A DNA stretch of 64,000 nt from Pilatotrama ljubarskyi (lineage: Eukaryota; Basidiomycota; Agaricomycetes; Polyporales; Polyporaceae), in the NCBI GenBank assembly GCA_022385805.1, contig MU277670.1, positions 777,102-841,101 on the forward strand. The letters are read 5' to 3'. Position numbers and translations under genes: made by a program. Positions 1 through 64,000 of this stretch are shown in pieces (position 1 is the stretch's first letter; each line of letters begins with the position of its first letter). The notes below the pieces were generated by a model that saw only the letters and a program-made list of their open reading frames with translations, searched no databases and had not been told where the DNA came from.

Positions 1-1716
1 GGTGGTTCCGTTGTGTGTCCGGCCTTATAGCGAGACCTGGAACCACATGGATCAACTATAGAGGATGTAATGAGGAACTAGTATCAACTGACCTGCACAT
101 GGTGCACCACAGTTTGTTTTCGTCCTCCTCGTCATCTTCGAAGTTGGCTTCGAGACAATCCTCTTCGACCGTAGTCTGCTGGTCCATAGTTACGTCGTCA
201 CCTGATGCGGACGGAAGTGGAAGGGGTACAGGAAGGGGTGCAGGCTGATTTGGTGTGTTGGCTTCGTGCGATGGCTGCACAGGTAAGGGAGCCATCGGGT
301 TAGGATGAGGTACGGAAGCTTGAGCAGGATGGGCAGAGGGTTGAAAGTGGTCGGCGGTATGACCTGTGGTAGGCGTCATGGGCGAGGGATACTGCGTGGC
401 CGGACCTTTGGTAGGAGAAGGAAGAGATTCTGGCGTATGTTCGGTTTTTCGTCGCTTCCTTGCGCCATCCTGGGTCTGTGACTCGTCGTTGGTCAAGTCG
501 ATGATAGCACCCGCAAGCGAGCTAGGCGTCACATTTTGGGGCTGAACAGGTATCATATGTATGCTCCTTGTGGAGCCAGTCAGAGGCTGCGGGGCAAGCC
601 CTCTGGGCGGCGCACTTCCTGGCGCGTTGGCGGTAGATGGGCGGCTTGACATAGGTGTCGCTGGGGAAGCCAAACTCAGACCATTGAAGCGATTCAGGGG
701 CGATGGAGACGCCGAGCTTGGGCCTGCTCCGTTCAGATGGCCTGCCAACGGCGCTGGGGCCGATGTGCGACGGAGGTGAGTAATGGGTGGGGGTGCCGAA
801 GTGTCAATAGGGGAGAGGGCGGGGTGAGAAGGACGGCGTGCGGGCAAGGGTTGGATCGGACGGTGCTGCGGCTGCTATGTGAGAAGAGGGAGGTAAACCA
901 AGGCATGCAGAGGAAACTTTGCGGAATCGACCCACCTGAGGGGGCGATTGCCTCATATAAGGATTCAAGTTGGGCGCTGGTGCAGACAAGCTGTTAAGAC
1001 CCGGAGTACAAAGAAACGTGAGTATGCGTACGATGCTCTTGGACCATCTGCTGTGTCGTCGGTGTCGAAACCATTCTTTGATGAGAGACGTGCTGGGGAG
1101 GCCCGGACGGCATCCTCTCGTGCGCGGGCATCACAAGCGCCGCAGGAATGAAACGTGAGAGCTCTTGTCGCAATATCATAACCTCGTTCAACCTGCACCA
1201 CAACTATCTCCAAATCCGTTGCGCCGCATGATGGTAGAGACACGTACGCTGCATGCAATCGGCCCTTGATCTCGTCGCGCTCGGCGGAGAGCGACCGGAC
1301 GTGCTCGTGCAGCTCCGCGAGAGTCCGTTTTTGCTGGTCCACCGGTGCAACAAGCATCTGGATGCGCTGGTCCTGCGCTTGTATGAACTGGGCCAGGCTT
1401 CGGTTGTCTGAGTAGAGCTTCTGGTTGTCGCTCTTGAGCAGCGCGCACTGCTTTTGCAGTTCGCGGAATTCTTGAAGAAGGGTGGGGTAGTAGCCCATTT
1501 CGGCGAAGCACTTGTTCTGCGTCTTCGCGAGAATCGCCATCACCTCCGCATGCAGCTCGACGGGCTCCTCGAGCGTCTTCCTGCTCGACATTGTTAGTCG
1601 GCCAAACTTTCCGGATGAACTATCTCGTACCCCTCTGCTACTGGCGGAGGATCCAGCGCCGCCGGTACCGGGGCGGGCGCCGGCATTGCGTTCTCGACCT
1701 TCATCGCCTCGCTCAT
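1..1716 (-). CDS. Coiled-coil / SUMO-interaction-motif / zinc-finger protein (3' end outside window)
   Basis: I do not recognise the family. The start is taken at 1716 (MSEAMKVENAM...). A 50-nt intron at 1581-1630, with branch site CTAAC, joins GAGGG to GAAGACG in frame. It removes an internal ATG and a stop that would otherwise split the gene. Exon 2 encodes a long coiled coil with Gln/Leu-rich heptads. Later exons are Pro/Ser-rich and low-complexity, with an IIDLTNDE motif (a typical SUMO-interaction motif) followed directly by a basic RKRRK nuclear-localisation-like patch and then an acidic stretch. After an intron near 37-93 the reading frame continues WCTMCRSRYKAGH off the left edge, which resembles the start of a C2-type zinc finger. 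Joins around 960-1230 are approximate. A nuclear protein is the best inference. The transposon at 1962 begins 245 bp upstream of this start. Confidence 0.6.
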
Positions 1717-1961
1717 GTCGGGCGCGCTGGTGTGCTCACGATGAAGGTGTTCTGGCCGCGGGCGTGGTGGCGGGCAGGAGGCAAGATGGCAACCCCAGTC
1801 GCGGGCGGAGGGGAGTGTGCGCATGTGCGCGCGAGCAACCCTGCAGCACGATCAGGGACCCCAGGCACTCAGCGTAACGTCAGCGCTGTTTTAGGAAGGC
1901 GGATTGCCATAGAAGGATAGGCAGATACCCCGGAGACCCCACGTCGATCAATGAGGCCTGA
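1717..1961. promoter_or_regulatory. Remaining 5' flank of the left host gene, cut by transposon insertion
   Basis: This is the only host sequence left between the start codon at 1716 and the transposon end at 1962. An alternative in-frame ATG at 1824 lies inside it. I see no clear TATA box. Any promoter elements further upstream have been displaced by 31 kb to beyond 33216. Confidence 0.35.
1959..1961. repeat. Target-site duplication TGA, left copy
   Basis: TGA immediately precedes the terminal CACGGCAGG of the element. The same TGA directly follows the mirrored terminus at 33217-33219. A 3-bp duplication is the size known for CACTA-type elements. By itself a 3-bp match has about a 1 in 64 chance, so it supports the boundary only together with the TIR ends. 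Confidence 0.75.
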
Positions 1962-3867
1962 CACGGCAGGCAAAGGGGGGGGACCCCGGGGAGCTATAGC
2001 CAGGGGATAGCCGCGACGGGCGTTTAACTGTAACCCGGCTTTCGCACGCCTCCCGCAGTGCGGCGGAGTTAAACTATCACTGGGCTATGGTACATATATG
2101 GCGGACGGGGAAAGGAAAACTATCACATCTATGTATGCACCCATGCGATAGCACTGCGATAGCCACGTATCAACGTCCTGCTCGGCGATGTGATAGGTTT
2201 GTGCTCGCTTTACCTTTTGAGGTAATGTGGCTTGCGTATACCCCAGCATTGACCAAACGCTTTAGTTAAACTAACGACACTCTCGCCACGAGGCTATCCA
2301 CCGCCTTCCCACCCTTGTCGTAGCTGGCGCAAGATATGTTGACGTGGACGACCAGGTCACGCCTTCAGACGCCTCCGCATGCCTCCCATGCCCTGGGAGC
2401 GGGGTATTCCTCACCAACCAGATTGAAGCCCGCCCCGCGTCTCTCGTGTAGCAGCGAAGGCGAGGGCTGAATTACCAGCAGCCACCGCTGTGAATGATGG
2501 TCTAGGTACGCGCGGATCTCGTCCTTGAACTTGTTGGCTGTGACGTTCAATCTGATCAGGATGGCAGGTGATGATACCAGCAAACAATCCTCGCTCGCCT
2601 CCACAGGACTTCTGCAAAGGCAAGGACCCTCATGTACGCCGTCACACATCCTCGCGACAACCTCTTTGACTGACCACGCTTTTGTGCCTCTTAGCAGCCA
2701 CACACGCGCAACGGCGCCTTTTCCACCCGTTGTCACATCGCACCCATTTGGCACGCGTGCCAGACCGCCCCCTTCCGCACCACGTCACGCATCCCCCATC
2801 CAATCGCGCGAGTCTACCCGCCGTCACGACCCCGCCATTCTGTGCGCCGTCACCGGTCACCACTCAACTGCACCGAGCTACGCCTTACCACGCCACTCTC
2901 TATGCTGTGACACCTCACCCCTCCTGACCGCGGTAGACTGCACCGCTCAACACCAGCCCGCGCACGTGCACACGGTCACGTCGCCCCGCCCGGCCTCGCA
3001 CACGCGGGCTCCAGACCACGCCGTCCGTGGCGCCATCGCACCGCTCTCCTCCTCGCCGCGCTAGACCGCACCGCTCCACACACGCCCGCGCACCCGCCCA
3101 AAGGTCACCCCGCCTCCTCCCGCCTCGCACGGGCACCCCTCCGCACGCGCCCCTCCACACGCGCCCCTCCGCAACGACTCGCGCTCGCGCGCTCGAGGCG
3201 ACGCGTCCGTACTGTCGTCATGCCCCCACCTTCGAGCCAGGCCAGGCCGCACCGCTCGACACTCGCCCACGCACACGCCCAAGGTCGCGCCCGCCTTACG
3301 CGCCCGCCCCTCGATACTCGCCGCCACGAACCGACCCGCGCTCGTGCGCTGCAGACGACGCGATCCGTAGCGCCGTCACTCCGCACCCCTCCTGGCCGCG
3401 GTAAACACCACCGCTCGACACCTGCCCACGCTCATGCGCACGGTCGCACCGCCTGCCCCGACTCACACTTGCGCGCTCCGGGTAACGCGAGCCGTGGCGC
3501 CGTCACGCCGCCCCTCTCCTGGCCATGCTAGAATGCACCGCTCAACGTCCGCCCCGCGCATACGCCCAAGGTCACGCCGCCCCGTCCGGTCCTACGCGCG
3601 CGAGCGCGCCCCTCGATACTCGCCGCCACGAACCGACCAGCGCCCGCGCGCCGCAGACGACGCGAGTCCGCAGCGCCGTCGCTCCGCGCCCCTGCTGGCC
3701 GCGGCAGACCCCACCGCTCGACACCCGGCCACGCTCATGCGCACGGTCACCCCGCCCCACCCCGACTCCCGCTTGCGTGCTCCAGGCGACGCCAACCGTG
3801 GTGCCGTCAAGCCGCCCCGTGTTAGACCGCACCGCCCAACACCCACCGGCACACAACACGCACGGCC
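1962..3867 (+). repeat. Left terminal inverted repeat, 1,906 bp
   Basis: It pairs with 31311-33216; position p maps to 35178 minus p. The two differences I found are T/C at 3232 (31946) and C/T at 3292 (31886). The outer 700 bp is of ordinary composition with AT-rich motifs. The inner 1.2 kb is very C-rich on this strand and built of degenerate repeats. Strict identity ends after ACGCACGGCC at 3867. Beyond it the right arm holds extra repeat units before similarity resumes (left near 3896-3925, right near 31185-31215), so the arms differ inside by copy number of a short unit. Confidence 0.93.
2022..2271. promoter_or_regulatory. Subterminal AGTTAAAC and ACTATCAC motifs (possible transposase-binding sites)
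   Basis: AGTTAAAC occurs as GTTTAACT at 2022-2029 and as AGTTAAAC at 2067-2074 and 2264-2271. ACTATCAC occurs at 2073-2080 and 2119-2126, with its partial complement GTGATAG at 2190-2196. All are mirrored in the right arm (for example 33149-33156, 33104-33111, 32907-32914). CACTA-type transposases are known to bind short subterminal repeats, so these are candidates. No binding is shown. Confidence 0.4.
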
Positions 3868-3868
3868 A
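2941..3868. repeat. GC-rich degenerate array inside the left TIR
   Basis: A core close to CACCGCTCRACAC recurs near 2941, 3069, 3250, 3409, 3536, 3712 and 3830, at steps of about 118-181 bp. Between cores lie related segments resembling GCCGTCACNCCGC and CCTGGCCGCGG. Long open frames here on both strands encode only Arg/Pro/Thr/Ser-rich repetitive peptides. They reflect composition, not genes. Confidence 0.7.
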
Positions 3869-4136
3869 CGCCGCCCCGCCCCGACCCGCAGGCGCGCCCC
3901 TCGACACCCGCCCATCCACTCTCGCCCCTACCCACTCTCCCTCGCACCACACGCCGTACCACAGCACAACTGACTGCCCCGTTGTCCCCTCGACTAGATA
4001 CGCACACACCACATCGCTCTACAGCACGCTGTCAGGCGACGGCGCTCCCTGACATTCCTACCTGACAGAGGTACTTGTCTTCACGCTACGTAGTACCTCT
4101 GCATCCGGTGTGCACAGTCCATGTAATATTCGAAAT

Positions 4137-7100
4137 CTAACTCTGATATTGTGGCCATGGGTCAGCATATGTCTCGCTCACGCATACCGGACGACTTACC
4201 CTGTCTAATGAGCGGACTACAACGCAGCTTTCGCCGATGTCGGACGGTTCACAAGCTAGCGCCGCAAAGTGGGCTCGTATATCTGACAGCGCCAAAACTC
4301 GGAGTGACGGTTGGAAACGGGCATAGAACAGCCGCGACTGGATGTCTTCGTAACACCGGAACGGGTCCATCGTAGCATGGTGCGCTGAGAGCGAGACGTG
4401 CTCCTCGACTATAAAGAACGGCTCTAAGACTGGTGTCCCGTCCACGGTCCGAACGTGCAGGACTATGTCTTGTATGCGACCAGCACGGGGGTATTGGCTA
4501 GGGGCATCGTCGGGAAGGGTGAATATGATATTTGCATTTCGCGGCTGACTGCCGTATGTCGAAAACTTGACAATCCCTTGTGCGAAGGTCTTGACATGCT
4601 GAGCTTCCGTAGAGAGACGAGGACGCTTGTCAGACAACTCCGCAAACACAGAGGTGAAGGACGCAGTCCCCGTCCCCGACAACTTCGAGATGCGCGACAC
4701 GAGGGCATCATACACCACCCGGGGAAGGCTGGTAGCCTTGCTCGCGTCGTACGTCTCCAAAGGCAGAGCACTGGGACCATTTACCTCCTTGCGCTCCGAC
4801 TTGACCGGCCGGAAGTCGGCAACACGCGTACCACGAGCGACGTTCTTGAAAGTCCGGTCGAATACCTCAACCATCTTGTCGAAGGGCGCTGCGCGAGGCC
4901 ACTCGGTCGTACTCATCAGCGACCTCACATTGGCGCCTATGTAGAAGTAACGCATAAAGGTGAGCGGCATAGCATCTAATTCGCAGTACTGTCAGCACTA
5001 GTCTAACGCGCCGGAGAAAACGGTCACTCACTAGTCTTGCTATTCGTATTCAGACCTTGCAGTAGCCCGTTGTAGCGTTCGAACGGGAAGGCCCACCAAG
5101 CGTGGACAGGGCCGAAGAGTTCAAGACACTCTTTGAGATGGAGGGAGAGATGGTGGTTCGGGACCAGATGGTGCCAGTCGAACAGGCGTTGCAACCCCGC
5201 GAGATACTGCATGAGGTGGTCGTCGAACTTGTCGATGCGGTCCTGATCCACTGACCGTCGAGTTGCGAGGTCGACGGCGGAGACGAGATGTATGAAGTTG
5301 TCGAGCAATGCCTTCTGTTTGGGGGAGGCTGTGGACGAACCCCAAAGACGTACAAGCGTAATCACCATGCTGACAGTGCAAACGGTGCGCCAGTGATCAG
5401 CCTTGAGCTTCCCGTGAGATGGACTGCCGAAGTTACGCGGGGGGCGTTCGAGCCAAGACGGGAATGACGTCTTGACGATGTCCTGACGGAGCTGGTTAAT
5501 CGTGGGCTGATCCAGTATGTTGAACTTCGATATGTCGTATTCCCCTTTGATGAGGTGGAAATCGACGGTGGGTTCTGGAAGTACAGGCGGAGCTCTGATG
5601 TCCTGCCCGGCGTTCCTGTTGGCCTACGAAAGGGAATGCGTGAATACCGAGTTCGATGAGACCCTGGAGCTGCTGGATAAGCCAGAACGGAACAACATAC
5701 CCATCGCAGCAGCGCGTCGACACACTTCTCCTTGGTCAGCTGAGTCGACGCGGCAGGGATTGCGCCGTTCAGTTCCGCGACAGCTGCTATGTAGCCCCTG
5801 CGCACCCGGGTCAGCTTGCTCCGAATGCCCTTCTTGACGAATAAGACAACGTGGTCGAGCCATTTCTGCTGTTCATCCGGTGGATGGGGTCGCATGCTCG
5901 GCGCGTCCGGCGCGTTATCCTTCACGTTGATTCCCCACACATCACGACAGTGGTGGCGCAATTCGCCTAGGAAGAGGTTGTGCATCGCATCGACCAACGG
6001 AAAGCGTGTTGCATCCCAATACGGTAGTCGGAGAAGCTCTGACCAGCGAACGCCGTACTTGCTGAAGAGTCTCTCCCTTTCCTCCTCAGTATCAGCATCC
6101 CTCCATCGTCGCGCGCACTCGTAGTGGTCAGCGCGGCTTCGTCTTCGCCAGCTTGAACGGTCTAGGTTGTCGATATCACTCTTCTTGAGGAGACAGAAGG
6201 AGCAAAACCGGCGCGCAGAGTGACCGGCAAACCCCGCTGTCTTCCGCAGGGCAGGAAGATCGCAAACGAGAGGTATGACCGCTGCCCTAACGAGCCAAGT
6301 CGAAGTCTCTGTACCGACGTACATCCCTCTATGCCACAGCTCGAGAAGATCATCGATGAGGGGCCGAAGGTAATGGTTGATCTGGTGAAGCTCGGGCTCA
6401 TGGGGGCCTGGTATCACGCCCGCCAAGTAGACGTTCTCGGGTCGGTACCGAAGGTGAGGCGGAAAATTCAGACAGACAAGATAGATCGCGCCAATTGAGT
6501 GGGATTTGCCGGCCTTCTTGTTTCCGAACGGATTGAACCAGTCGACGAACAAGCTGAAGACGAGGTGTACGCACCCCTCCCCCTGTACAGAGAAAAGGGT
6601 TCGACGGTCCGGGCCTCGGAATTGTCGCAGAGCAGGTCCGTCGAAGATATCCTCCATTCGAGAGGTCGGATCACGCTGCTTGTGCCATGCGTTCCGGGCT
6701 GACTTCAGGAGCTCCAGGCGAAGTCCGAGGTTGGTTATCCAAGTCTTGATGGAATGGTAGGGATACGGCTTCAGCGGATCGCCGCTACCTTCGTCTAGAA
6801 GCGGAGCCCCGCAGGTGCCTTTGTCGGTCTCCTTGTGCGTGCAGGTGGAGGGATATAATTTCTGTTTGTCGGGCCTGGGTGCGTGCGTGTAGTGACAGGT
6901 GGGGCAGCAGGCGTACCGAGTCATTGTCGGATCGAGATCTAGCCGTGACAAGACTGTGCGGATATCAGCAGGGATAGAATCGAGGAGGGCCTTTTGGGAC
7001 TCGGTGAGGGTAGGCGGCCGTCCAAAGGAGAGGTTGCAATAGACGAAGAGGCCGTAGACCATGGCCTGAAGAGCTGCTAGGACGAACTCCAGATCCGACC

Positions 7101-8171
7101 TCGAAGCCGCGGCAAGACCGTGCAAAACGGACGCCATCATGAGGCCAGCAAGTAGCCAAGGCTCAAGAGTCCTAGCATACGCTCCCGTGATGCGATCTAG
7201 GATCGCAGTGTGAATCCGCAGACGACTGAAGATAGATGGGGACGCGCACCCTTCTCGAGCGGGAGCGGGCCCTTGTCTGTGGGCAACTTCGACAGTAGAG
7301 TCGTGATCACCTCAGCCTCCCAAGCATCAAGTTTTCGACGCTCCAGAAGTGCTAGATGTTCATCTGCCCGCTGCTTGAGGACTTCTCGACGACGGTCGAG
7401 GTCATAGTCGCCTATCGCCTCCATGTCCTCCAGTTGCCTGCGATGTTCAACAAGTAGACCCCTTATGCTGAGGTAGAGAGGCATGTCGCCGCCATCTTCG
7501 ATATGCGGCATCGGGTCGCCGACACCAGTGGGGGATGCTGAAAATCGAAAGACCATGTTGTTGGGGATGCGATTTCGTTGACTCTGCAGCATGCCTTCAA
7601 TCCCGGCCAGTTGATTTAACCTGCCCTGGTGAGAGCGTCGGGGTCGGGCGGGGACCTGCACGCTGTCAGGCGGTGCACGCAATGGAGAGGAAATTTGACG
7701 AACATTTACCGGAACGTCCCCTACATCCGTCGTGGCCGTTGCATCCGCTGGATCCGCTGGCGCAATGCCCTGGAAGCGACGTCGTTGGGAACGTTAGCTA
7801 GGCTAGTCTCATTGAATGAGTAGATTGCCAGCACGCACCGCACCCGGGCCGTCCTCCGTGCCCGTCGTTCCCCCAGGTTCTTCATCAGATTGCGGCTCAG
7901 CGCGATCGCGAGGGCCGAGAGGCAATGAGGACGTAGGTTGTGAGGATCCTGCAGTAGCGAGGAAAATGGATGCCGCGATTCGTTGCTCATTCTCCTCCAC
8001 GAGAGCGGCCTCACGGAGTGCGTCTTCGGCTTTGTGCCTCTCTACTGTAGCTTGTGTCTTGAACAGTTTCCCTCGATGTAAGTGTTGATCTGCGTCGCGC
8101 CAGGTCGATGTTCGGCACTTGGTGCAAAGGCAGAGGTATCTTCCCTGTGGTACAGTGGCATCGGAGGACAT
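4137..8171 (-). CDS. Plavaka/CACTA-type transposase, 1,259 aa, apparently intact
   Basis: The model has five exons: 7839-8171, 7250-7769, 5701-7196, 5032-5623 and 4137-4975. They join in frame to 1,260 codons with introns of 53-77 nt. The N-terminus has a YLCLCTKC zinc-knuckle-like motif (about residue 13) typical of these fungal transposases. The catalytic core shows VDWFNPFG (about residue 502, first acidic residue), CDLPALRKTAGF, then FCSFC (C(2)C, about 613) and DAMHNLFLGELRHH (about 686). These match the D..., C(2)C and [M/L]H signatures of the CACTA (CMC) group and the Tnp2/Transposase_21 family. The C-terminal exon (GANVR..., MDPFRCYEDI, VVRSLDRVS) is the usual conserved tail. It lies 270 bp inside the left TIR and reads outward. 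No frameshift or stop was seen, so it may be functional. Confidence 0.9.
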
Positions 8172-8635
8172 TGAGGGGGAACGGGAAACTGTCGTTCGCA
8201 GATCAGAGTGATAAGAGCTTGATGGATGTCCCTCTGGTCACGCGGATCTGAGCATGGATGGGTAACAAATGGCGGTCAAACCGCTCCATTAAATGTCCGT
8301 TCTACTTCGAAAACAAGATCAGAAACCCCGGGTTTGTCGCCTCGCAGCCTCCCAGATAGGATGCTCGCTCCAGCCAGTCGAAATCGCTTCATCCGCCGCC
8401 GGCACTCGGGAGCTCCAACTATGAGCACCGACAAACCATAATCCATAGATGATGAGCCAAGAGTGGAAGACAATGATGTCGCTGGCAACCATCCGGACGA
8501 TGCCAGAAACCGCACATCGCTTACGCTGCATGGGCATCGGCATTCAAATGATCAGACGTAGAAGGGCTCACCATGCGAAGGGTAGAAATTTCTCGCAGAG
8601 CGGGACGCTGACCGATGGCATGATCCTTCGGGTGC
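8172..8635. other. Spacer between transposase and next cargo gene
   Basis: 464 bp shared by the 5' side of the transposase (minus) and the 3' side of the next gene (minus). Small open frames exist (for example 8319-8543) but show no recognisable motif. It probably holds the transposase promoter. Confidence 0.3.
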
Positions 8636-10047
8636 TCAGTGTGCAGCGGGGCCGAACCATGTGCCTAGGTCGTAGTCAGACCGGGCACGCTTGTGAAACG
8701 CAGAACCCACCAGGTAGTGAGCTAGTACGACGCATGCGACCAGTAGAATAAAATTTTCCGCCGTGTCTGACTGGGTAATTGCCGGGATAGATACGTCGGT
8801 ATGACAAAGTGAGGCCTTAGACGAGTCGCGGATGCGCGTCACGCAGTGCGACGCTCGTGCGCCCCGAGCAAGCTCCAAGTCGGACGTCGACAGCACGGGG
8901 TCGGACGGAACGCCGTCCTGAATCTCCTGAGACGATCGCTTCGTAAGATGCACCGGAACTTACGGCGCTGGAATTAGGACTTACCTCCTGTGGGCCCGGT
9001 GCGCTAGAGGGCTTGGAAGCGCTTCCCCACGAGAGTTCATCGGCGAGGGACGAGCTGCCGAGAGATCCGTCCGCAGAGGACTCGGCGGTATCAGTCGTAG
9101 TACGAGCAGATCCACCCTCAGGCGAATCGCCGAACTGCGAAGCAGTTGGGAGTCGAAGAAATCCTGACGGACTATTGCAGGAGTCGTGGAGATGGTCCAG
9201 TGTCGTTCTCGTCGTCACACCTTCCATTTCGAGCTGCGAAATTCTATCTGATGCCGTGGCCGCCCAACCTTGGATAGAGGCCAGTACATCGTTGACGTCA
9301 GCTCTGTTCTGCGACTCCTCGCTAGAGTGCGACTTAAGAATGTTCAGTTCGATCTCCATGCAGTGCAGGCGAGCCGACAGTTTCTCCAGACTTGCTTCCT
9401 GGCGGCCGCGGATAGTCTCGAAGTCTTGACGTTCTTTGTCCAGAGTGCCTGAATGTACGTCAGGGCGCGAGATAGGGTCAGAGATTTCAAAGACTTACGT
9501 TGAGCTTGGCGATAGGAGAGAACGGCAGGGCGCGACCGCTCTTCGCAGTCCTGACGTATGGAGACCAGCTCTTCCTCCATTCGTACGAGCCGGGTGTCGA
9601 AGGCCCTCTGCGGAGCTGTCAGTGAGCACATCTGCTGCTCAGCATTTAGAACACTCACGTCGGCTCGCTTCAGCTCCAGAATGGCCCTACACAGTGTTGC
9701 ATTACACGAGCTCAACTCTTGAAGCTCTCGAAGTGCTTCAGCGTACGAGCTCTCCCATTCGGAGTCGCCGTCGTCGGCGCTGTTCGCACCCCAGAACGGT
9801 TGGCTGATCATATACAGAGGGGAGCCACATATGAGACTCACCTGATCCGTACGAGCATATCGATGGTCCGCTGGGAGAGCGTGTACTCTGCGAACGGCGG
9901 TGACGACGCTCCGTCCGAGTGGCTCAGCATCCCACGATCCTCCTGAACGGATGAGTCCGTGAGAGACGACACCAGAGACTTGCGTGCAGTATCGCGAGTG
10001 TAGGAGATGGGGGCTGAGAATTCGCCAGGCCTCGATGCATTGAACAT
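8636..10047 (-). CDS. Cargo: coiled-coil protein with one C-terminal membrane segment, 396 aa
   Basis: Family not recognised. Exons are 9842-10047, 9659-9779, 9499-9607, 8985-9448 and 8636-8926, with introns of 50-62 nt; together 397 codons including stop. The N-terminal 90 residues are Ser-rich. The middle (about 80-230) is a charged coiled coil with segments such as ALRELQEL, LVRMEEEL and DKERQDFETIR. It is followed by a Ser/Thr/Gly-rich linker. Near the C-terminus, ENFILLVACVVLAHYLVG (about residues 357-374) is a clear membrane helix, followed by a 20-residue tail starting HKRAR. The topology is uncertain: no signal peptide is visible, and the basic residues after the helix favour a cytosolic tail. 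In the first intron a nearer acceptor at 9804 would give only 38 nt, so I chose the one at 9780. It could have a membrane-anchored scaffold or tether role. Confidence 0.7.
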
Positions 10048-10365
10048 GGTCTCGTACGACGGCGGGGCGGGATGTATGAAGGGAACGCCACTTCAGCACA
10101 CAAGTCGACCCGTGAATCACCCTTCCAGAACATGAAAGGCCTTTATCCGGCAGACCTTGCCCTCATCGAAGTAGAGCGCTGCCTACAGCACACTGGAGAG
10201 GCCGAGTGTTTGAACACCATTATATAGATTAAGGCTTCCTGCGGCAGCGTCGAATGAACGAGTAGTCCGAGTAGTCCGAGCTATGAGGTCCCTACACGTT
10301 CGGCCTTGCACTACATACACTGGTGCCGCACCTACTGTCGTTCTGGTCGAAATTGAGCCCGCGTT

Positions 10366-11515
10366 TCAAATAGCATGTTCAAGGAACTTACTTTTCCCCC
10401 ATACTCGTCTATACCATGTCTGACCGACCCAAGAGGGATTCAACTTCCTCCCCGACAAAGAGAGGCGTTTCCCATCCTCACGTCGATAGCCGATTTTCAC
10501 GGGTTTCCATTGAGGAGCCTGCTCACCGTCGGACATCCAGATCCATAATCGGGAACGCCTCCATTCATCGGTGTTCCTGTGGTAGAAGAGATCGCCTAAT
10601 ACCAGGTCATCCATTGAGATGAGGTGGGCGGGGGGTCGTTCGATAGGCTCGGTGCCGCGCGTTTCAAACCATGCCGTCTCGATGCCGTCTGGGGCGTCGT
10701 CGCCCTCGGCCGCAGGACGCACGACGTGCAGCCTTTCCAGCGTCTGTTGTGTTCGTTCAGCGCGATGGCCTTTGACAGATGGGCCCGATCTACCTTGGAA
10801 AGAGCGCCGATATCGGTCGCGCTGGAAGACGATTCAGCTTCGTTCGCACAGGACTCTGCTGGCAGGTGCACATGTCGGTCAAGCTGTGACCCCTGAGCCT
10901 CGGCTGACGAAGTCAATCAGAGAGGGAGCTTGGTGAGCGCAACAGAGGACCTACATGACGAGCCAGCTGGCCTTGCGACGTCGGCAACGGGTTCAACAGA
11001 CGGCCCAGCGGCGGGCGCGCAGGGGGAGATCACTAAGGGGCGATGGCGGGGCGTTCGAGTCTCAGCTGCAGCAGTGTTGGCCCGCCCTCCTGGTCTCGAC
11101 GGCGCGCCATCGACTATATAGCTGGGCAACGTCTTGGAAACGACCCTGCGTTCTTCGCCCCCCAAAAAGGACGAACGCGGGTTGGGAGCCGACCTATCCA
11201 CGGCGTGCTTCAGTGGCACGGACTTTGCACGACTTCGAAGACGGGAGTGCAACGCTTCACTCACCGGGCCCGTGCAGCTCCTTCAGCAAATTCCCGTAGA
11301 ACCGTCGGTTCGCCACCAAACTCGCCTCCGGGAGGAGTAGGGACAGATAGCGCGAGATGAGTGGTGCGTTGAGGCGTGAGGACGGTGGTCGCAGTGTATC
11401 GAAACGGGGTCTTCTGCGACTCAGGCTTCTTCAAGATACGATGACATCGGGAACAGTGGTAAAAAAGGAGCAATAGCAGAAGTAGACCACCTGCTGGGAG
11501 CCAGACGGTGTACAT
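10366..11515 (-). CDS. Cargo: membrane protein with GDxF/WxW/GYxRxDGKRL C-terminal domain (copy 1)
   Basis: Exons are 11265-11515, 10955-11193, 10794-10903 and 10366-10743, in frame, 325 aa. The N-terminus, MYTVWLPAGGLLLLLLLFYH, is one hydrophobic helix followed by basic residues. The middle is Ser/Pro/Ala-rich. The C-terminal about 75 residues form a compact domain: LGDLFYHRN..., LWIWMSD, then IGYRREDGKRLSLS, NPSWV and WYRR. The neighbour at 11991-13472 has the same layout and domain, so the two are paralogues. The strong donor sequence GTAAGT just before the stop suggests an extra 3' exon may replace the last few residues. The family is unknown to me. The conserved Trp, Gly and basic residues suggest a folded binding domain on the cytosolic side. 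Confidence 0.65.
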
Positions 11516-11990
11516 GGCGTTGAGATGGAAGGAGAGAAGGGAGCCCGCGCGTACTGGGCCATGTTATCAAGAGGCAAAGGACAAAGGACGAAGATGTGTG
11601 CCTCAAGCATGGAGTACCATGAAGAGCGTCTAAGAGCAGACGCTGGTATGGGCGTCTAGGCGTGTGCGTCCGTGCTTGTAGCTTTATGCACTTGCAGTCA
11701 CCCCGTCCGAATCCCAGCTGCCCGGAACGGCCAAAGGTCTCAGATAACCTCAATTAACTTGCATATGGGATACGCAATGTACGGTACAAGAACGATAGAC
11801 AAATTGCACACAGAATGAGGGGAACATGGGTATATGAACCGAGGTTGCGACCATTGGTCGCAGAGCCTCTGACTGGAGGTCCTGAGTTTGTGCTTCGTAT
11901 AGGCAGCATTGAGCAAAATACTTCCTGAAGCTGGAGGTATAGTGTCAGTGACTTGTCCAAGGTAGCTCGAGAAGGTTGTCCCTTACCGAC

Positions 11991-13472
11991 TTAGTCGACC
12001 TTCGCCGCATTAGCAGCCTCTTGAGCGAGAAGATCCCGCTCCTTCTGCATGCGTCTGAAGTACTTCTCGGTGACCCACGACGGGTCCTTCTTCTGTGCTG
12101 AGAGGTTCAAGCGTTTGCCGTCGTCGCGAACGTAGCCGAGAGCGATAGGGCGCCAATACGCCGAGCCATCATCGCTCGGGGTCCACAGCCACACCTGGTG
12201 CTTGGGGGGGTTGAATCCTTTGGCGGCGTGCACGAAGACGTCTCCTACTTGCAGACGTCGGCATTCGGAGGCGTCCGGAGGAGATGTCATGAGATGCGAG
12301 GCCTCTGACTTGAAGTAGCCTCCATCGCGCGCCGCAGTGCCGCCGCTATTCGAGGTCTTAGACTTGGAGCGGCGACGATAGCGAAAGCCTTCGTCGTCGG
12401 AGCTATCGTCGTAGACCGTAGTGACGGAGGATATGGCGGTCTTGGGCGTCGACGTAGGGGTGGTGGCCAAAGGGGACGTCGCGGGTGTCTGCGGGCACGC
12501 GGACGGAACGGGTGAGGACCGAGGCGAGGGCGTGAGTGAGCTCAGCCGGGACGATGGAGCCCGAGAAGGAGCACGCAAGGACAGAGCGGGCTCCGCGTCC
12601 ACACGTCGGCTGGCTTGAGATATAGAGATGTCCGTCGCGTCGTGCGCGATGCCATCAGCACGATGACGGCTGGGCCCAGGAGTCGGGGGTCGATGGACGG
12701 ACTGCGCGGGTTGAGAGGTCCGGGGCGTGCTTGGGGGAGACGTAGGAGGTGCGGGAGACCGATGCGCCGGGTCGGGCACGATGGACTGCAGCTTTGGCGG
12801 CTCCGATCCACCGCCTCCCCCATCAGATGAGGGTTCTTGCTGTGGACCCGCTTCCGAGATATCGTGGCGGGGAGGACGCCTAAATGACGATGAGATCGCC
12901 GAAGTGATAGAACGTCAAGAACAACACACCTTTGTACAACCGAATTGCTGAAGGTCCTGCTAATCGTGGGGATCTCCTGCGGTTGGTGAGAGGTGGATGG
13001 AGGCTGGCGAGGGATAACAGCAGAACGAGTGGAGAATTGAACATCGACTTCGGTGATGGCGCGGCCTGCGCGCCACTGCTCGCTCTGTATGTCTTGGAAT
13101 ATGTGCTTGACGTAGAAGCCGAAGCAGAAGAGAAGAATGAAGGGGGTCACAAGCAAGAGGAGGACGACATATGACTCGAGAGTGACAGTCATTGTTGTGG
13201 GCGGTGCTTGTGACGGCGAAGGAGATGGGGACGGGGGTGGGGATGTCTGGAGGTCCAATATCTGGCGAAGGTTTAAAAGCTCAGCGGAGAGTGGCACAAG
13301 ATGCTGTTGAAAGACCATGATGGCCTTCGAGTGCCTCAATGCACTTACCGCTTGCCTTGTGAGGCCCGAAACCTCATCCCAGAAAGAGCCGCACTGCGCG
13401 TCGGTTACAAGCGGGAACAACGCTGCCGCTATAGGCGGCGGCGGGGTGTAAAGGCCATAAGAGGAGTACCAT
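11991..13472 (-). CDS. Cargo: membrane protein with GDxF/WxW/GYxRxDGKRL C-terminal domain (copy 2)
   Basis: Exons 12930-13303 and 11991-12879 are well supported by a 50-nt intron at 12880-12929. A first exon at 13395-13472, encoding a signal-like MVLLLWPLHPAAA and joined by a 91-nt intron, fits in frame (446 aa total) but is tentative. A simpler start is the ATG at 13192. The membrane helix SYVVLLLLVTPFILLFCFG precedes a long Ser/Pro/Thr-rich cytosolic linker with an Arg/Lys-rich RYRRRSKSK patch. The C-terminal domain reads VGDVFVHA..., VWLWTPSDD, ALGYVRDDGKRLNLS, DPSWV and YFRR. It matches the paralogue at 10366-11515 motif for motif and then adds a charged helix (MQKERDLLAQEAANAAK). Function unknown. 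Confidence 0.65.
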
Positions 13473-13996
13473 AGCGATGCTGAGCAAGAAACACCATCAG
13501 CTTGGGTGTACTCTTTCTTGAACGAAGACGCACTTCCGACTCGTACGCTCGATGGAGAGCCCGAGAACTCGACTCTTGCTGAGACGTCGCGCGCACCACA
13601 CTACATATGAGCGTCCACTGGGTTCCAGGGTGCGACATGTACAGAAGACATGTTGTCAGACGCAACCGATCGAGGGCATGAGAGTGAACGCACGGAGAGA
13701 GAAAAATGAAGGTCTTTGACAGGGAGGAGCCGAATGGACAGTCCCCACCACGTGGACCGTGTACGTCCGGGAAGAGAGGAGGCAGGAGCTGACCGAGACC
13801 TCGTCCACTCAGCGCCAGCGCTCGTTCCAGCGCGCTCCTGACGTATGGACATGTACAGCGGTTCAGAGTCCGGTATCTCATCGTGCACTGAAGTTGCGAG
13901 CAGCATACACATGGAATTCGACGGGGAGACTATATACTGCCACAAGTCTGGACGCATACATATATGACGATACCACTGTCCGGCATTAGACTCTAA

Positions 13997-15290
13997 CTAC
14001 TTATCCTCCGATCCGCCCAATTCGACAGGCCTCTCCTCTTTCACAGCGTCGTTCCCGGCAGGCCCACCCTTCCACTTCAACTTCTGCTCCCTCAGGCGAT
14101 AGAGACCATGTTCGATACTCGCGATGTGCACTTCGATGGGGAAACCAGCGGATGGGACGGCTGGTGACGTGAGTTGCTCGCGCAACTCTGCGAGATCAGC
14201 ATCGACGCTCATGAGTGTCTGCGTGGCTGCGGCGATGTAAGCGGCTGCGACGCTCCTGTACTCTTGTACCTGATCGAGAACCGTTGAGCGGTGACCGAGG
14301 TCGCGAAGCTGGTCCTTGTTCCCGCCGAGGATTGTCCATAGCCGCCCCAGCAGTTCGTACTGGGCAACGGAAGTGGCGAAAGCCTCCTCCACGCATAGTC
14401 CATGAACGGCAGCAAGACGCTCCTCGAGCGTGTCCAATTTGGTTTCGGTGACAGATGCGTCGCTTAGGAGCTGGGCGACTTGCGAGGCGAACACGTCCAT
14501 GGAGACCCAGAACATGCGCGCAAGCATCGCGTCCAGGTCAGACCGCCTCCCTTGACTCGACGCGGCCTGTATCTCTCGCAAGATGTAGGAGTTGAATGTG
14601 GAGACCCTGGGGATGCGAGCATGAGTCTCAGATTGCCCAGATTGGCGCAAACGATGCTCACCGATCGATCGTTCCGAGGACCTTGGAAGTGAAGAGCTGG
14701 AGCCCCCGAGCCAAGTCCTTCGCATCCAGCACAAACGCAGAAAGCGTTTCCGAGAGAGGCACCTTGGAGGTAATATTGCTACCCTTCACCAGTGCAATCA
14801 CGTCCTGCACCGCAAGTCCCGCGTGCTTCATATTGAGAGTGAGATCCAACCCAGCCGATGACTGCTGCACGAAGTCGTCGAGGGCGCGATGCTGTATGGA
14901 CATAAGACGAGGGAAGTCGACATCGGAGGCCGAAGAATGTTGCGATGCGCGGTGACTGGCACAAGGCGGAAGGAGAGAGACAAGAGGCCACTCGGACGGG
15001 TTGTAGGATGCCAGCGCCGATCGGGTAATGTCCATAGCCAACGAGATTGTTGTGAGCACGAGTGTGACCGTCAGAATGCCCGCGATCAAGGTGGAGACCG
15101 GCTCCTTCATGATCACTAAAGCACGCATGAGTACCTCGGCGACGTGACGTCCGAGTATCACGGCACCGCTCAGAACGGGCGTGAGCGGGTTGTCCGCAGG
15201 CGCGGTGCGGCTATGCTCTGCCTCTCGATCGGTGGTCTGCAAGTAAGGCGTTTAGTCGACAGTATGTGGGGTTGTGCAGCTACATACCAT
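13997..15290 (-). CDS. Cargo: membrane-anchored helical protein, 395 aa
   Basis: Exon 1 is only the ATG (15288-15290), then a 51-nt intron, exon 2 14662-15236, a 55-nt intron and exon 3 13997-14606; 396 codons including stop. A membrane helix, TLIAGILTVTLVLTTISLA, lies at about residues 50-70. The remaining 320 residues are predicted helical, with ARGLQLFTSKV, LLSDASVTETKLDTLEERL, ELLGRLWTILGGNKDQLRDL and a final lysine-rich tail. I recall similar proteins of unknown function, often in several copies, from polypore genomes; this was not checked. It may be a topological counterpart of the 8636-10047 product, with the membrane segment at the other end, but I see no alignable sequence. Confidence 0.72.
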
Positions 15291-17125
15291 GGTGTGTGGA
15301 TGGAGAAGTCTGGTGGTATGATAGTGCGGCGTGAGTTTACATCAACAGTCGAGCTCCCGTGAGTTATATGTCCGAGGACGAGTCTTCAATCAGCTCATTG
15401 CCGTTCAGGGTACAGAGCTACATACAAAGTCGTGGCCTGCATTCCAACGAACGACCGACCATTCTGGCAAATTGTCTTCGCCGTAGTAAAGACCCTAGTC
15501 CTCGCTCATCATGATTCGGTGCCTGCCTCCAAGCTTGTGATCATTGGTTCCTGCGGCTAAGAAAGAGGGAGAGTGTACATCAGATGAACACGTATGAGCG
15601 GTTTGTAGCATGTTCATCCCGCCAAACCGGTAGGAGGAACGGGGAGAGCGTTGTTTTGTGAACCATGGGGCTTCAGCGCGTGTCCTCGAGAGTGTCCACT
15701 TCGTTACATCCTTCGTCTTTCCGCCCTTACCAGGTACGTTAGCGGACTGGCTTCCAGACAGATGTTTATGAGAGGCAGAGCAAGATATAGAGACAGAGAA
15801 GTGACCTTCGCTATTCAAGCTCAAGAAACGATGCGCCGAAGGCGAGCCTTGGGCACCGAAGCCTCGGCTTTGAGCGCTAGCAGGAGCTTCTAGTCTCCCC
15901 TAGGCAGACGTTCCGATGTGCTCTACGAGAGTGGGAGGGACGAGCACAACGGACGTCTGCTTCATATTCGCCCCGCCATACCGTTGGTCGACGAATGGGC
16001 CTAAAATGGGCATTCGGATCAGCAAAATCAGCCTCGCCGAGTGATGGCAGACATCTGCCGGGTGGCTGAAAGTCACTTCCTCGGACCTCCCTTCGTCCAT
16101 ACCGTGCTCGTCCTCTACTAAATTGCCTCGTCGGGCAATATGGGCACATGAACAGTTCGAGCAGTGCTCGCAATGGCTTGGAGATGTCTAGAGAGATAGA
16201 GTGCTTTCTCGGCCCATTGTGCGTTGATCTAGCTTCGCTAGCGTGTCTCAACAGTCCCAGGGGCAAACTGTAGTAGTCACTGTACTAACAAGGCCAGTTG
16301 TTCCATGCTTGCAAAGCAATGTATGAAGAGTATTTCCCCTCAAAGCCGATGTGACCAAACTACTGCATGCAGCCTCCCTGGATCTACGGTGTGCAAATGC
16401 GAGGACTCCTCTGAGCAGGCGTTTGAGCTGTTGAAGGGCGCTCAGATCCTGTCTATCATCGGAGATCATGAGCTTGCTGACAAAGCAAGCAATCCTTCGA
16501 CCAACGGTTTGGACTCCCTCCCTGTGAAGCAGACTAAGGAGCTTCTGGTGGCAGTGCCCCTCAGTCCCCTTGTTCACCGCCGCGGCTCAAAGCGACGACG
16601 GCTTGAACTTCGGCCCCATTCCGTCTTTGCACACCATTTGGACATCAATGAACCATTCTTTTGTTTCGCCACCGCCCTGAGATCACCAAGCCTCGTTTTT
16701 AGGCGCATGCGTCCTGAGCTGGTCCAACATTGTTACGTATTCACGTATTCACAACCCACAACGTCTCATACGCATCTGTTACAGACTCAGCGTGCTGCGT
16801 AGTCGCATCCTCGGTATATCTTGATGGCACGGCCCCTAACCTAATAGTCGCAACAAGTGCGCCTGGACGATCTGCCCGATCTCTTTTGCCCATCTTTGCG
16901 GTCATTTTTGATTGTGTCGCATTGCAGTCCTGAGTCGTTCGACAAGTGAAGAAGATCAAGCTCTTTCTATGCGTGGACCGCGCGGTCCTTCTCGGTATCG
17001 CGACGATGCCTGGGACGACCCCCCGCCGCCGCCGGCCCATGCCGCATGCAGCATAAATAGCTGACGTTCATCATCATTCGGGTCAACCACACCATCATTC
17101 CTATACAACAGTGGCTTCCAGCATC
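15291..17125. other. 1.8-kb cargo stretch without a convincing gene
   Basis: Short frames occur on both strands. The best is minus 15900-16100, which starts with ATG and ends LVPPTLVEHIGTSA, and could be an exon or a decayed gene. A plus frame at 16305-16802 overlaps a minus frame and shows no domain. The last 100 bp holds the promoter of the gene at 17126. Confidence 0.3.
17052..17059 (+). promoter_or_regulatory. TATA-like box CATAAATA
   Basis: CATAAATA lies 67 bp upstream of the ATG at 17126, in the range expected for a fungal core promoter. Confidence 0.4.
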
Positions 17126-17630
17126 ATGTACCACCGTCACACCGTAAGTGCGCCCCCGGGCCATGCACGATCATACCTGCTGATACCGGCGTTTGTAGCT
17201 TTTCACCGGTCGAGTTGCCACCCTCAGGGAGATGGGTCTCTACAACCATCTAATCCTTTTGGACCGTATCACCATCCGCGGCATGAGCGACGATGAAGCC
17301 GAGATGCACGGCGACGCGAAGCCTATCACGTACCGCATCATCAGGTTGGCGTGGCAGAGTCTTGCGCTCAGGACCTTCTTGCGCATGCTCGACGCCCTGC
17401 ACAACGAGACTTGGCAGAGGCCTAATCCGCGCACTCTTCGGTGGACTGCGCCTCGCATCCGGTATGAGAGCGCTGAATCCAGGGTAGAGGAAGGTCGCCC
17501 TCCCGTCGGCTTATGGCGCAATTGTTACGATGCGACCTGGCTTGCGGGTCTCACCCCTCAACAGCTCCTCGATCTCGACATCGTCGATGAGGACTATGAC
17601 TTCATCTTCAACCTACCTCCACGCATGTAG
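17126..17630 (+). CDS. Cargo: short paralogue of the C-terminal domain of the 27912-31097 gene, 149 aa
   Basis: Exon 1 (17126-17143, MYHRHT) is joined by a 55-nt intron (17144-17198) to exon 2 17199-17630. The protein matches the last exon of the gene ending at 31097: L(F/Y)..R, ...LxDR...MS.DE, YRI+...WQS.A.RTFL, LWRNCYD..WL and a near-identical DIVDEDYDF end. The intron sits at the same place in both, just before the Leu-Phe/Leu-Tyr, so the small gene is a 5'-truncated copy or a stand-alone domain. It has its own TATA-like box, and the frame is intact over 149 codons, which argues against simple decay. The function of the domain is unknown. Confidence 0.7.
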
Positions 17631-18215
17631 GGCGGTCGAATGGACAGAGGGAGGAAACCGGGGCGCCCGCCAGGGCGATGACGGGAGCGGGAGCTGCGCG
17701 AGGACGGGGGCGAGGACGAGGACGAGCGCGTGTCCAGGTCGTGTACTGCGTGTGTGTGTTGAAGAATTCATACATATTGATGGTGCCGCCGTACAGTAGT
17801 GTAAATGAGATGGACCTTCACTTGATACTCGTGTAGTGGGCTTGCAACTGCAACTACCTTGCCCGCGCAAGATGCATGAACAAGCGACGGATTCAGACCT
17901 GGTGCCGACGCGCCGCTCACGTCTTAGCGCGTGATGGTCCCGGAAATTGGTGCGTCCGCAGCTCGACTTATCGGAGTGATTGAAGGGTATTGGGAGAGAC
18001 CTATGGGCGAGGAAGGCTTGCAGGGTCACTCCGGGCTGAGTACTAGCGGCCGCACCGCAGAGCTGAAGAGGCGGGGTCGCCTTGCACGATGTGGATGCGA
18101 CCGGGGACATTGTGCAGGTACGGAGGGGCGGACACTCAGAGTGGATATTACGAAAGTACAGGATATTGTACAGCTACACGCCACAGGACTTCGGCTGTCT
18201 ACGTCACCGCCACCT
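17631..18215. other. Convergent intergenic spacer
   Basis: It lies between the 3' ends of the plus gene at 17630 and the minus gene at 18216. It contains a purine-rich GAGGACGAGGACGAG tract near 17710. No gene or RNA was recognised. Confidence 0.3.
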
Positions 18216-19593
18216 CTACACCTCAGGGAACCCCGCCATGACTGCCGGCATCTCCGAGATGTATCTCTCGGCTTCCGCCACCGCCCAAGCCTTGAACAAT
18301 ACGAGGGTCAAAGACATTTCGGAATAGAGGGTGTCAGAGATCTAGCCTCTCGAGTGTCAACGAAGTCCACCGACGTCAAAACACCACGTACCTCTCGCAT
18401 TTTGTCGATCGCGTCGTAGATGTCTGCATAGATCGCATATGCCTTGCGAAGGTCCGCGACAGAGAACAGGGTGCCGTCATCGTCTTCAGCGGCATCCCGG
18501 AGAGTGGCGGGGGTCGACGACGCTTGGTCAAAGACCTCCTATACGGGAATGAATGCATAGTACAGGATGGCGCCAAGATGACACACCTGAAGCGCAGCGA
18601 TGAGCTCATTCTGCTCCGGGACTTGCTCTTCCAAGGGCGCACGGATGGTCACAAACTTGGCGAGATGTTGAGCCACGTCTTCCGCAGTGAGCGGCCCTCC
18701 AGTCATGAAAATCGCGCCAACCATGGCCACCATCTCCCCCAACTGGTCTTGCAATTCACTACGGTCGGTTTCCAGCCGCGCAAGCAGTGCAAGAAACGGC
18801 TTTGCGGCGATGGCGTTCTGCCTCTGAGGTACAGCAACACCCAATGGGCGGGTGAAAGTGCCCACATCACCCTGGGACGAGATCAATCATCGGCAGTATG
18901 ACAACGCGGGATGACATACCGGAGCGCGACCGAGGAGACGGAGGTGAGGCCGATACGCGTCCAGGGACTCCCGGCTGGAAGTGAGATGGAACTCCAAGAC
19001 TGTCAGCTTGTCCTTGTAATTGTCGAGGCGGCCCTCGTAGTGGTGCAAATCTGCGGCCGTCAGCTGGGACTTATGGGCAAGGTACATCTCTTGAAACTGC
19101 CACGACGGCGTCAATGAAAGGGACATGGGAGAGACAGGAATGCTAACCTGTTGGTAACGCGCCTGCAGCGCATCGAACTTCTCGCCCGCTGTGTCGAGGC
19201 CGACGACGAGTTGATTAAGACCCCCTTTCCTGCGGATCTTCTTAGCGTTCGCCGTTATGTCGGCCTTCGCCTCACTGCGGTACTCGTTGTTGAGCTCAGT
19301 GAGAATCCGATAGACGGCGGGTGCCCAAGATTCTGGTCCAAGGCTAAAGCCCGTAGGTTGCAGAAGGCTACAGGACGTCGTCACAGGAGCTCGTGCAGCG
19401 AAGGTGCCGCTCACCGTTTGACCTGACGCCCTAGTCCGGCCCCTAACGAGTCAATACTTTCGAACTGTTCGACCAGGGCGATCAACGGCTCGATGTTGGG
19501 TAGCATATTGGCAGGCGGCATCTGGAGAGAGAGGCTTCGCGCTCTGAGATTCGTGGGGACAGGTGAGGAGAGAGGGGAGCTCGAGAGTGACAT
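18216..19593 (-). CDS. Cargo: helical/coiled-coil protein, copy 1 of a duplicated cassette, 369 aa
   Basis: There are six exons: 19415-19593, 19148-19343, 18920-19096, 18587-18871, 18392-18538 and 18216-18341. The total is 370 codons, with introns of 48-71 nt. The N-terminus is Ser/Pro-rich. The rest is almost entirely helical, with ILTELNNEYRSEAKADI, ARRKG-like basic stretches, RLETDRSELQDQLGEM and LRKAYAIYADIYDAIDKM. The gene at 21535-22797 has the same six-exon plan. Exon 3 is 177 nt in both, and exon 4 is 285 versus 282. Shared signatures are Q(R)QN...A.(R/K)P(F/L)L..LA.L and the F-D-x-A-S-STP stretch after the fifth acceptor. No membrane segment is seen. Probably a scaffold-type protein; family unknown. 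Confidence 0.75.
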
Positions 19594-20295
19594 TTGAAGT
19601 GGTCCAGCGCACGCGGAGCAACAAGGCGGTTTGTCTCTGGCATCCTGCAGACCGAACAGTCGCCGAAACGCTTGACCGAGGGCGAGAAAGGATAGGAGAT
19701 CAGGCCGCGTACGCACTAGAAAGCACCCTTTGTCCACATTTTGAAGTCGCGTCCAGGAAGGTCAGCATGACCCCACTGTGATGCCGTTGACGGCTTATCT
19801 GCCAGGAACCTCTCTGCAGTATGGGCTTTGCCGGAGTAATGTAAAACGGCGGACTGTACCCACCTGGGGTATACGGGCCCCGACAAACGAGAGAGAGCAC
19901 GGGGCCATCGACCCCACAAAGGGTGTGCGAGATGCCCGAGTTGTGACGACGTCAACATGCGAGAGACACTGGCATGCGCGTGCACGTAAAGAGTTGAGAG
20001 GAAGGTGAAGGGTTGCATCAGAAAGACAAGGCGGAAGGAGGGAGAGAGGGAGAGTCGCATCGTCGTCCCAAGCGCCCAGGACGGTCTGCCCCGGTCCCGC
20101 AGTCCGATCGAACCCCGGGAGGAAGACATCTCATACAACAGTGAGTAGTAGTGACTGTCGAACACGGGTTACAACTGAGAACAGCATCATCATCGCAAGG
20201 ATCGAATACAGTACATCTTAGAGAAGGAGACCGGGGACAGTTGGTACAGATAGCAGTCGTCGAAGGAACTTCACCTGTCAGTGTGCGCGCGCAGG
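19594..20295. other. Spacer in the duplicated cassette
   Basis: 702 bp between two minus-strand cargo genes. I see no supported gene. Antisense and short frames lack motifs. It should include the promoter of the 18216-19593 gene. Confidence 0.25.
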
Positions 20296-21162
20296 CTAAG
20301 CGAGGAACGCGCCCGGCAGCTCCATGCGCGTGTCGGTTTCTTCGACGGCGGCATCATTGGTGCCGTTGACCGGAGAGGTAGCCTCTGCAGTCAGACCCGC
20401 GCCTCGGTCGTCGGGTGGAACCTGAGCATTCGTTTCACTCGCGGATACCGTGCTTCTATCATCGTCCAATCCTTCACTCCAAGACTCCTCGGTAAGGACT
20501 CCGACATCCACGGTAACGGGATGCGTCGGGGCACCTTCTCCATCGCTTCCAGCTTCGCTTTGCGGCTGGGATTCGGGAACCGCCGGAGAGGTATTGTCCG
20601 CAATGTCGGACGGATGAGGAACTGCGCATTGCGCTTGGAACAGAAGCTTCAGCCTCTCGGCGTATTCCCTCCGGGCAGCGAGAAGATGGGCCTTGCCCTC
20701 CGATATGAGCTGCACCATCTTGTGAAACTCCAGGATGTTCGTGAAGTGGACGGTGAACGTAGCGGGGTTGCCGGGACCGTCGTACATCGTCAGAGTGACG
20801 TCCTTCTTGGCTTCGCTACAGGTGAAGGTCATCGTGTGATCGAGGGTCATGGAAAGCATAAACTTGTAGTGACAATTGTCGCTACTGAGGGTCTGGAGGT
20901 CGGCGATGACAAAACCATCTGTGCATGTTGTGTGACTAGATCATAAGGCGCAGAACAACGTAGACTCACAGGTTGCACGTCCTAGAAGACCCACTACGAG
21001 ACGCCCTGGGCGCGAGAAGCTCTCGCCACTGGGATGAAATCCGTTGCGGAAGCCGTAAACCACATCGCTAGTGGCAAGCACGACCTCGGGGCAGAGACTG
21101 AGATGGCACAATGAGGGTGCTTTTGGCCTGGACAATATCTGAACATACCTGTGGCTGGACAT
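20296..21162 (-). CDS. Cargo: small protein with acidic tail, copy 1 of a duplicated cassette, 254 aa
   Basis: Exon 1 is 21149-21162 (14 nt), exon 2 20970-21097 and exon 3 20296-20918; introns are both 51 nt; 255 codons. A core of about 150 residues alternates short strand-like stretches (EVVLATSDVVYGF, RLVVGLLGRATYGFVIADL, DVTLTMYDG, TFTVHF) and ends in helices (FHKMVQLI..., ARREYAERLKLLF). An Asp/Glu/Ser/Thr-rich disordered tail of about 100 residues follows. The gene at 23711-24388 is a paralogue: first exon also 14 nt, second 131 versus 128 nt, and a matching YGxV motif after the third acceptor. The strand pattern with a C-terminal helix resembles a PH-like fold only superficially. Function unknown. 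Confidence 0.7.
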
Positions 21163-21534
21163 GGAGAACTGGAAGAGAAGCGCGACGTTCAGCGTGCGGG
21201 ACCAGGAGGAGAACCAATCTGAAGTGTGGGGCGACGATTAGGCTGCTACAGCGGACAAAGAGCCTTTGAGAGGGATATGATCCCGCGCCACGCGAACTCT
21301 GAGACTATCAAGGCAGTCAACGCCTCCTTCCATTGTGATGAGATACCAACAATACAACGAGCATAACTCCTCGCGATCGTCCAGGTCCCGCCGCTCTCGC
21401 AGGTGTCCCAGAGCGCGGGGAGCAAATAGCCAGCGCCGGATTTCAGAGCGACTCGCGGCGGCGGCGGAAGCATCGCGCGCCAACGCATACTGCGAGTAAC
21501 ACAGCCGAACCAGGACACTTGCTCCTGCGTCGCC

Positions 21535-22797
21535 TCAAGAGGTCATGACGGAGCTGTTCGGCGTATTCCTCTCCAACAACCGCGTGGTGAGGCGGCCAAT
21601 GGATGCCGCAAAATTCTCGTACATCTGAATGATCGTTGGCATGAGCCAAGGAAGACGGGGAGGGGGCAAACAACGCACGTCTCTCATCAGCTCGACCGAG
21701 TCCAAGATGGCCGTGAAGGCGGCGCTGGCGTTGAGCAGAGTTGCAACGGGGACAGTCGTGCCTTCAATGATTCCGGGTAGGTTGGACGGGGTGGATCTCG
21801 CGATGTCAAAACATTTCTGTGTGTTCGTCAACAAGAGTACAGAGGCACCGCGGGTAGACCTCACCTCTAACTCAGCCAGAATCTCGTTCTGGACGCATGT
21901 CTGCTTGTGGAGACAATTGGTGAGAGCGGAGAACTTCGACAGTTGACGCTCGAGCAGCCCGCGAGTAATAGGGTCCTTCATGAGAATCGCACGGGTGTGC
22001 GCAAACATTGCGCCGCGTTGCTTCTCGATGGTTTGGCGCTCGTTATGCAAGTCGGCGAGACGAGAGAGCAGAGGTCTGGCAGCGACCACGTTCTGCCTCT
22101 GAGACGCTGCTTTGTCGAGAGACCGCGAGAAGGCACGTACATCGGGCTTCACATCAAGTCAGCAAAAAAGGAGGGCACGAGAGCACGGAACGTACCGTAG
22201 GCCTTTCGAGAATCCGAAAAGCAGGTGTGAACGTCGCCAGACGCTCCCGGGTATCAACAAACATGTCTCTGAAAGCCTTGATCGAGCCCTCCAAGCTTCT
22301 CAGAGCTTCCTGGTACCAGGCCCTCTCCCCAGACTGCAGGTACCCCTCCTGGGCGGCATAGAAGCGTTTGAACTGGAGGAGGATCCAACCAGCGCTCTCT
22401 GACATGTTTATTGGACGTACTCACCCCTTCATGCATTATCTCCGCACTTGCGTACATTTTCGCGACCTCGAGAACGCTGAGGACGAGTCCATTGGTACCT
22501 ATGGACTTACGGATCTTCCGGGCATTCTCGAAGATGGCGACCTTGGCTGCATGGCGATAGTCGCGGTTTAACGCAGTCATGGCGGCATGGACGCCGCTGT
22601 GCCATTCCTTCGGATCGTTGCTGAGCCCTAGAGGGCGCAGCGACCTACGAGGATTAGGCCCGATATCTCAACTCTCGGAATGCCACTCACAGTCTGACTT
22701 GCAGAATCAACTGCGCTTGAAGAGTCTCCGCTGCTTCTTGCTCTCTGCTGATTGCGGCCAGGGCTTCGGCAACGGGTACGAGGTTTGGAGCAGACAT
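21535..22797 (-). CDS. Cargo: helical/coiled-coil protein, copy 2 of a duplicated cassette, 337 aa
   Basis: There are six exons: 22691-22797, 22425-22644, 22196-22372, 21865-22146, 21679-21816 and 21535-21624. The total is 338 codons, with introns of 46-54 nt. Exon number, phases and the 177-nt third exon equal those of the 18216-19593 gene. The protein is mostly helical: EALAAISREQEAAETLQAQL, ALNRDYRHAAKVAIFENARK, HNERQTIEKQRGAMF. Sequence identity to copy 1 is low except at scattered positions, so the duplication is old, much older than the last movement of the element. No membrane helix. Family unknown. Confidence 0.75.
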
Positions 22798-23710
22798 GTC
22801 CTAGGATACGCAAGGAGATACTAGGGAAAACGACTGGATGATACTTCTACCACGTTTTGTGCACTTGGTCTGTACTTATCATGCCGGCGTGGGACACGGT
22901 GTTGGCACAAGCGGGGGGATGGGCCATGCGCCTGACGAGAACGACGCGTGGCACGCGCGCGGGTGGGGGATGCGCTAGTGCTAGCTTATGGAGGGGCGTG
23001 ACACTGGTTCTGGCATCGTCGGGTTAAATGAATAATATATACATGCCTGGTCAGAACTCGCGACACACGGATCAGATCCTCGCATAGCAAGCCGTGGAAT
23101 GCAAAGGGATGCATATGTGGTCGTACGGAGAATGAGGAGTGATAGCGAGTGCAACGCGCTCCGGCGCTGAGCGCTGAGGCCTGAGGCCCCGCGGCCACCA
23201 TATGGTGGCCCATCCGCTGACGTGCCGCGTTTGACTAATCTCAAGAGTCAACCGCGCTCTCGAAACAGCACACAGGACCTCCCCGGGGTTCATTTCATTG
23301 GGCGACCGCAGACGGAGTGCATTTCTTCAAGATGGCCGTGACAAATCAGTACTCATGTACACTCAGTCACTCAGTAAAGCCCACAAAGTCGGGCTCTCTG
23401 GGAGGACGGACAGGACACTCCCTCAAACCGTCGCGCTTGAAATATTCCACACGTTATCCGGACACCGGTGGTCGACTGGTTTAGAGAACATGGCGCATGC
23501 TGGCGCCTGACTTCTCCACCTTGTCGGTAACCCTCCGTGGGCAAGGCGGCTGTTGCAGCTAAGACACCCTGTACTCTACAATAATGCGACTCACACACGG
23601 AGTTCTACAGTTATACGACACAAAGCGAGACATGACACGATCTAGTCATTGCCAGCGAATTCAGAAACTAAACTGTGGTCGTATCAGTGCTCCGAAGTCA
23701 AAGGAAGCTA
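22798..23710. other. 913-bp spacer in the duplicated cassette
   Basis: No supported gene. It contains a palindromic CCACCATATGGTGG near 23195-23210 and a GC-rich GGCCTGAGGCCC stretch. It presumably contains the promoter of the 21535-22797 gene. Confidence 0.25.
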
Positions 23711-24388
23711 TCACGCACAATCGTCGTCTTTGTCGAAGCTGTCATCACCTTCAGGTGGGGCTACGCGAGGGAAGGCATCGAGAACCTTTCCTAGGGCAGC
23801 GTGGATGTCGATATGACGTTCCTCGGCCTTACCCTTGGCGTCAGTGACGGCTCCAACGAAGCTCCAGTAATCGCGCAACGCGTGAAAGCGTATATGGAAC
23901 CTATGCCATGCCATGCTGCCGCTTCCATCCAGGAAGGACACGGTACGGGTCATCTGCGTCAGAAATCGGGTGAGCTCGCGTCATCAGCGGTTGCTGCTGG
24001 TGTGCCACTGCACCTCTTCGGTAGTGACAATCGTATCGGCGGCAATGAGGATGGAGCTTATAGGGACTGGCTGGGAGGCGCAGAGGTTCGTCCCTTGACC
24101 GTCGCTCGCAACGACCTTACTCATAACGAGACCATCTGTCATGAGTGTGTGAGGTCGAGTCTATGCAGGACGGGTGACAACTCACACAATCCCGGGGCGA
24201 TCATAGCCAACACCATGTGAACGGGGATCCATGCAAGTCCGCGCAGCTCGGCACCTGATACTTGTGCCTCTATGGCTATCATGGAGTTACTGTTTGTAAA
24301 GGCAACTAGGGGCTCGCTATCCGGGAAAGCATGAGTGCGCATAATGAGTAATGACGGCGGATGGTTACACTCACCTGAGGATAGACAT
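23711..24388 (-). CDS. Cargo: small protein, copy 2 of a duplicated cassette, 169 aa
   Basis: Exons are 24375-24388 (14 nt), 24186-24316, 24014-24135 and 23711-23953; introns 50-60 nt; 170 codons. It is a paralogue of 20296-21162: both begin with a 14-nt exon encoding MS-(I/S)-(L/H), then EP/PEVV, then a hydrophobic strand and L-YG-(L/F)-V after the same intron. Both share an F.(I/V).F....(E/D)(F/Y) motif before the final helix. It has one more intron than its paralogue and a much shorter acidic tail (DDSFDKDDD). Function unknown. Confidence 0.65.
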
Positions 24389-24966
24389 GTCGTGAGTGAG
24401 GGGAAGGAAGTGGCACGGGAGAGGGAAACTCGCTTGCGTATTTACTAGTGCATTGCACGCACGACAAAGGGCTTTGGAGATGAGAGAGACAGAGTATCAT
24501 GGGCGTGCCGCAACCTTGCGCCCTTCAGACAATTTCGTACCGGACCGTATCGGACCGTCATTAGCAGCCGCTACACAACAGTTGTAGTCGCAGCCATCGT
24601 CGTGTTATGTATGTATCGAGAACCCGCGCATGAGTATCGTCAGCCGCCGTACCACACCACGCGACGCCCATAGAGACGTAGCCGGTCGCAAAGGGTGGGC
24701 AGAAACGAGTCCAATCTACGCTCCAACAGTTTCATCTCCTTGCCTTGCAAACTTACAACGCGTTGTTGGATTCAGAGATACCAAGCCAGGCATACGGAGA
24801 GTACCGACAAAGCCAGACCGGCGTACTGCAGGCCATGTTAGCCTGCAGATTAGGAAGAGCGCTGAGGACAACGCACCGCCGCATACATCAGTAGGCTCCT
24901 CGTCCTGACAATCTCCCCGTGATAACCGGACTCCCCTGGACGTCACGGATGAGCCTCAATAGTCGT
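24389..24966. other. Spacer
   Basis: 578 bp between two minus-strand genes, including the promoter side of the 23711-24388 gene. No supported gene was seen. A short GATACGGTCCG-type imperfect repeat (CGGACCGTATCGGACCGTC) lies near 24540-24560. Confidence 0.25.
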
Positions 24967-26276
24967 TTAGTGCGAGAGACACTGACGGGCTACCCAGAGC
25001 GCCACGAAGGGGAGCGCGCTTGTGTTAGTGACTCCTGTCGCGACGAGAAAACGATCGCGGGATGGATCGTAGTTGGCCTATCTCATGGTTTGTGTCACGT
25101 CGACGATATGATCCAGATAATGAAGGACGCACCGCGATTGCCATGACCGTGTTATCGGCTATCAAGGTGGGTTCAGCTACACCGGGATCGGAGCGACACG
25201 ATTGCAGTGCTGCTCACCGCCGAGAGGTAACGTCTGATGGAGCAGACCATTATGCACATCCCACAGGTGGACCTTTCCTACCGTACTGCCTCCGAGGAGA
25301 GCGTGGCCGCCGTGAACGAAGAGCACAGGTACCGCTCGGAGCGTGGTTACTGGGTGAGCAAATGACCTGAGTGCTGCTTGTGACGTCAAGTCGTATAGGT
25401 CGAAGCCGGAAACCATGTTGGAGATGGCAATCGTGGTACCATCTGGACTGACACTCGCATGCGCACTGGTGACAGGTGCTGTGGATGAGTGCCCGTTTGG
25501 CGCGTCAAACAAACAGTCGGCTTACATTGGTCCCTCCAATGGAATGTGTCGGACGGCGGACCAGTTGTTGCCGTCAAATATGCTAGAGATATCGGTGAGA
25601 CACAAGAAGCATCAATCTATCGTCAATCGAACCGACCTGATTCCATGAAACATGAAAGTGACCAGCAAGAGTGATGCATGCGTTCGAGACTTTGTCCAGT
25701 GGATCCCAGTAACCAGCACTTCGCGGCCGTCGTTGAGGGAGCTGCGAGGAGGCTCCGGGAGGTCAACAACGTGCACCCAAGTACCTGCAGAGGTTGAGAA
25801 GACGAGACGACGAGGCGGAATAGACCTACTTACTGTGCTTCAACCGCCATACGGCGACTTCTCGGACAGCTCCCGAAGCAAGCCACCCCCCTCTCACCTC
25901 TAGATGTTCGACCGGAAAATGGTGTGCCCAAAAGCCGCCTAAATTCAGGTCATTCTGCAGCACGTCAGCGAAGCCACGAATGCAAATGAAGGGCTCAACT
26001 GCGTACCGGGCCCACAGAAATGGAGGCAATCGATCCCTCCTGCGTGCCGCACAGGAAGGCATCTTCACTCTCGGCATGCCACGCTAAGGAGAGGATGGCC
26101 GAGGAACTCGTGTATTTGTGCAGCAGTATCTGGTCTGCGACGCGCCAGACGTACGCGGTGCAATCCCTGACTCCCGTCGTGACGATGTAGGTACCTCGGT
26201 AGCTGAACGCTACCGCTGTAACGCCACCGGTGTGGCCTCTCGTCAACCGACCTAGCTCCTCGTAGCGGAGAGGCAT
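24967..26276 (-). CDS. Cargo: WD40-repeat protein, 326 aa
   Basis: There are seven exons: 26007-26276, 25834-25954, 25637-25784, 25526-25582, 25218-25465, 25133-25158 and 24967-25077. The total is 327 codons, with introns of 49-60 nt. The N-terminus has a classic WD repeat (GHTGGVTAVAFS...DCTAYVWRV), then ILSLAWH, GFWAHHFPVEHL...REVAVWRL, SVSPDGTTIAISNMVSGF, HALLGGSTVGKVHLWDV and a final blade DRFLVATGVTN...VALWVAR. This is a beta-propeller of probably seven blades, cytosolic or nuclear, for protein-protein contacts. All seven exons fit without a stop, so the copy looks functional. It is transcribed divergently from the SUN-domain gene. From memory, WD40 proteins starting this way are abundant in polypores; not checked. 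Confidence 0.85.
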
Positions 26277-26563
26277 GTTCTTCTGAAGTCAAGTTTCCGA
26301 GTGGCTACGCTGTAGCTCGCGCGTGGTGCGTAGGCCATCCCGCTGAGTAGGGCATCGGACATTACCGAGGTGAACAAAGGATTTGCTTTCTCGTTGGCGC
26401 CCGGTGGCTGTCTGGAGTTCCGAGCGTCAATACATGCACAGTACTTATGCACAAGCTCAACGTCAACGCCTAGCCCGACGCCTGCAGTCTCGTTCTTGAC
26501 TCTGACTCCAATCTGCTATTTCCCTACGAAGGACGCTACCCTCGCTACTATAATCACCGCCCC
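26277..26563. promoter_or_regulatory. Divergent promoter of the WD40 and SUN cargo genes
   Basis: 287 bp separate the two start codons. CTACTATAATCACC, just 15-20 bp before the SUN start, is TATA-like but close to the ATG. Both genes must be driven from here, which suggests coordinated expression. Confidence 0.45.
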
Positions 26564-27633
26564 ATGCCTCGGCCAGAACCAGCTTCGCAAGACCCTTTCG
26601 CAAATCGCTTCATATATGAGGAGGCTGCGCGTGGTATGTACTTGTACTCACTTCCTTCGTCCCGAGTGAGTGCTCAAGGACTGCCTGCGAGGAAGCAAAT
26701 AACCAGAATGCTCAAGCAGGCCCAAGGCATGCCGCAGAAGATCCGCGCGTCCAGCGATCCACGCGCGGCCACGACCGCAGCGAAGTCTGCTACGCGCAGC
26801 CCCTCGTCCTGACGTCCGGTTTCAGCATGGTGCTATCGCTCAGCCTAGCTGTCCTCGCATATCTTTTCATGTCGCAAGCAAGCCTGAATGCGTTCGAGTT
26901 CACATGGTCTGTGGAGTTTGCTGGTCGATGGACTCTACAGCTTCGTGCGTGTCCTCTGCAAGGCAAATGCTTCCCCGACACGGTGCAAGAGCAAGTTAAC
27001 CTCGCACTTGCCACTATCCTCCGGGGTCCAGTCAGACTCCGCGATTATGCCCTATACGTAGATGGCGGACGCGTCTGGCCTCCGCTTACCAGCAACCGAT
27101 CAGAGTCAGCGTTCGCTGAGTCCCCGCGCCAGCTCCATCCGCCAGAGGTTGCTCTCTCCGAAGACATCCGCATAGGAAATTGCTGGGAGAGTCCGCAAAT
27201 GCCTTCGCAGTTGGCTGTCGTCCTTGACCAGCTCATTCATCCCACCAACGTCACTATCGACCATATCCCCCTCGAGATCGCCGCAGACATTGGCGAGGCA
27301 CCGCGTCACCTGCTCCTTTGGGGAGTCGTAGAGGGCACGGGAAACCATGGACGATATCACGACCTCCGTCAGGCGTACCAGGATCCTTCCCCCGGCGCTG
27401 CAGCCCGTTTTGGCCCGTCTCTGAGGTCAGACACGGATACTTACGCGCTCCTAGCGGACTTCACGTACGACATTCACGCACCTCTGCATATCCAAACTTT
27501 TCAGATCGATCCCCGGGTAGTCGAGTCGCGTATGGACTTCGGCCTGATTGTCTTGGAGATTCTAGACAACTGGGGCAGTAACTCGACGTGTCTCTACCGA
27601 CTACGCATCCATGGGAGTGATGTTGAGTTGTAG
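26564..27633 (+). CDS. Cargo: SUN-domain inner-nuclear-membrane-type protein, 327 aa
   Basis: Exons are 26564-26633, 26679-26784 and 26826-27633 (introns 45 and 41 nt); 328 codons. The N-terminal about 58 residues are basic (RKQITRMLKQ), expected in the nucleoplasm or cytosol. MVLSLSLAVLAYLFMSQA is the single membrane helix (about 60-77). The rest is a complete SUN (Sad1/UNC-84) domain: DYALYVDGGRV, GNCWES..., PTNVTIDHIPLEIAADIG, APRHLLLWGVVEG, ALLADFTYDI, HIQTFQID, MDFGLIVLEILDNWG and STCLYRLRIHG. SUN proteins sit in the inner nuclear envelope and bind KASH partners in the perinuclear space to couple nuclei to the cytoskeleton. At 327 residues it lacks the long lumenal coiled coil of many SUN proteins. 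Finding a SUN gene inside a transposon is unexpected. Confidence 0.88.
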
Positions 27634-27911
27634 GCAGCAAATACAGCGCCATGAGGCCTTCTATCTCTACGCCTGCTAGCACCTGTCAGTCGGCCTTACG
27701 CCACCATTCAGGGGTCAGAGCCACTCGCAGGCGTGCGCAAAGGAGGGCCGACAAAGTCCGCTATCCGGTATCCGCACCAAGGCCCCTTCTGCCTCTTCAT
27801 TGGCATCGTCCTACTCATTGTTACGGTACAGACTGGCCTCTTGCGCGCAACTGCCTTAAGTACTCCTTCCGTGGAACTGGTGAACCTTCTCATTTCCCCT
27901 CAACCACAAGG
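27634..27911. other. Spacer between the SUN gene and the next cargo gene
   Basis: 278 bp. A short frame on the plus strand encodes a hydrophobic stretch, GPFCLFIGIVLLIVTVQTGLL, near 27780-27845. It could be an unrecognised exon with a membrane helix for the following gene. I could not join it with confidence. Confidence 0.25.
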
Positions 27912-30900
27912 ATGAGCCACCCGACCTCTAGTGAGCAGGGCAGCCCTTTCTCGCAGCATAGCAATGATTCGACAGGTGCTCAGAGTGATATTTCGTCACG
28001 AATTCCCATCTCTGACACTCGCCCTCAGGTTCGGGCATCCCGCACAAGCGCCCTATGGAAGACACCGCCGCACACTCGTTCGAGAATACCAAGGTGTCTA
28101 GGCACTGCGACTCGGTGCGTGTAGCTAGCTCCTTTGCCTGTGGAGATTCTGATAGCCAACACTCCCCTCAGGAAGCCGTTCCACCACTACGATTGTCACC
28201 TGAGACAGACGTAAGGCCGACGCTCGATTGCCTCGCACTGTACTAAGCATCCACTATTCAGGATACTTCACATGCTCACGAGGTACCGAACCGTACACCC
28301 AGAGTAAGCAGTTCTTCGTTCACGAGTCAGCAGTAGCATTTTACCAACCAGCGACAGAAGCTCCCGCAACACCATACGCAAGGCCCGGAAAGCGCTGGGG
28401 CGAGTGTTCACCAAATCCTATGCTCTGACGGTCTCTGATGGGCATTGCAGCCAAGCCAGCTCGTTCCGGCCGTTCGACCGCCGCGTTCCGACCAGCACCC
28501 GCCGCCCGGCGCCGGCCGCCGACGTCGCGAGCGTCGAACTATCCCGGGCACTGACGTATTCCGCCTTGCGTTGGTTGACCAACCGCGCAATGCCGGAGCA
28601 TTCCCTGGCGCGCGGCTTAGACCACCATCGGTCGGGACGCAGGAGAGACCCGCGGCAGTTATGGCGGTTCGTTCTGCCATCAGCCCTGCGCACGACTGAG
28701 CTGATGCATGCTACTGTAGGGCTCATCTAGCCTCGCTTCAGGCGCGCGATACGACACTGCCGGACTCATACCGCATGGACATGCTACATCTGCGTTTTAC
28801 GGTGCTGGAGGAGCCGGCCAGTACGCGGCCTCACAGTCCGTGATATCGCACGTCCCAAGCTACATGCCTTCACAGCCTACTGGGCCTCACTGGCGCCAAC
28901 CCGCCGAGTCCTCGCATGCCATGGCGATTGTAGGTGCACGAGGACCGCGAGCACCACACCCCGACATCGTCAACACTGTTCGAAGCCTGTACTGTGACGT
29001 GCACGGCGAACCCCTTGTATGTCGCACGCCTGAACCATTTACGCTGAATTTAAACTTTTACTAGACCGAAGTGCGCGCGGTGGATCTTTGGAACAGCTTC
29101 GACGACGCCCATCGGCAGCACGTTTTGCAACATTATGACCGCATGTGCGCGGAAGCCGGGTTGCGCAGGACGCAACAGCAATCCTCGGTACACGCCGTCT
29201 CCGATACTGGCGCAATTGAGCCTATGCCGAGCGTACCCGGAGCACACTATGGCGCAATCACTGCCCCGCAACATGCTGCTCTGCTGCCCCAACCCGCATA
29301 CTTCTCTCGGCGTGTCATGGAAGGGCCTGCATTGCAGTTGGACCTCGGCACGAACGATGCATCGAGGCGCCCTTTGGCCAGAGACATGTCGCGTTCGACC
29401 CTGTCCTCGATAGAGGATATGGGCATCCAGTTCATGGAAAACGTCGTCGAATCCGCAGAGCCGTCGAACGAGCAGGAACAGTTCCCACCGCCTCATTCTC
29501 AGCGTGCCCAGGCAGCGACCATCGACATGGGAAAGGTGAGTGAACTCCCGAGATCCGAAGGCTGCGGCTGATGCGCAGCGGCCAGGGTCGTGCACAAGTC
29601 GTATCGGAGACCAACGACAGCGATGACGAGGACGTCCTTTCCCCTCAGACAGCGCGTGGCCCCAGCATCGATGACGAAGAGGTATGTGTGTGTTCCTCTG
29701 CCCATACGCAACGGATGACTGAGGCAGCGTAGCCCGGGGACCAGTCCGGGTACCTGAACGCGCAGGTTGTCATGCTAATGTTGCAACAGATCAAGGGCCT
29801 ACGTGAGACTTGCCAAGCGCAAGCGGAGATGCTCAAGGAGAGTGTGGACAGCAACCGGCGGTTCCAGTACGTACGCCTCCGCCTTCCTCCTATCGATTCA
29901 GATTCTGAAGATGCAGCGCAGGCAGATGATGGCTCAGGAGATGCAGGCGCTGAAGGGGAGCACATCGCCGAAGACGACGGATCGGGGCGCGAATCAAGCC
30001 TCTACATCTTCGTCCGCGTCTGCCATCAAGAGCACAAACACCCGCGCGGCTGACCGCAAGGTAGAGCGTAGGGCCGCCAAGGCGATTGGCGTCGACCTTC
30101 CTCTCACACCTGAGGAGATCGAAGCCGCGGCGCGCTGCACTCTGCAGGTACGCTTGATCATTCAAGTTGTCGAGACGACGTCATGCTCATTGCATCGTTG
30201 CGTAGGACCGGGTTCGTACTCACGTCCTCGCGTTGCTCAAGGTACCGAACACGACGAAGCTAGCTGAACGGTGCCCTCCCCTCTCCGATGAACAAATCAA
30301 GTGTTACGACGAAGACGACGGGACTGTGGTGTGCACGCCAGACCATTTTCGAATCGACTTTCAACACCCATGGAAAGGCTTCCCTTTCAACGAGGAGGCG
30401 AGGGGTATCGCGATCGATACGTTCCTCAAGAAGGCGGACGCTGGCGCCTTTGCGGCAGACAGGCTGCCGGAGCATATGTTGACCACCACCTACGTCGGAG
30501 GCGTGCTCGATCAATATATGAGCTCCTTGCGCCGCTCATATCGGCTCCAGGTCACACCGCTACCCGAAGACAAGAAGTGGAAGGGGCAGAAGAGAACCGC
30601 GAAGAATTCCCGACAGGGAACGGTAAGTCCTATTGCTTCCTCCGGGCTCGTACTTCTATCTGATGCTGTCCTAGTTATACAGCAGCAGACGGTTTGTCGT
30701 GCTCACTATCCCAGGCATGGAGCGACATCGCATCCTCTTCGATAGGCTGGACGCAAGTCATATGAGCGGAGATGAGACTGACGGACCGAAGGTGAAGCAT
30801 TCCGCCAAGTACCGCATCGTGCTTGCCGAGTGGCAGAGCGAAGCATTCCGCACGTTCCTATGGCGTATCGACACTAAGTACATCGAGTACTGGGAAACAC

Positions 30901-31097
30901 CCCCGAGGAAACGTCGTGTCAACGGCAACGGCATACGTGTTCGAGTGCTCTCTGCGAACTCCCGCACTGAGCGCGGAAGCGCTCCGCAGCGTCTGTGGAG
31001 GAACTGCTATGACGAAGGTTGGCTAGGAAAGCTCAAGGACTGGCAGAAGGAACTTCTCGATATTGTAGATGAGGACTACGACTTTTCTATGCCTTGA
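27912..31097 (+). CDS. Cargo: long multi-exon protein of unknown function with conserved C-terminal domain
   Basis: The 3' half (about 28795-31097) is well supported. Successive exons join in frame through introns of 40-60 nt, the last intron being 30623-30674 and the last exon 30675-31097 (141 codons). The 5' start at 27912 and exons before 28795 are tentative. Order: a Ser/Pro-rich N-terminus; PSYMPSQPTGPHWRQ; TEVRAVDLWNSFDDAHR; an acidic NDSDDEDV stretch; a Gln/Met-rich helix (QRRQMMAQEMQALKG); a basic AADRKVERRAAK; DRVRTHVLALLKVPNTT; FRIDFQHPWKGFPFNEEAR; and the C-terminal YRIV..WQSEAFRTFLW...LWRNCYDEGWL...DIVDEDYDF domain shared with 17126-17630. The bipartite layout with basic and acidic patches suggests a nuclear protein. 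From memory, similar proteins are common in polypores and unnamed. Confidence 0.6.
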
Positions 31098-31184
31098 TTA
31101 CAATAAAGTGTTGCTCACGACACGCTGTACATCTGCACAGGTGGGCTTCGGTAGCTTTGGCGGCCGCGAGCCCGTGAGTTCGGT

Positions 31185-32250
31185 TGTGAGTGAACGGGCG
31201 GGTGTCGGGTGGTACGGTCTAGCGGGGCGAGCAAGAGAGCAGCGTGACGGCGCCACGGGTGGCGTCTCCTGGAGCGTGCGTGCGCGGGTCGGGGCGGCCG
31301 GGCGCGGCGCGGCCGTGCGTGTTGTGTGCCGGTGGGTGTTGGGCGGTGCGGTCTAACACGGGGCGGCTTGACGGCACCACGGTTGGCGTCGCCTGGAGCA
31401 CGCAAGCGGGAGTCGGGGTGGGGCGGGGTGACCGTGCGCATGAGCGTGGCCGGGTGTCGAGCGGTGGGGTCTGCCGCGGCCAGCAGGGGCGCGGAGCGAC
31501 GGCGCTGCGGACTCGCGTCGTCTGCGGCGCGCGGGCGCTGGTCGGTTCGTGGCGGCGAGTATCGAGGGGCGCGCTCGCGCGCGTAGGACCGGACGGGGCG
31601 GCGTGACCTTGGGCGTATGCGCGGGGCGGACGTTGAGCGGTGCATTCTAGCATGGCCAGGAGAGGGGCGGCGTGACGGCGCCACGGCTCGCGTTACCCGG
31701 AGCGCGCAAGTGTGAGTCGGGGCAGGCGGTGCGACCGTGCGCATGAGCGTGGGCAGGTGTCGAGCGGTGGTGTTTACCGCGGCCAGGAGGGGTGCGGAGT
31801 GACGGCGCTACGGATCGCGTCGTCTGCAGCGCACGAGCGCGGGTCGGTTCGTGGCGGCGAGTATCGAGGGGCGGGCGCGTAAGGCAGGCGCGACCTTGGG
31901 CGTGTGCGTGGGCGAGTGTCGAGCGGTGCGGCCTGGCCTGGCTCGGAGGTGGGGGCATGACGACAGTACGGACGCGTCGCCTCGAGCGCGCGAGCGCGAG
32001 TCGTTGCGGAGGGGCGCGTGTGGAGGGGCGCGTGCGGAGGGGTGCCCGTGCGAGGCGGGAGGAGGCGGGGTGACCTTTGGGCGGGTGCGCGGGCGTGTGT
32101 GGAGCGGTGCGGTCTAGCGCGGCGAGGAGGAGAGCGGTGCGATGGCGCCACGGACGGCGTGGTCTGGAGCCCGCGTGTGCGAGGCCGGGCGGGGCGACGT
32201 GACCGTGTGCACGTGCGCGGGCTGGTGTTGAGCGGTGCAGTCTACCGCGG
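31185..32250. repeat. GC-rich degenerate array inside and just internal to the right TIR
   Basis: This is the mirror image of the left array. Compared with the left arm it holds extra repeat units between 31185 and 31311, including one more copy of the CGTACCACCCGACACC-like core on the complementary strand. The array length therefore differs between the arms even though the outer 1,906 bp are the same. Confidence 0.6.
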
Positions 32251-33216
32251 TCAGGAGGGGTGAGGTGTCACAGCATAGAGAGTGGCGTGGTAAGGCGTAG
32301 CTCGGTGCAGTTGAGTGGTGACCGGTGACGGCGCACAGAATGGCGGGGTCGTGACGGCGGGTAGACTCGCGCGATTGGATGGGGGATGCGTGACGTGGTG
32401 CGGAAGGGGGCGGTCTGGCACGCGTGCCAAATGGGTGCGATGTGACAACGGGTGGAAAAGGCGCCGTTGCGCGTGTGTGGCTGCTAAGAGGCACAAAAGC
32501 GTGGTCAGTCAAAGAGGTTGTCGCGAGGATGTGTGACGGCGTACATGAGGGTCCTTGCCTTTGCAGAAGTCCTGTGGAGGCGAGCGAGGATTGTTTGCTG
32601 GTATCATCACCTGCCATCCTGATCAGATTGAACGTCACAGCCAACAAGTTCAAGGACGAGATCCGCGCGTACCTAGACCATCATTCACAGCGGTGGCTGC
32701 TGGTAATTCAGCCCTCGCCTTCGCTGCTACACGAGAGACGCGGGGCGGGCTTCAATCTGGTTGGTGAGGAATACCCCGCTCCCAGGGCATGGGAGGCATG
32801 CGGAGGCGTCTGAAGGCGTGACCTGGTCGTCCACGTCAACATATCTTGCGCCAGCTACGACAAGGGTGGGAAGGCGGTGGATAGCCTCGTGGCGAGAGTG
32901 TCGTTAGTTTAACTAAAGCGTTTGGTCAATGCTGGGGTATACGCAAGCCACATTACCTCAAAAGGTAAAGCGAGCACAAACCTATCACATCGCCGAGCAG
33001 GACGTTGATACGTGGCTATCGCAGTGCTATCGCATGGGTGCATACATAGATGTGATAGTTTTCCTTTCCCCGTCCGCCATATATGTACCATAGCCCAGTG
33101 ATAGTTTAACTCCGCCGCACTGCGGGAGGCGTGCGAAAGCCGGGTTACAGTTAAACGCCCGTCGCGGCTATCCCCTGGCTATAGCTCCCCGGGGTCCCCC
33201 CCCTTTGCCTGCCGTG
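31311..33216 (-). repeat. Right terminal inverted repeat, 1,906 bp
   Basis: Inverted copy of 1962-3867, ending in CCTGCCGTG. It starts 213 bp after the stop of the last cargo gene. Only two base differences from the left arm were found, with no insertion or deletion. Confidence 0.93.
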
Positions 33217-33219
33217 TGA
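33217..33219. repeat. Target-site duplication TGA, right copy
   Basis: TGA directly follows the terminal CCTGCCGTG and matches TGA at 1959-1961 on the other side. Confidence 0.75.
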
Positions 33220-33817
33220 GGATCCGCGTCGGCTCGGCGGGCGTCCACCCTGGGGTGATTGCGCGTTTGGCATCCTGGCAAGTACATACCCGCACAGCGA
33301 GCTCGCACTCGTCGAGCAAACCGAAGATGATGATGCAAGTGTCCGATGCACGAGTATAGTGATATTACACCGGCAGATGTCTATACAGTAGGGAAAGTGT
33401 GGTGAACAACGCGAAAACGAGGTGTGTAGGAGAGTGCCTGGTATTCCACTGAAGTCGTTGAGTAGCAGCGTGCCTATTTGCAAGTCCTTGTGAAAGAGAT
33501 GTGAGAAGCACAGAGCAGAGGTGAATCCAGGCGTCCACTGGTGTCGTGATGTAGCTCATGTGCACTGGCATGCCCGGCGGTCTATGGCACATATCCGCAG
33601 CCTCTCCGAATAAACACTTCCCACCGTATGCGCAGCACTACCACGAGTCCTCCTCGGCGCGGGCGTTCGAAGATCGGCCCATGGGAGAAACGCCGCTAGC
33701 ATGTGTGATACCGCCGCCCTGGAAGACATTCGTCGGTCCATTCGAATGCGGCAGATGGACTTGGCGTGGCAAGCAGTCGATAAGGAGGAAGCAGAGGATG
33801 GTCCGAATGATGCTGGG
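33220..33817. other. Host intergenic DNA right of the transposon
   Basis: 598 bp between the element and the 3' end of the next minus-strand gene. No gene recognised. It is the displaced upstream region of the gene at 1-1716 and may still hold part of its old promoter. Confidence 0.3.
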
Positions 33818-34596
33818 TCACTCCGGCGAGTCCGAACGCACCACGGCCTCGTAGTCCGGCGCAGGCTGGTATGGGGGCGGTGGTGGTCGCCATCGACGCG
33901 CTTCCAAAGCCCGACTGAGGCGTGCTATTCGTTCCCGCTCTTGTTCCTCCATCTCCCGCTCCAGCTGATGCCGATGTACGAGGGCAGCGATTCGGTCTCG
34001 CGGCGGCGTCCTGCGCCAGACGATGTAACAGCGTGCGAGTCCTACCAGGATGCCGAGCGCAATGACGCCTCCCAAAACCTCGAATGCGATCGCAATAGGC
34101 GGTTGGCCGCTCTGCGACTGTGCTGGGGCAGAATGAGGTGGGGACGTCGGTGCAGGGGGAGGAGGGAAATGATGTGTGAAGGGTGCGCCCGGGGTTGGGC
34201 TCCATGACGGATGCGGATGGGAACGATGCGCGGTCGGAGGGATGACGATGGAGTGTGGGCTTGACTTGGTTGCGCTCTCGCTTGTGGACCGACGGTCAGA
34301 GAGCGCCGTCTGGGTCGCGTCGTCCGTATCATCAGCCCCTGGTCGACGACTGGTGGCATGCGTTTCCTGCGCATCTCTCACAGTTGTGGTCGACTCCGCC
34401 TCTGAAGTGGAGGACGGCGCGGAGGTGGTAGAGAATGATGTATCCTTCTCAGCAGGAACGGCGCTAACAAGGCTACAGACAGCGTCAACGACCGATGGGC
34501 AAGGTGGGAGGAGGCGATCCAGAGAAGCGGTACTCACTGGACCCAGGTCGCGAGAGCGAAGAAGCAGATGAACCCCGGCCTCCAACTGAACCGCAT
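33818..34596 (-). CDS. Single-pass membrane protein with signal peptide and proline-rich tail, 237 aa
   Basis: Exon 1 34538-34596 encodes a signal peptide (MRFSWRPGFICFFALATW). A 65-nt intron (34473-34537) joins in frame to exon 2 33818-34472. The lumenal or extracellular part is Ser/Thr/Pro-rich, as in heavily O-glycosylated fungal wall sensors. The helix IAFEVLGGVIALGILVGLA is followed by RCYIVWRRTPPRDR. The cytosolic part has a charged helix (QLEREMEEQERERIARLSRAL) and ends with PPPPYQPAPDYE, a PPxY-type motif that could bind WW-domain ubiquitin ligases such as Rsp5. This architecture is common in basidiomycetes. Specific function unknown. Confidence 0.75.
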
Positions 34597-35232
34597 GTGC
34601 GTGCGTGCACCGCGTGCAAGCACGTCCGCCAGAGGCCCTAAGAAGGATGGCAAGCGAAAGGGAGATGTGCGGGGCTGGAACGAGACGACAGCAGCGTTAG
34701 AGTTGAGGAGGACCGCGACGAGGGGGGAGGCTGGGGCCAGGAGTCATGGCATGGAAGAGGGAAGAGGTGGTCGTTGCGGGGCGGAGGTTCTGTTTCCACA
34801 GGCCCTCGATGGCCCAGATATTGTCGCCGATACGCACCTAAAATACTGTGCGACTGCGCTCCGGAGCGCAAGCGTCGCTCCGCTCGCCGGGGCCCCTCTC
34901 ACGCTCCCGTGGCTGTGCTCGCCTACCAATATTGGCAGCCCCATCCCCACCCGCGTCTGAGTACTTTGTGTACTTCCTCTCTCTCTCGCGTGCGCACTGC
35001 TCGGTGTCCTCAAGCGGTCATCTATGTCCTTCCATATCTCCTTTTGTCGCTCTCATTCCACCGGTGTCTCCCCCGGACAAGTGACCCGTCTACACCTCAA
35101 CAATTCTGTGATCCCGGTTGACAGTTCAGCCCTGTCCGATAGTGCCCCCGCTCAGTTTGATCCACTGACCACGCCACGGGACACCTAGAGTCCTCTGCTG
35201 AATGCTCTCTGTACTTCAAGCCCTCATCGCCG
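34597..35232. other. Intergenic, promoter side of the membrane-protein gene
   Basis: 636 bp with short frames on both strands and no recognised product. It contains ACCAATATTGGCAG, an imperfect palindrome near 34925. Confidence 0.25.
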
Positions 35233-36731
35233 ATGCCTCAGGTGCAACAACTGACGGATTCCACTGTGCGGTACTGGTGCCCTGCAGGCCCGGTTCACTT
35301 GACAGCTTCTCATCCTTGTGGCCTGCGAGTCACGACCGTGGCGTCTCTCAAGTCGCCATCTGATGAGATGTCTACCGTATTAAGGTTCTTCTACTCTTCG
35401 GAACGTTCCAATCGCCAGTGACCCCACTCATTTTCCTAGGCGTCCAGGCTTCGGTCTGTAGTGTTCGTCGGTGGCATCCGACTTACCGTATGCACTCTCC
35501 AAACGCGTAAGATCAGTCATATAACACGGGCCCCTCTTCCTCCGCCTACGCCACCCATAATATCTGCGATGCAGCGTCGCCGACCCGGACCACCATATAG
35601 CACCGGAGAATCCACTCGTGACATCGTCCTTACCGTACTGGTGGCTCAACGACCCGGAGATCCTACCCTGACACTGGCGACACACCACGGTCTGGACACG
35701 CCTCGAGACGACCGTGATACGAACCGAGTCTACCTCCGTCGGAGCAACCGCTGTCTCCTCGAGGCTCGTGTCCTGCTCGAGGGTAGCGTCAGAGTCTCCC
35801 AACAACCCTGACTCTGATGACAGTATCGACCGCCCTCCGTCGTATGCAGCCGCTTGCCTACTGCGGCGTAGTCGTATTGAGCGACAGTCCCCGTACGCGC
35901 GCAGGTTGCTGCAGCAGCACTGTGCAGCCGTACGAGCACTGGCGATCCGTGCGGTGTAGGGACTGCTGCTGCTGCGCATAGGGCCACGTTCCAAGGCCGG
36001 TGCTGGTGTGTTCGCAGTACGCATAACATTGTTTCGTCCTCCGCTTGCGTTGATGGTATTGTCCCCGGGGGCAAATTCTCATTGAGCGCTATTGCACCGA
36101 CATCACGTCGTCGTGCCTGCACTGGACGCGGCTGCAGCGCGGAATCCAATCAGATGTACTGGACCCTGGACGCTGTCTGCACTCCGTCCGCGGTCGCGTT
36201 GATAACCGGGAGCTCCGTCCCCTTGGCGCGTCTCCTCGACAATGCGCAGCGATTCCCGAGCACCGTCTGCGATACTGGGATCACCACGCCAATCCAATCC
36301 CGGACGCCGCCCATCTCGCTGCAAGCTCGAGTATCACCCTGGTGAGTGATTCTCGACCTCCACTGGCCATCCTGGGCCGCCCTCTCTGATCATACCGCCC
36401 CGGAGTCAACGAGGCGCCCGCGAACCTGTTCGAATCCATTGCCGACCCTTTCAGGTTCTTTACCAAGCATTCTCACGACGAAGTGCGCACTCGCCGCCGC
36501 GTTGTCGCCCTATGCAGTACAGCGGACTCGGAGCACAGCTCTCCCAAGCGTCTGAAGCGTGGCATCGGGCGTGGAAGCGGGTATGTCCAGCTTCCCTCCG
36601 ATGCGGACATAGGGCAATTTTCTCCGAGTCGGCAAAGCTCGAGTCGGCTAGCAATTTCGAACATACAAACGGTGCAGCGTCCGACGAGCGGCCTTAAGTT
36701 GCCGGACGGCGTCCACTGCTGCGAACGCTAG
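35233..36731 (+). pseudogene. Probable decayed membrane-protein gene or genes
   Basis: Several coding-like pieces lie in different frames and I could not join them by normal introns. They are MPQVQQLTDSTVRYWCP (35233), a PENPLVTSSLPYWWLNDPEI stretch (about 35605-35665) that ends at a stop with no donor site, a SDDSIDRPPSYAAA tail ending 35959, and FESIADPFRFFTKHSHDEV through YVQLPSDADIGQF (about 36420-36731). The PPSYAAA tail resembles tails of single-pass membrane proteins in this window. The call could be wrong if unusual introns exist. Confidence 0.3.
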
Positions 36732-37082
36732 CGCTCAGCGCTCAGCCTGGATCTTGTAGTATTATATGTGCTCACTTTGATCAAAATCTACCGTCTCTCA
36801 CTCTACTCTAGGGGTGGAAGACTTCGTTGGATCTTAGAGCCTGTAGTGGCGGAAGTTGGAGACGAGAGGGGGTGAAGCCAGGGCGTCAAGAGGAGTGCTT
36901 ACCCGCTCATTGGACCACTTGTTCTCTCACCGCACGTTCAATCGGCGATTGCGATCACGAGGGGACAAGCAGGTTTGGGTTGTTACATATAAGTCACATC
37001 TTACATGGTGTAATCAGCTGCCCCACGCATGCAGCAGCAGGTCGAGCTGGAATAGATGTATCAGATAGACCACCGCAGTAAT

Positions 37083-37123
37083 CGCAGTAAGGTTAGAACT
37101 GGCCATGTTCTAACCTTACTGCG
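37083..37123. repeat. Perfect 17-bp inverted repeat (hairpin)
   Basis: CGCAGTAAGGTTAGAAC at 37083-37099 is followed by a 7-nt loop (TGGCCAT) and its exact complement at 37107-37123. A partial extra copy, CCGCAGTA, precedes it and a near match, ACTACCGCAG, follows. It lies 138 bp from the stop codon of the minus gene at 37261, on its downstream side, so it could act in 3' end formation. It could also be a remnant of a small inverted-repeat transposon. Confidence 0.6.
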
Positions 37124-37260
37124 GCCACTACCGCAGCCATGAATCGTCTAGCGGCCAAGATGTAAGTATATGATAGGGCACGTAAGTAAATCGTATGCAT
37201 GTGTAGTAAATATAACGACGGCAGATGGTAAGGAAAGAATTGGCCACAACGGCCAAGTAC

Positions 37261-38617
37261 CTAAGGAGCGTGGAGGAAATTGTCGAGGCTGGTTCGTGCC
37301 GCCAGTGCCCGCCTAGCACGTTGGTTGAGTTTGCCCGCAGGCAACACTCGGACGGTCACGGTCTCCAGCGTTTGTTCAAGTGAGGGCGTGCGACGGATGG
37401 TTGTAATCGCAGGCGGTATGGGCGCGGCATCGCGATGTGGGTATGGGCGCCGGATGACAGTCTTCGGGGGCGTAGGTGGAACACGCGAAGCAGGGAGGTG
37501 AGTCGGCTTCGAGCGGGGGTCTGGTTTGTCCCGCGCCGCTGACGTCTTGAGGACTTTAGGAGGGTCGATGAAGTACTTATCACGGCCATCAGCGATGGAT
37601 ATGACGCGACCGCTTCCGTCAGAGGTGAAGGTTTGTGGATGGGATTCAGAATCGGTCGCGGCATCCCATGTTAAAGAGGATACAGCGGCAGGGATGGTGG
37701 GGGAGGGAAGAGCTGCAGGAGGGGCAACGTCAATTTGTGCCTGACAAAGGTCCTGTTGACACGTGAGGCGTTAGAACATCTGGCTAAGTCACTGAAGCAT
37801 TTGAGCATGCGCACCTGCGCGTGACAGCGACGATGTTGTCGTTTTCCGCCACGGGAACCTCTGTGGGGGGTCTCGGCCTTCTCCGACACAGATGCAGGAG
37901 CAGGTGTCGGTGCAACCACGACGGGAGGTACAGGACGTATAGATCGGGCGATGCGGTGTACTCGGTACAGAGTGGGGACGAGGAGATCGGGCACGCACGA
38001 AACCGGGCGACATACACACGAAGTCTCCGCGAGCAATCCGAGCGAGTAAAACGACCACGGCGAGTCCATACGCTGCACATCCACGGCAGAGGCCACATGA
38101 TGGAAGGCGATGCAGGCAAGGATAGCGAAGCCAAGAGACATCCAGTAGAGGGCAGCTAGGTAGCCAGAGACGACCAGGAAGTGAAGGAAGTATTCAGACC
38201 AGCTAGCAGAGGGTGTGAGAAGAGGCGGCTGGAGGGACCGCTCTTGATTGACCCTGGGAGGAGGAGCAAGAGCAAGCGCAGTGACCACCAGCTTAGCTGT
38301 GGCGGGTGCAGAGGGATCCCAGTCGGAGTGTACAGCTGGGGAGTACACGAGATCGACGCAGGAACCGTACTGATCCCAGTTGTCGGAAGGTGTTGATCGG
38401 TGGACATGTAATGGAGTGCCCGTGTGTAGAGACAGTGATGCAAAGGAGTGAGCCGTGGAAGGAGTGACCTCAAGGAGTGGAAGGTGCAAACGAGTGACAA
38501 TGGGCGCGAGATAGATCACGGAAATGTCGGAGAACGCTCAAAGGAGGAGCGCGGCGATGAGGGCGATAGGGTGGATTAACATATATGAAAGTGGGGGGGA
38601 GGTAAAGTGGCAGACAT
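37261..38617 (-). CDS. Membrane protein of unknown function, about 416 aa
   Basis: Exon 2 37815-38536 and exon 3 37261-37752 are joined by a clear 62-nt intron. The 5' end is ambiguous. An ATG at 38617 with a 44-nt intron (38537-38580, weak donor GTTAAT) gives an open 416-aa frame. Alternatively, an ATG at 38582 would start a signal-peptide-like MLIHPIALIAALLL but hits an in-frame TGA at 38538-38540. The protein has a Ser/Thr/Pro-rich N-terminal half, then two close hydrophobic segments (YFLHFLVVSGYLAALYWM and LGFAILACIAFHHVASA). A basic, Pro-rich tail follows with VISIADGRDKYFID, TVIRRPYPHRD and LEQTLETVTVRVLP. I do not recognise the family. Confidence 0.55.
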
Positions 38618-38725
38618 GATGATGGTTTGGTACAAGGAGAGGAGGTCAAGGCGGGCGGGCTTTTATGGCTCTGGAGGCGGGATTGGACCGAACACGGAAC
38701 AAACAGACGCGTCGCGTCTCTCGGA

Positions 38726-39046
38726 TCACGTGTAAATCAGCAAACTCTGGAGAGTAGCTGCTCGTACCGTATATGGAAAGTTCTGTAGTTCGTCACATCG
38801 TCAGCCTCTACAACCACGATCATCCAGGCGAAGCTTACGCACTGTGTTCCCCGCGGAGCCGAAGTAGGTAACATATCGGTAAACAAGCCTGTCAGCCGCT
38901 CCTTCTGGACAGCCAGACCAGCCGCTAGTGCGCTGATTCTTGGTAGGCTGGGCCTCAGGCTCACCGCCACTGGAAGAAGCATAAACATCTCTCTTTGGCG
39001 TCCAACTCGGTCCCGGCACCCGGCGGAGCTGGTAGGAAATCGGCAT
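38726..39046 (-). CDS. Small hypothetical protein, about 85 aa
   Basis: The ATG at 39046 opens MPISYQLRRVPGPSWTPK..., with VYRYVTYFGSAGNT before a donor GTGCGT. An acceptor about 63 nt later continues NFPYTVRAATL to a TGA at 38726. No domain recognised. It could be a 3' fragment of an older gene or chance coding potential. Confidence 0.25.
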
Positions 39047-40114
39047 GTGCTTCTGTTGCGCCTCGCAGACCTTTGTGTCGGAGTGAACATGTTCATGGCC
39101 GTGGCGAGCACTTCAGTTCACATCATTTGCAATGATGAGCCCTGTTCGCAGGATACATCAGCCCCCACAGACACTGATCTTGATGCTTAACTATCAATGA
39201 GCATGGTGGGCCAACGCCGAGACCGCAGTTTCTAGCCCCAACATGGAAGAAACGATCCCATGTATAGTACGAGTCTATACGGCACAACCGCGTCTCTCCC
39301 CCAATCTATCTTGGGCTGCGTAGTGCATTAACCACCAGCGTGATTTTTTGACGGGTCATAACTTGCAGCTGTATCATCGCGTGCGTTTCGTGCTTCAAAA
39401 GATCTGATCAGCATGCATTCAGACAAGCGGGCGGTTGCTCGTATACTGTGCAGTACCTTCGGAAATGCTGGAGTGCGGATCGTTGGGCATGTCACCATTA
39501 GCATTACGACGCAGCACTGCGGTGAGAACAGATCCTCCTGCCGCGGCTGGGCAAGCCTGGCGCTCCGAAAGCTTGCGCATAAGTGTTGAAGTGAAAGCTT
39601 TGAGAATGCATGAAGCGGCAGGCACCCGTGTAATGTGCTCGGTCAGCAGCCCGTAGTGCTGTTGGCTGCCTTACGGCGGAATCGTGAGCAACACTTGGAT
39701 GACTACAATGCATGACCAGGGTGACATGGGATTGGCTTACTACGTTAGCCAACGCTCTATAATTGGCGTCTATACGCGCATTCGCTGAAAATCATAGGGC
39801 GCAGGTTCACAACGCCCCTGCACTGGTCGTCGAGGAGTCCACAGGCCGCCGGCGCGCCGCCACTGGGAAGCGGAGGCGCCCGGAGGCCGCGTGATTACGT
39901 GAGAGAGCGGGGAGAGGGAGAGCTGATTTTCCGACGCACTCCTGTGGCCTGAGCCGGAACCGCCTTCAGGATGTTTCCTGCACCTGCGCCGGCCCACCGC
40001 GCTCTCCATTATATACCGTCTCTTCCCTCGCCGGCCGCTGTTACTCCCCCTTGAATTCCTACCGCCCCCGAGAGGCCATATCTGTCCCGACGTACCCGCA
40101 GGACTTCTGCCGAA
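39047..40114. other. 1.07-kb intergenic region upstream of RIB1
   Basis: No supported gene. A minus frame near 39419-39622 lacks an ATG start and any motif. The last 110 bp holds the RIB1 core promoter. Confidence 0.3.
40009..40015 (+). promoter_or_regulatory. TATA box TTATATA upstream of RIB1
   Basis: TTATATA lies about 105 bp before the ATG at 40115, followed by a pyrimidine-rich stretch, as in many fungal promoters. Confidence 0.5.
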
Positions 40115-41602
40115 ATGCACCACCACAACGACGATCATTCGTGCATAGAGGACTCGCTCGCAGATCTCGCTCTGCTGGATATGCTTACTGCACCGGCACC
40201 GCCCTCCCCCGCGGACCTGAAGAAGAAGCATGCCTACAAGCGCAGAGACGCCGACCTGGACCCCCTGCTTCTCGCAGCCGCCGCCTCATACGGACATGTC
40301 ACCCGCAACCATTACGCGCATGACTTCTTCCCCGCCGTTGGCGATCCCCGTGCGGAGGGTGCGTACGACTGGACCAAGTGGCAACCTGAAGACCCGTCCG
40401 CCCGGCATGAACGGAAGCCCCGTCTCAAGTACGTGAGCAGGCAGGCGCCGCGTTCTCAGAGAGCGAAGCAGGAGGGGAAGGAAAATGACTCCACGGGGTC
40501 GACCGGCGGGCCTTTGCAGTGCGCGAACAACCTCCCATTGCCCTCATCGAAGCCATCGTCTCCCAATGCCGCACCTTCCTCCTCAAGCCCTGCTTCCGTT
40601 GCTCCCGCTAGCCTCCTTCCCCCCAGTGCGGAGCTGGAGGTGAAGTGCATGGCCCGCACGCGAGTCCCAACTCCCCACGGCCCTGTCTTCCTGCATCTAT
40701 ACCACAACACTAGAGACAGTAAGGAGCATCTCGCCATCGTCGTCGATCCCGCGCAGCTCCAGGATACCCCTTCCGTCGCTCCGCCCATCCGTAGCCGCTC
40801 TCTAGACGCTGTATGGTCCGATTCCGAGACCGAGATGGACCGCATCACGCGAGGAGCGTATGTCGGCCGTCTGTCACAAAATTCGCAGATCCCTTCCCGG
40901 CCCGCGGACCAGCGGAGAGACCCGCCCAGTTTAGACACCATCCCCTCACCTCTCGTCCGCATACACTCCGAATGCTTCACTGGGGAAACCATCGGAAGCA
41001 TGCGATGCGATTGCGGCGAGCAGCTGGACGAGGCCATCCGCCAGATATCACAGCCCCTCACCATTCCATCCCCTACGGATCCTTCACGAACCATAAGAAT
41101 TCCCGGTCGCGGGGCCGTCATATACCTACGCCAGGAAGGTCGGGGCATCGGTCTACTCTCGAAGATCCGCGCCTACAACCTACAAGACCTCGGTCACGAC
41201 ACCGTCACGGCAAACCTCATGCTTGGACACAAGGCGGACGAGCGCGGGTACGCCATCGCTGGAGCGATCCTCCGCGACCTCGGCTTGGGTGCCGACGGCT
41301 CAGAGGGTGTTCGCTTGTTGACGAACAACCCAGACAAGATGCAGGCGCTGGAGAAGGAGGGTATCCGAATTGTCGAGCGCGTTCCGATGGTACCCCGGTC
41401 GTGGCAGCGTCGGCAGCATTCCAAGCTCGGTGCGGACCTCGTCGGAGTCCATGTGCACGACACTGACGAGGAGAGGGAGAAGGGCGTCACTATGATTGGG
41501 ACGGGAGAGGTGTACGGGGAGGATTTGGACAAGTATCTGCGGACGAAGGTCTTGCGCATGGGGCATATGCTTCCTCTGCTTTCAGACCCCTCGGAGATAT
41601 AG
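40115..41602 (+). CDS. RIB1: GTP cyclohydrolase II (riboflavin synthesis), 495 aa, intronless
   Basis: It catalyses the first committed step of riboflavin synthesis, converting GTP to 2,5-diamino-6-ribosylamino-pyrimidinone phosphate, formate and pyrophosphate. The catalytic domain spans about residues 180-470. [15 protein letters not shown] followed by RCDCGEQL (from about residue 281) gives the three zinc-binding cysteines. [11 protein letters not shown] (about 336) and [12 protein letters not shown], then [13 protein letters not shown] are the usual conserved blocks. The N-terminal 180 residues are a disordered, Ser/Pro-rich extension, so the protein is longer than the yeast enzyme as I recall it (about 345). 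There is no intron, unlike nearly all neighbours. Confidence 0.95.
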
Positions 41603-41874
41603 AATGGCTGGTAATTTATGATTTGGGTGTACGTCGTAGTGTAATAAACAAATGTACTCCGCCTGTATGCTTCACCCACAAGATCGCGAGTACTGACTGA
41701 GTGGAGGACGCGGAGGGTGTAAGTGGACGTGCCGCTGCCCGAAATGCGATGCCGGCGGCCAGACCCCTTGGGCGCTTCGCACTCTTCACCGGGCCCAGTT
41801 GCCACCTGCCTCGGGGCAACTCGACTCTTCGACTCTCATCCTCACCTCGCACTGGGCGACGTCCTCCCGCACCC

Positions 41875-44147
41875 ATGTCCTTGATTGACCCTCTCGCCGT
41901 GCCCAACTTCCCCCAAGACGAGCCGCCATGGCCGACAACGCCGCACAGTCCCAACGAGCCTATACCCAACTTGCCTCGACCCTCGCCTAATCACCCCGAG
42001 TCCCGTGGGCCTCCTTCCGGTCTGTATGGGAAGGTGCCGCAAATATACGGACAGCCTGAACCGGGACTCATTTCGCCTCGCGTTACTACGTCGTCCAACG
42101 GGGTGCCGTTCGAGAGAAGGGAGCCGTACTTGCGCGTGAGGATCACGTCGCTGGACAGGAACAGGCGCGACGTCCTCATCCGGTTCGATGCGCAGGTGCG
42201 GACGATTCCACTGACACCCCAGCGTCCTTGTCTAACGTACGCTGCTCTACGCTCGCGCTCGCGCGCCCGTAATGTTACGTGATAGACGAACCTGTCAAAC
42301 TTCACCGGCACGACGTACCGCAACGTCTCGCGCTCCTACGTCGAGTTCCAGCAGTTTTACGAGGCCATCATTCAGAACAACCCGCAGACGATCGTGCCTG
42401 CTCTTCCGCTCGCGCGCACCTCCGCGCCAACGGACGAGGAGGACGACCGGCTCGTGAAGATCATGCTCCAGCGCTGGCTCACGCGCATCTGCGAGGACCC
42501 CATCCTGATACACGAAGAGGAGCTCCGGTCGTTCATCGAGAGCGACTTTGGGTATCAGCCGACGCCGAACACGCGCAAGAAGGCCTCGGGAGGGTTCAGC
42601 CTCATTCGCCGAGGCGTGCCGGATGAGGATGAAGAACTCCAGCGGGCGCGGTTCGAGCTGACGAAACTGGAGGCCCAGTTCTTCGACGCCGCGAAGGCTA
42701 TCGATAAGTTGGCTCGCGCGAGGAAATGTATGTGTGTCTGACCACTGCTTGTTCATGCTGAATCCGAACATTTGAAACCCAGCTGCCGCCGCCGTCAAGG
42801 CTGAAATGGGCAACAAGCTGGTCAACGTTTCCTCCACGGAAGCCCACCCACCGCTCGGCAACGCCCTGCAGAAGATGGGTCGGACATATCATAGCCTCGC
42901 AGACCTTGACCAGGCCCAGGGGATCAGTGAATGCGTTATCATCGGTGATTCTCTGGGTTACCAGGGATTGAACGCACGATCCGCAAAGGAGACATTGCAG
43001 CAGCGCACCGCCGTTCTGGAAGAGTACCAGGCAGCCGTGAAGGCGACTATTTCCAAGAGGCGGAACATGGAGCGCTTAAAGGCTAGTAGCAATATCAGCC
43101 CTCAGCGTGTGGACGAAGCTCTGGAAGAAATGGAAGAGGTCGGAATTCATGGTTTCCTCGAGTCCAGGACCTTGGCTGACTTATCTGTTACAGGCCAACA
43201 AGTACGAGCAGATCCTTGCTCGAAGGGCCGAAGGCATCTCGCAGAATCTTCACAGGGCACTGGACCGACACAAGCGCCTCGTCACTGAGGACGTCACTGC
43301 AGCTCTTGTCGAGCACGTCCGATCAACTATTGTGTACGAGCGGCAGCATCTTCGCGAGCTGGAGGCGTTGAGGCCAGAAGTGAGCAACGCCAACAAGAAG
43401 CACATACCACAGAAGCCCGTCAGCGCGCCTCGCCCTTCCTACATTCCACCGCTGGAGGACTTCTCCTCCAAGCCGCCAATCCCTCGTCCTGCGTCAGGAC
43501 CTCCTTCGAACGCCCCCCGCCCCCCTGCCCCGAGCGTGCCTCCGCTGAGCGCTTCCACCTTTGTCAATGGCCCGTCTCAAGGACCTCTGTCATCCGTGGG
43601 TGCGCCTTCTCCTGTACGAGCGCCGCTTCCCCCTCAATCGCCTGGAGCGGGACCGTCATCCACTCCCTCCCCGTCACGATCCTCATTCGCCCCTCCGCTC
43701 ATGGACGGTCCTCCGCTGGGAGGACGTCTCGTGGACGGTACGAAGTCTATGTTCGTCAAACCTCCATCGTCGCCACTTGCTTCTTCCGCTGTCTCGACAC
43801 CGACCCGGAGCGCATCTGCCCTCCCTCCTGCACCTCAGTCACCAACGCCTCAAACTCAGGCCGCTTCCAAGGGACCGCTCGATCCCCTTTCCGCGCCGTC
43901 TTCCGGCCCGCCCTTGGCTACCGCCCCTGCAGCCCCTCACCCCTTGGCGGCATCTGCGTATGTTCCGTCCTCGAACTCGCCCCCTGCCAACGGGCGCTCC
44001 AACTCTGTGTCCGGTTCCCTGCATAACGACCTCGACCCACTGGGTATGGCGAAGCCTGTCAACATGTCCGCGTCCGTGCGGGTGCAACCAACGAGGCCGA
44101 GACTGGACGCGCGGGAGGCTGCGAGCAAGCTTGCCAACATGTTCTAA
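41875..44147 (+). CDS. VPS17: Vps17-type retromer sorting nexin (PX-BAR)
   Basis: Exons are 41875-42195, 42286-42727, 42783-43138 and 43194-44147; introns 90, 55 and 55 nt. The start MSLIDPLAVPNF was chosen as the first in-frame ATG after a GTG-initiated upstream frame. The N-terminus is Pro-rich. The PX domain (about residues 80-200) shows YLRVRITSLDRNRRD, YRNVSRSYVEFQQFYEAI, PALPLARTSAPTDEEDDRLV and LQRWLTRICEDPIL. The BAR-like coiled coil follows (ARFELTKLEAQFFDAAKAID, MGNKLVNVSSTEAHPPLG, LNARSAKETLQQRT, ERLKASSNISPQRVDEAL). The C-terminal 250 residues are Pro/Ser-rich and disordered, ending ARLDAREAASKLANMF-like. Vps17 pairs with Vps5 and coats endosomal tubules for recycling to the Golgi. 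Confidence 0.9.
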
Positions 44148-44277
44148 ATGCAGGAATTTCACCTGTACGGTACAGGATTCCTTCCTACGACATGTCTCGC
44201 GACCGTCAGCAGGGACGCGTACTACCACATGATATCCATTCGCATAGTTTTTTGTGCACAGGATGGGACGGGTATAC

Positions 44278-45805
44278 TCATGTTTGTACAACAAGAGAGG
44301 GCTGAGCCACCGCGTGGGAGGCGTTAATCAAGTGGAATCGTTCCTGTCGACCATAGACGAACTTCCATCGCCCGTCGTCGCCATCCCAGTAAGCGTTCTC
44401 TTCGACTCTGAATCTAAGCGTCTCATTCCGCTCGGGCACGAACGAGTAAGCGTAAAGCTCGATGCTGTAGTAAGAGTTGGGCAGGATTCGCAGCTCGCCT
44501 AGAACGGGAACGCAGTCCGGAAGGTTGGTAAAGCCTAGCAGTGTCTCGAGTATGAGTGTGACGGCGAGACCGAAGAGAACATGCTACTTACCTATGACAG
44601 CGCCTGCAGAATGTCCCCAGTCGCCGATAGGATGTGAGTACACCTGGCCTTCTATACCTTCTGCCTTCATCTGAGCGAGACTTTGCTTCAGTACCTCGTT
44701 GCCGGTCTTTCCCGCCTTCATTTTCTCGAGAACAATGTCTTGCATTCGGTTCGCCCTCTTCAAGCCCTCCTTTAGGCCTGCAGGGGCGTCTGTTTCGCCC
44801 TCTGACGTCCGCAGGACATAGGCCATATGCTGCACATCAGTGTTGAGGCCCATCGCGGTGATTCCGAAGTCGACGTGAAGGAGGTCGCCTTCCTTGATGA
44901 TGTCCTTCGTGCCCGCCCAGCCGGGGAACGACTCGGGGGTGATGACAGAAACGCGGGGGTGGTTCCAGGTGGTCACGTTGAGGAGAAGCATCTTCTCTCT
45001 GTACCACCATTCCACGTCCTGTTCGAGCACGTCAGCACATGGCCTTTCATGCACCTTAGTGTGCATAGGCTACTGACCTCGGTCGTTGTGACACTGGGCG
45101 TTATGACACGCTCGCTGAATGCCTCCTCGATGAGGGCCCAGGTTGTCTCTTGCAAGTCGCGGTAGTACTGCAACTGCCCTGGGACACGCGTGGCGACGTA
45201 TTCGATGCCCAGCATCGGCTCATTAACCGTACGCTCCATCCACCGCTCACCGAGCTCTTCAGCAAGAGCTTCATACTCGCCGACATGCAGCCCGCCGCCG
45301 AACGCGACGTCCTTGTCCGTATTGAGCGCGATGCGCTGCGGATTGTACGCTACGAGGACCTCCAGGAGCTCCGGCCAGACTGTTCCGGTATTATCCACCC
45401 ATCTCAGTGGGTTGGGCTGGCCGGCGAGCGAGGAGGTATTGGTGTGAAAGAGAAGGACCGTCCGGCGGTGCGGAGCGTACTCGGTGGCGCCTTTCACGGA
45501 CCACCAGATGGTATCCTCAGCGTATTCACGCTCGCTTATCTGTGCAAGAGAGCACTGTCAGCTTCCATCATACTAACAACGTGCACTTGTGGACTGACGA
45601 GCCATGCATGGATTCTGTATTTGCTCAATAGTGCAGGGATGCCAGCCAGGCGCTCATTGCGCCAGCCGTCCTGTATCGCTGCCTGTTCGCGGAGCGAAGG
45701 CAACCGGCGGTATGAGGCGGGGTGAGACGGATGCAGCTGCGCAGATGTGAAATTGAGGAACAAGACTGCCAATACGAACGACAGCGAGGTGTATCCGCCG
45801 AACAT
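44278..45805 (-). CDS. Secreted peptidase M24 (Xaa-Pro aminopeptidase-like), 450 aa
   Basis: Exons are 45599-45805, 45078-45539, 44592-45018 and 44278-44534; introns 57-59 nt; 451 codons. The start at 45805 gives a signal peptide, MFGGYTSLSFVLAVLFLNFTSA. Residues about 35-220 form the creatinase-like N-terminal domain. The C-terminal pita-bread fold has LLHVDFGI and NTDVQHM (metal-binding Asp pair), YSHPIGDWGHSAG (His region) and YYSIELYAY (Glu). The last metal-binding Glu is not obvious in the C-terminal segment, so full activity is uncertain. The family removes N-terminal residues next to proline. This copy is probably extracellular or in the secretory pathway. Confidence 0.85.
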
Positions 45806-46036
45806 GATGAGCACTGAGTTCCGCGGTGACGGTTCTGTCTAACCCAGGGCCTGCTGTTCGGTCCTGGAAACAGTGTCATCATTCCCTGGATACCGTGACC
45901 GCGTCTGTCGTTAGAGCGGTATGAATCCAACGGTTTCTCGTGAGAGTTCTGCTACAAATAGTAGATACATGTTTTGGGCTGACTTCTTCCTTCCCATCCA
46001 AGCTACTCAGGTGCCCACATGGTGTACCGCGACAAC

Positions 46037-47410
<1,374 letters not shown>

Positions 47411-47645
47411 GGCTTATAACGCGTCCTGAGAGAATAGGAAGACTAGGAAGGAGAGCTGTGGGAGTGACTCGGACTCGAGTGTGCTCCTTTCGGACGGGAG
47501 TCCGACGCGCGGGGAACGCGACACCAGCATGTTAGGCGCTCGTCCGCGAAATTGATCACCCCGCTCGATCGGCCCGATGGCGATCTATACATACCACTTA
47601 CACCCGACACGTGATCCGATATTTTCGTCCTCTCCCTCGACGCTC
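47411..47645. promoter_or_regulatory. Divergent promoter LEU2 / NOB1
   Basis: 235 bp between start codons. It contains CACGTG (47608-47613, an E-box type site), a TATA-like CTATACATA near 47584 on the NOB1 side, and an 8-bp inverted repeat TCGGACTC ... GAGTCCGA about 25 bp apart. Confidence 0.5.
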
Positions 47646-49274
47646 ATGGCTGCCTCGACATCCTCGGCCGCTCAGAACGCCGCGAAGCCAGCATGCAAAC
47701 ACCTTGTGCTCGATGCCGGTCCGCTCTTGTCGCTTTCGCCACTCAGAGGGCTTTCAGAGACATACTACACCGTTCCCCAAGTTTTGGATGAGCTGAAGGA
47801 CAAGCGGGCGAGGGAACACTTTGAACGGCTCGGATTATCTGCAGGTGTGAGGATCGAAGTGAAGGGACCGTCCACCGCGTCGTTGGCGCATGGTGTGTAC
47901 ACAGTTTCTCTGCGTATCAGGGATACTGAAGCGTGATATAGTGATCCAGTGGGCTAAGAAGACCGGAGACTACTCGGTCCTCTCGCATGCCGATCTTTGC
48001 GTGCTCGCCCTGACGTATGAGCTCGACCAGCAGGAGAAAGAGTTGATAGAGAAGGCGAAGCCCGATGGTGAGGTGGCCGGAGAGCAAAGTCAACCGCAGG
48101 AAGGGGAAACCAAGCAAGATGCGAGCTCGCCGAGCAAGGCGTCTGCGGTGCAATCCGAGGCGGCTACGGGTGTACCTGGAGATGCCGAAGAGCAGCAGGG
48201 GGAAGCCGACCAAGACGTCCCAGAGGAGTTTGAATCGAACCCGGACGATGCACCTCCTCCTTCGGAGTCAGGGGACGACTCGGAAGAGGAATTACAGGAG
48301 AGAGAACCTCTGGACGTGGAACTTCGGCCTGTCCAGGACCAAACTGCTCCTGGTCTTACTTCAACCTCCGCCCCTCCTTATGCCTCCGATGTGCCACCCC
48401 CTCACGGGCCATCGGCACCTCCCGCTGACGAGACGCCGCTATATGACGATCCCTCGGACGAAGATGACGGCGAGGGGGAATGGATCACTCCTTCGAACGT
48501 CGCCCTGCACAAATCTCGCGCACTGGACCTCCTGCCTTCCGAGGGTGCCGGCCGTAAAGGCAGGAAACAGCAAGAGACTATACCCGTAGGCTGCATGACT
48601 GCCGATTTCGCGATGCAGAACGTCCTGCTCCAGATGGGCCTCGGTCTCGTGGGCGTGGAAGGCAAGCGTATAGAGCGGGTAAAGAGCTGGGTCCTCCGGT
48701 GTCACGCCTGCTTTAAGTACGTTCCTTCTGTCCGCATGCCTCATACCGCCAGCGCTGATCTTCTCTCCGTAGAATTTGCAAGGACAACTCGAGGAAGTTC
48801 TGTCCTTCATGCGGAAACCCGACACTTCTCCGCGCATCCGTCACTATCTCCTCACCAAACGCAGGCCCGAACACCCCGGCTCTCCAGGTCCACCTCAAAA
48901 AGAACTTCCAGTTCAAAACGCGGGGCACCATCTTTTCGATCCCTGCCCCCAAGCCCGGCTCAGCGAAGACCGGCCCCGGCGAAGGTCTCATCCTGCGCGA
49001 GGATCAGACTGCGTGGATGCGGGCCAAGAAGCGGGCCGATGGAAAGCGGGAGAAAGAGGAGAAGCGGATGCTTAACGCGGCGAGCAAGAGTGCAGAGATG
49101 GGACAGGGCGGGGCTATCGTGAGCAGCTGGATGGACCCCGACTGGGTGCCTGAGATCGTGAGCGCGAGCGCGGGCGGGAAGGGGCGGAGTATGCGCACGA
49201 GGGGTTACGATGGAGACATGCCCGTGATTGGCTACGGGAAGAAGAACCCCAACGAGCGGAGGAGGAAGAAGTGA
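47646..49274 (+). CDS. NOB1: Nob1, endonuclease for 18S rRNA 3'-end maturation, 507 aa
   Basis: Exons are 47646-47892, 47942-48716 and 48773-49274; introns 49 and 56 nt; 508 codons. The start was chosen at MAASTSSAAQ; an upstream in-frame ATG exists at 47577. The N-terminal PIN domain begins HLVLDAGPLL (catalytic Asp) and continues through TVPQVLDELKD, then VIQWAKKTGDYSVLSHADLCVLALTYEL. A long acidic linker separates it from the zinc ribbon CHACFKICKD...FCPSCGNPTL, whose frame depends on intron 2. The C-terminus (MDPDWVPEI, GKKNPNERRRKK) is typical. It cleaves site D of 20S pre-rRNA in the cytoplasm. Confidence 0.93.
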
Positions 49275-49411
49275 CCAGTACTTGCCCATATTGTAGTCGC
49301 AGGTGCACTCCCTTCTGGCACATTTATATAGAGGTATCATCCTAGAGTCTGGAGCTCGGTTGTATTACACTGTTGTACGACGTACTTCCGCCCGCCTGAA
49401 CCCTTCTGCAT

Positions 49412-50130
49412 CTACTGCGTGCCCAAGCTACGGTTCATGAAGCGCCGCTTCTGGAACGACATCCACCACTTGCTGGGTTTGCCCGTACCGTCCGCATAGA
49501 GCTTTTCGACGAGTCGGGCGGCAAGCTCTTGCCGTACCTGGGTGAGGTAGGATCGCAGGTACTCTGACCCGAGCAGGAGGCATTGATATTCGTGACGACA
49601 CAATATCAACATCGCACTCACCTGCGTCTGCCCTGCTACCCGGAGGAGCATAGTGCGCGTTCAGCGCGAATGTGGCATCTCCGGGGATAGGGAAGTTGTC
49701 CACCGCAAGCGTATTGAGCATCTTGCCGGCCTCTATCTGGTTCGGTGTTGTGCGCGCGGAGCCAATCTTGGCGAGGCAATCGGAGACGAAGAGGATGAGG
49801 ATGATGAGGAGGCGATCTGCGGGGCCTTTGATTTCGAAGTTACGGAAGAGTGAGTTGGCTCGGAAGAGGTCGAGGGTTTCATCGATGATGTCGGCCTCAT
49901 TGGGGTCCGCTATGTAAGTCGTAAACTTGACGAATGCATGCAAGGGTCAAGTTATGTGGAGTGCATACCGACTTGCGGTGCAGGGCCGCGGAACTTGGTC
50001 TTGATAGGCAGAACGGCCAAGTTCCCGACGACGCGCATGTCGGGATAGTCATTGAATGAGGAGTGGTAGGCCTAGACGTGTTCACTGTCAGCATCAGCCT
50101 TGCCTCATATAGCGCGACACTCACCGGCAT
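49412..50130 (-). CDS. ARC18: Arp2/3 complex subunit 3 (p21), 182 aa
   Basis: Exon 1 is six bases (50125-50130, MP). The others are 49969-50071, 49622-49909 and 49412-49563; introns 53-59 nt; 183 codons. Family signatures are MPAYHSSFND, LAVLPIKTKFRGPAP, DIIDETLDLFRANSLFRNFE, GPADRLLIILILFVSDCL, PGDATFALNAHYAPP and the C-terminal KWWMSFQKRRFM. It is a structural subunit of the actin-nucleating Arp2/3 complex, acting at cortical patches during endocytosis. Length is normal for the family. Confidence 0.95.
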
Positions 50131-50470
50131 GATGGAGGATTCGAATGAAGGGCACAGCTGGGTGCGCGCAGTATGCAACGCGATGCAAGCTCGGCAAGTC
50201 CCGATGCCCCGAGCCCGATGCGGGGGGCGCGCGGCCGGATTTGGACTGGGCGTGGAGAAGGCGCGCATGCGCCGCGAGGCACAGGAAGGACGTCATGGTC
50301 AGGGCAACTCGGAGTGGCTGCCTGGCAGTTGCCCACCGTTGTCTTCCAACTCTTCGTCGCCGCATCCCGCGTCCTCAACCTATCAGCCTTCGCGGTCTTT
50401 GTCTGCTGCTCGTCGCCCGTGGTTGAGAAGGGATAGCCACATCTCCGTAACGCCTGAGTGTTCAGCCACA
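50131..50470. promoter_or_regulatory. Divergent promoter ARC18 / YVC1
   Basis: 340 bp between start codons. I see no clear TATA box. The long GC-rich open frames crossing it have no family match and overlap both promoters. Confidence 0.4.
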
Positions 50471-53400
50471 ATGCCTCCCAGTGACGAGCAAATCTCGGTT
50501 CTGTCGGCCGTTTCGCTCGACCCGTCGCCAGATACGATCACCAGTGAGTACAGTGACTTATCAGCGCAACAAGCTCAAACTCAGCGCTGCAGGTCTGGTG
50601 CGACGCGTCAAAATCATGACGCTCAAGCTGCTCCCGGTCGAGGTCCCACCGGATAGTATCAGTGATCCTACAAGCCGCATAATAACGCCGCAGGTTATCA
50701 ACGCGTATATTGAGGCGGCAGGCGATTTTATGGAGGCGGTGAGGCCATTCATACTGTGGCAATAGGTGGTCTCTCACGCTTCCTTCAGCTGCCATATTGC
50801 CTCCTGCGTGCCCGCAAGGAGTTCCTGTGGGAGGCGAACAATAATCCCGCCGACTACGATGAAAACATCTGCAGAGGTGAAGATAGCCTACATGCTCTCC
50901 TTTCATGTGTGCTGAACTTCTTATAGCCACTGCATGCGAGGTCCTCGCTCGCCGTGTGCTGCACCAGGCTCCGCCGGAGAAGATATCCGCGGTCATGTCT
51001 TCTCGTTTCCGTCATAAGGAGGCGGATGGAGACCTCAGCGGTAGAGTGAGCGCACTAGAGATGGCCATTGACTCTCATTGGTCAGTCCGAACCTCCGTGT
51101 CTATTCTACATTCCGCGTGTTCATATAGGATATACCGCAGTACTATCTTCCTGTCCTCCAGTGAAGCACAGGATGGTGACCATTTACATCATTTTACGCC
51201 TTCCACGCATGTATGGCTGAAGCTCCTCAGTCGTGCAGGACCTCTGGTGTGGCCGTACGGTGCAGGTTTACGATGACGATGGGGACGTTAGCTGTACGTC
51301 CGGCCTGCTCCGGCCTGTTCTCCTGCTGCCGTTGCACTCACATCCTTCCAGTTGTTCCATATAACAAAATCGCCTATGATGGATTCTGGGCGCATTTTGA
51401 CCCAGGGCGCGTAGGTGTCCCGATGTATCAGAACATGTTCCGGATCGCGGTCTGGTTCCTGTTCCTATTTTCCTATTCGCTGGCCGGTGCGTCTTCGCGG
51501 TAGCAGGATGTCAGGCCTGCAACCCAATACTGATCTTCCGCCGCTTAGTTCGCGAGCCGCTGGACAAGCTGGATCCCGACCATGGGGATCTTGACGCGTG
51601 GGAGGTAGTCATGTATGTCCTGGCTCTAGCATTTTCTCTGGAAGGTGGGTGGCATATCATTTGCAGAGTGGGAGAACCTGACTTTGTTGCTTCGTCCGCA
51701 GACGTGCACAAGGCAAGTACTGCCAAATGATGCTCATGCAGTATGCTGAGCGTTTGTGCAGATCTACAAAATCTTGACCCTGGTGTCCTGGCGCGCATTC
51801 GGCTTCTGGCACATCGTCTCGTTCGTCACCGACTGCCTTCTTACTGCCGCATTCACCCTGCGTATAGCGGGCATTGCATCGGCCGGCGACCAGGCGAACA
51901 ACTTCCGCCTTCGCAGCTTCCAGTGCCTGAGTTTTGCTGCGCCACTCCTCTGGTAACACAAAGAGACACTTCATGAAGTCATTCCCATCATACTGACGGT
52001 CTCTTGCGCACAGGATGAGTGAGTTTCCAGCTGGCTCTTGAGCGGCCCATGGCGCACATGCTGACTAGCCCGTAGAGCTGATCCCGATCTTCGATGGTGT
52101 TAAGTGAGTGACGTCGCTCATCCATCCGTGTCTGTCATGATACCGACCGCTAGACAAATAGGTTCGTCGGGACCATGCAGATATGCATAGCTCGCATGCT
52201 CAAGGAGTCCGGATTCTTCTTCTGTGTATGCTTCTCGGATGCTCCGTGTTGTAACTCGATGTTCATCTCATATGTGCGGAACAGCTGCTCGCTTTACTGG
52301 GCATTGGCTTCTTGCAGGGCCTGTACGCGCTGGACGCAGCGGACGGACAGACGGATCATCCCGTCGAGGTGAGCCCCAACTTCAGATATCACACACGATA
52401 TCTCTAACTTTGGACACGCTGGTAGATTCTGCACGTCCTGATCGAAGCTCTCCTTCAGTAGGTCTACTTTTGATCGTCAACGCAGAACAAGAGTTGACTG
52501 CTACCGTTGACAGGGCACCCGATTATGAGATGTTCAGACCTTCGTAAGCCCTGCGGGATATGCAACCGTTTGTGTACAATTCTGATAAGAGGCCACAGAC
52601 CTCTAGGATTGTATCTCTATTATCTGTGAGCCTCAGAATCTAGAGGGCCACGAGGGTACCGCAGACAACTGATGATCTGAACCTACAGCTGGAATGTCGC
52701 GACGGCCGTGATACTGCTTAACGTCCTCATTTCCCTCTTCTCGTCCGCATACGAGGATGTCAGTACTCTGTGTTCTTGTTTGTATGCTGGTACTGATCAT
52801 TCATTCGCGCTGTTAGGTTGTGGAGGACGCTGCTGCAGAGTACCTCACCTACTTCGCGGGGAAAGTCATCAGCATGATCAGAGCCCCAGACGAGTTCATC
52901 TATGCGCCGCCGTTCAATATCATCGAAGTCTTCCTCGTAGCGCCCTTTGAGTAAGCATTGGCGACGCCTGCGATGATGGGTTACTCACCCGTCTTCCATA
53001 GGTTCTTCGTGAGTGACAAGACTTACGCCAAGGTCCGTCCCCTTGATCACTACTCGCGTTCCTAGACTCACTGACACCTGCCTACGCAGATCAACCGCTA
53101 CGTGATGCGTGTCGTGTTCTTCGTGCCGCTCTGCATGATCGCGTTATATGAGTCGCAGCTGAACCCGGACAAAAACCGGTGGGTCAAGGACTGGTTCACA
53201 TCCCCGGACGAGGGCGGCGAGGCCGCGCCGCACTACCAGGACCCCGAGGTCGTCGGCGAGGACGCGGAGCGCGGGCTCCGGATTACGAAGAAGCCGTTCA
53301 GTGAGCTCGTCGCTGCGTTCCCGGATACTACGCATGTGAGTCCGGTTACGAGCTGGTTGGTGGAAATGGCGAGACTGACTGATGATGTCTGGGGACGCAG

Positions 53401-53505
53401 TCTGCGGAGTCGGTGATCATCTCGGAGGTGAAGGAGCTGCGATCGGAGATCAAGGAGCTCAAGCAGTTGATCGCAGAGTTGACCGCGAAGGTGGCCGCGC
53501 GTTGA
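50471..53505 (+). CDS. YVC1: TRP-type vacuolar calcium channel (Yvc1-like)
   Basis: A highly split gene with a dozen or more short introns. The first is 50544-50592, which turns ITS into ITSLVRRVKIMTLKLLPVE; another must join ESGFFFC to LLALLGIGFLQGLYALD. Conserved parts are VPPDSISDPTSRIITPQVI, FLWEANNNPADYDEN, ATACEVLARRVLHQ, ALEMAIDSHCTIFLSSSEAQD, YQNMFRIAVWFLFLFSYSLA, DVHKIYKILTLVSWRAFGFW and ICIARMLKESG. After the pore-helix region come APDYEMF, WNVATAVILLNVLISLFSSAYED, VISMIRAPDEFIYAPPFN and YVMRVVFFVPLCMIALYE. It ends in a leucine-zipper-like coiled coil, ISEVKELRSEIKELKQLIAE. The channel releases vacuolar Ca2+ under osmotic stress in yeast. No disruption was found. Confidence 0.88.
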
Positions 53506-53745
53506 GAGCCCTGCAGCAAGATGCCTTGCGTACAGGACCGGCACGGGATTCCCAGAGACATGACAGATACACGGACTGCTTGATATACGACCTTTCACTT
53601 TTGACTTACCTTGCTTGCTGACGACATGGACCTCGATGCCTGTTGCACCGGTAGTGTGTTGATAGCGCTACAGTTGGTTGTACAACGGGTATATCTCCAA
53701 TACATGACAAAATTCACGGGGTGTAGTGATCGTGGGTGCGGGACT
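53506..53745. other. Convergent 3' spacer YVC1 / PSF2
   Basis: 240 bp between the two stop codons. Only 3' untranslated sequence is expected. No perfect terminator hairpin seen. Confidence 0.35.
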
Positions 53746-54552
53746 TCATGCTTGGTCCATGCCATCGCCTTGCGCGGGTTCGCGCGTAAGCTGGGTGAGG
53801 ACAGCCATGCCGCGCACGAAGAAGGGTCGGATCTCGTTGATTTCCATTGCGCAGAGGTTGGGCAGCTACGTGCAATCTATGAGACAGAGTCCGTGAATGG
53901 AAGTGGGAGAAAGGAAGGACGCACCATGAGTTCGTTATGGTCGAGCTTGGAGAGACCTTCTCGGCTCTTTGCTTGACGCGCTTCGCGGATGTCTTTGAGC
54001 AGTGAGCGGATCCTGTCTGGGTTTTGGAGGTCGTCTGGTGCTCTGGTAGAGAGGTAAGGCTGGGTATCAGGGATGGGCGTGCAAGAGCAGGAGGCGAGGC
54101 AGAAAATGTACACATCGAGGAGTATCTTGGCTATCTCTGCGAAACGGAAGGGCATCTCGCTGAAGCTCGGGTCTGTGGTCTCACGCGATAATCGCTCCTG
54201 CAAGAAATCTGGATAACTTTCAATAGTACGTCCAGTAACTGCTGTACAAGGAACACCACGCACCGACGTTGAGCCATGAGGGAGGGACGATGTGGCACTT
54301 TTTCTTGAGCTTGAGGTTGGACGCCATCCAGAGCGGCACTTTGCACTTTGTCGGTGGCCGCAATGGTCCATATGCCCCCTACATCTTCCATCGGTATCGT
54401 GTACGCCATAATGTATAGCAACAGCAGCATACAGAGATGAATGCGGTGCGCTCCATGGATACGAGCGGGACGATCTCGACGAGCTGCTCCGAGGCGACAA
54501 GCTCGAGTTCTGGCGGGGTGATTGACGATCTGAGAGAGGGCGGAAGGGACAT
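53746..54552 (-). CDS. PSF2: GINS complex subunit Psf2
   Basis: A multi-exon gene (about five introns of 50-80 nt). The start at 54552 reads MSLPPSLRSSITPPELELVA. Then come SEQLVEIVPLVSMERTAFIS, VYGPLRPPTKCKVPLWMA, LKLKKKCHIVPPSWLN, LQERLSRETTDPSFSEMPF, RFAEIAKILLDV, DDLQNPDRIRSLLKDIREAR, AKSREGLSKLDHNELM and LPNLCAMEINEIRPFFVRGM to the stop at 53746. These are the hallmark segments of Psf2. GINS (Sld5-Psf1-Psf2-Psf3) binds Cdc45 and MCM2-7 to form the replicative helicase. Size is close to the family norm. It shares a 315-bp divergent promoter with the haspin kinase gene; both belong to the cell cycle. Confidence 0.9.
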
Positions 54553-54867
54553 TGCGCAGACGTTTCGGCCTATTAAAACAGCTAGCACTGGAGACCGCAG
54601 AGATGGAAGCAGCAGCGACGGTGAGCGCGAGAAACGCAGGGGCAGACGCGGCAGGACGCGTCTGTGCAGAGGGAATGCACGACCACGTGACCTGACGCGT
54701 GTCGCGGTTTGCCACGGTTGGATCTGAGATCGACTCCTTCTTGACCGGCGCCTGCTACCACTGCGCAATAGCCGCCGCTCGCCATTCCTCCCTCACAACA
54801 CTCGTCTTGGTGGGCTGCAGGCGTCATCCTCTGCCTCCTCCCGCTCTCCCTCGCATATACCTTTGGC
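54553..54867. promoter_or_regulatory. Divergent promoter PSF2 / haspin
   Basis: 315 bp. It contains two ACGCGT-type sequences: GACGCGTC (about 54655) and TGACGCGTGTCGCG (about 54693-54706). ACGCGT is the Mlu1 cell-cycle box (MCB) that drives G1/S genes in yeasts through MBF. Cell-cycle control of this pair is therefore plausible, though not shown here. Confidence 0.5.
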
Positions 54868-57596
54868 ATGTTGGGCACTCGCACTAAGCAGGTCTTCGCG
54901 TACGGTCGCCGCGGGCACCGCATCATCAACGTTTCTGACGACCTGGAACGTCGTAAACCCAAGGAAGTAATCGCCGTAGACGTCAGGCGCGAGAATGTCA
55001 TTCCTCAAAGCTTCGCGGAAAGCGCACAAGACTCCCCCGTCTCGCTGAAGGCGTCCGTCGCGCAGAAAGCCTCACAACGGCTGAAGAAAGGCAAGGGCTC
55101 ACCCAAGGTTGCTAAGCTGGCGGCGCTATCGAAAGCCAGACGTCATCCTCTTGGATCCATCGTGCCCAACGCCCCCGCCTCCCCCGCCGTACCTCCCCAA
55201 CTTCGAGCTAAACGGCGCCAGACCGTAGCGAAACACTCTCCCTTGACGCCTAGCTCCCCCATAGTAAATCTTGACATTGTCGTTCTCGACGCTCAAGGTC
55301 GGCGGGTCAGCCAGGAGAGACGCATATCCCGCTCAGACGTTCCCGCCAACGTCTTGGCTGCAGCACCCCCGAGGGCCAAGGCCCCCGCCCGCCCACGAGC
55401 GGCTAACCGTCGCGAGACCATAGTCGTCAGCTCAGATACCGAGGAGGATATCCCACTGTCCAGACCGAAGCGCGTCACTCGTGGTCGCAGAGTGGACCCC
55501 ATAGTCATTTCGGACGACGACCGCTCAGAGTCTGACAGCGATTATGCACCTATAAAAGAGGACTCGCCTGAAGCAGACACCTCCGTGGAGATCTCTACGC
55601 CTGTCCGTCGAGCGAAACGTGGTCCTCGACGAGTGCGGTCCACCGTCATACAGTCGCCTTCTCCTAGTCCTTCGCCCTCACCGTGCTCCTCGCCCCCTGC
55701 GACACCTCCGTCGAAACGCAACCCTCCCCGCCGTCATTCCACCAAAGTAGATGTCCCAAGTGCACCACATGTGACCATATCAAGATCGCTTACGATACCA
55801 AGCCAACCTATCCGTCCACAACCACTAGCACAATTCACGTCCGTACCTCACATGGAGGAGGCAGTCGCCGGCCCAAGCCGCTCGAAGCCACGCCGACTCA
55901 CACCGATCCGCGCTCGTCCAGGGCGCGCAATTTTTCCCGCTCCTCCTTCCCCGCCGTCGCCAACGACGCCCACCGACATCGATGTGACGTTTGACTTTGC
56001 GCAGCTCGCGCTTTCGCCAAACGCCCTCGCAGAGGTCCGGCAACTCGAGGAGGCCATCCCGCCTCCTCCCGCATACGTCCGGCCGCTGCTCGAGGAGTGC
56101 GCGCAAACCTGCCCGCACGAGTTCTCCGCGTTCATCGATATGTTTCCGTTCGACCCGATCGTGCGCGAGACCTCTGTCGCGGGCGCGGGCGCGGGAACTG
56201 GGCCGCCCCGGTTCCAGAAGATCGGCGAGGCGAGCTTCTCCGAGGTCTTTGGCATCGGGAACGTCGTCCTCAAGATCGTCCCCCTCCGAGACGAAGAACG
56301 CGCCGGGGCAGAGGAGGCGCAAGTCGAGGGCCCGGCGCCAAGCGACGCGAAAGACGTGTTAAAGGAGATCATCGTCACGCGCGCGATGGGAGCGACGTGC
56401 GCAGGGTTCGTCGAGCTGCTCCGGACGTATGTCGTTCGTGGGAAGTACCCTTCGCTCCTGCTCGACTTGTGGGACGAATATGACGAGCGGAAGGGGAGCG
56501 AGGGCATCCGCCCAGGTTAGTACTCCTTATTGTGACATGTGGAAGGGATGCTCACGAGTGTATGCGTGGGATAGATACATTCAGCGTCTCGCAGCTGTAC
56601 GCGATTATTGTCCTCCCGAACGGCGGCCCCGACCTCGAGGCGTACACCTTCGGCACACCGACGAAGACCGGCTGGCGCCAGGCCTGCAGCGTCTTCTGGC
56701 AGGTCGCGCGCACGCTCGCGGACGCGGAGGAGCTCATGAGCTTCGAGGTGCGTTTCCTTGCCCTTGTTGCTGCTCCCTTCCTCTGACCTGTGCATCGATG
56801 CCGGCAGCACCGTGACCTGCACTGGGGCCAGATCTTGGTGAAGAACGTACCGAAGAAGAGCACGGCGCGCACGAAGACGCGCACGTCGATGGACGACCCG
56901 GACCTGGGCGTGCTCGTGACGATCATCGACCTCGGCCTCGCGCGCATGGACGCACACGACGCGGACGGGCAGGGTGTTCATTGGACGCCGTTCGACGAGG
57001 AGACGTTCGAGGGTGAAGGTGAGTCGCTCTTGGGTCCGGGCTTATGAAGTAGAGTATGCGGATTACTGATGTGGAGAATGCAGGGGACTACCAGTTCGAC
57101 GTGTATCGCCTGATGCGCGCGCACAACGGGGACGACTGGGAGCAGTACCGCCCGCTTACGAACGTCATGGTGAGTCCCCCGCTTCGTTCCCTCTCGCCCG
57201 CTTACAAACTGGTACTAATCGCGACCTACTATGCAGTGGCTGCACTACCTCGCCCTCAAGCTCCTCCACGCCAAGCGGCTCCGCGCACCCGCCGCCTCGC
57301 GCAAGAGCACTGCTCCCACCGCTCCCTCTTCCGCCGCCCAGGCTTCCTCTTCCTCCGCAGCGTTCAGCGAGCGCGACTGCTACGAATGCCTCAAGGAGGT
57401 CGAGGCGCTCCTCGCACAGTGCCTCGCGGGCGTCCGCGCGCCGCAGACGACGCGCAAGGGTCGGCGGAAGACGCAGGCGCCTGGAAGGGCGGGCAGGCCT
57501 ACCAAGACGGCGGGGAAGGAGGACGGGGGCGGGGCGGGGCCAAGGAGTGCGGCTGAGCTGGTGGCGATGGCGGTCGGGAGGGGGTGGGTTGTTTGA
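54868..57596 (+). CDS. Haspin-type protein kinase, 825 aa
   Basis: Exons are 54868-56515, 56575-56747, 56808-57018, 57084-57169 and 57237-57596; introns 59-67 nt; 826 codons. The N-terminal 430 residues are basic, Ser/Pro-rich and disordered. The kinase domain starts FQKIGEASFSEVFGIG (glycine loop) and continues VLKIVPLRDE (Lys), FVELLRTYVVRGKYPSLLLD, IIVLPNGGPDLEAY, FEHRDLHWGQILVKN (catalytic loop), VTIIDLGLARM (in place of DFG), GDYQFDVYRLMR and MWLHYLALKLLHAK. Haspin phosphorylates histone H3 Thr3 at centromeres in mitosis. The loop has Gln where the usual kinase Asn sits (HRDLHWGQ), and the DFG motif is DLG; haspins are known to be divergent here. The C-terminal tail is low-complexity. 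Confidence 0.9.
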
Positions 57597-58165
57597 GTGC
57601 ATATTGGACGGGGTTCTGTGTTTGGTGCACGCACCTGGTCCGGCTTGGATGACTTGTTCTGTCTGTATTGTAACTTATCCGCTGAGAGTACGATCCTATA
57701 CCTTTTTCACTGGGGAATGTAGCATACATACATGTCCAAAGGTGTCAGTATACAACGGTGCGAATAGGTGTATTGTGGATCTGAGAACGAGGACAGGACA
57801 GTGCGGCAGCGGGCATTATACTGTATACTCGGTACATGCTACAGCGGGGGTAACTCGTAATCGGTAGGGGTACTCGGAAGATAGGGGATAGGGGGGATCC
57901 TGAGGCGGGATAGTCGGGAGAGGGAGAGGGATACAATGTGGACGGGGTTACAAGGTTGAAGCAAATAAGATAATCTCAAAGTTGTGGTCGAACGGTCTCC
58001 TAGGAACATAGATACATACCCACAGTGTGTCACTTGGACATGCACCTCTCTTCCCTGATGACGACCGCTTGATACAATGGCAAGGCAGGGGCATCCGAAC
58101 TCGATGCAGACAGACAGCGGCGAAGACGGGCACACCCAAAGCCAGGGAAGTCCACGAGGGGCACA
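57597..58165. other. Convergent intergenic spacer
   Basis: 569 bp between haspin and the next minus-strand gene. No gene or structured RNA was recognised. Short frames only. Confidence 0.3.
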
Positions 58166-59539
58166 CTAGCTGACGGCCTCGACGTCCCCGCTCTTCCTGA
58201 GGCCGTATCGCGTCGTCCTCGCCGGGGGGTCGGCAGGCGGTGGTGACACCTTATGCTTCTTCCGCACAGGCGCCGTGTTCTCCGTCTTGCGCGCGCTCTG
58301 GTTCGATGCCCTCGTGCGACTGGTCGCCCGCCCTGAGGTCACCACGGCAGCGCCGCGCCCGTTCGTCGTGGCGTTCGCGCCGCCCGGAGGCCGCTGTCGG
58401 AGATGGTACCGCGGCGACCCTGAGCGCGGTTCCTGGCGGGCTTCTGGGTGACCCAGGCGGGGGCTCCGCCGTGGTGGGGAGGTAGATGCATGGCGAGATT
58501 TGGTTGGTGAGGGGGTGCGGTGGCGAAATGCTGCTGGTGGAGGGAGTTGGGCGTCTTGTCGCAGCGGCGAGGGCGTGCCCGCAGGCGACTGTGCGAAAGG
58601 AACTGCACGGTGCTGCGGCTGAGACCGCTCGGGAGAGAAACCCAGCTGGGAGAGCGTGACGTCGTCTTCGGCGGGGAATTGCGGGAGGACTGACTCCAAC
58701 TGCGACGCTGGCAGGGCGCTCGTGTTCTGTATGGTCGGCCATTGGAGGGAGCCGTTGGGCGTCACGAGTGGCGTGTCGATCCACGACTCGGTCTCCTGCG
58801 ACTCGCCTTGGTGGCTGACTTGTGACGGCGAGACGTTGTTGACAATCGTGAGGGGACTCAGGGAGTTCGCCTGGGCCTGTCGGTCTGGCCTGCGTGGCGT
58901 AGTCGGGAATGGCACGTCCTGAGACTGGCTGCTAGGCCCCGGAGAGAATGGGCGTTGTGAGGGCGGCAGCATGAAGCCTCCTTCACGCGTGTTTAGGCCT
59001 TGCGACTGTGGAATATCGTCCGCAGGCTCAGTGAGGGTCCGCGCTAGCGCTTGCGCCCTCTTGCGGTAGCGGGACTTGCGGCTGGTTCCAGTGCCACTCG
59101 AGTCGATGTACCAAGTCCTCGGGATGGAAGGATCTTCGACGTCGCTCTCCTCGCCATCGTTGACTTCGAGCATGTCCCGCGTGCGTTTCAGCGCGCGGGA
59201 CCTTGGCTGTTTTTGCACCGAAAAGCGAGGAACAGTCGTGACAGGGGGCAGTGTATTCTCGTACGCGAAGTCGCGAACGTGGATGCCATATGTGGCTAAG
59301 AGGGCGATGCCATTGGACTGGTCGACATCTTCTCGCTCAGCTGGTTGCGATGCGGGTATCCGAAGTGTGTCTTCTCGATTCTTCATGCATATACAGCTTG
59401 AGGATGTGGGGCACTCGCAAGGTAGATGCGCATCTAGACTCACGGTTGGACTGGCGGATGCATTGACGCCGTTGTTGAACGAGTTCTCAACTTGCTTGCC
59501 GTCACCGGCGGCTCTGCTGGATTGTATTGCAGCACTCAT
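58166..59539 (-). CDS. Basic, disordered, probably nuclear protein
   Basis: Start at 59539 (MSAAIQSSRAAG). An intron of about 62 nt ending near 59382 (donor at 59443) joins ASASPT to NREDTLRIPAS in frame. The most conserved-looking part is NGIALLATYGIHVRDFAYE, then LPPVTTVPRF. It is followed by RALKRTRDMLEV and acidic DGEESDVEDP (possible CK2 sites), SIPRTWYIDSSGTG and KSRYRKRAQALARTL. The last 200 residues are Pro/Ser/Arg-rich with repeated RRSPRLG / RYHLRQRPP / RTTRYGLRK motifs, typical of DNA- or chromatin-associated tails. A further upstream exon is possible. I recall close relatives in polypores but no function. Confidence 0.65.
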   Translation of the reverse strand: MSAAIQSSRAAGDGKQVENSFNNGVNASASPTVSLDAHLPCECPTSSSCICMKNREDTLRIPASQPAEREDVDQSNGIALLATYGIHVRDFAYENTLPPVTTVPRFSVQKQPRSRALKRTRDMLEVNDGEESDVEDPSIPRTWYIDSSGTGTSRKSRYRKRAQALARTLTEPADDIPQSQGLNTREGGFMLPPSQRPFSPGPSSQSQDVPFPTTPRRPDRQAQANSLSPLTIVNNVSPSQVSHQGESQETESWIDTPLVTPNGSLQWPTIQNTSALPASQLESVLPQFPAEDDVTLSQLGFSPERSQPQHRAVPFAQSPAGTPSPLRQDAQLPPPAAFRHRTPSPTKSRHASTSPPRRSPRLGHPEARQEPRSGSPRYHLRQRPPGGANATTNGRGAAVVTSGRATSRTRASNQSARKTENTAPVRKKHKVSPPPADPPARTTRYGLRKSGDVEAVS

Positions 59540-60606
59540 GTGTTGTACAGGTCTTGGTAGACTAGGCACGCGTTCTTGAGACCAACCACTGGTGGAAATT
59601 CCGGTTAGAGCGGTGGTGCGCCACACGGGCGGGACGAGTCTTGCGACCTGGGTGTGACCGAGGACTGATTTGGCGAGTGATCTTGTCTCGATAAGCTTGC
59701 CAGTCGCGACAGGAACGTCACAGACTGCCCGGTGTTGAGGAACGAGTCGCCAGCCGCTGGCCACACCAAGTTGCGCGAGTAGCGGGGAGCTCGTCGTGGT
59801 GGTTGCAGTACAACTCGTGGGTGGGTGCTGGTGGCTGTAATGAAAGCCTGTCGGTCCAAGCTGTTCGAATTCGCCGCCACCGAGTCAACCCGCCGCTTTC
59901 GGAAACGAAGCGCCCATGTCACGCGCGTAACGCGTCCGCCCTGTACCGCCACAGGCGCCTCGCGCGGGAGAAGGCGCCTGCCGCCCAAACACCGCCCACC
60001 ACAGGATGCCATCATGTACGCGGCATGTCAAGAGGCGGCTCTCATTCCTCCGGCCCCAGGCTCAGAAGAATGCAGCGAATACGGCGACGACATGGCGACA
60101 ACACGTACCCATATGCATCCTGACAATTAGTCAGTTCCACATGCTCCGGCGCCGGCGCTCAGAACTGGCAGCGTCATTGGGCATCGTGATTCCCGTATCA
60201 GCTTCTAGTTGGAGGCCAGCTTGAGGTCAAGATACCAAGAGGTGCATACTTCGCAGAGGTATTGATGACTCTGTCACCTGCATATTAACCCATTGCGAAT
60301 CAACATAGTACCCTATCCACGTATCCTCACTTGAGCTTGAGGACCACCACTGTATGCGATGGTGTCGCTAACGTGTGAGACCAAGAGGCGAATGCAGTAT
60401 GCTTAGAGCTGTGCAATTTCAAAGCAGAGGCCCTGGATGGGGATCGGTTATCCCGGAGATCACCTCTCACCCTTTGCGATGGAAGTCCTGGATCCTTCAA
60501 GTAAGCTGCTTGAACGCTATCGAGCAGGACGCTCTTTGTCCCTATCCCCCTTCTCCCTTCCCTTTCGAGCCTCTCACTCCTTCCCGTGTCTTGCGCGTCC
60601 GCAGTC
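59540..60606. other. Intergenic region, possible divergent promoters
   Basis: About 1.07 kb. Open frames at 59803-60224 lack domains and overlap each other. The region carries the 5' side of the minus gene and of the plus gene at 60607. A pyrimidine-rich stretch (CCTATCCCCCTTCTCCCTTCC) precedes the latter start by about 50 bp. Confidence 0.3.
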
Positions 60607-61830
60607 ATGTCCAACGCATTGTTCATAGTAGATGATCACAACCTGGACTCGATCACCTACGAGACACCAGACTCCTGGTTTGCAAAGGACAATATCGACG
60701 TTGCGCTGCAAGGCACAGTGACGGAGGGGTTGGCTGGAGCAAAGGCTAGTGTTACATTTTCAGGTAGGCAGGCACCCGATATACTGTGTGCAGATTCCTG
60801 ACCGGTCTCCGTAGGTACTGCTGTCGCTGTGTTCGGCATTGCGACAACCGTCTCCGGGGCGAAACCGCCCGCCATCCAATTCGCCGTCGATGGGAAGGCA
60901 GTTCAGATTACCACGGCCCCAAATAATGGCAGCACGGATTTCGAGTACCCGTTCTTCGACAAGGAAGATCTTTCGAGTGGCCAGCATGTCCTGGAGTTCA
61001 CCGTTCTCAATGCGACCCAGGCTTACCCTTTTGCCTTGGACTTCATCGCATATCTGCCTATCAGTGGGGCAGCCCCCACGGCCTCTCAAGAGATTGTGAC
61101 GAGTTTTCTCCCGGCACCCTCCGGCGCTACCTCTGTGGCGCCTTCTGCTTCCAGTTCTTCGGGTCCCCCGGTCGGCGCGATTGTTGGAGGCGTCGTCGGT
61201 GGCGTCGCCCTATTGGTTGCAGCGGCCGTTGCCATCTACTTTCTGTGCTTCAGGCACAGGCGTAAGGAGCAGCCATTCTTCTATGCAAGCTCCGCGAAAC
61301 CGGGCGATCTGCTCGACGACGGTTCGTGCGCCAGCTCTCTAGGGTGATATACTAGTCCTGACGCTTCTGCCACAGAGGCGAAGCCCACGCCCTACGAGGT
61401 CCAAGGCCCTACGGGGCCACCCACTCCTGGACTACAGTCTGCATATAGCGCCACAGTTGTCTCTGCGCCCTCTACATACGACGCGCCATCAGCCTACGCC
61501 ACGCCTTTGCCTTACGATACTCCTTTGGCCTACGCACCATCGGAGGCTCCAGGCAGCGACTACAGCGCCGGAACATCTGTCCCCGGTCCTTCGCAGGCGA
61601 GGTCACTCTACGTGGCTAACAATGTCAGGGCGGCTGCGGCAAGTCCAAATGCCCCGAGAAGCAAGGCAGCGGAAGCCGGGCTGCTTTCCGTGCCTACCCC
61701 CGCGACGTACCACGCCGACTCGGGGATTCGCTTCAATTCGGCAGGAGAGGGCTCGTCATCTGCGCACGTTGCGAATGCCCTCGCAGCACCGGAGCTGGCG
61801 GACGTGCCTCCTTCATACTCGGAAGCCTAA
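60607..61830 (+). CDS. Single-pass membrane protein, tandem copy 1, 372 aa
   Basis: Exons are 60607-60763, 60815-61321 and 61376-61830; introns 51 and 54 nt; 373 codons. An N-terminal beta-rich ectodomain (about residues 8-150) has IVDDHNLDSITYETPDSWF, VAVFGIATT, AIQFAVDGKAV, FFDKEDLSSGQHVLEFTVLN and FALDFIAYLP. A Ser-rich stalk follows, then GAIVGGVVGGVALLVAAAVA (membrane helix) and basic CFRHRRKE. The cytosolic tail has HADSGIRF and ends VPPSYSEA (PPxY motif). No signal peptide precedes the ectodomain, so the helix would act as signal anchor or an upstream exon is missing. The layout is common in basidiomycetes and its function is not established. It is a paralogue of the next gene. Confidence 0.8.
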
Positions 61831-62316
61831 CCCATTCAGGGTTCCAGGGAGGTGCACGTTTTGGAAGGGAAACGCATTCGAGGGGAGGCTGGCAGGCTGC
61901 TCTCTTACTGAGATCTGATTTTTTGAACTGTGGCAGGTACTAGAGTAATACTCGTTCTTCTCAGTGCTCCTGTACACGTTCTCCTAGCGATATTCAAATC
62001 ATTTCATGATCAGAGTTGACTGTTCAGAGAGGTTCAGAGAGTTTCAGATGGCCGTGCAGATCACGGAGCGAGTTTCGGGCGCGAGATGTTTCATACGCGA
62101 GTACAGCGTCTCAGACGAAGCGCGCATTCGACCCGTGCCTCAGGACTTTGACAATGATGTTGGACCGCGAGCGCTGCCCTCAGCCCGCTAAGCGGGCCAT
62201 AAGACAAGGACACGAATATCAAATATGCCAGACCGCCTGCCCTGTCCGTGTTACTGACGACGACGACGACGACGGAAAACCCGCTGAGGGCGCGCCACGC
62301 CTGAGTTCCCGCCAAC
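61831..62316. other. Spacer between tandem paralogues
   Basis: 486 bp. It contains GACGACGACGACGACGG (short GAC run, 62256-62272) and a repeated TTCAGAGAG/TTTCAGA segment near 62022-62048. No gene. Confidence 0.3.
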
Positions 62317-63568
62317 ATGCCGGATGTCACCGTGGACAATGCGAACACGACTGCAATCGAGTATGATTCGTACGGATCGGCTCCCTGGCAGCTCATTCGG
62401 ACGGATAACAATGGCGCGGTCTTCGCGCAGACGTTGACGAAGGTGGAGGGAACTGGGGGTGTAGTGTTCCGCTTCCACGGTGCGTGCACTTGTTCGCGCG
62501 TTCTATCGTAGCTCAGAAGTCCTGATACCCAGTGCGTGCAGGTACGAGTGTACAGGTGTACGGCACGGTCACTCCGCCTACGGATGCTGATGCGACCACG
62601 ACCTCTGCATATTCTATCGATGGCGCGCACGTCGGGTCGTTCTCCTCTATCTCTGTTCCGAACGCGGTCGTCACCGAACAGGACGGGCAGTTGTTCTTCG
62701 ACTCCGGCACGCTATCGGACGGAGACCATGTACTGGTGATCAACGTCACGCTTGCCAGTGCAGCCGAGCCATTCCAGCTTGACTACATCAAGTACGCCGC
62801 CACAGCGCCAACTTCGAGCTCAAGCTTGTCCAGCACTTCTTCCACCACGAGCGCGTCAGCGACAGCCAGCCCGGCTAGCTCAGGCTCACACAGCGATGTC
62901 GGGCCGATCGTGGGTGGTGTGGTAGGGGGCGTTCTGGGATTCGCTTTGCTCTTCGGCATCGGCCTGTTCCTCTTCTTCAGGTACTTCCGCCATCGTATCT
63001 CGCTGTCCGGCAGAAGGGAAGTCGGGAAAGGTACGCCTTACCTTCACCATCACATCTTCACGTCTCCATACGGGCCGTGAGCTGATATCAAGCGACAGTC
63101 ACAGATCTGGCGGAGGAGCTCACGGACGACGGCAAGCCCGGGTCGGATGCAGGCCCGCCTTCCACGGGTCCCTCCAAGGGCGCGGCCACCACTTCCACGC
63201 CCTGGCGCTCCGGCACACCCACCCTGGACGTCCCCTCCGTTCGATATGCGCTCTCGACCGTCGGCCCGGATGACTCCGCTTCGCAGGTCGCGGGGCGCAT
63301 CTACGCAGCCGAGATGGCCCAGCACGCCCACGCTACCTCTTCGCGCGGAGGCGGGGTGAGCGGAGCCTCCGGGTCCGGTCCGAGCTCGAGGAGGGAGAGG
63401 AAGGAGCCTGTAGCCCCTGCTCCGCCTGCTCCGCCTGCTCTTCCCGAGGAACCCGAGGTGGAAGCGCTTCAGCACCAGGACTCGGGTATACGCTTCAGGG
63501 AAGGAGACGTGCCGCCGGCAGTGCTTCCCGAGATCGAAGAGCTTCCTCCAGTATACACCGCTACCTGA
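62317..63568 (+). CDS. Single-pass membrane protein, tandem copy 2, 373 aa
   Basis: Exons are 62317-62479, 62542-63030 and 63099-63568; introns 62 and 68 nt; 374 codons. Intron positions match the paralogue at 60607-61830. The ectodomain shows IEYDSYGSAPWQLIR, GTSVQVYGTVTPP, AYSIDGAHVG, LFFDSGTLSDGDHVLVINV and FQLDYIKYA. A Ser/Thr stalk follows, then VGPIVGGVVGGVLGFALLFG and IGLFLFFRYFRHR. The tail contains QDSGIRFREGD and ends ELPPVYTAT, again a PPxY-type motif. As in copy 1, no signal peptide is visible at the chosen start. An alternative acceptor six bases downstream (TCACAG) exists for exon 3 and also keeps the frame. Confidence 0.8.
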
Positions 63569-64000
63569 TAACATTCGGCATCGTGCATCTTCCCTTGGGC
63601 TGTGAGGATTGGTTGGGGGGCGATCCTGAGAAAGAATGTGCGAATCTGAGGAAGCAGATCGCCTGAGGGTACGTTTTCCGTATTTGGTCGGTTCAGGCAT
63701 GGTAGCGCTGTATACTTGTGACGATATAGATTATGTGACCAGCTGTGATATACCGTACTTGAGATCCAGCTGCTATTTCCTTCAGGGTGCCTTGTCGCGC
63801 AACTCGTATCTGAACGTACCGGGTCCGTTAGAACTAGGCTCGCGAGTCCGAGGGTGGACGCCACCCACGAGGAGGGACCATACCTCGCTGTGGCATCCGC
63901 AGCAAACTCGACATTCGAGGATTCAGCGCAGACTTGCATAGTACCACTCCGTATCCGTGCAGGACGCGACTCGGAGCAGCTCCGGCAGGGACTAGCGCAC
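63569..64000. other. 3' flank to window edge
   Basis: 432 bp. No gene supported; frames across it lack motifs. Confidence 0.25.

Follow-up and report, generated by a model that had tools for sequence, protein, structure and literature searches.

A 31-kb element in Pilatotrama ljubarskyi, probably a complete CACTA transposon with its own gene kit and a SUN-domain gene

The 64,000-nucleotide stretch of P. ljubarskyi contig MU277670.1 analyzed here (the window) contains a unit with long mirror-image arms and many genes between them, which raises the question of what kind of mobile element it is and whether its interior genes are a load taken from the host or belong to the element. Our results indicated that the unit, which measured 31,255 bp between the outer ends of its terminal inverted repeats (TIRs), is probably a complete, autonomous CACTA (En/Spm) DNA transposon and part of a multi-gene Polyporales lineage. 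The interior appeared to be largely the element's own conserved gene kit. The features were as follows.

1959..1961, unstranded: left target-site duplication (TSD), sequence TGA
1962..3867, plus: left TIR, 1,906 bp, starting with CACGGCAGGCAAAGG and carrying a repeated subterminal GATAG(C) motif
4137..7511, minus: transposase (tnp2/PF02992 plus DUF4218/PF13960), five-exon model, 1,036 aa; the N-terminus may extend upstream
8711..10047, minus: coiled-coil-type gene (by eye), with similar sequence at the corresponding position of the C90 element (E 5e-14 and 9e-11); fused with the transposase by the gene finder
10387..11610, minus: conserved C-domain protein, copy 1, 49% to the C90 copy; model weak beyond the domain
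11991..13532, minus: conserved C-domain protein, copy 2, with a predicted membrane helix; fused with the next gene by the gene finder
14068..15236, minus: protein with a predicted membrane helix; relatives on C98 (a kit contig) and C40
17199..17627, plus: extra fragment resembling the last exon of gene G (C1:794306-794707)
18216..19593, minus: gene model, a distant paralogue (35%) of the 20296..22797 gene
20296..22797, minus: gene model with matches on C1 and C18 only
23642..24342, minus: small gene D, resembling a gene at the same place in C90
24967..26276, minus: WD40/beta-propeller protein; PF00400 at 22.2 bits, under the cut-off of 27 (C109 copy, 67 bits)
26707..27633, plus: SUN-domain (Sad1/UNC, PF07738) protein with one predicted membrane helix
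27900..31097, plus: gene G, a long protein with a conserved C-terminal part, start approximate; ends 213 bp before the right TIR
31311..33216, minus: right TIR, 1,906 bp
33217..33219, unstranded: right TSD, sequence TGA

The gene models came from our own simple gene finder without RNA support. About 11 to 12 candidate genes were modeled, against the "twelve or more" intron-bearing genes of the initial annotation, with some of the models fused or weak. The initial annotation left the SUN and WD40 genes unnamed. No Pfam family matched gene G.

Ends, mobility, and transposase

The mirror-image ends, equal arms, and flanking TGA triplets that had been described for this locus were all borne out. 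The two TIRs had 2 mismatches (1,904 of 1,906 positions identical), likeness between the arms was lost within about 20 bp inside them, and the tips were CAC...GTG termini (CACGG). GATAG was found 7 times in the first 350 bp versus 0.6 expected, and CCGGAA was found 6 times in the C109 TIR versus 0.2 expected (no shuffled control for either motif). The terminal 17-mer was present at 6 places in 33.1 Mb (at most 1 mismatch) versus 0 in a backwards control, and window-type ends elsewhere in the genome had flanks that were unrelated to those of the window. Thus, chance or an assembly palindrome is an unlikely source of these ends.

The 6 tips were the window pair and single tips on contigs C18, C29, C108, and C144. 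The C29, C108, and C144 TIRs ended at contig ends no more than 1.2 kb in, and the C18 TIR continued into G, SUN, and WD40; hence, the pattern that the initial annotation had named as counting against it, TIRs present solely as small lone elements, was not seen for the window family. These four further TIRs showed 99.4 to 100% mutual identity over their aligned parts and had the same starting base. Their flanking triplets were reverse-complementary (TAG/CTA for C108/C18 and CTT/AAG for C144/C29), as would fit two insertions. In addition, a 267-bp MITE with C109-type ends matched 13 places and had 3-bp TSDs in all three copies read. The two further insertions and the MITE point to recent mobility. 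C109-type ends also occur as a small element. The empty site that the initial annotation proposed to look for was not found in the P. ljubarskyi assembly, and no polymorphic strain was seen, so we infer the movement of the window copy.

The transposase model (7511 to 4137, minus strand) had no internal stops, had GT..AG introns, and contained D/D/CxxC/H/E motifs, among which the assignment of catalytic residues is our assumption. Both Pfam matches were above the curated cut-offs (PF02992, E 8e-19; PF13960, E 1e-7), and identity to T. sanguinea P0018 was 60% across 95% of the length. The uninterrupted five-exon transposase with CACTA-group motifs reported earlier was therefore confirmed as an intact-looking tnp2/CACTA model. 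Its 5' end is uncertain, as some homologues, P0020 (1,236 aa) among them, extend further at the N-terminus and the gene finder chained more upstream exons. C(2)C and H(3-4)H transposase motifs are described in excerpts of PMC12730594.

The label "Plavaka-like" did not stand. The Pfam match was tnp2, and PF18759, which we take to be the Plavaka transposase family, was absent from the transposase ORFs in the Pfam scan and was found in 1 of 104 homologues among the matches listed. The CACGG termini were also unlike the Plavaka termini given in excerpts of PMC12730594 (TGT..ACA or CATCA..TGATG), and Plavaka membership was rejected on these two grounds.

Recurrence of the gene kit and selection on its exons

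We defined the kit as five genes: the transposase, the WD40 protein, the C-domain protein, the SUN-domain membrane protein, and the large terminal gene G. Because the best candidates were scored in the genome searches, the counts are lower bounds. At least 14 contigs of the same genome carried two or more kit genes. Among the best-scoring candidates, SUN was located 2.4 to 3.0 kb upstream of G on the same strand on 9 of 11 G contigs, another kit gene accompanied the C-domain gene on 9 of 9 contigs, and another accompanied WD40 on 11 of 13. The chance of the SUN-G spacing was 2e-18 under uniform placement (9 of 10 contigs, with the weakest contig left out). C90, C109, and C56 had the window's kit genes in common, and the relative order was that of the window in C90 and, where the genes were present, in C98, C18, and C173. 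Sequence comparison showed that related elements again contain the transposase, the TIRs, the 3-bp target duplications, and a kit (C-domain, WD40, SUN, and G) that is partly collinear.

The linkage had exceptions. A strong transposase match was without another kit gene close by on 4 of 13 contigs (C28, C21, C157, and C35), and 5 of 14 SUN loci were without a nearby G: C162 (which had WD40 and C-domain genes), C72, C73, and two on C21. C90 and C56 were without a complete outer TIR pair, and the left flank of C109 read N; the contigs are fragmented, and several kits are without one end for that reason. Gene content also varied, with the 20296-22797 gene on C1 and C18 only, the membrane gene on C1, C98, and C40, and an LRR-like gene (by eye) on C109, C56, C162, and C104.

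In other species, the linkage ranged from shared scaffolds to single predicted proteins. T. cinnabarina scaffold scf184881 carried a transposase (g3) and SUN plus G in one predicted protein (g10); in T. coccinea, a single 584,370-bp scaffold held the transposase, SUN, and G (shared scaffold only). Single predicted proteins joined transposase and SUN in Ganoderma sinense and transposase and WD40 in Phlebia brevispora.

When C109 was compared to C56, dN/dS was 0.05 to 0.17 for 10 of 12 measurable exons. Specifically, values were 0.09 and 0.17 for the transposase, 0.12 for WD40, 0.15 and 0.16 for the C-domain gene, 0.16 for SUN, and 0.14 and 0.14 for the C-terminal exons of G; the two middle G exons were higher (0.38 and 0.35), and no value was obtained for one WD40 exon. 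Transposase and SUN distances across 8 elements of 4 species were correlated (r 0.78, permutation p 5e-5), a value helped by the close pair C109/C56 and based on a transposase alignment of 93 columns only. The transposase and SUN trees placed G. sinense, C6, and T. cinnabarina differently.

The SUN protein and the explanations for the element

The SUN domain of the window protein scored 67.8 bits (PF07738, cut-off 22, E 1e-18), and matches to human SUN1/SUN2 had E values of 5e-14 to 1e-13 (SUN1, 5e-14). In a comparison covering 11 of 26 rows, the GxCW, H, and CLYR positions were present in all 9 element SUNs. Hydropathy predicted a helix in all six element SUN ORFs with an N-terminus (C1, C18, C173, C6, C162, and C98) and in the C90, C109, and C56 SUN gene models; none was predicted in a truncated C109 translation, and the Sad1-like C21 gene and C73 likewise fell short of the crude threshold. 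In the tree, the nine element SUNs clustered with polypore relatives. Three unlinked SUN genes from this genome fell outside that cluster, and one of them (C21:160074) resembles an ordinary Sad1-type gene. Of 14 SUNs from other species, 4 (P0014-P0017) were placed on the unlinked-gene side. In the open-licence literature searched, we found no paper joining "SUN domain" with CACTA, or with transposon-encoded genes or basidiomycete transposases, and the titles and abstract openings listed held nothing describing such an element.

We consider it very likely that the element is a CACTA unit carrying a gene kit of its own. The DDE transposase would cut at the CAC...GTG ends and paste the whole unit with a 3-bp duplication. 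TnpA of plant En/Spm provides a model for G, the gene nearest the right TIR, which by analogy may be a partner protein that binds the repeated subterminal motifs. The SUN protein would lie in the inner nuclear membrane, its SUN domain facing the lumen, and could tie the element or the nucleus of its host to the nuclear envelope, perhaps together with the WD40 and C-domain membrane proteins. Transposition or transmission would most likely be what benefits, either because donor DNA is brought to the envelope or through an effect on how nuclei are positioned in the dikaryon. Some kind of role at the nuclear envelope is plausible, at slightly less than an even chance. More speculative, and rather doubtful, is a selfish LINC complex, in which a basidiomycete transposon lineage encodes its own nuclear-envelope complex (SUN with membrane C-domain and WD40 partners) that tethers its DNA or biases nuclear position or inheritance in the dikaryon. 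Taken as a whole, a CACTA unit with its own kit and a putative SUN role at the envelope is likely the best explanation.

Under the reading of the initial annotation, host genes were captured by a CACTA transposon and now travel with it, much as in a Starship but by other means. The differing gene content (the 20296-22797, membrane, and LRR-like genes) fits such a carrier, and the SUN and WD40 genes were presumably taken from a host at some time. However, the core genes are found repeatedly in divergent elements and also, judged by linkage, in other species, most measured exons are under purifying selection, and the three variable genes, among best-scoring candidates, matched almost only on kit-gene contigs (the exception was C40). 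The interior genes searched for turned up again in related elements, with their order often preserved, and were rare elsewhere in the genome among best-scoring candidates; thus, "cargo-carrying" in the sense of a host-gene load was not upheld, and we view this explanation as improbable. Purifying selection alone cannot separate benefit to the host from benefit to the element, and SUN, WD40, and G might serve the host, with elements hitchhiking with them or domesticated around them. This is very improbable given the many divergent, scattered copies in one genome that are tied to transposases or TIRs and the separation of element SUNs from the three other SUN genes.

It is just as improbable that older nested elements lie between young TIRs in a defective composite that no longer moves as a unit: the G-like fragment at 17199-17627 suggests some nesting or duplication, but the near-identical TIRs, the intact-looking transposase, and the kit order shared with C90 and, where present, C98, C18, and C173 argue against it. 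The nuclear periphery is a site of silencing, and the SUN protein might counter silencing there rather than move DNA or nuclei. Excerpts of PMC12730594 describe fungal transposons with TET/JBP genes thought to help escape methylation-based silencing, which lends this idea some weight, and we rate it as unlikely.

The preferred explanation, a CACTA unit with its own kit, would mean that a giant element, about as large as virus-like transposons and equipped with a dedicated gene kit under selection, can arise within a classical cut-and-paste superfamily. A SUN gene is a surprising partner for a transposon. If it works at the nuclear envelope, the transposon would be manipulating nuclear architecture, and fungi that keep two nuclei apart in one cell are a setting where this is testable. 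Some SUN genes annotated as host genes in polypore genomes may be transposon genes.

Comparison with known systems

The element had the tnp2-type DDE transposase, CAC...GTG TIRs, and subterminal repeats of CACTA/EnSpm, and 3-bp TSDs were seen as TGA/TGA in the window, as complementary triplets at the two putative insertions, and in 3 of 3 MITEs. Fungal EnSpm elements with TET/JBP genes (Kojima 2025, PMC12730594, in excerpt) are alike in transposase type, CAC..GTG termini, 3-bp TSD, subterminal repeats, and extra internal genes; the window element differs in its 31-kb size, its 11 to 12 or so candidate genes, and its SUN/WD40/C-domain/G kit. The Pfam scan of 18 interior ORFs and 5 window gene models gave no TET/JBP match. 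The En/Spm of Chondrus crispus (16-20 kb, 4-5 ORFs; cited in excerpts of PMC6431247) is likewise an enlarged, multi-ORF CACTA element and has a red-algal host.

Starships are likewise giant gene-bearing fungal mobile elements, and eight are reported from the basidiomycete Tremella fuciformis (PMC13066641, in excerpt). Where a Starship has a tyrosine recombinase captain and cargo, the window element has a DDE/CACTA transposase with long TIRs and conserved genes of its own. No captain was matched by Pfam in the 18 ORFs and 5 models, and a tnp2 transposase lies at the element end; Starship membership was rejected accordingly, and the initial view of a giant DDE (CACTA-type) transposon in a basidiomycete, distinct from Starships, was supported. 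Teratorn and Polinton/Maverick also have many genes of their own that travel with a transposase or integrase (excerpts of PMC6431247), but, unlike in those elements, viral polymerase, capsid, and protease families were not found among the scanned interior proteins. Finally, the element SUN has the GxCW, H, and CLYR positions and a predicted membrane helix in common with the SUN proteins of the LINC complex (human SUN1 and SUN2), and it differs from them in its short luminal part (by eye) and in being encoded inside a transposon.

Ends and class of the window element

The initial annotation described the element at window positions 1962-33216 as having equal 1,906-bp arms with TGA on both sides and an uninterrupted five-exon transposase with CACTA-group motifs, and our analysis bore out both points. 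The arms (1962-3867 and 31311-33216) were 1,906 bp each and differed at 2 positions, similarity was lost within about 20 bp inward of the inner edges of the terminal inverted repeats (TIRs), the TIR began with CACGGCAGGCAAAGG, and TGA was present on either flank. The 17-mer at the TIR tip, with at most one mismatch, occurred at 6 places in the 33.1-Mb genome (173 contigs), and a backwards control occurred at 0. Flanking sequence of 400 bp from either side of the element matched the genome once per side, and no joined (empty) insertion site was found in the 33.1-Mb assembly. Inside each TIR, direct repeats of imperfect identity were seen at a spacing of about 300 bp (window 3364-3756, mirrored at 31422-31814). 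The flanking gene models outside the element looked ordinary, and the following were recognized by eye:

40115-41602, GTP cyclohydrolase II-like
44278-47349, 3-isopropylmalate dehydrogenase-like
47646-49274, Nob1-like
54290-57596, haspin-like

The ORF at 5362-7311 (minus strand) matched PF02992 (tnp2; E = 8e-19), and the ORF at 5024-5623 matched PF13960 (DUF4218; E = 1e-7). The five-exon model encoded 1,036 amino acids with GT..AG introns and no internal stops, contained all of the D, D, CxxC, H, and E motifs, and was 60% identical to the T. sanguinea homologue P0018 across 95% of its length. The 3-bp duplication and CAC..GTG ends of the element agreed with those of fungal EnSpm elements, as described in excerpts of Kojima 2025 (PMC12730594). 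Thus, of the earlier label "CACTA/Plavaka-like," the first half held, given the tnp2 domain, 3-bp duplication, and termini, and the second was dropped: the element is CACTA/EnSpm, not Plavaka.

A conserved kit of interior genes

The element interior is largely a conserved gene kit, of which five genes were followed through the genome: transposase, WD40, C-domain, SUN, and G, a large terminal gene without a Pfam family. The ORF at 26620-27633 contained a SUN domain (PF07738; E = 1e-18), and the gene at 24967-26276 matched beta-propeller families; the PF00400 score of the window WD40 copy was 22.2 bits, below the cut-off of 27, and that of the copy on contig C109 of the same assembly was 67. Because same-genome searches scored best candidates only, all match counts are lower bounds: at least 42 for the transposase (14 scoring ≥239 bits, spread over 13 contigs), at least 39 for WD40 (13 contigs), at least 27 for SUN (14 loci), at least 24 for G (11 contigs), and at least 13 for the C-domain gene (9 contigs, with the query counted).

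Two or more kit genes occurred on 14 contigs (C1, which holds the window at C1:777102-841101, C6, C18, C32, C44, C56, C90, C98, C104, C109, C125, C147, C162, and C173). Another kit gene was present on 9/9 C-domain contigs, 11/13 WD40 contigs (exceptions, C133 and the weakly matching C4), and 9/13 strong-transposase contigs (exceptions, C28, C157, C35, and C21, where the nearest SUN was 52 kb away). A SUN gene lay 2.4 to 3.0 kb upstream of G, on the same strand, on 9 of the 11 G contigs (C1, C18, C173, C90, C32, C109, C56, C6, and C98); the others were C60 and C44, a weak match.

Three further elements were read in part (C90, 28 kb; C109, 21 kb; C56, 20 kb). WD40 and SUN were on opposite strands in one layout (C1, C90, C18, C173, and C98) and on the same strand, with an LRR-like gene, in another (C109, C56, and C162). 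C104 agreed with the second layout without a SUN match, and C6 was arranged differently: its two G matches were separated by 12 kb, and WD40 was not matched there. An isolated second G-like exon inside the window element (17199-17627) may be left over from a nested element or have arisen by duplication.

Same-genome searches with three variable genes indicated that these were mostly confined to kit contigs. Among the best candidates, the gene at 20296-22797 matched on C1 and C18 only; the LRR-like gene matched on C109, C56, C162, and C104; and the window membrane gene matched on C1, C98, and non-kit C40. No other kit gene matched on C40, which carries the membrane gene relative at C40:240046-241160.

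For C109 versus C56, dN/dS was computed over 13 exons. Values were 0.09 and 0.17 for the transposase, 0.10 and 0.05 for the LRR-like gene, 0.15 and 0.16 for the C-domain gene, 0.16 for SUN, and 0.12 for WD40 exon 3; no value was obtained for WD40 exon 1, with its saturated synonymous sites. The last two G exons gave 0.14 and 0.14, and earlier ones 0.38 and 0.35. Other SUN pairs gave 0.27 (C1/C18) and 0.22 (C90/C173).

Further copies and signs of mobility

Four other TIRs (C108, C144, C29, and C18) began at the same base as the window TIR, with 79 to 81% identity to it over the first 167 to 235 bp. They were mutually 99.4 to 100% identical in aligned parts, with about 108 extra bases in C29. 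Their flanking triplets (TAG, CTA, CTT, and AAG) formed the reverse-complement pairs TAG/CTA (C108/C18) and CTT/AAG (C144/C29), from which we infer two insertions; by our own arithmetic, the chance of such pairing was <0.001. The contig ended 0.6 to 1.2 kb past the TIR tip on C108, C144, and C29 and 10.9 kb past it on C18. The interior between paired contigs was unassembled, and only C18 continued into G, SUN, and WD40.

The C109 element (C109:44563-63275) had 964-bp TIRs that were 99.9% alike and a left flank of N; C56 had one complete end only, and the only repeat found in C90 was 75 bp at 93%. A 267-bp MITE with C109-type ends matched at 13 places. The three copies read (loci L073-L075) were 98 to 99.6% mutually identical, and all three had 3-bp duplications (TAT, GTT, and CAG):

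C114:11428-11694, MITE copy
C82:34128-34394, MITE copy
C32:14892-15158, MITE copy

This MITE was probably mobilized by these CACTA elements.

Descent, possible functions, and known systems

A tree of 26 SUN sequences, with C32 (partial) and C72 (divergent) left out, placed the 9 element SUNs with 10 of 14 SUNs from other species (database homologues P0002, P0038, and P0006-P0013). The other side held C21:160074 (Sad1-like), C73, C21:280079, and P0014-P0017. Support for the split was 0.91, or 0.78 with P0014 moved across. A single weak match to the transposase (C21:152743) was located roughly 7 kb from the Sad1-like gene; this gene and other unlinked SUN genes were treated as putative host genes. 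The divergent genes C73:44218 and C21:280079 (loci L040 and L041) were tree sisters unlinked to the kit and are possibly a host-lineage pair.

Contig names and lengths attached to database proteins, together with fused gene models, indicated linkage in four species: T. cinnabarina (scf184881, with g3 the transposase and g10 SUN and G as a single predicted protein), T. coccinea (one 584,370-base scaffold carrying G, SUN, and transposase), G. sinense (GSI_04715, transposase plus SUN), and Phlebia brevispora (NM688_g599, transposase plus WD40). Other SUN relatives, in Lentinus, Polyporus, Cerioporus, and Hygrophoropsis, were sequence matches only. Therefore, the association of transposase and kit genes is probably older than these genera. 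Alternatively, its presence in these species may reflect a horizontal history. In the SUN tree, T. coccinea joined C1/C18 (0.95) and T. cinnabarina joined C98 (0.89). Transposase and SUN distances among 8 elements were correlated (r = 0.78, p = 5e-5; 93 transposase columns, with the close pair C109/C56 helping), and the two trees disagreed on G. sinense, C6, and T. cinnabarina.

In 9/9 element SUNs, residues were conserved at GxCW, H, and CLYR, which in human SUN2, a sequence match of the element SUN, are linked to KASH binding. These proteins had one predicted membrane helix and a luminal part that was short by eye, and C-domain copies on C1 (the second), C90, C109, and C56 also had a predicted helix. 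Because of these kept positions and predicted helices, a nuclear-envelope assembly is plausible from sequence. G ended 213 bp from the right TIR, and the repeated subterminal motif was GATAG(C) in the window element and C18 and CCGGAA in C109. By analogy, G might bind this motif as a counterpart of plant TnpA, the model for such binding.

Searches of open-licence papers turned up no description of CACTA elements that share a conserved SUN/WD40/membrane-protein kit. Already on record are CACTA elements in general, the enlarged CACTA of Chondrus (cited in PMC6431247), and gene-carrying fungal EnSpm elements with TET/JBP (PMC12730594).
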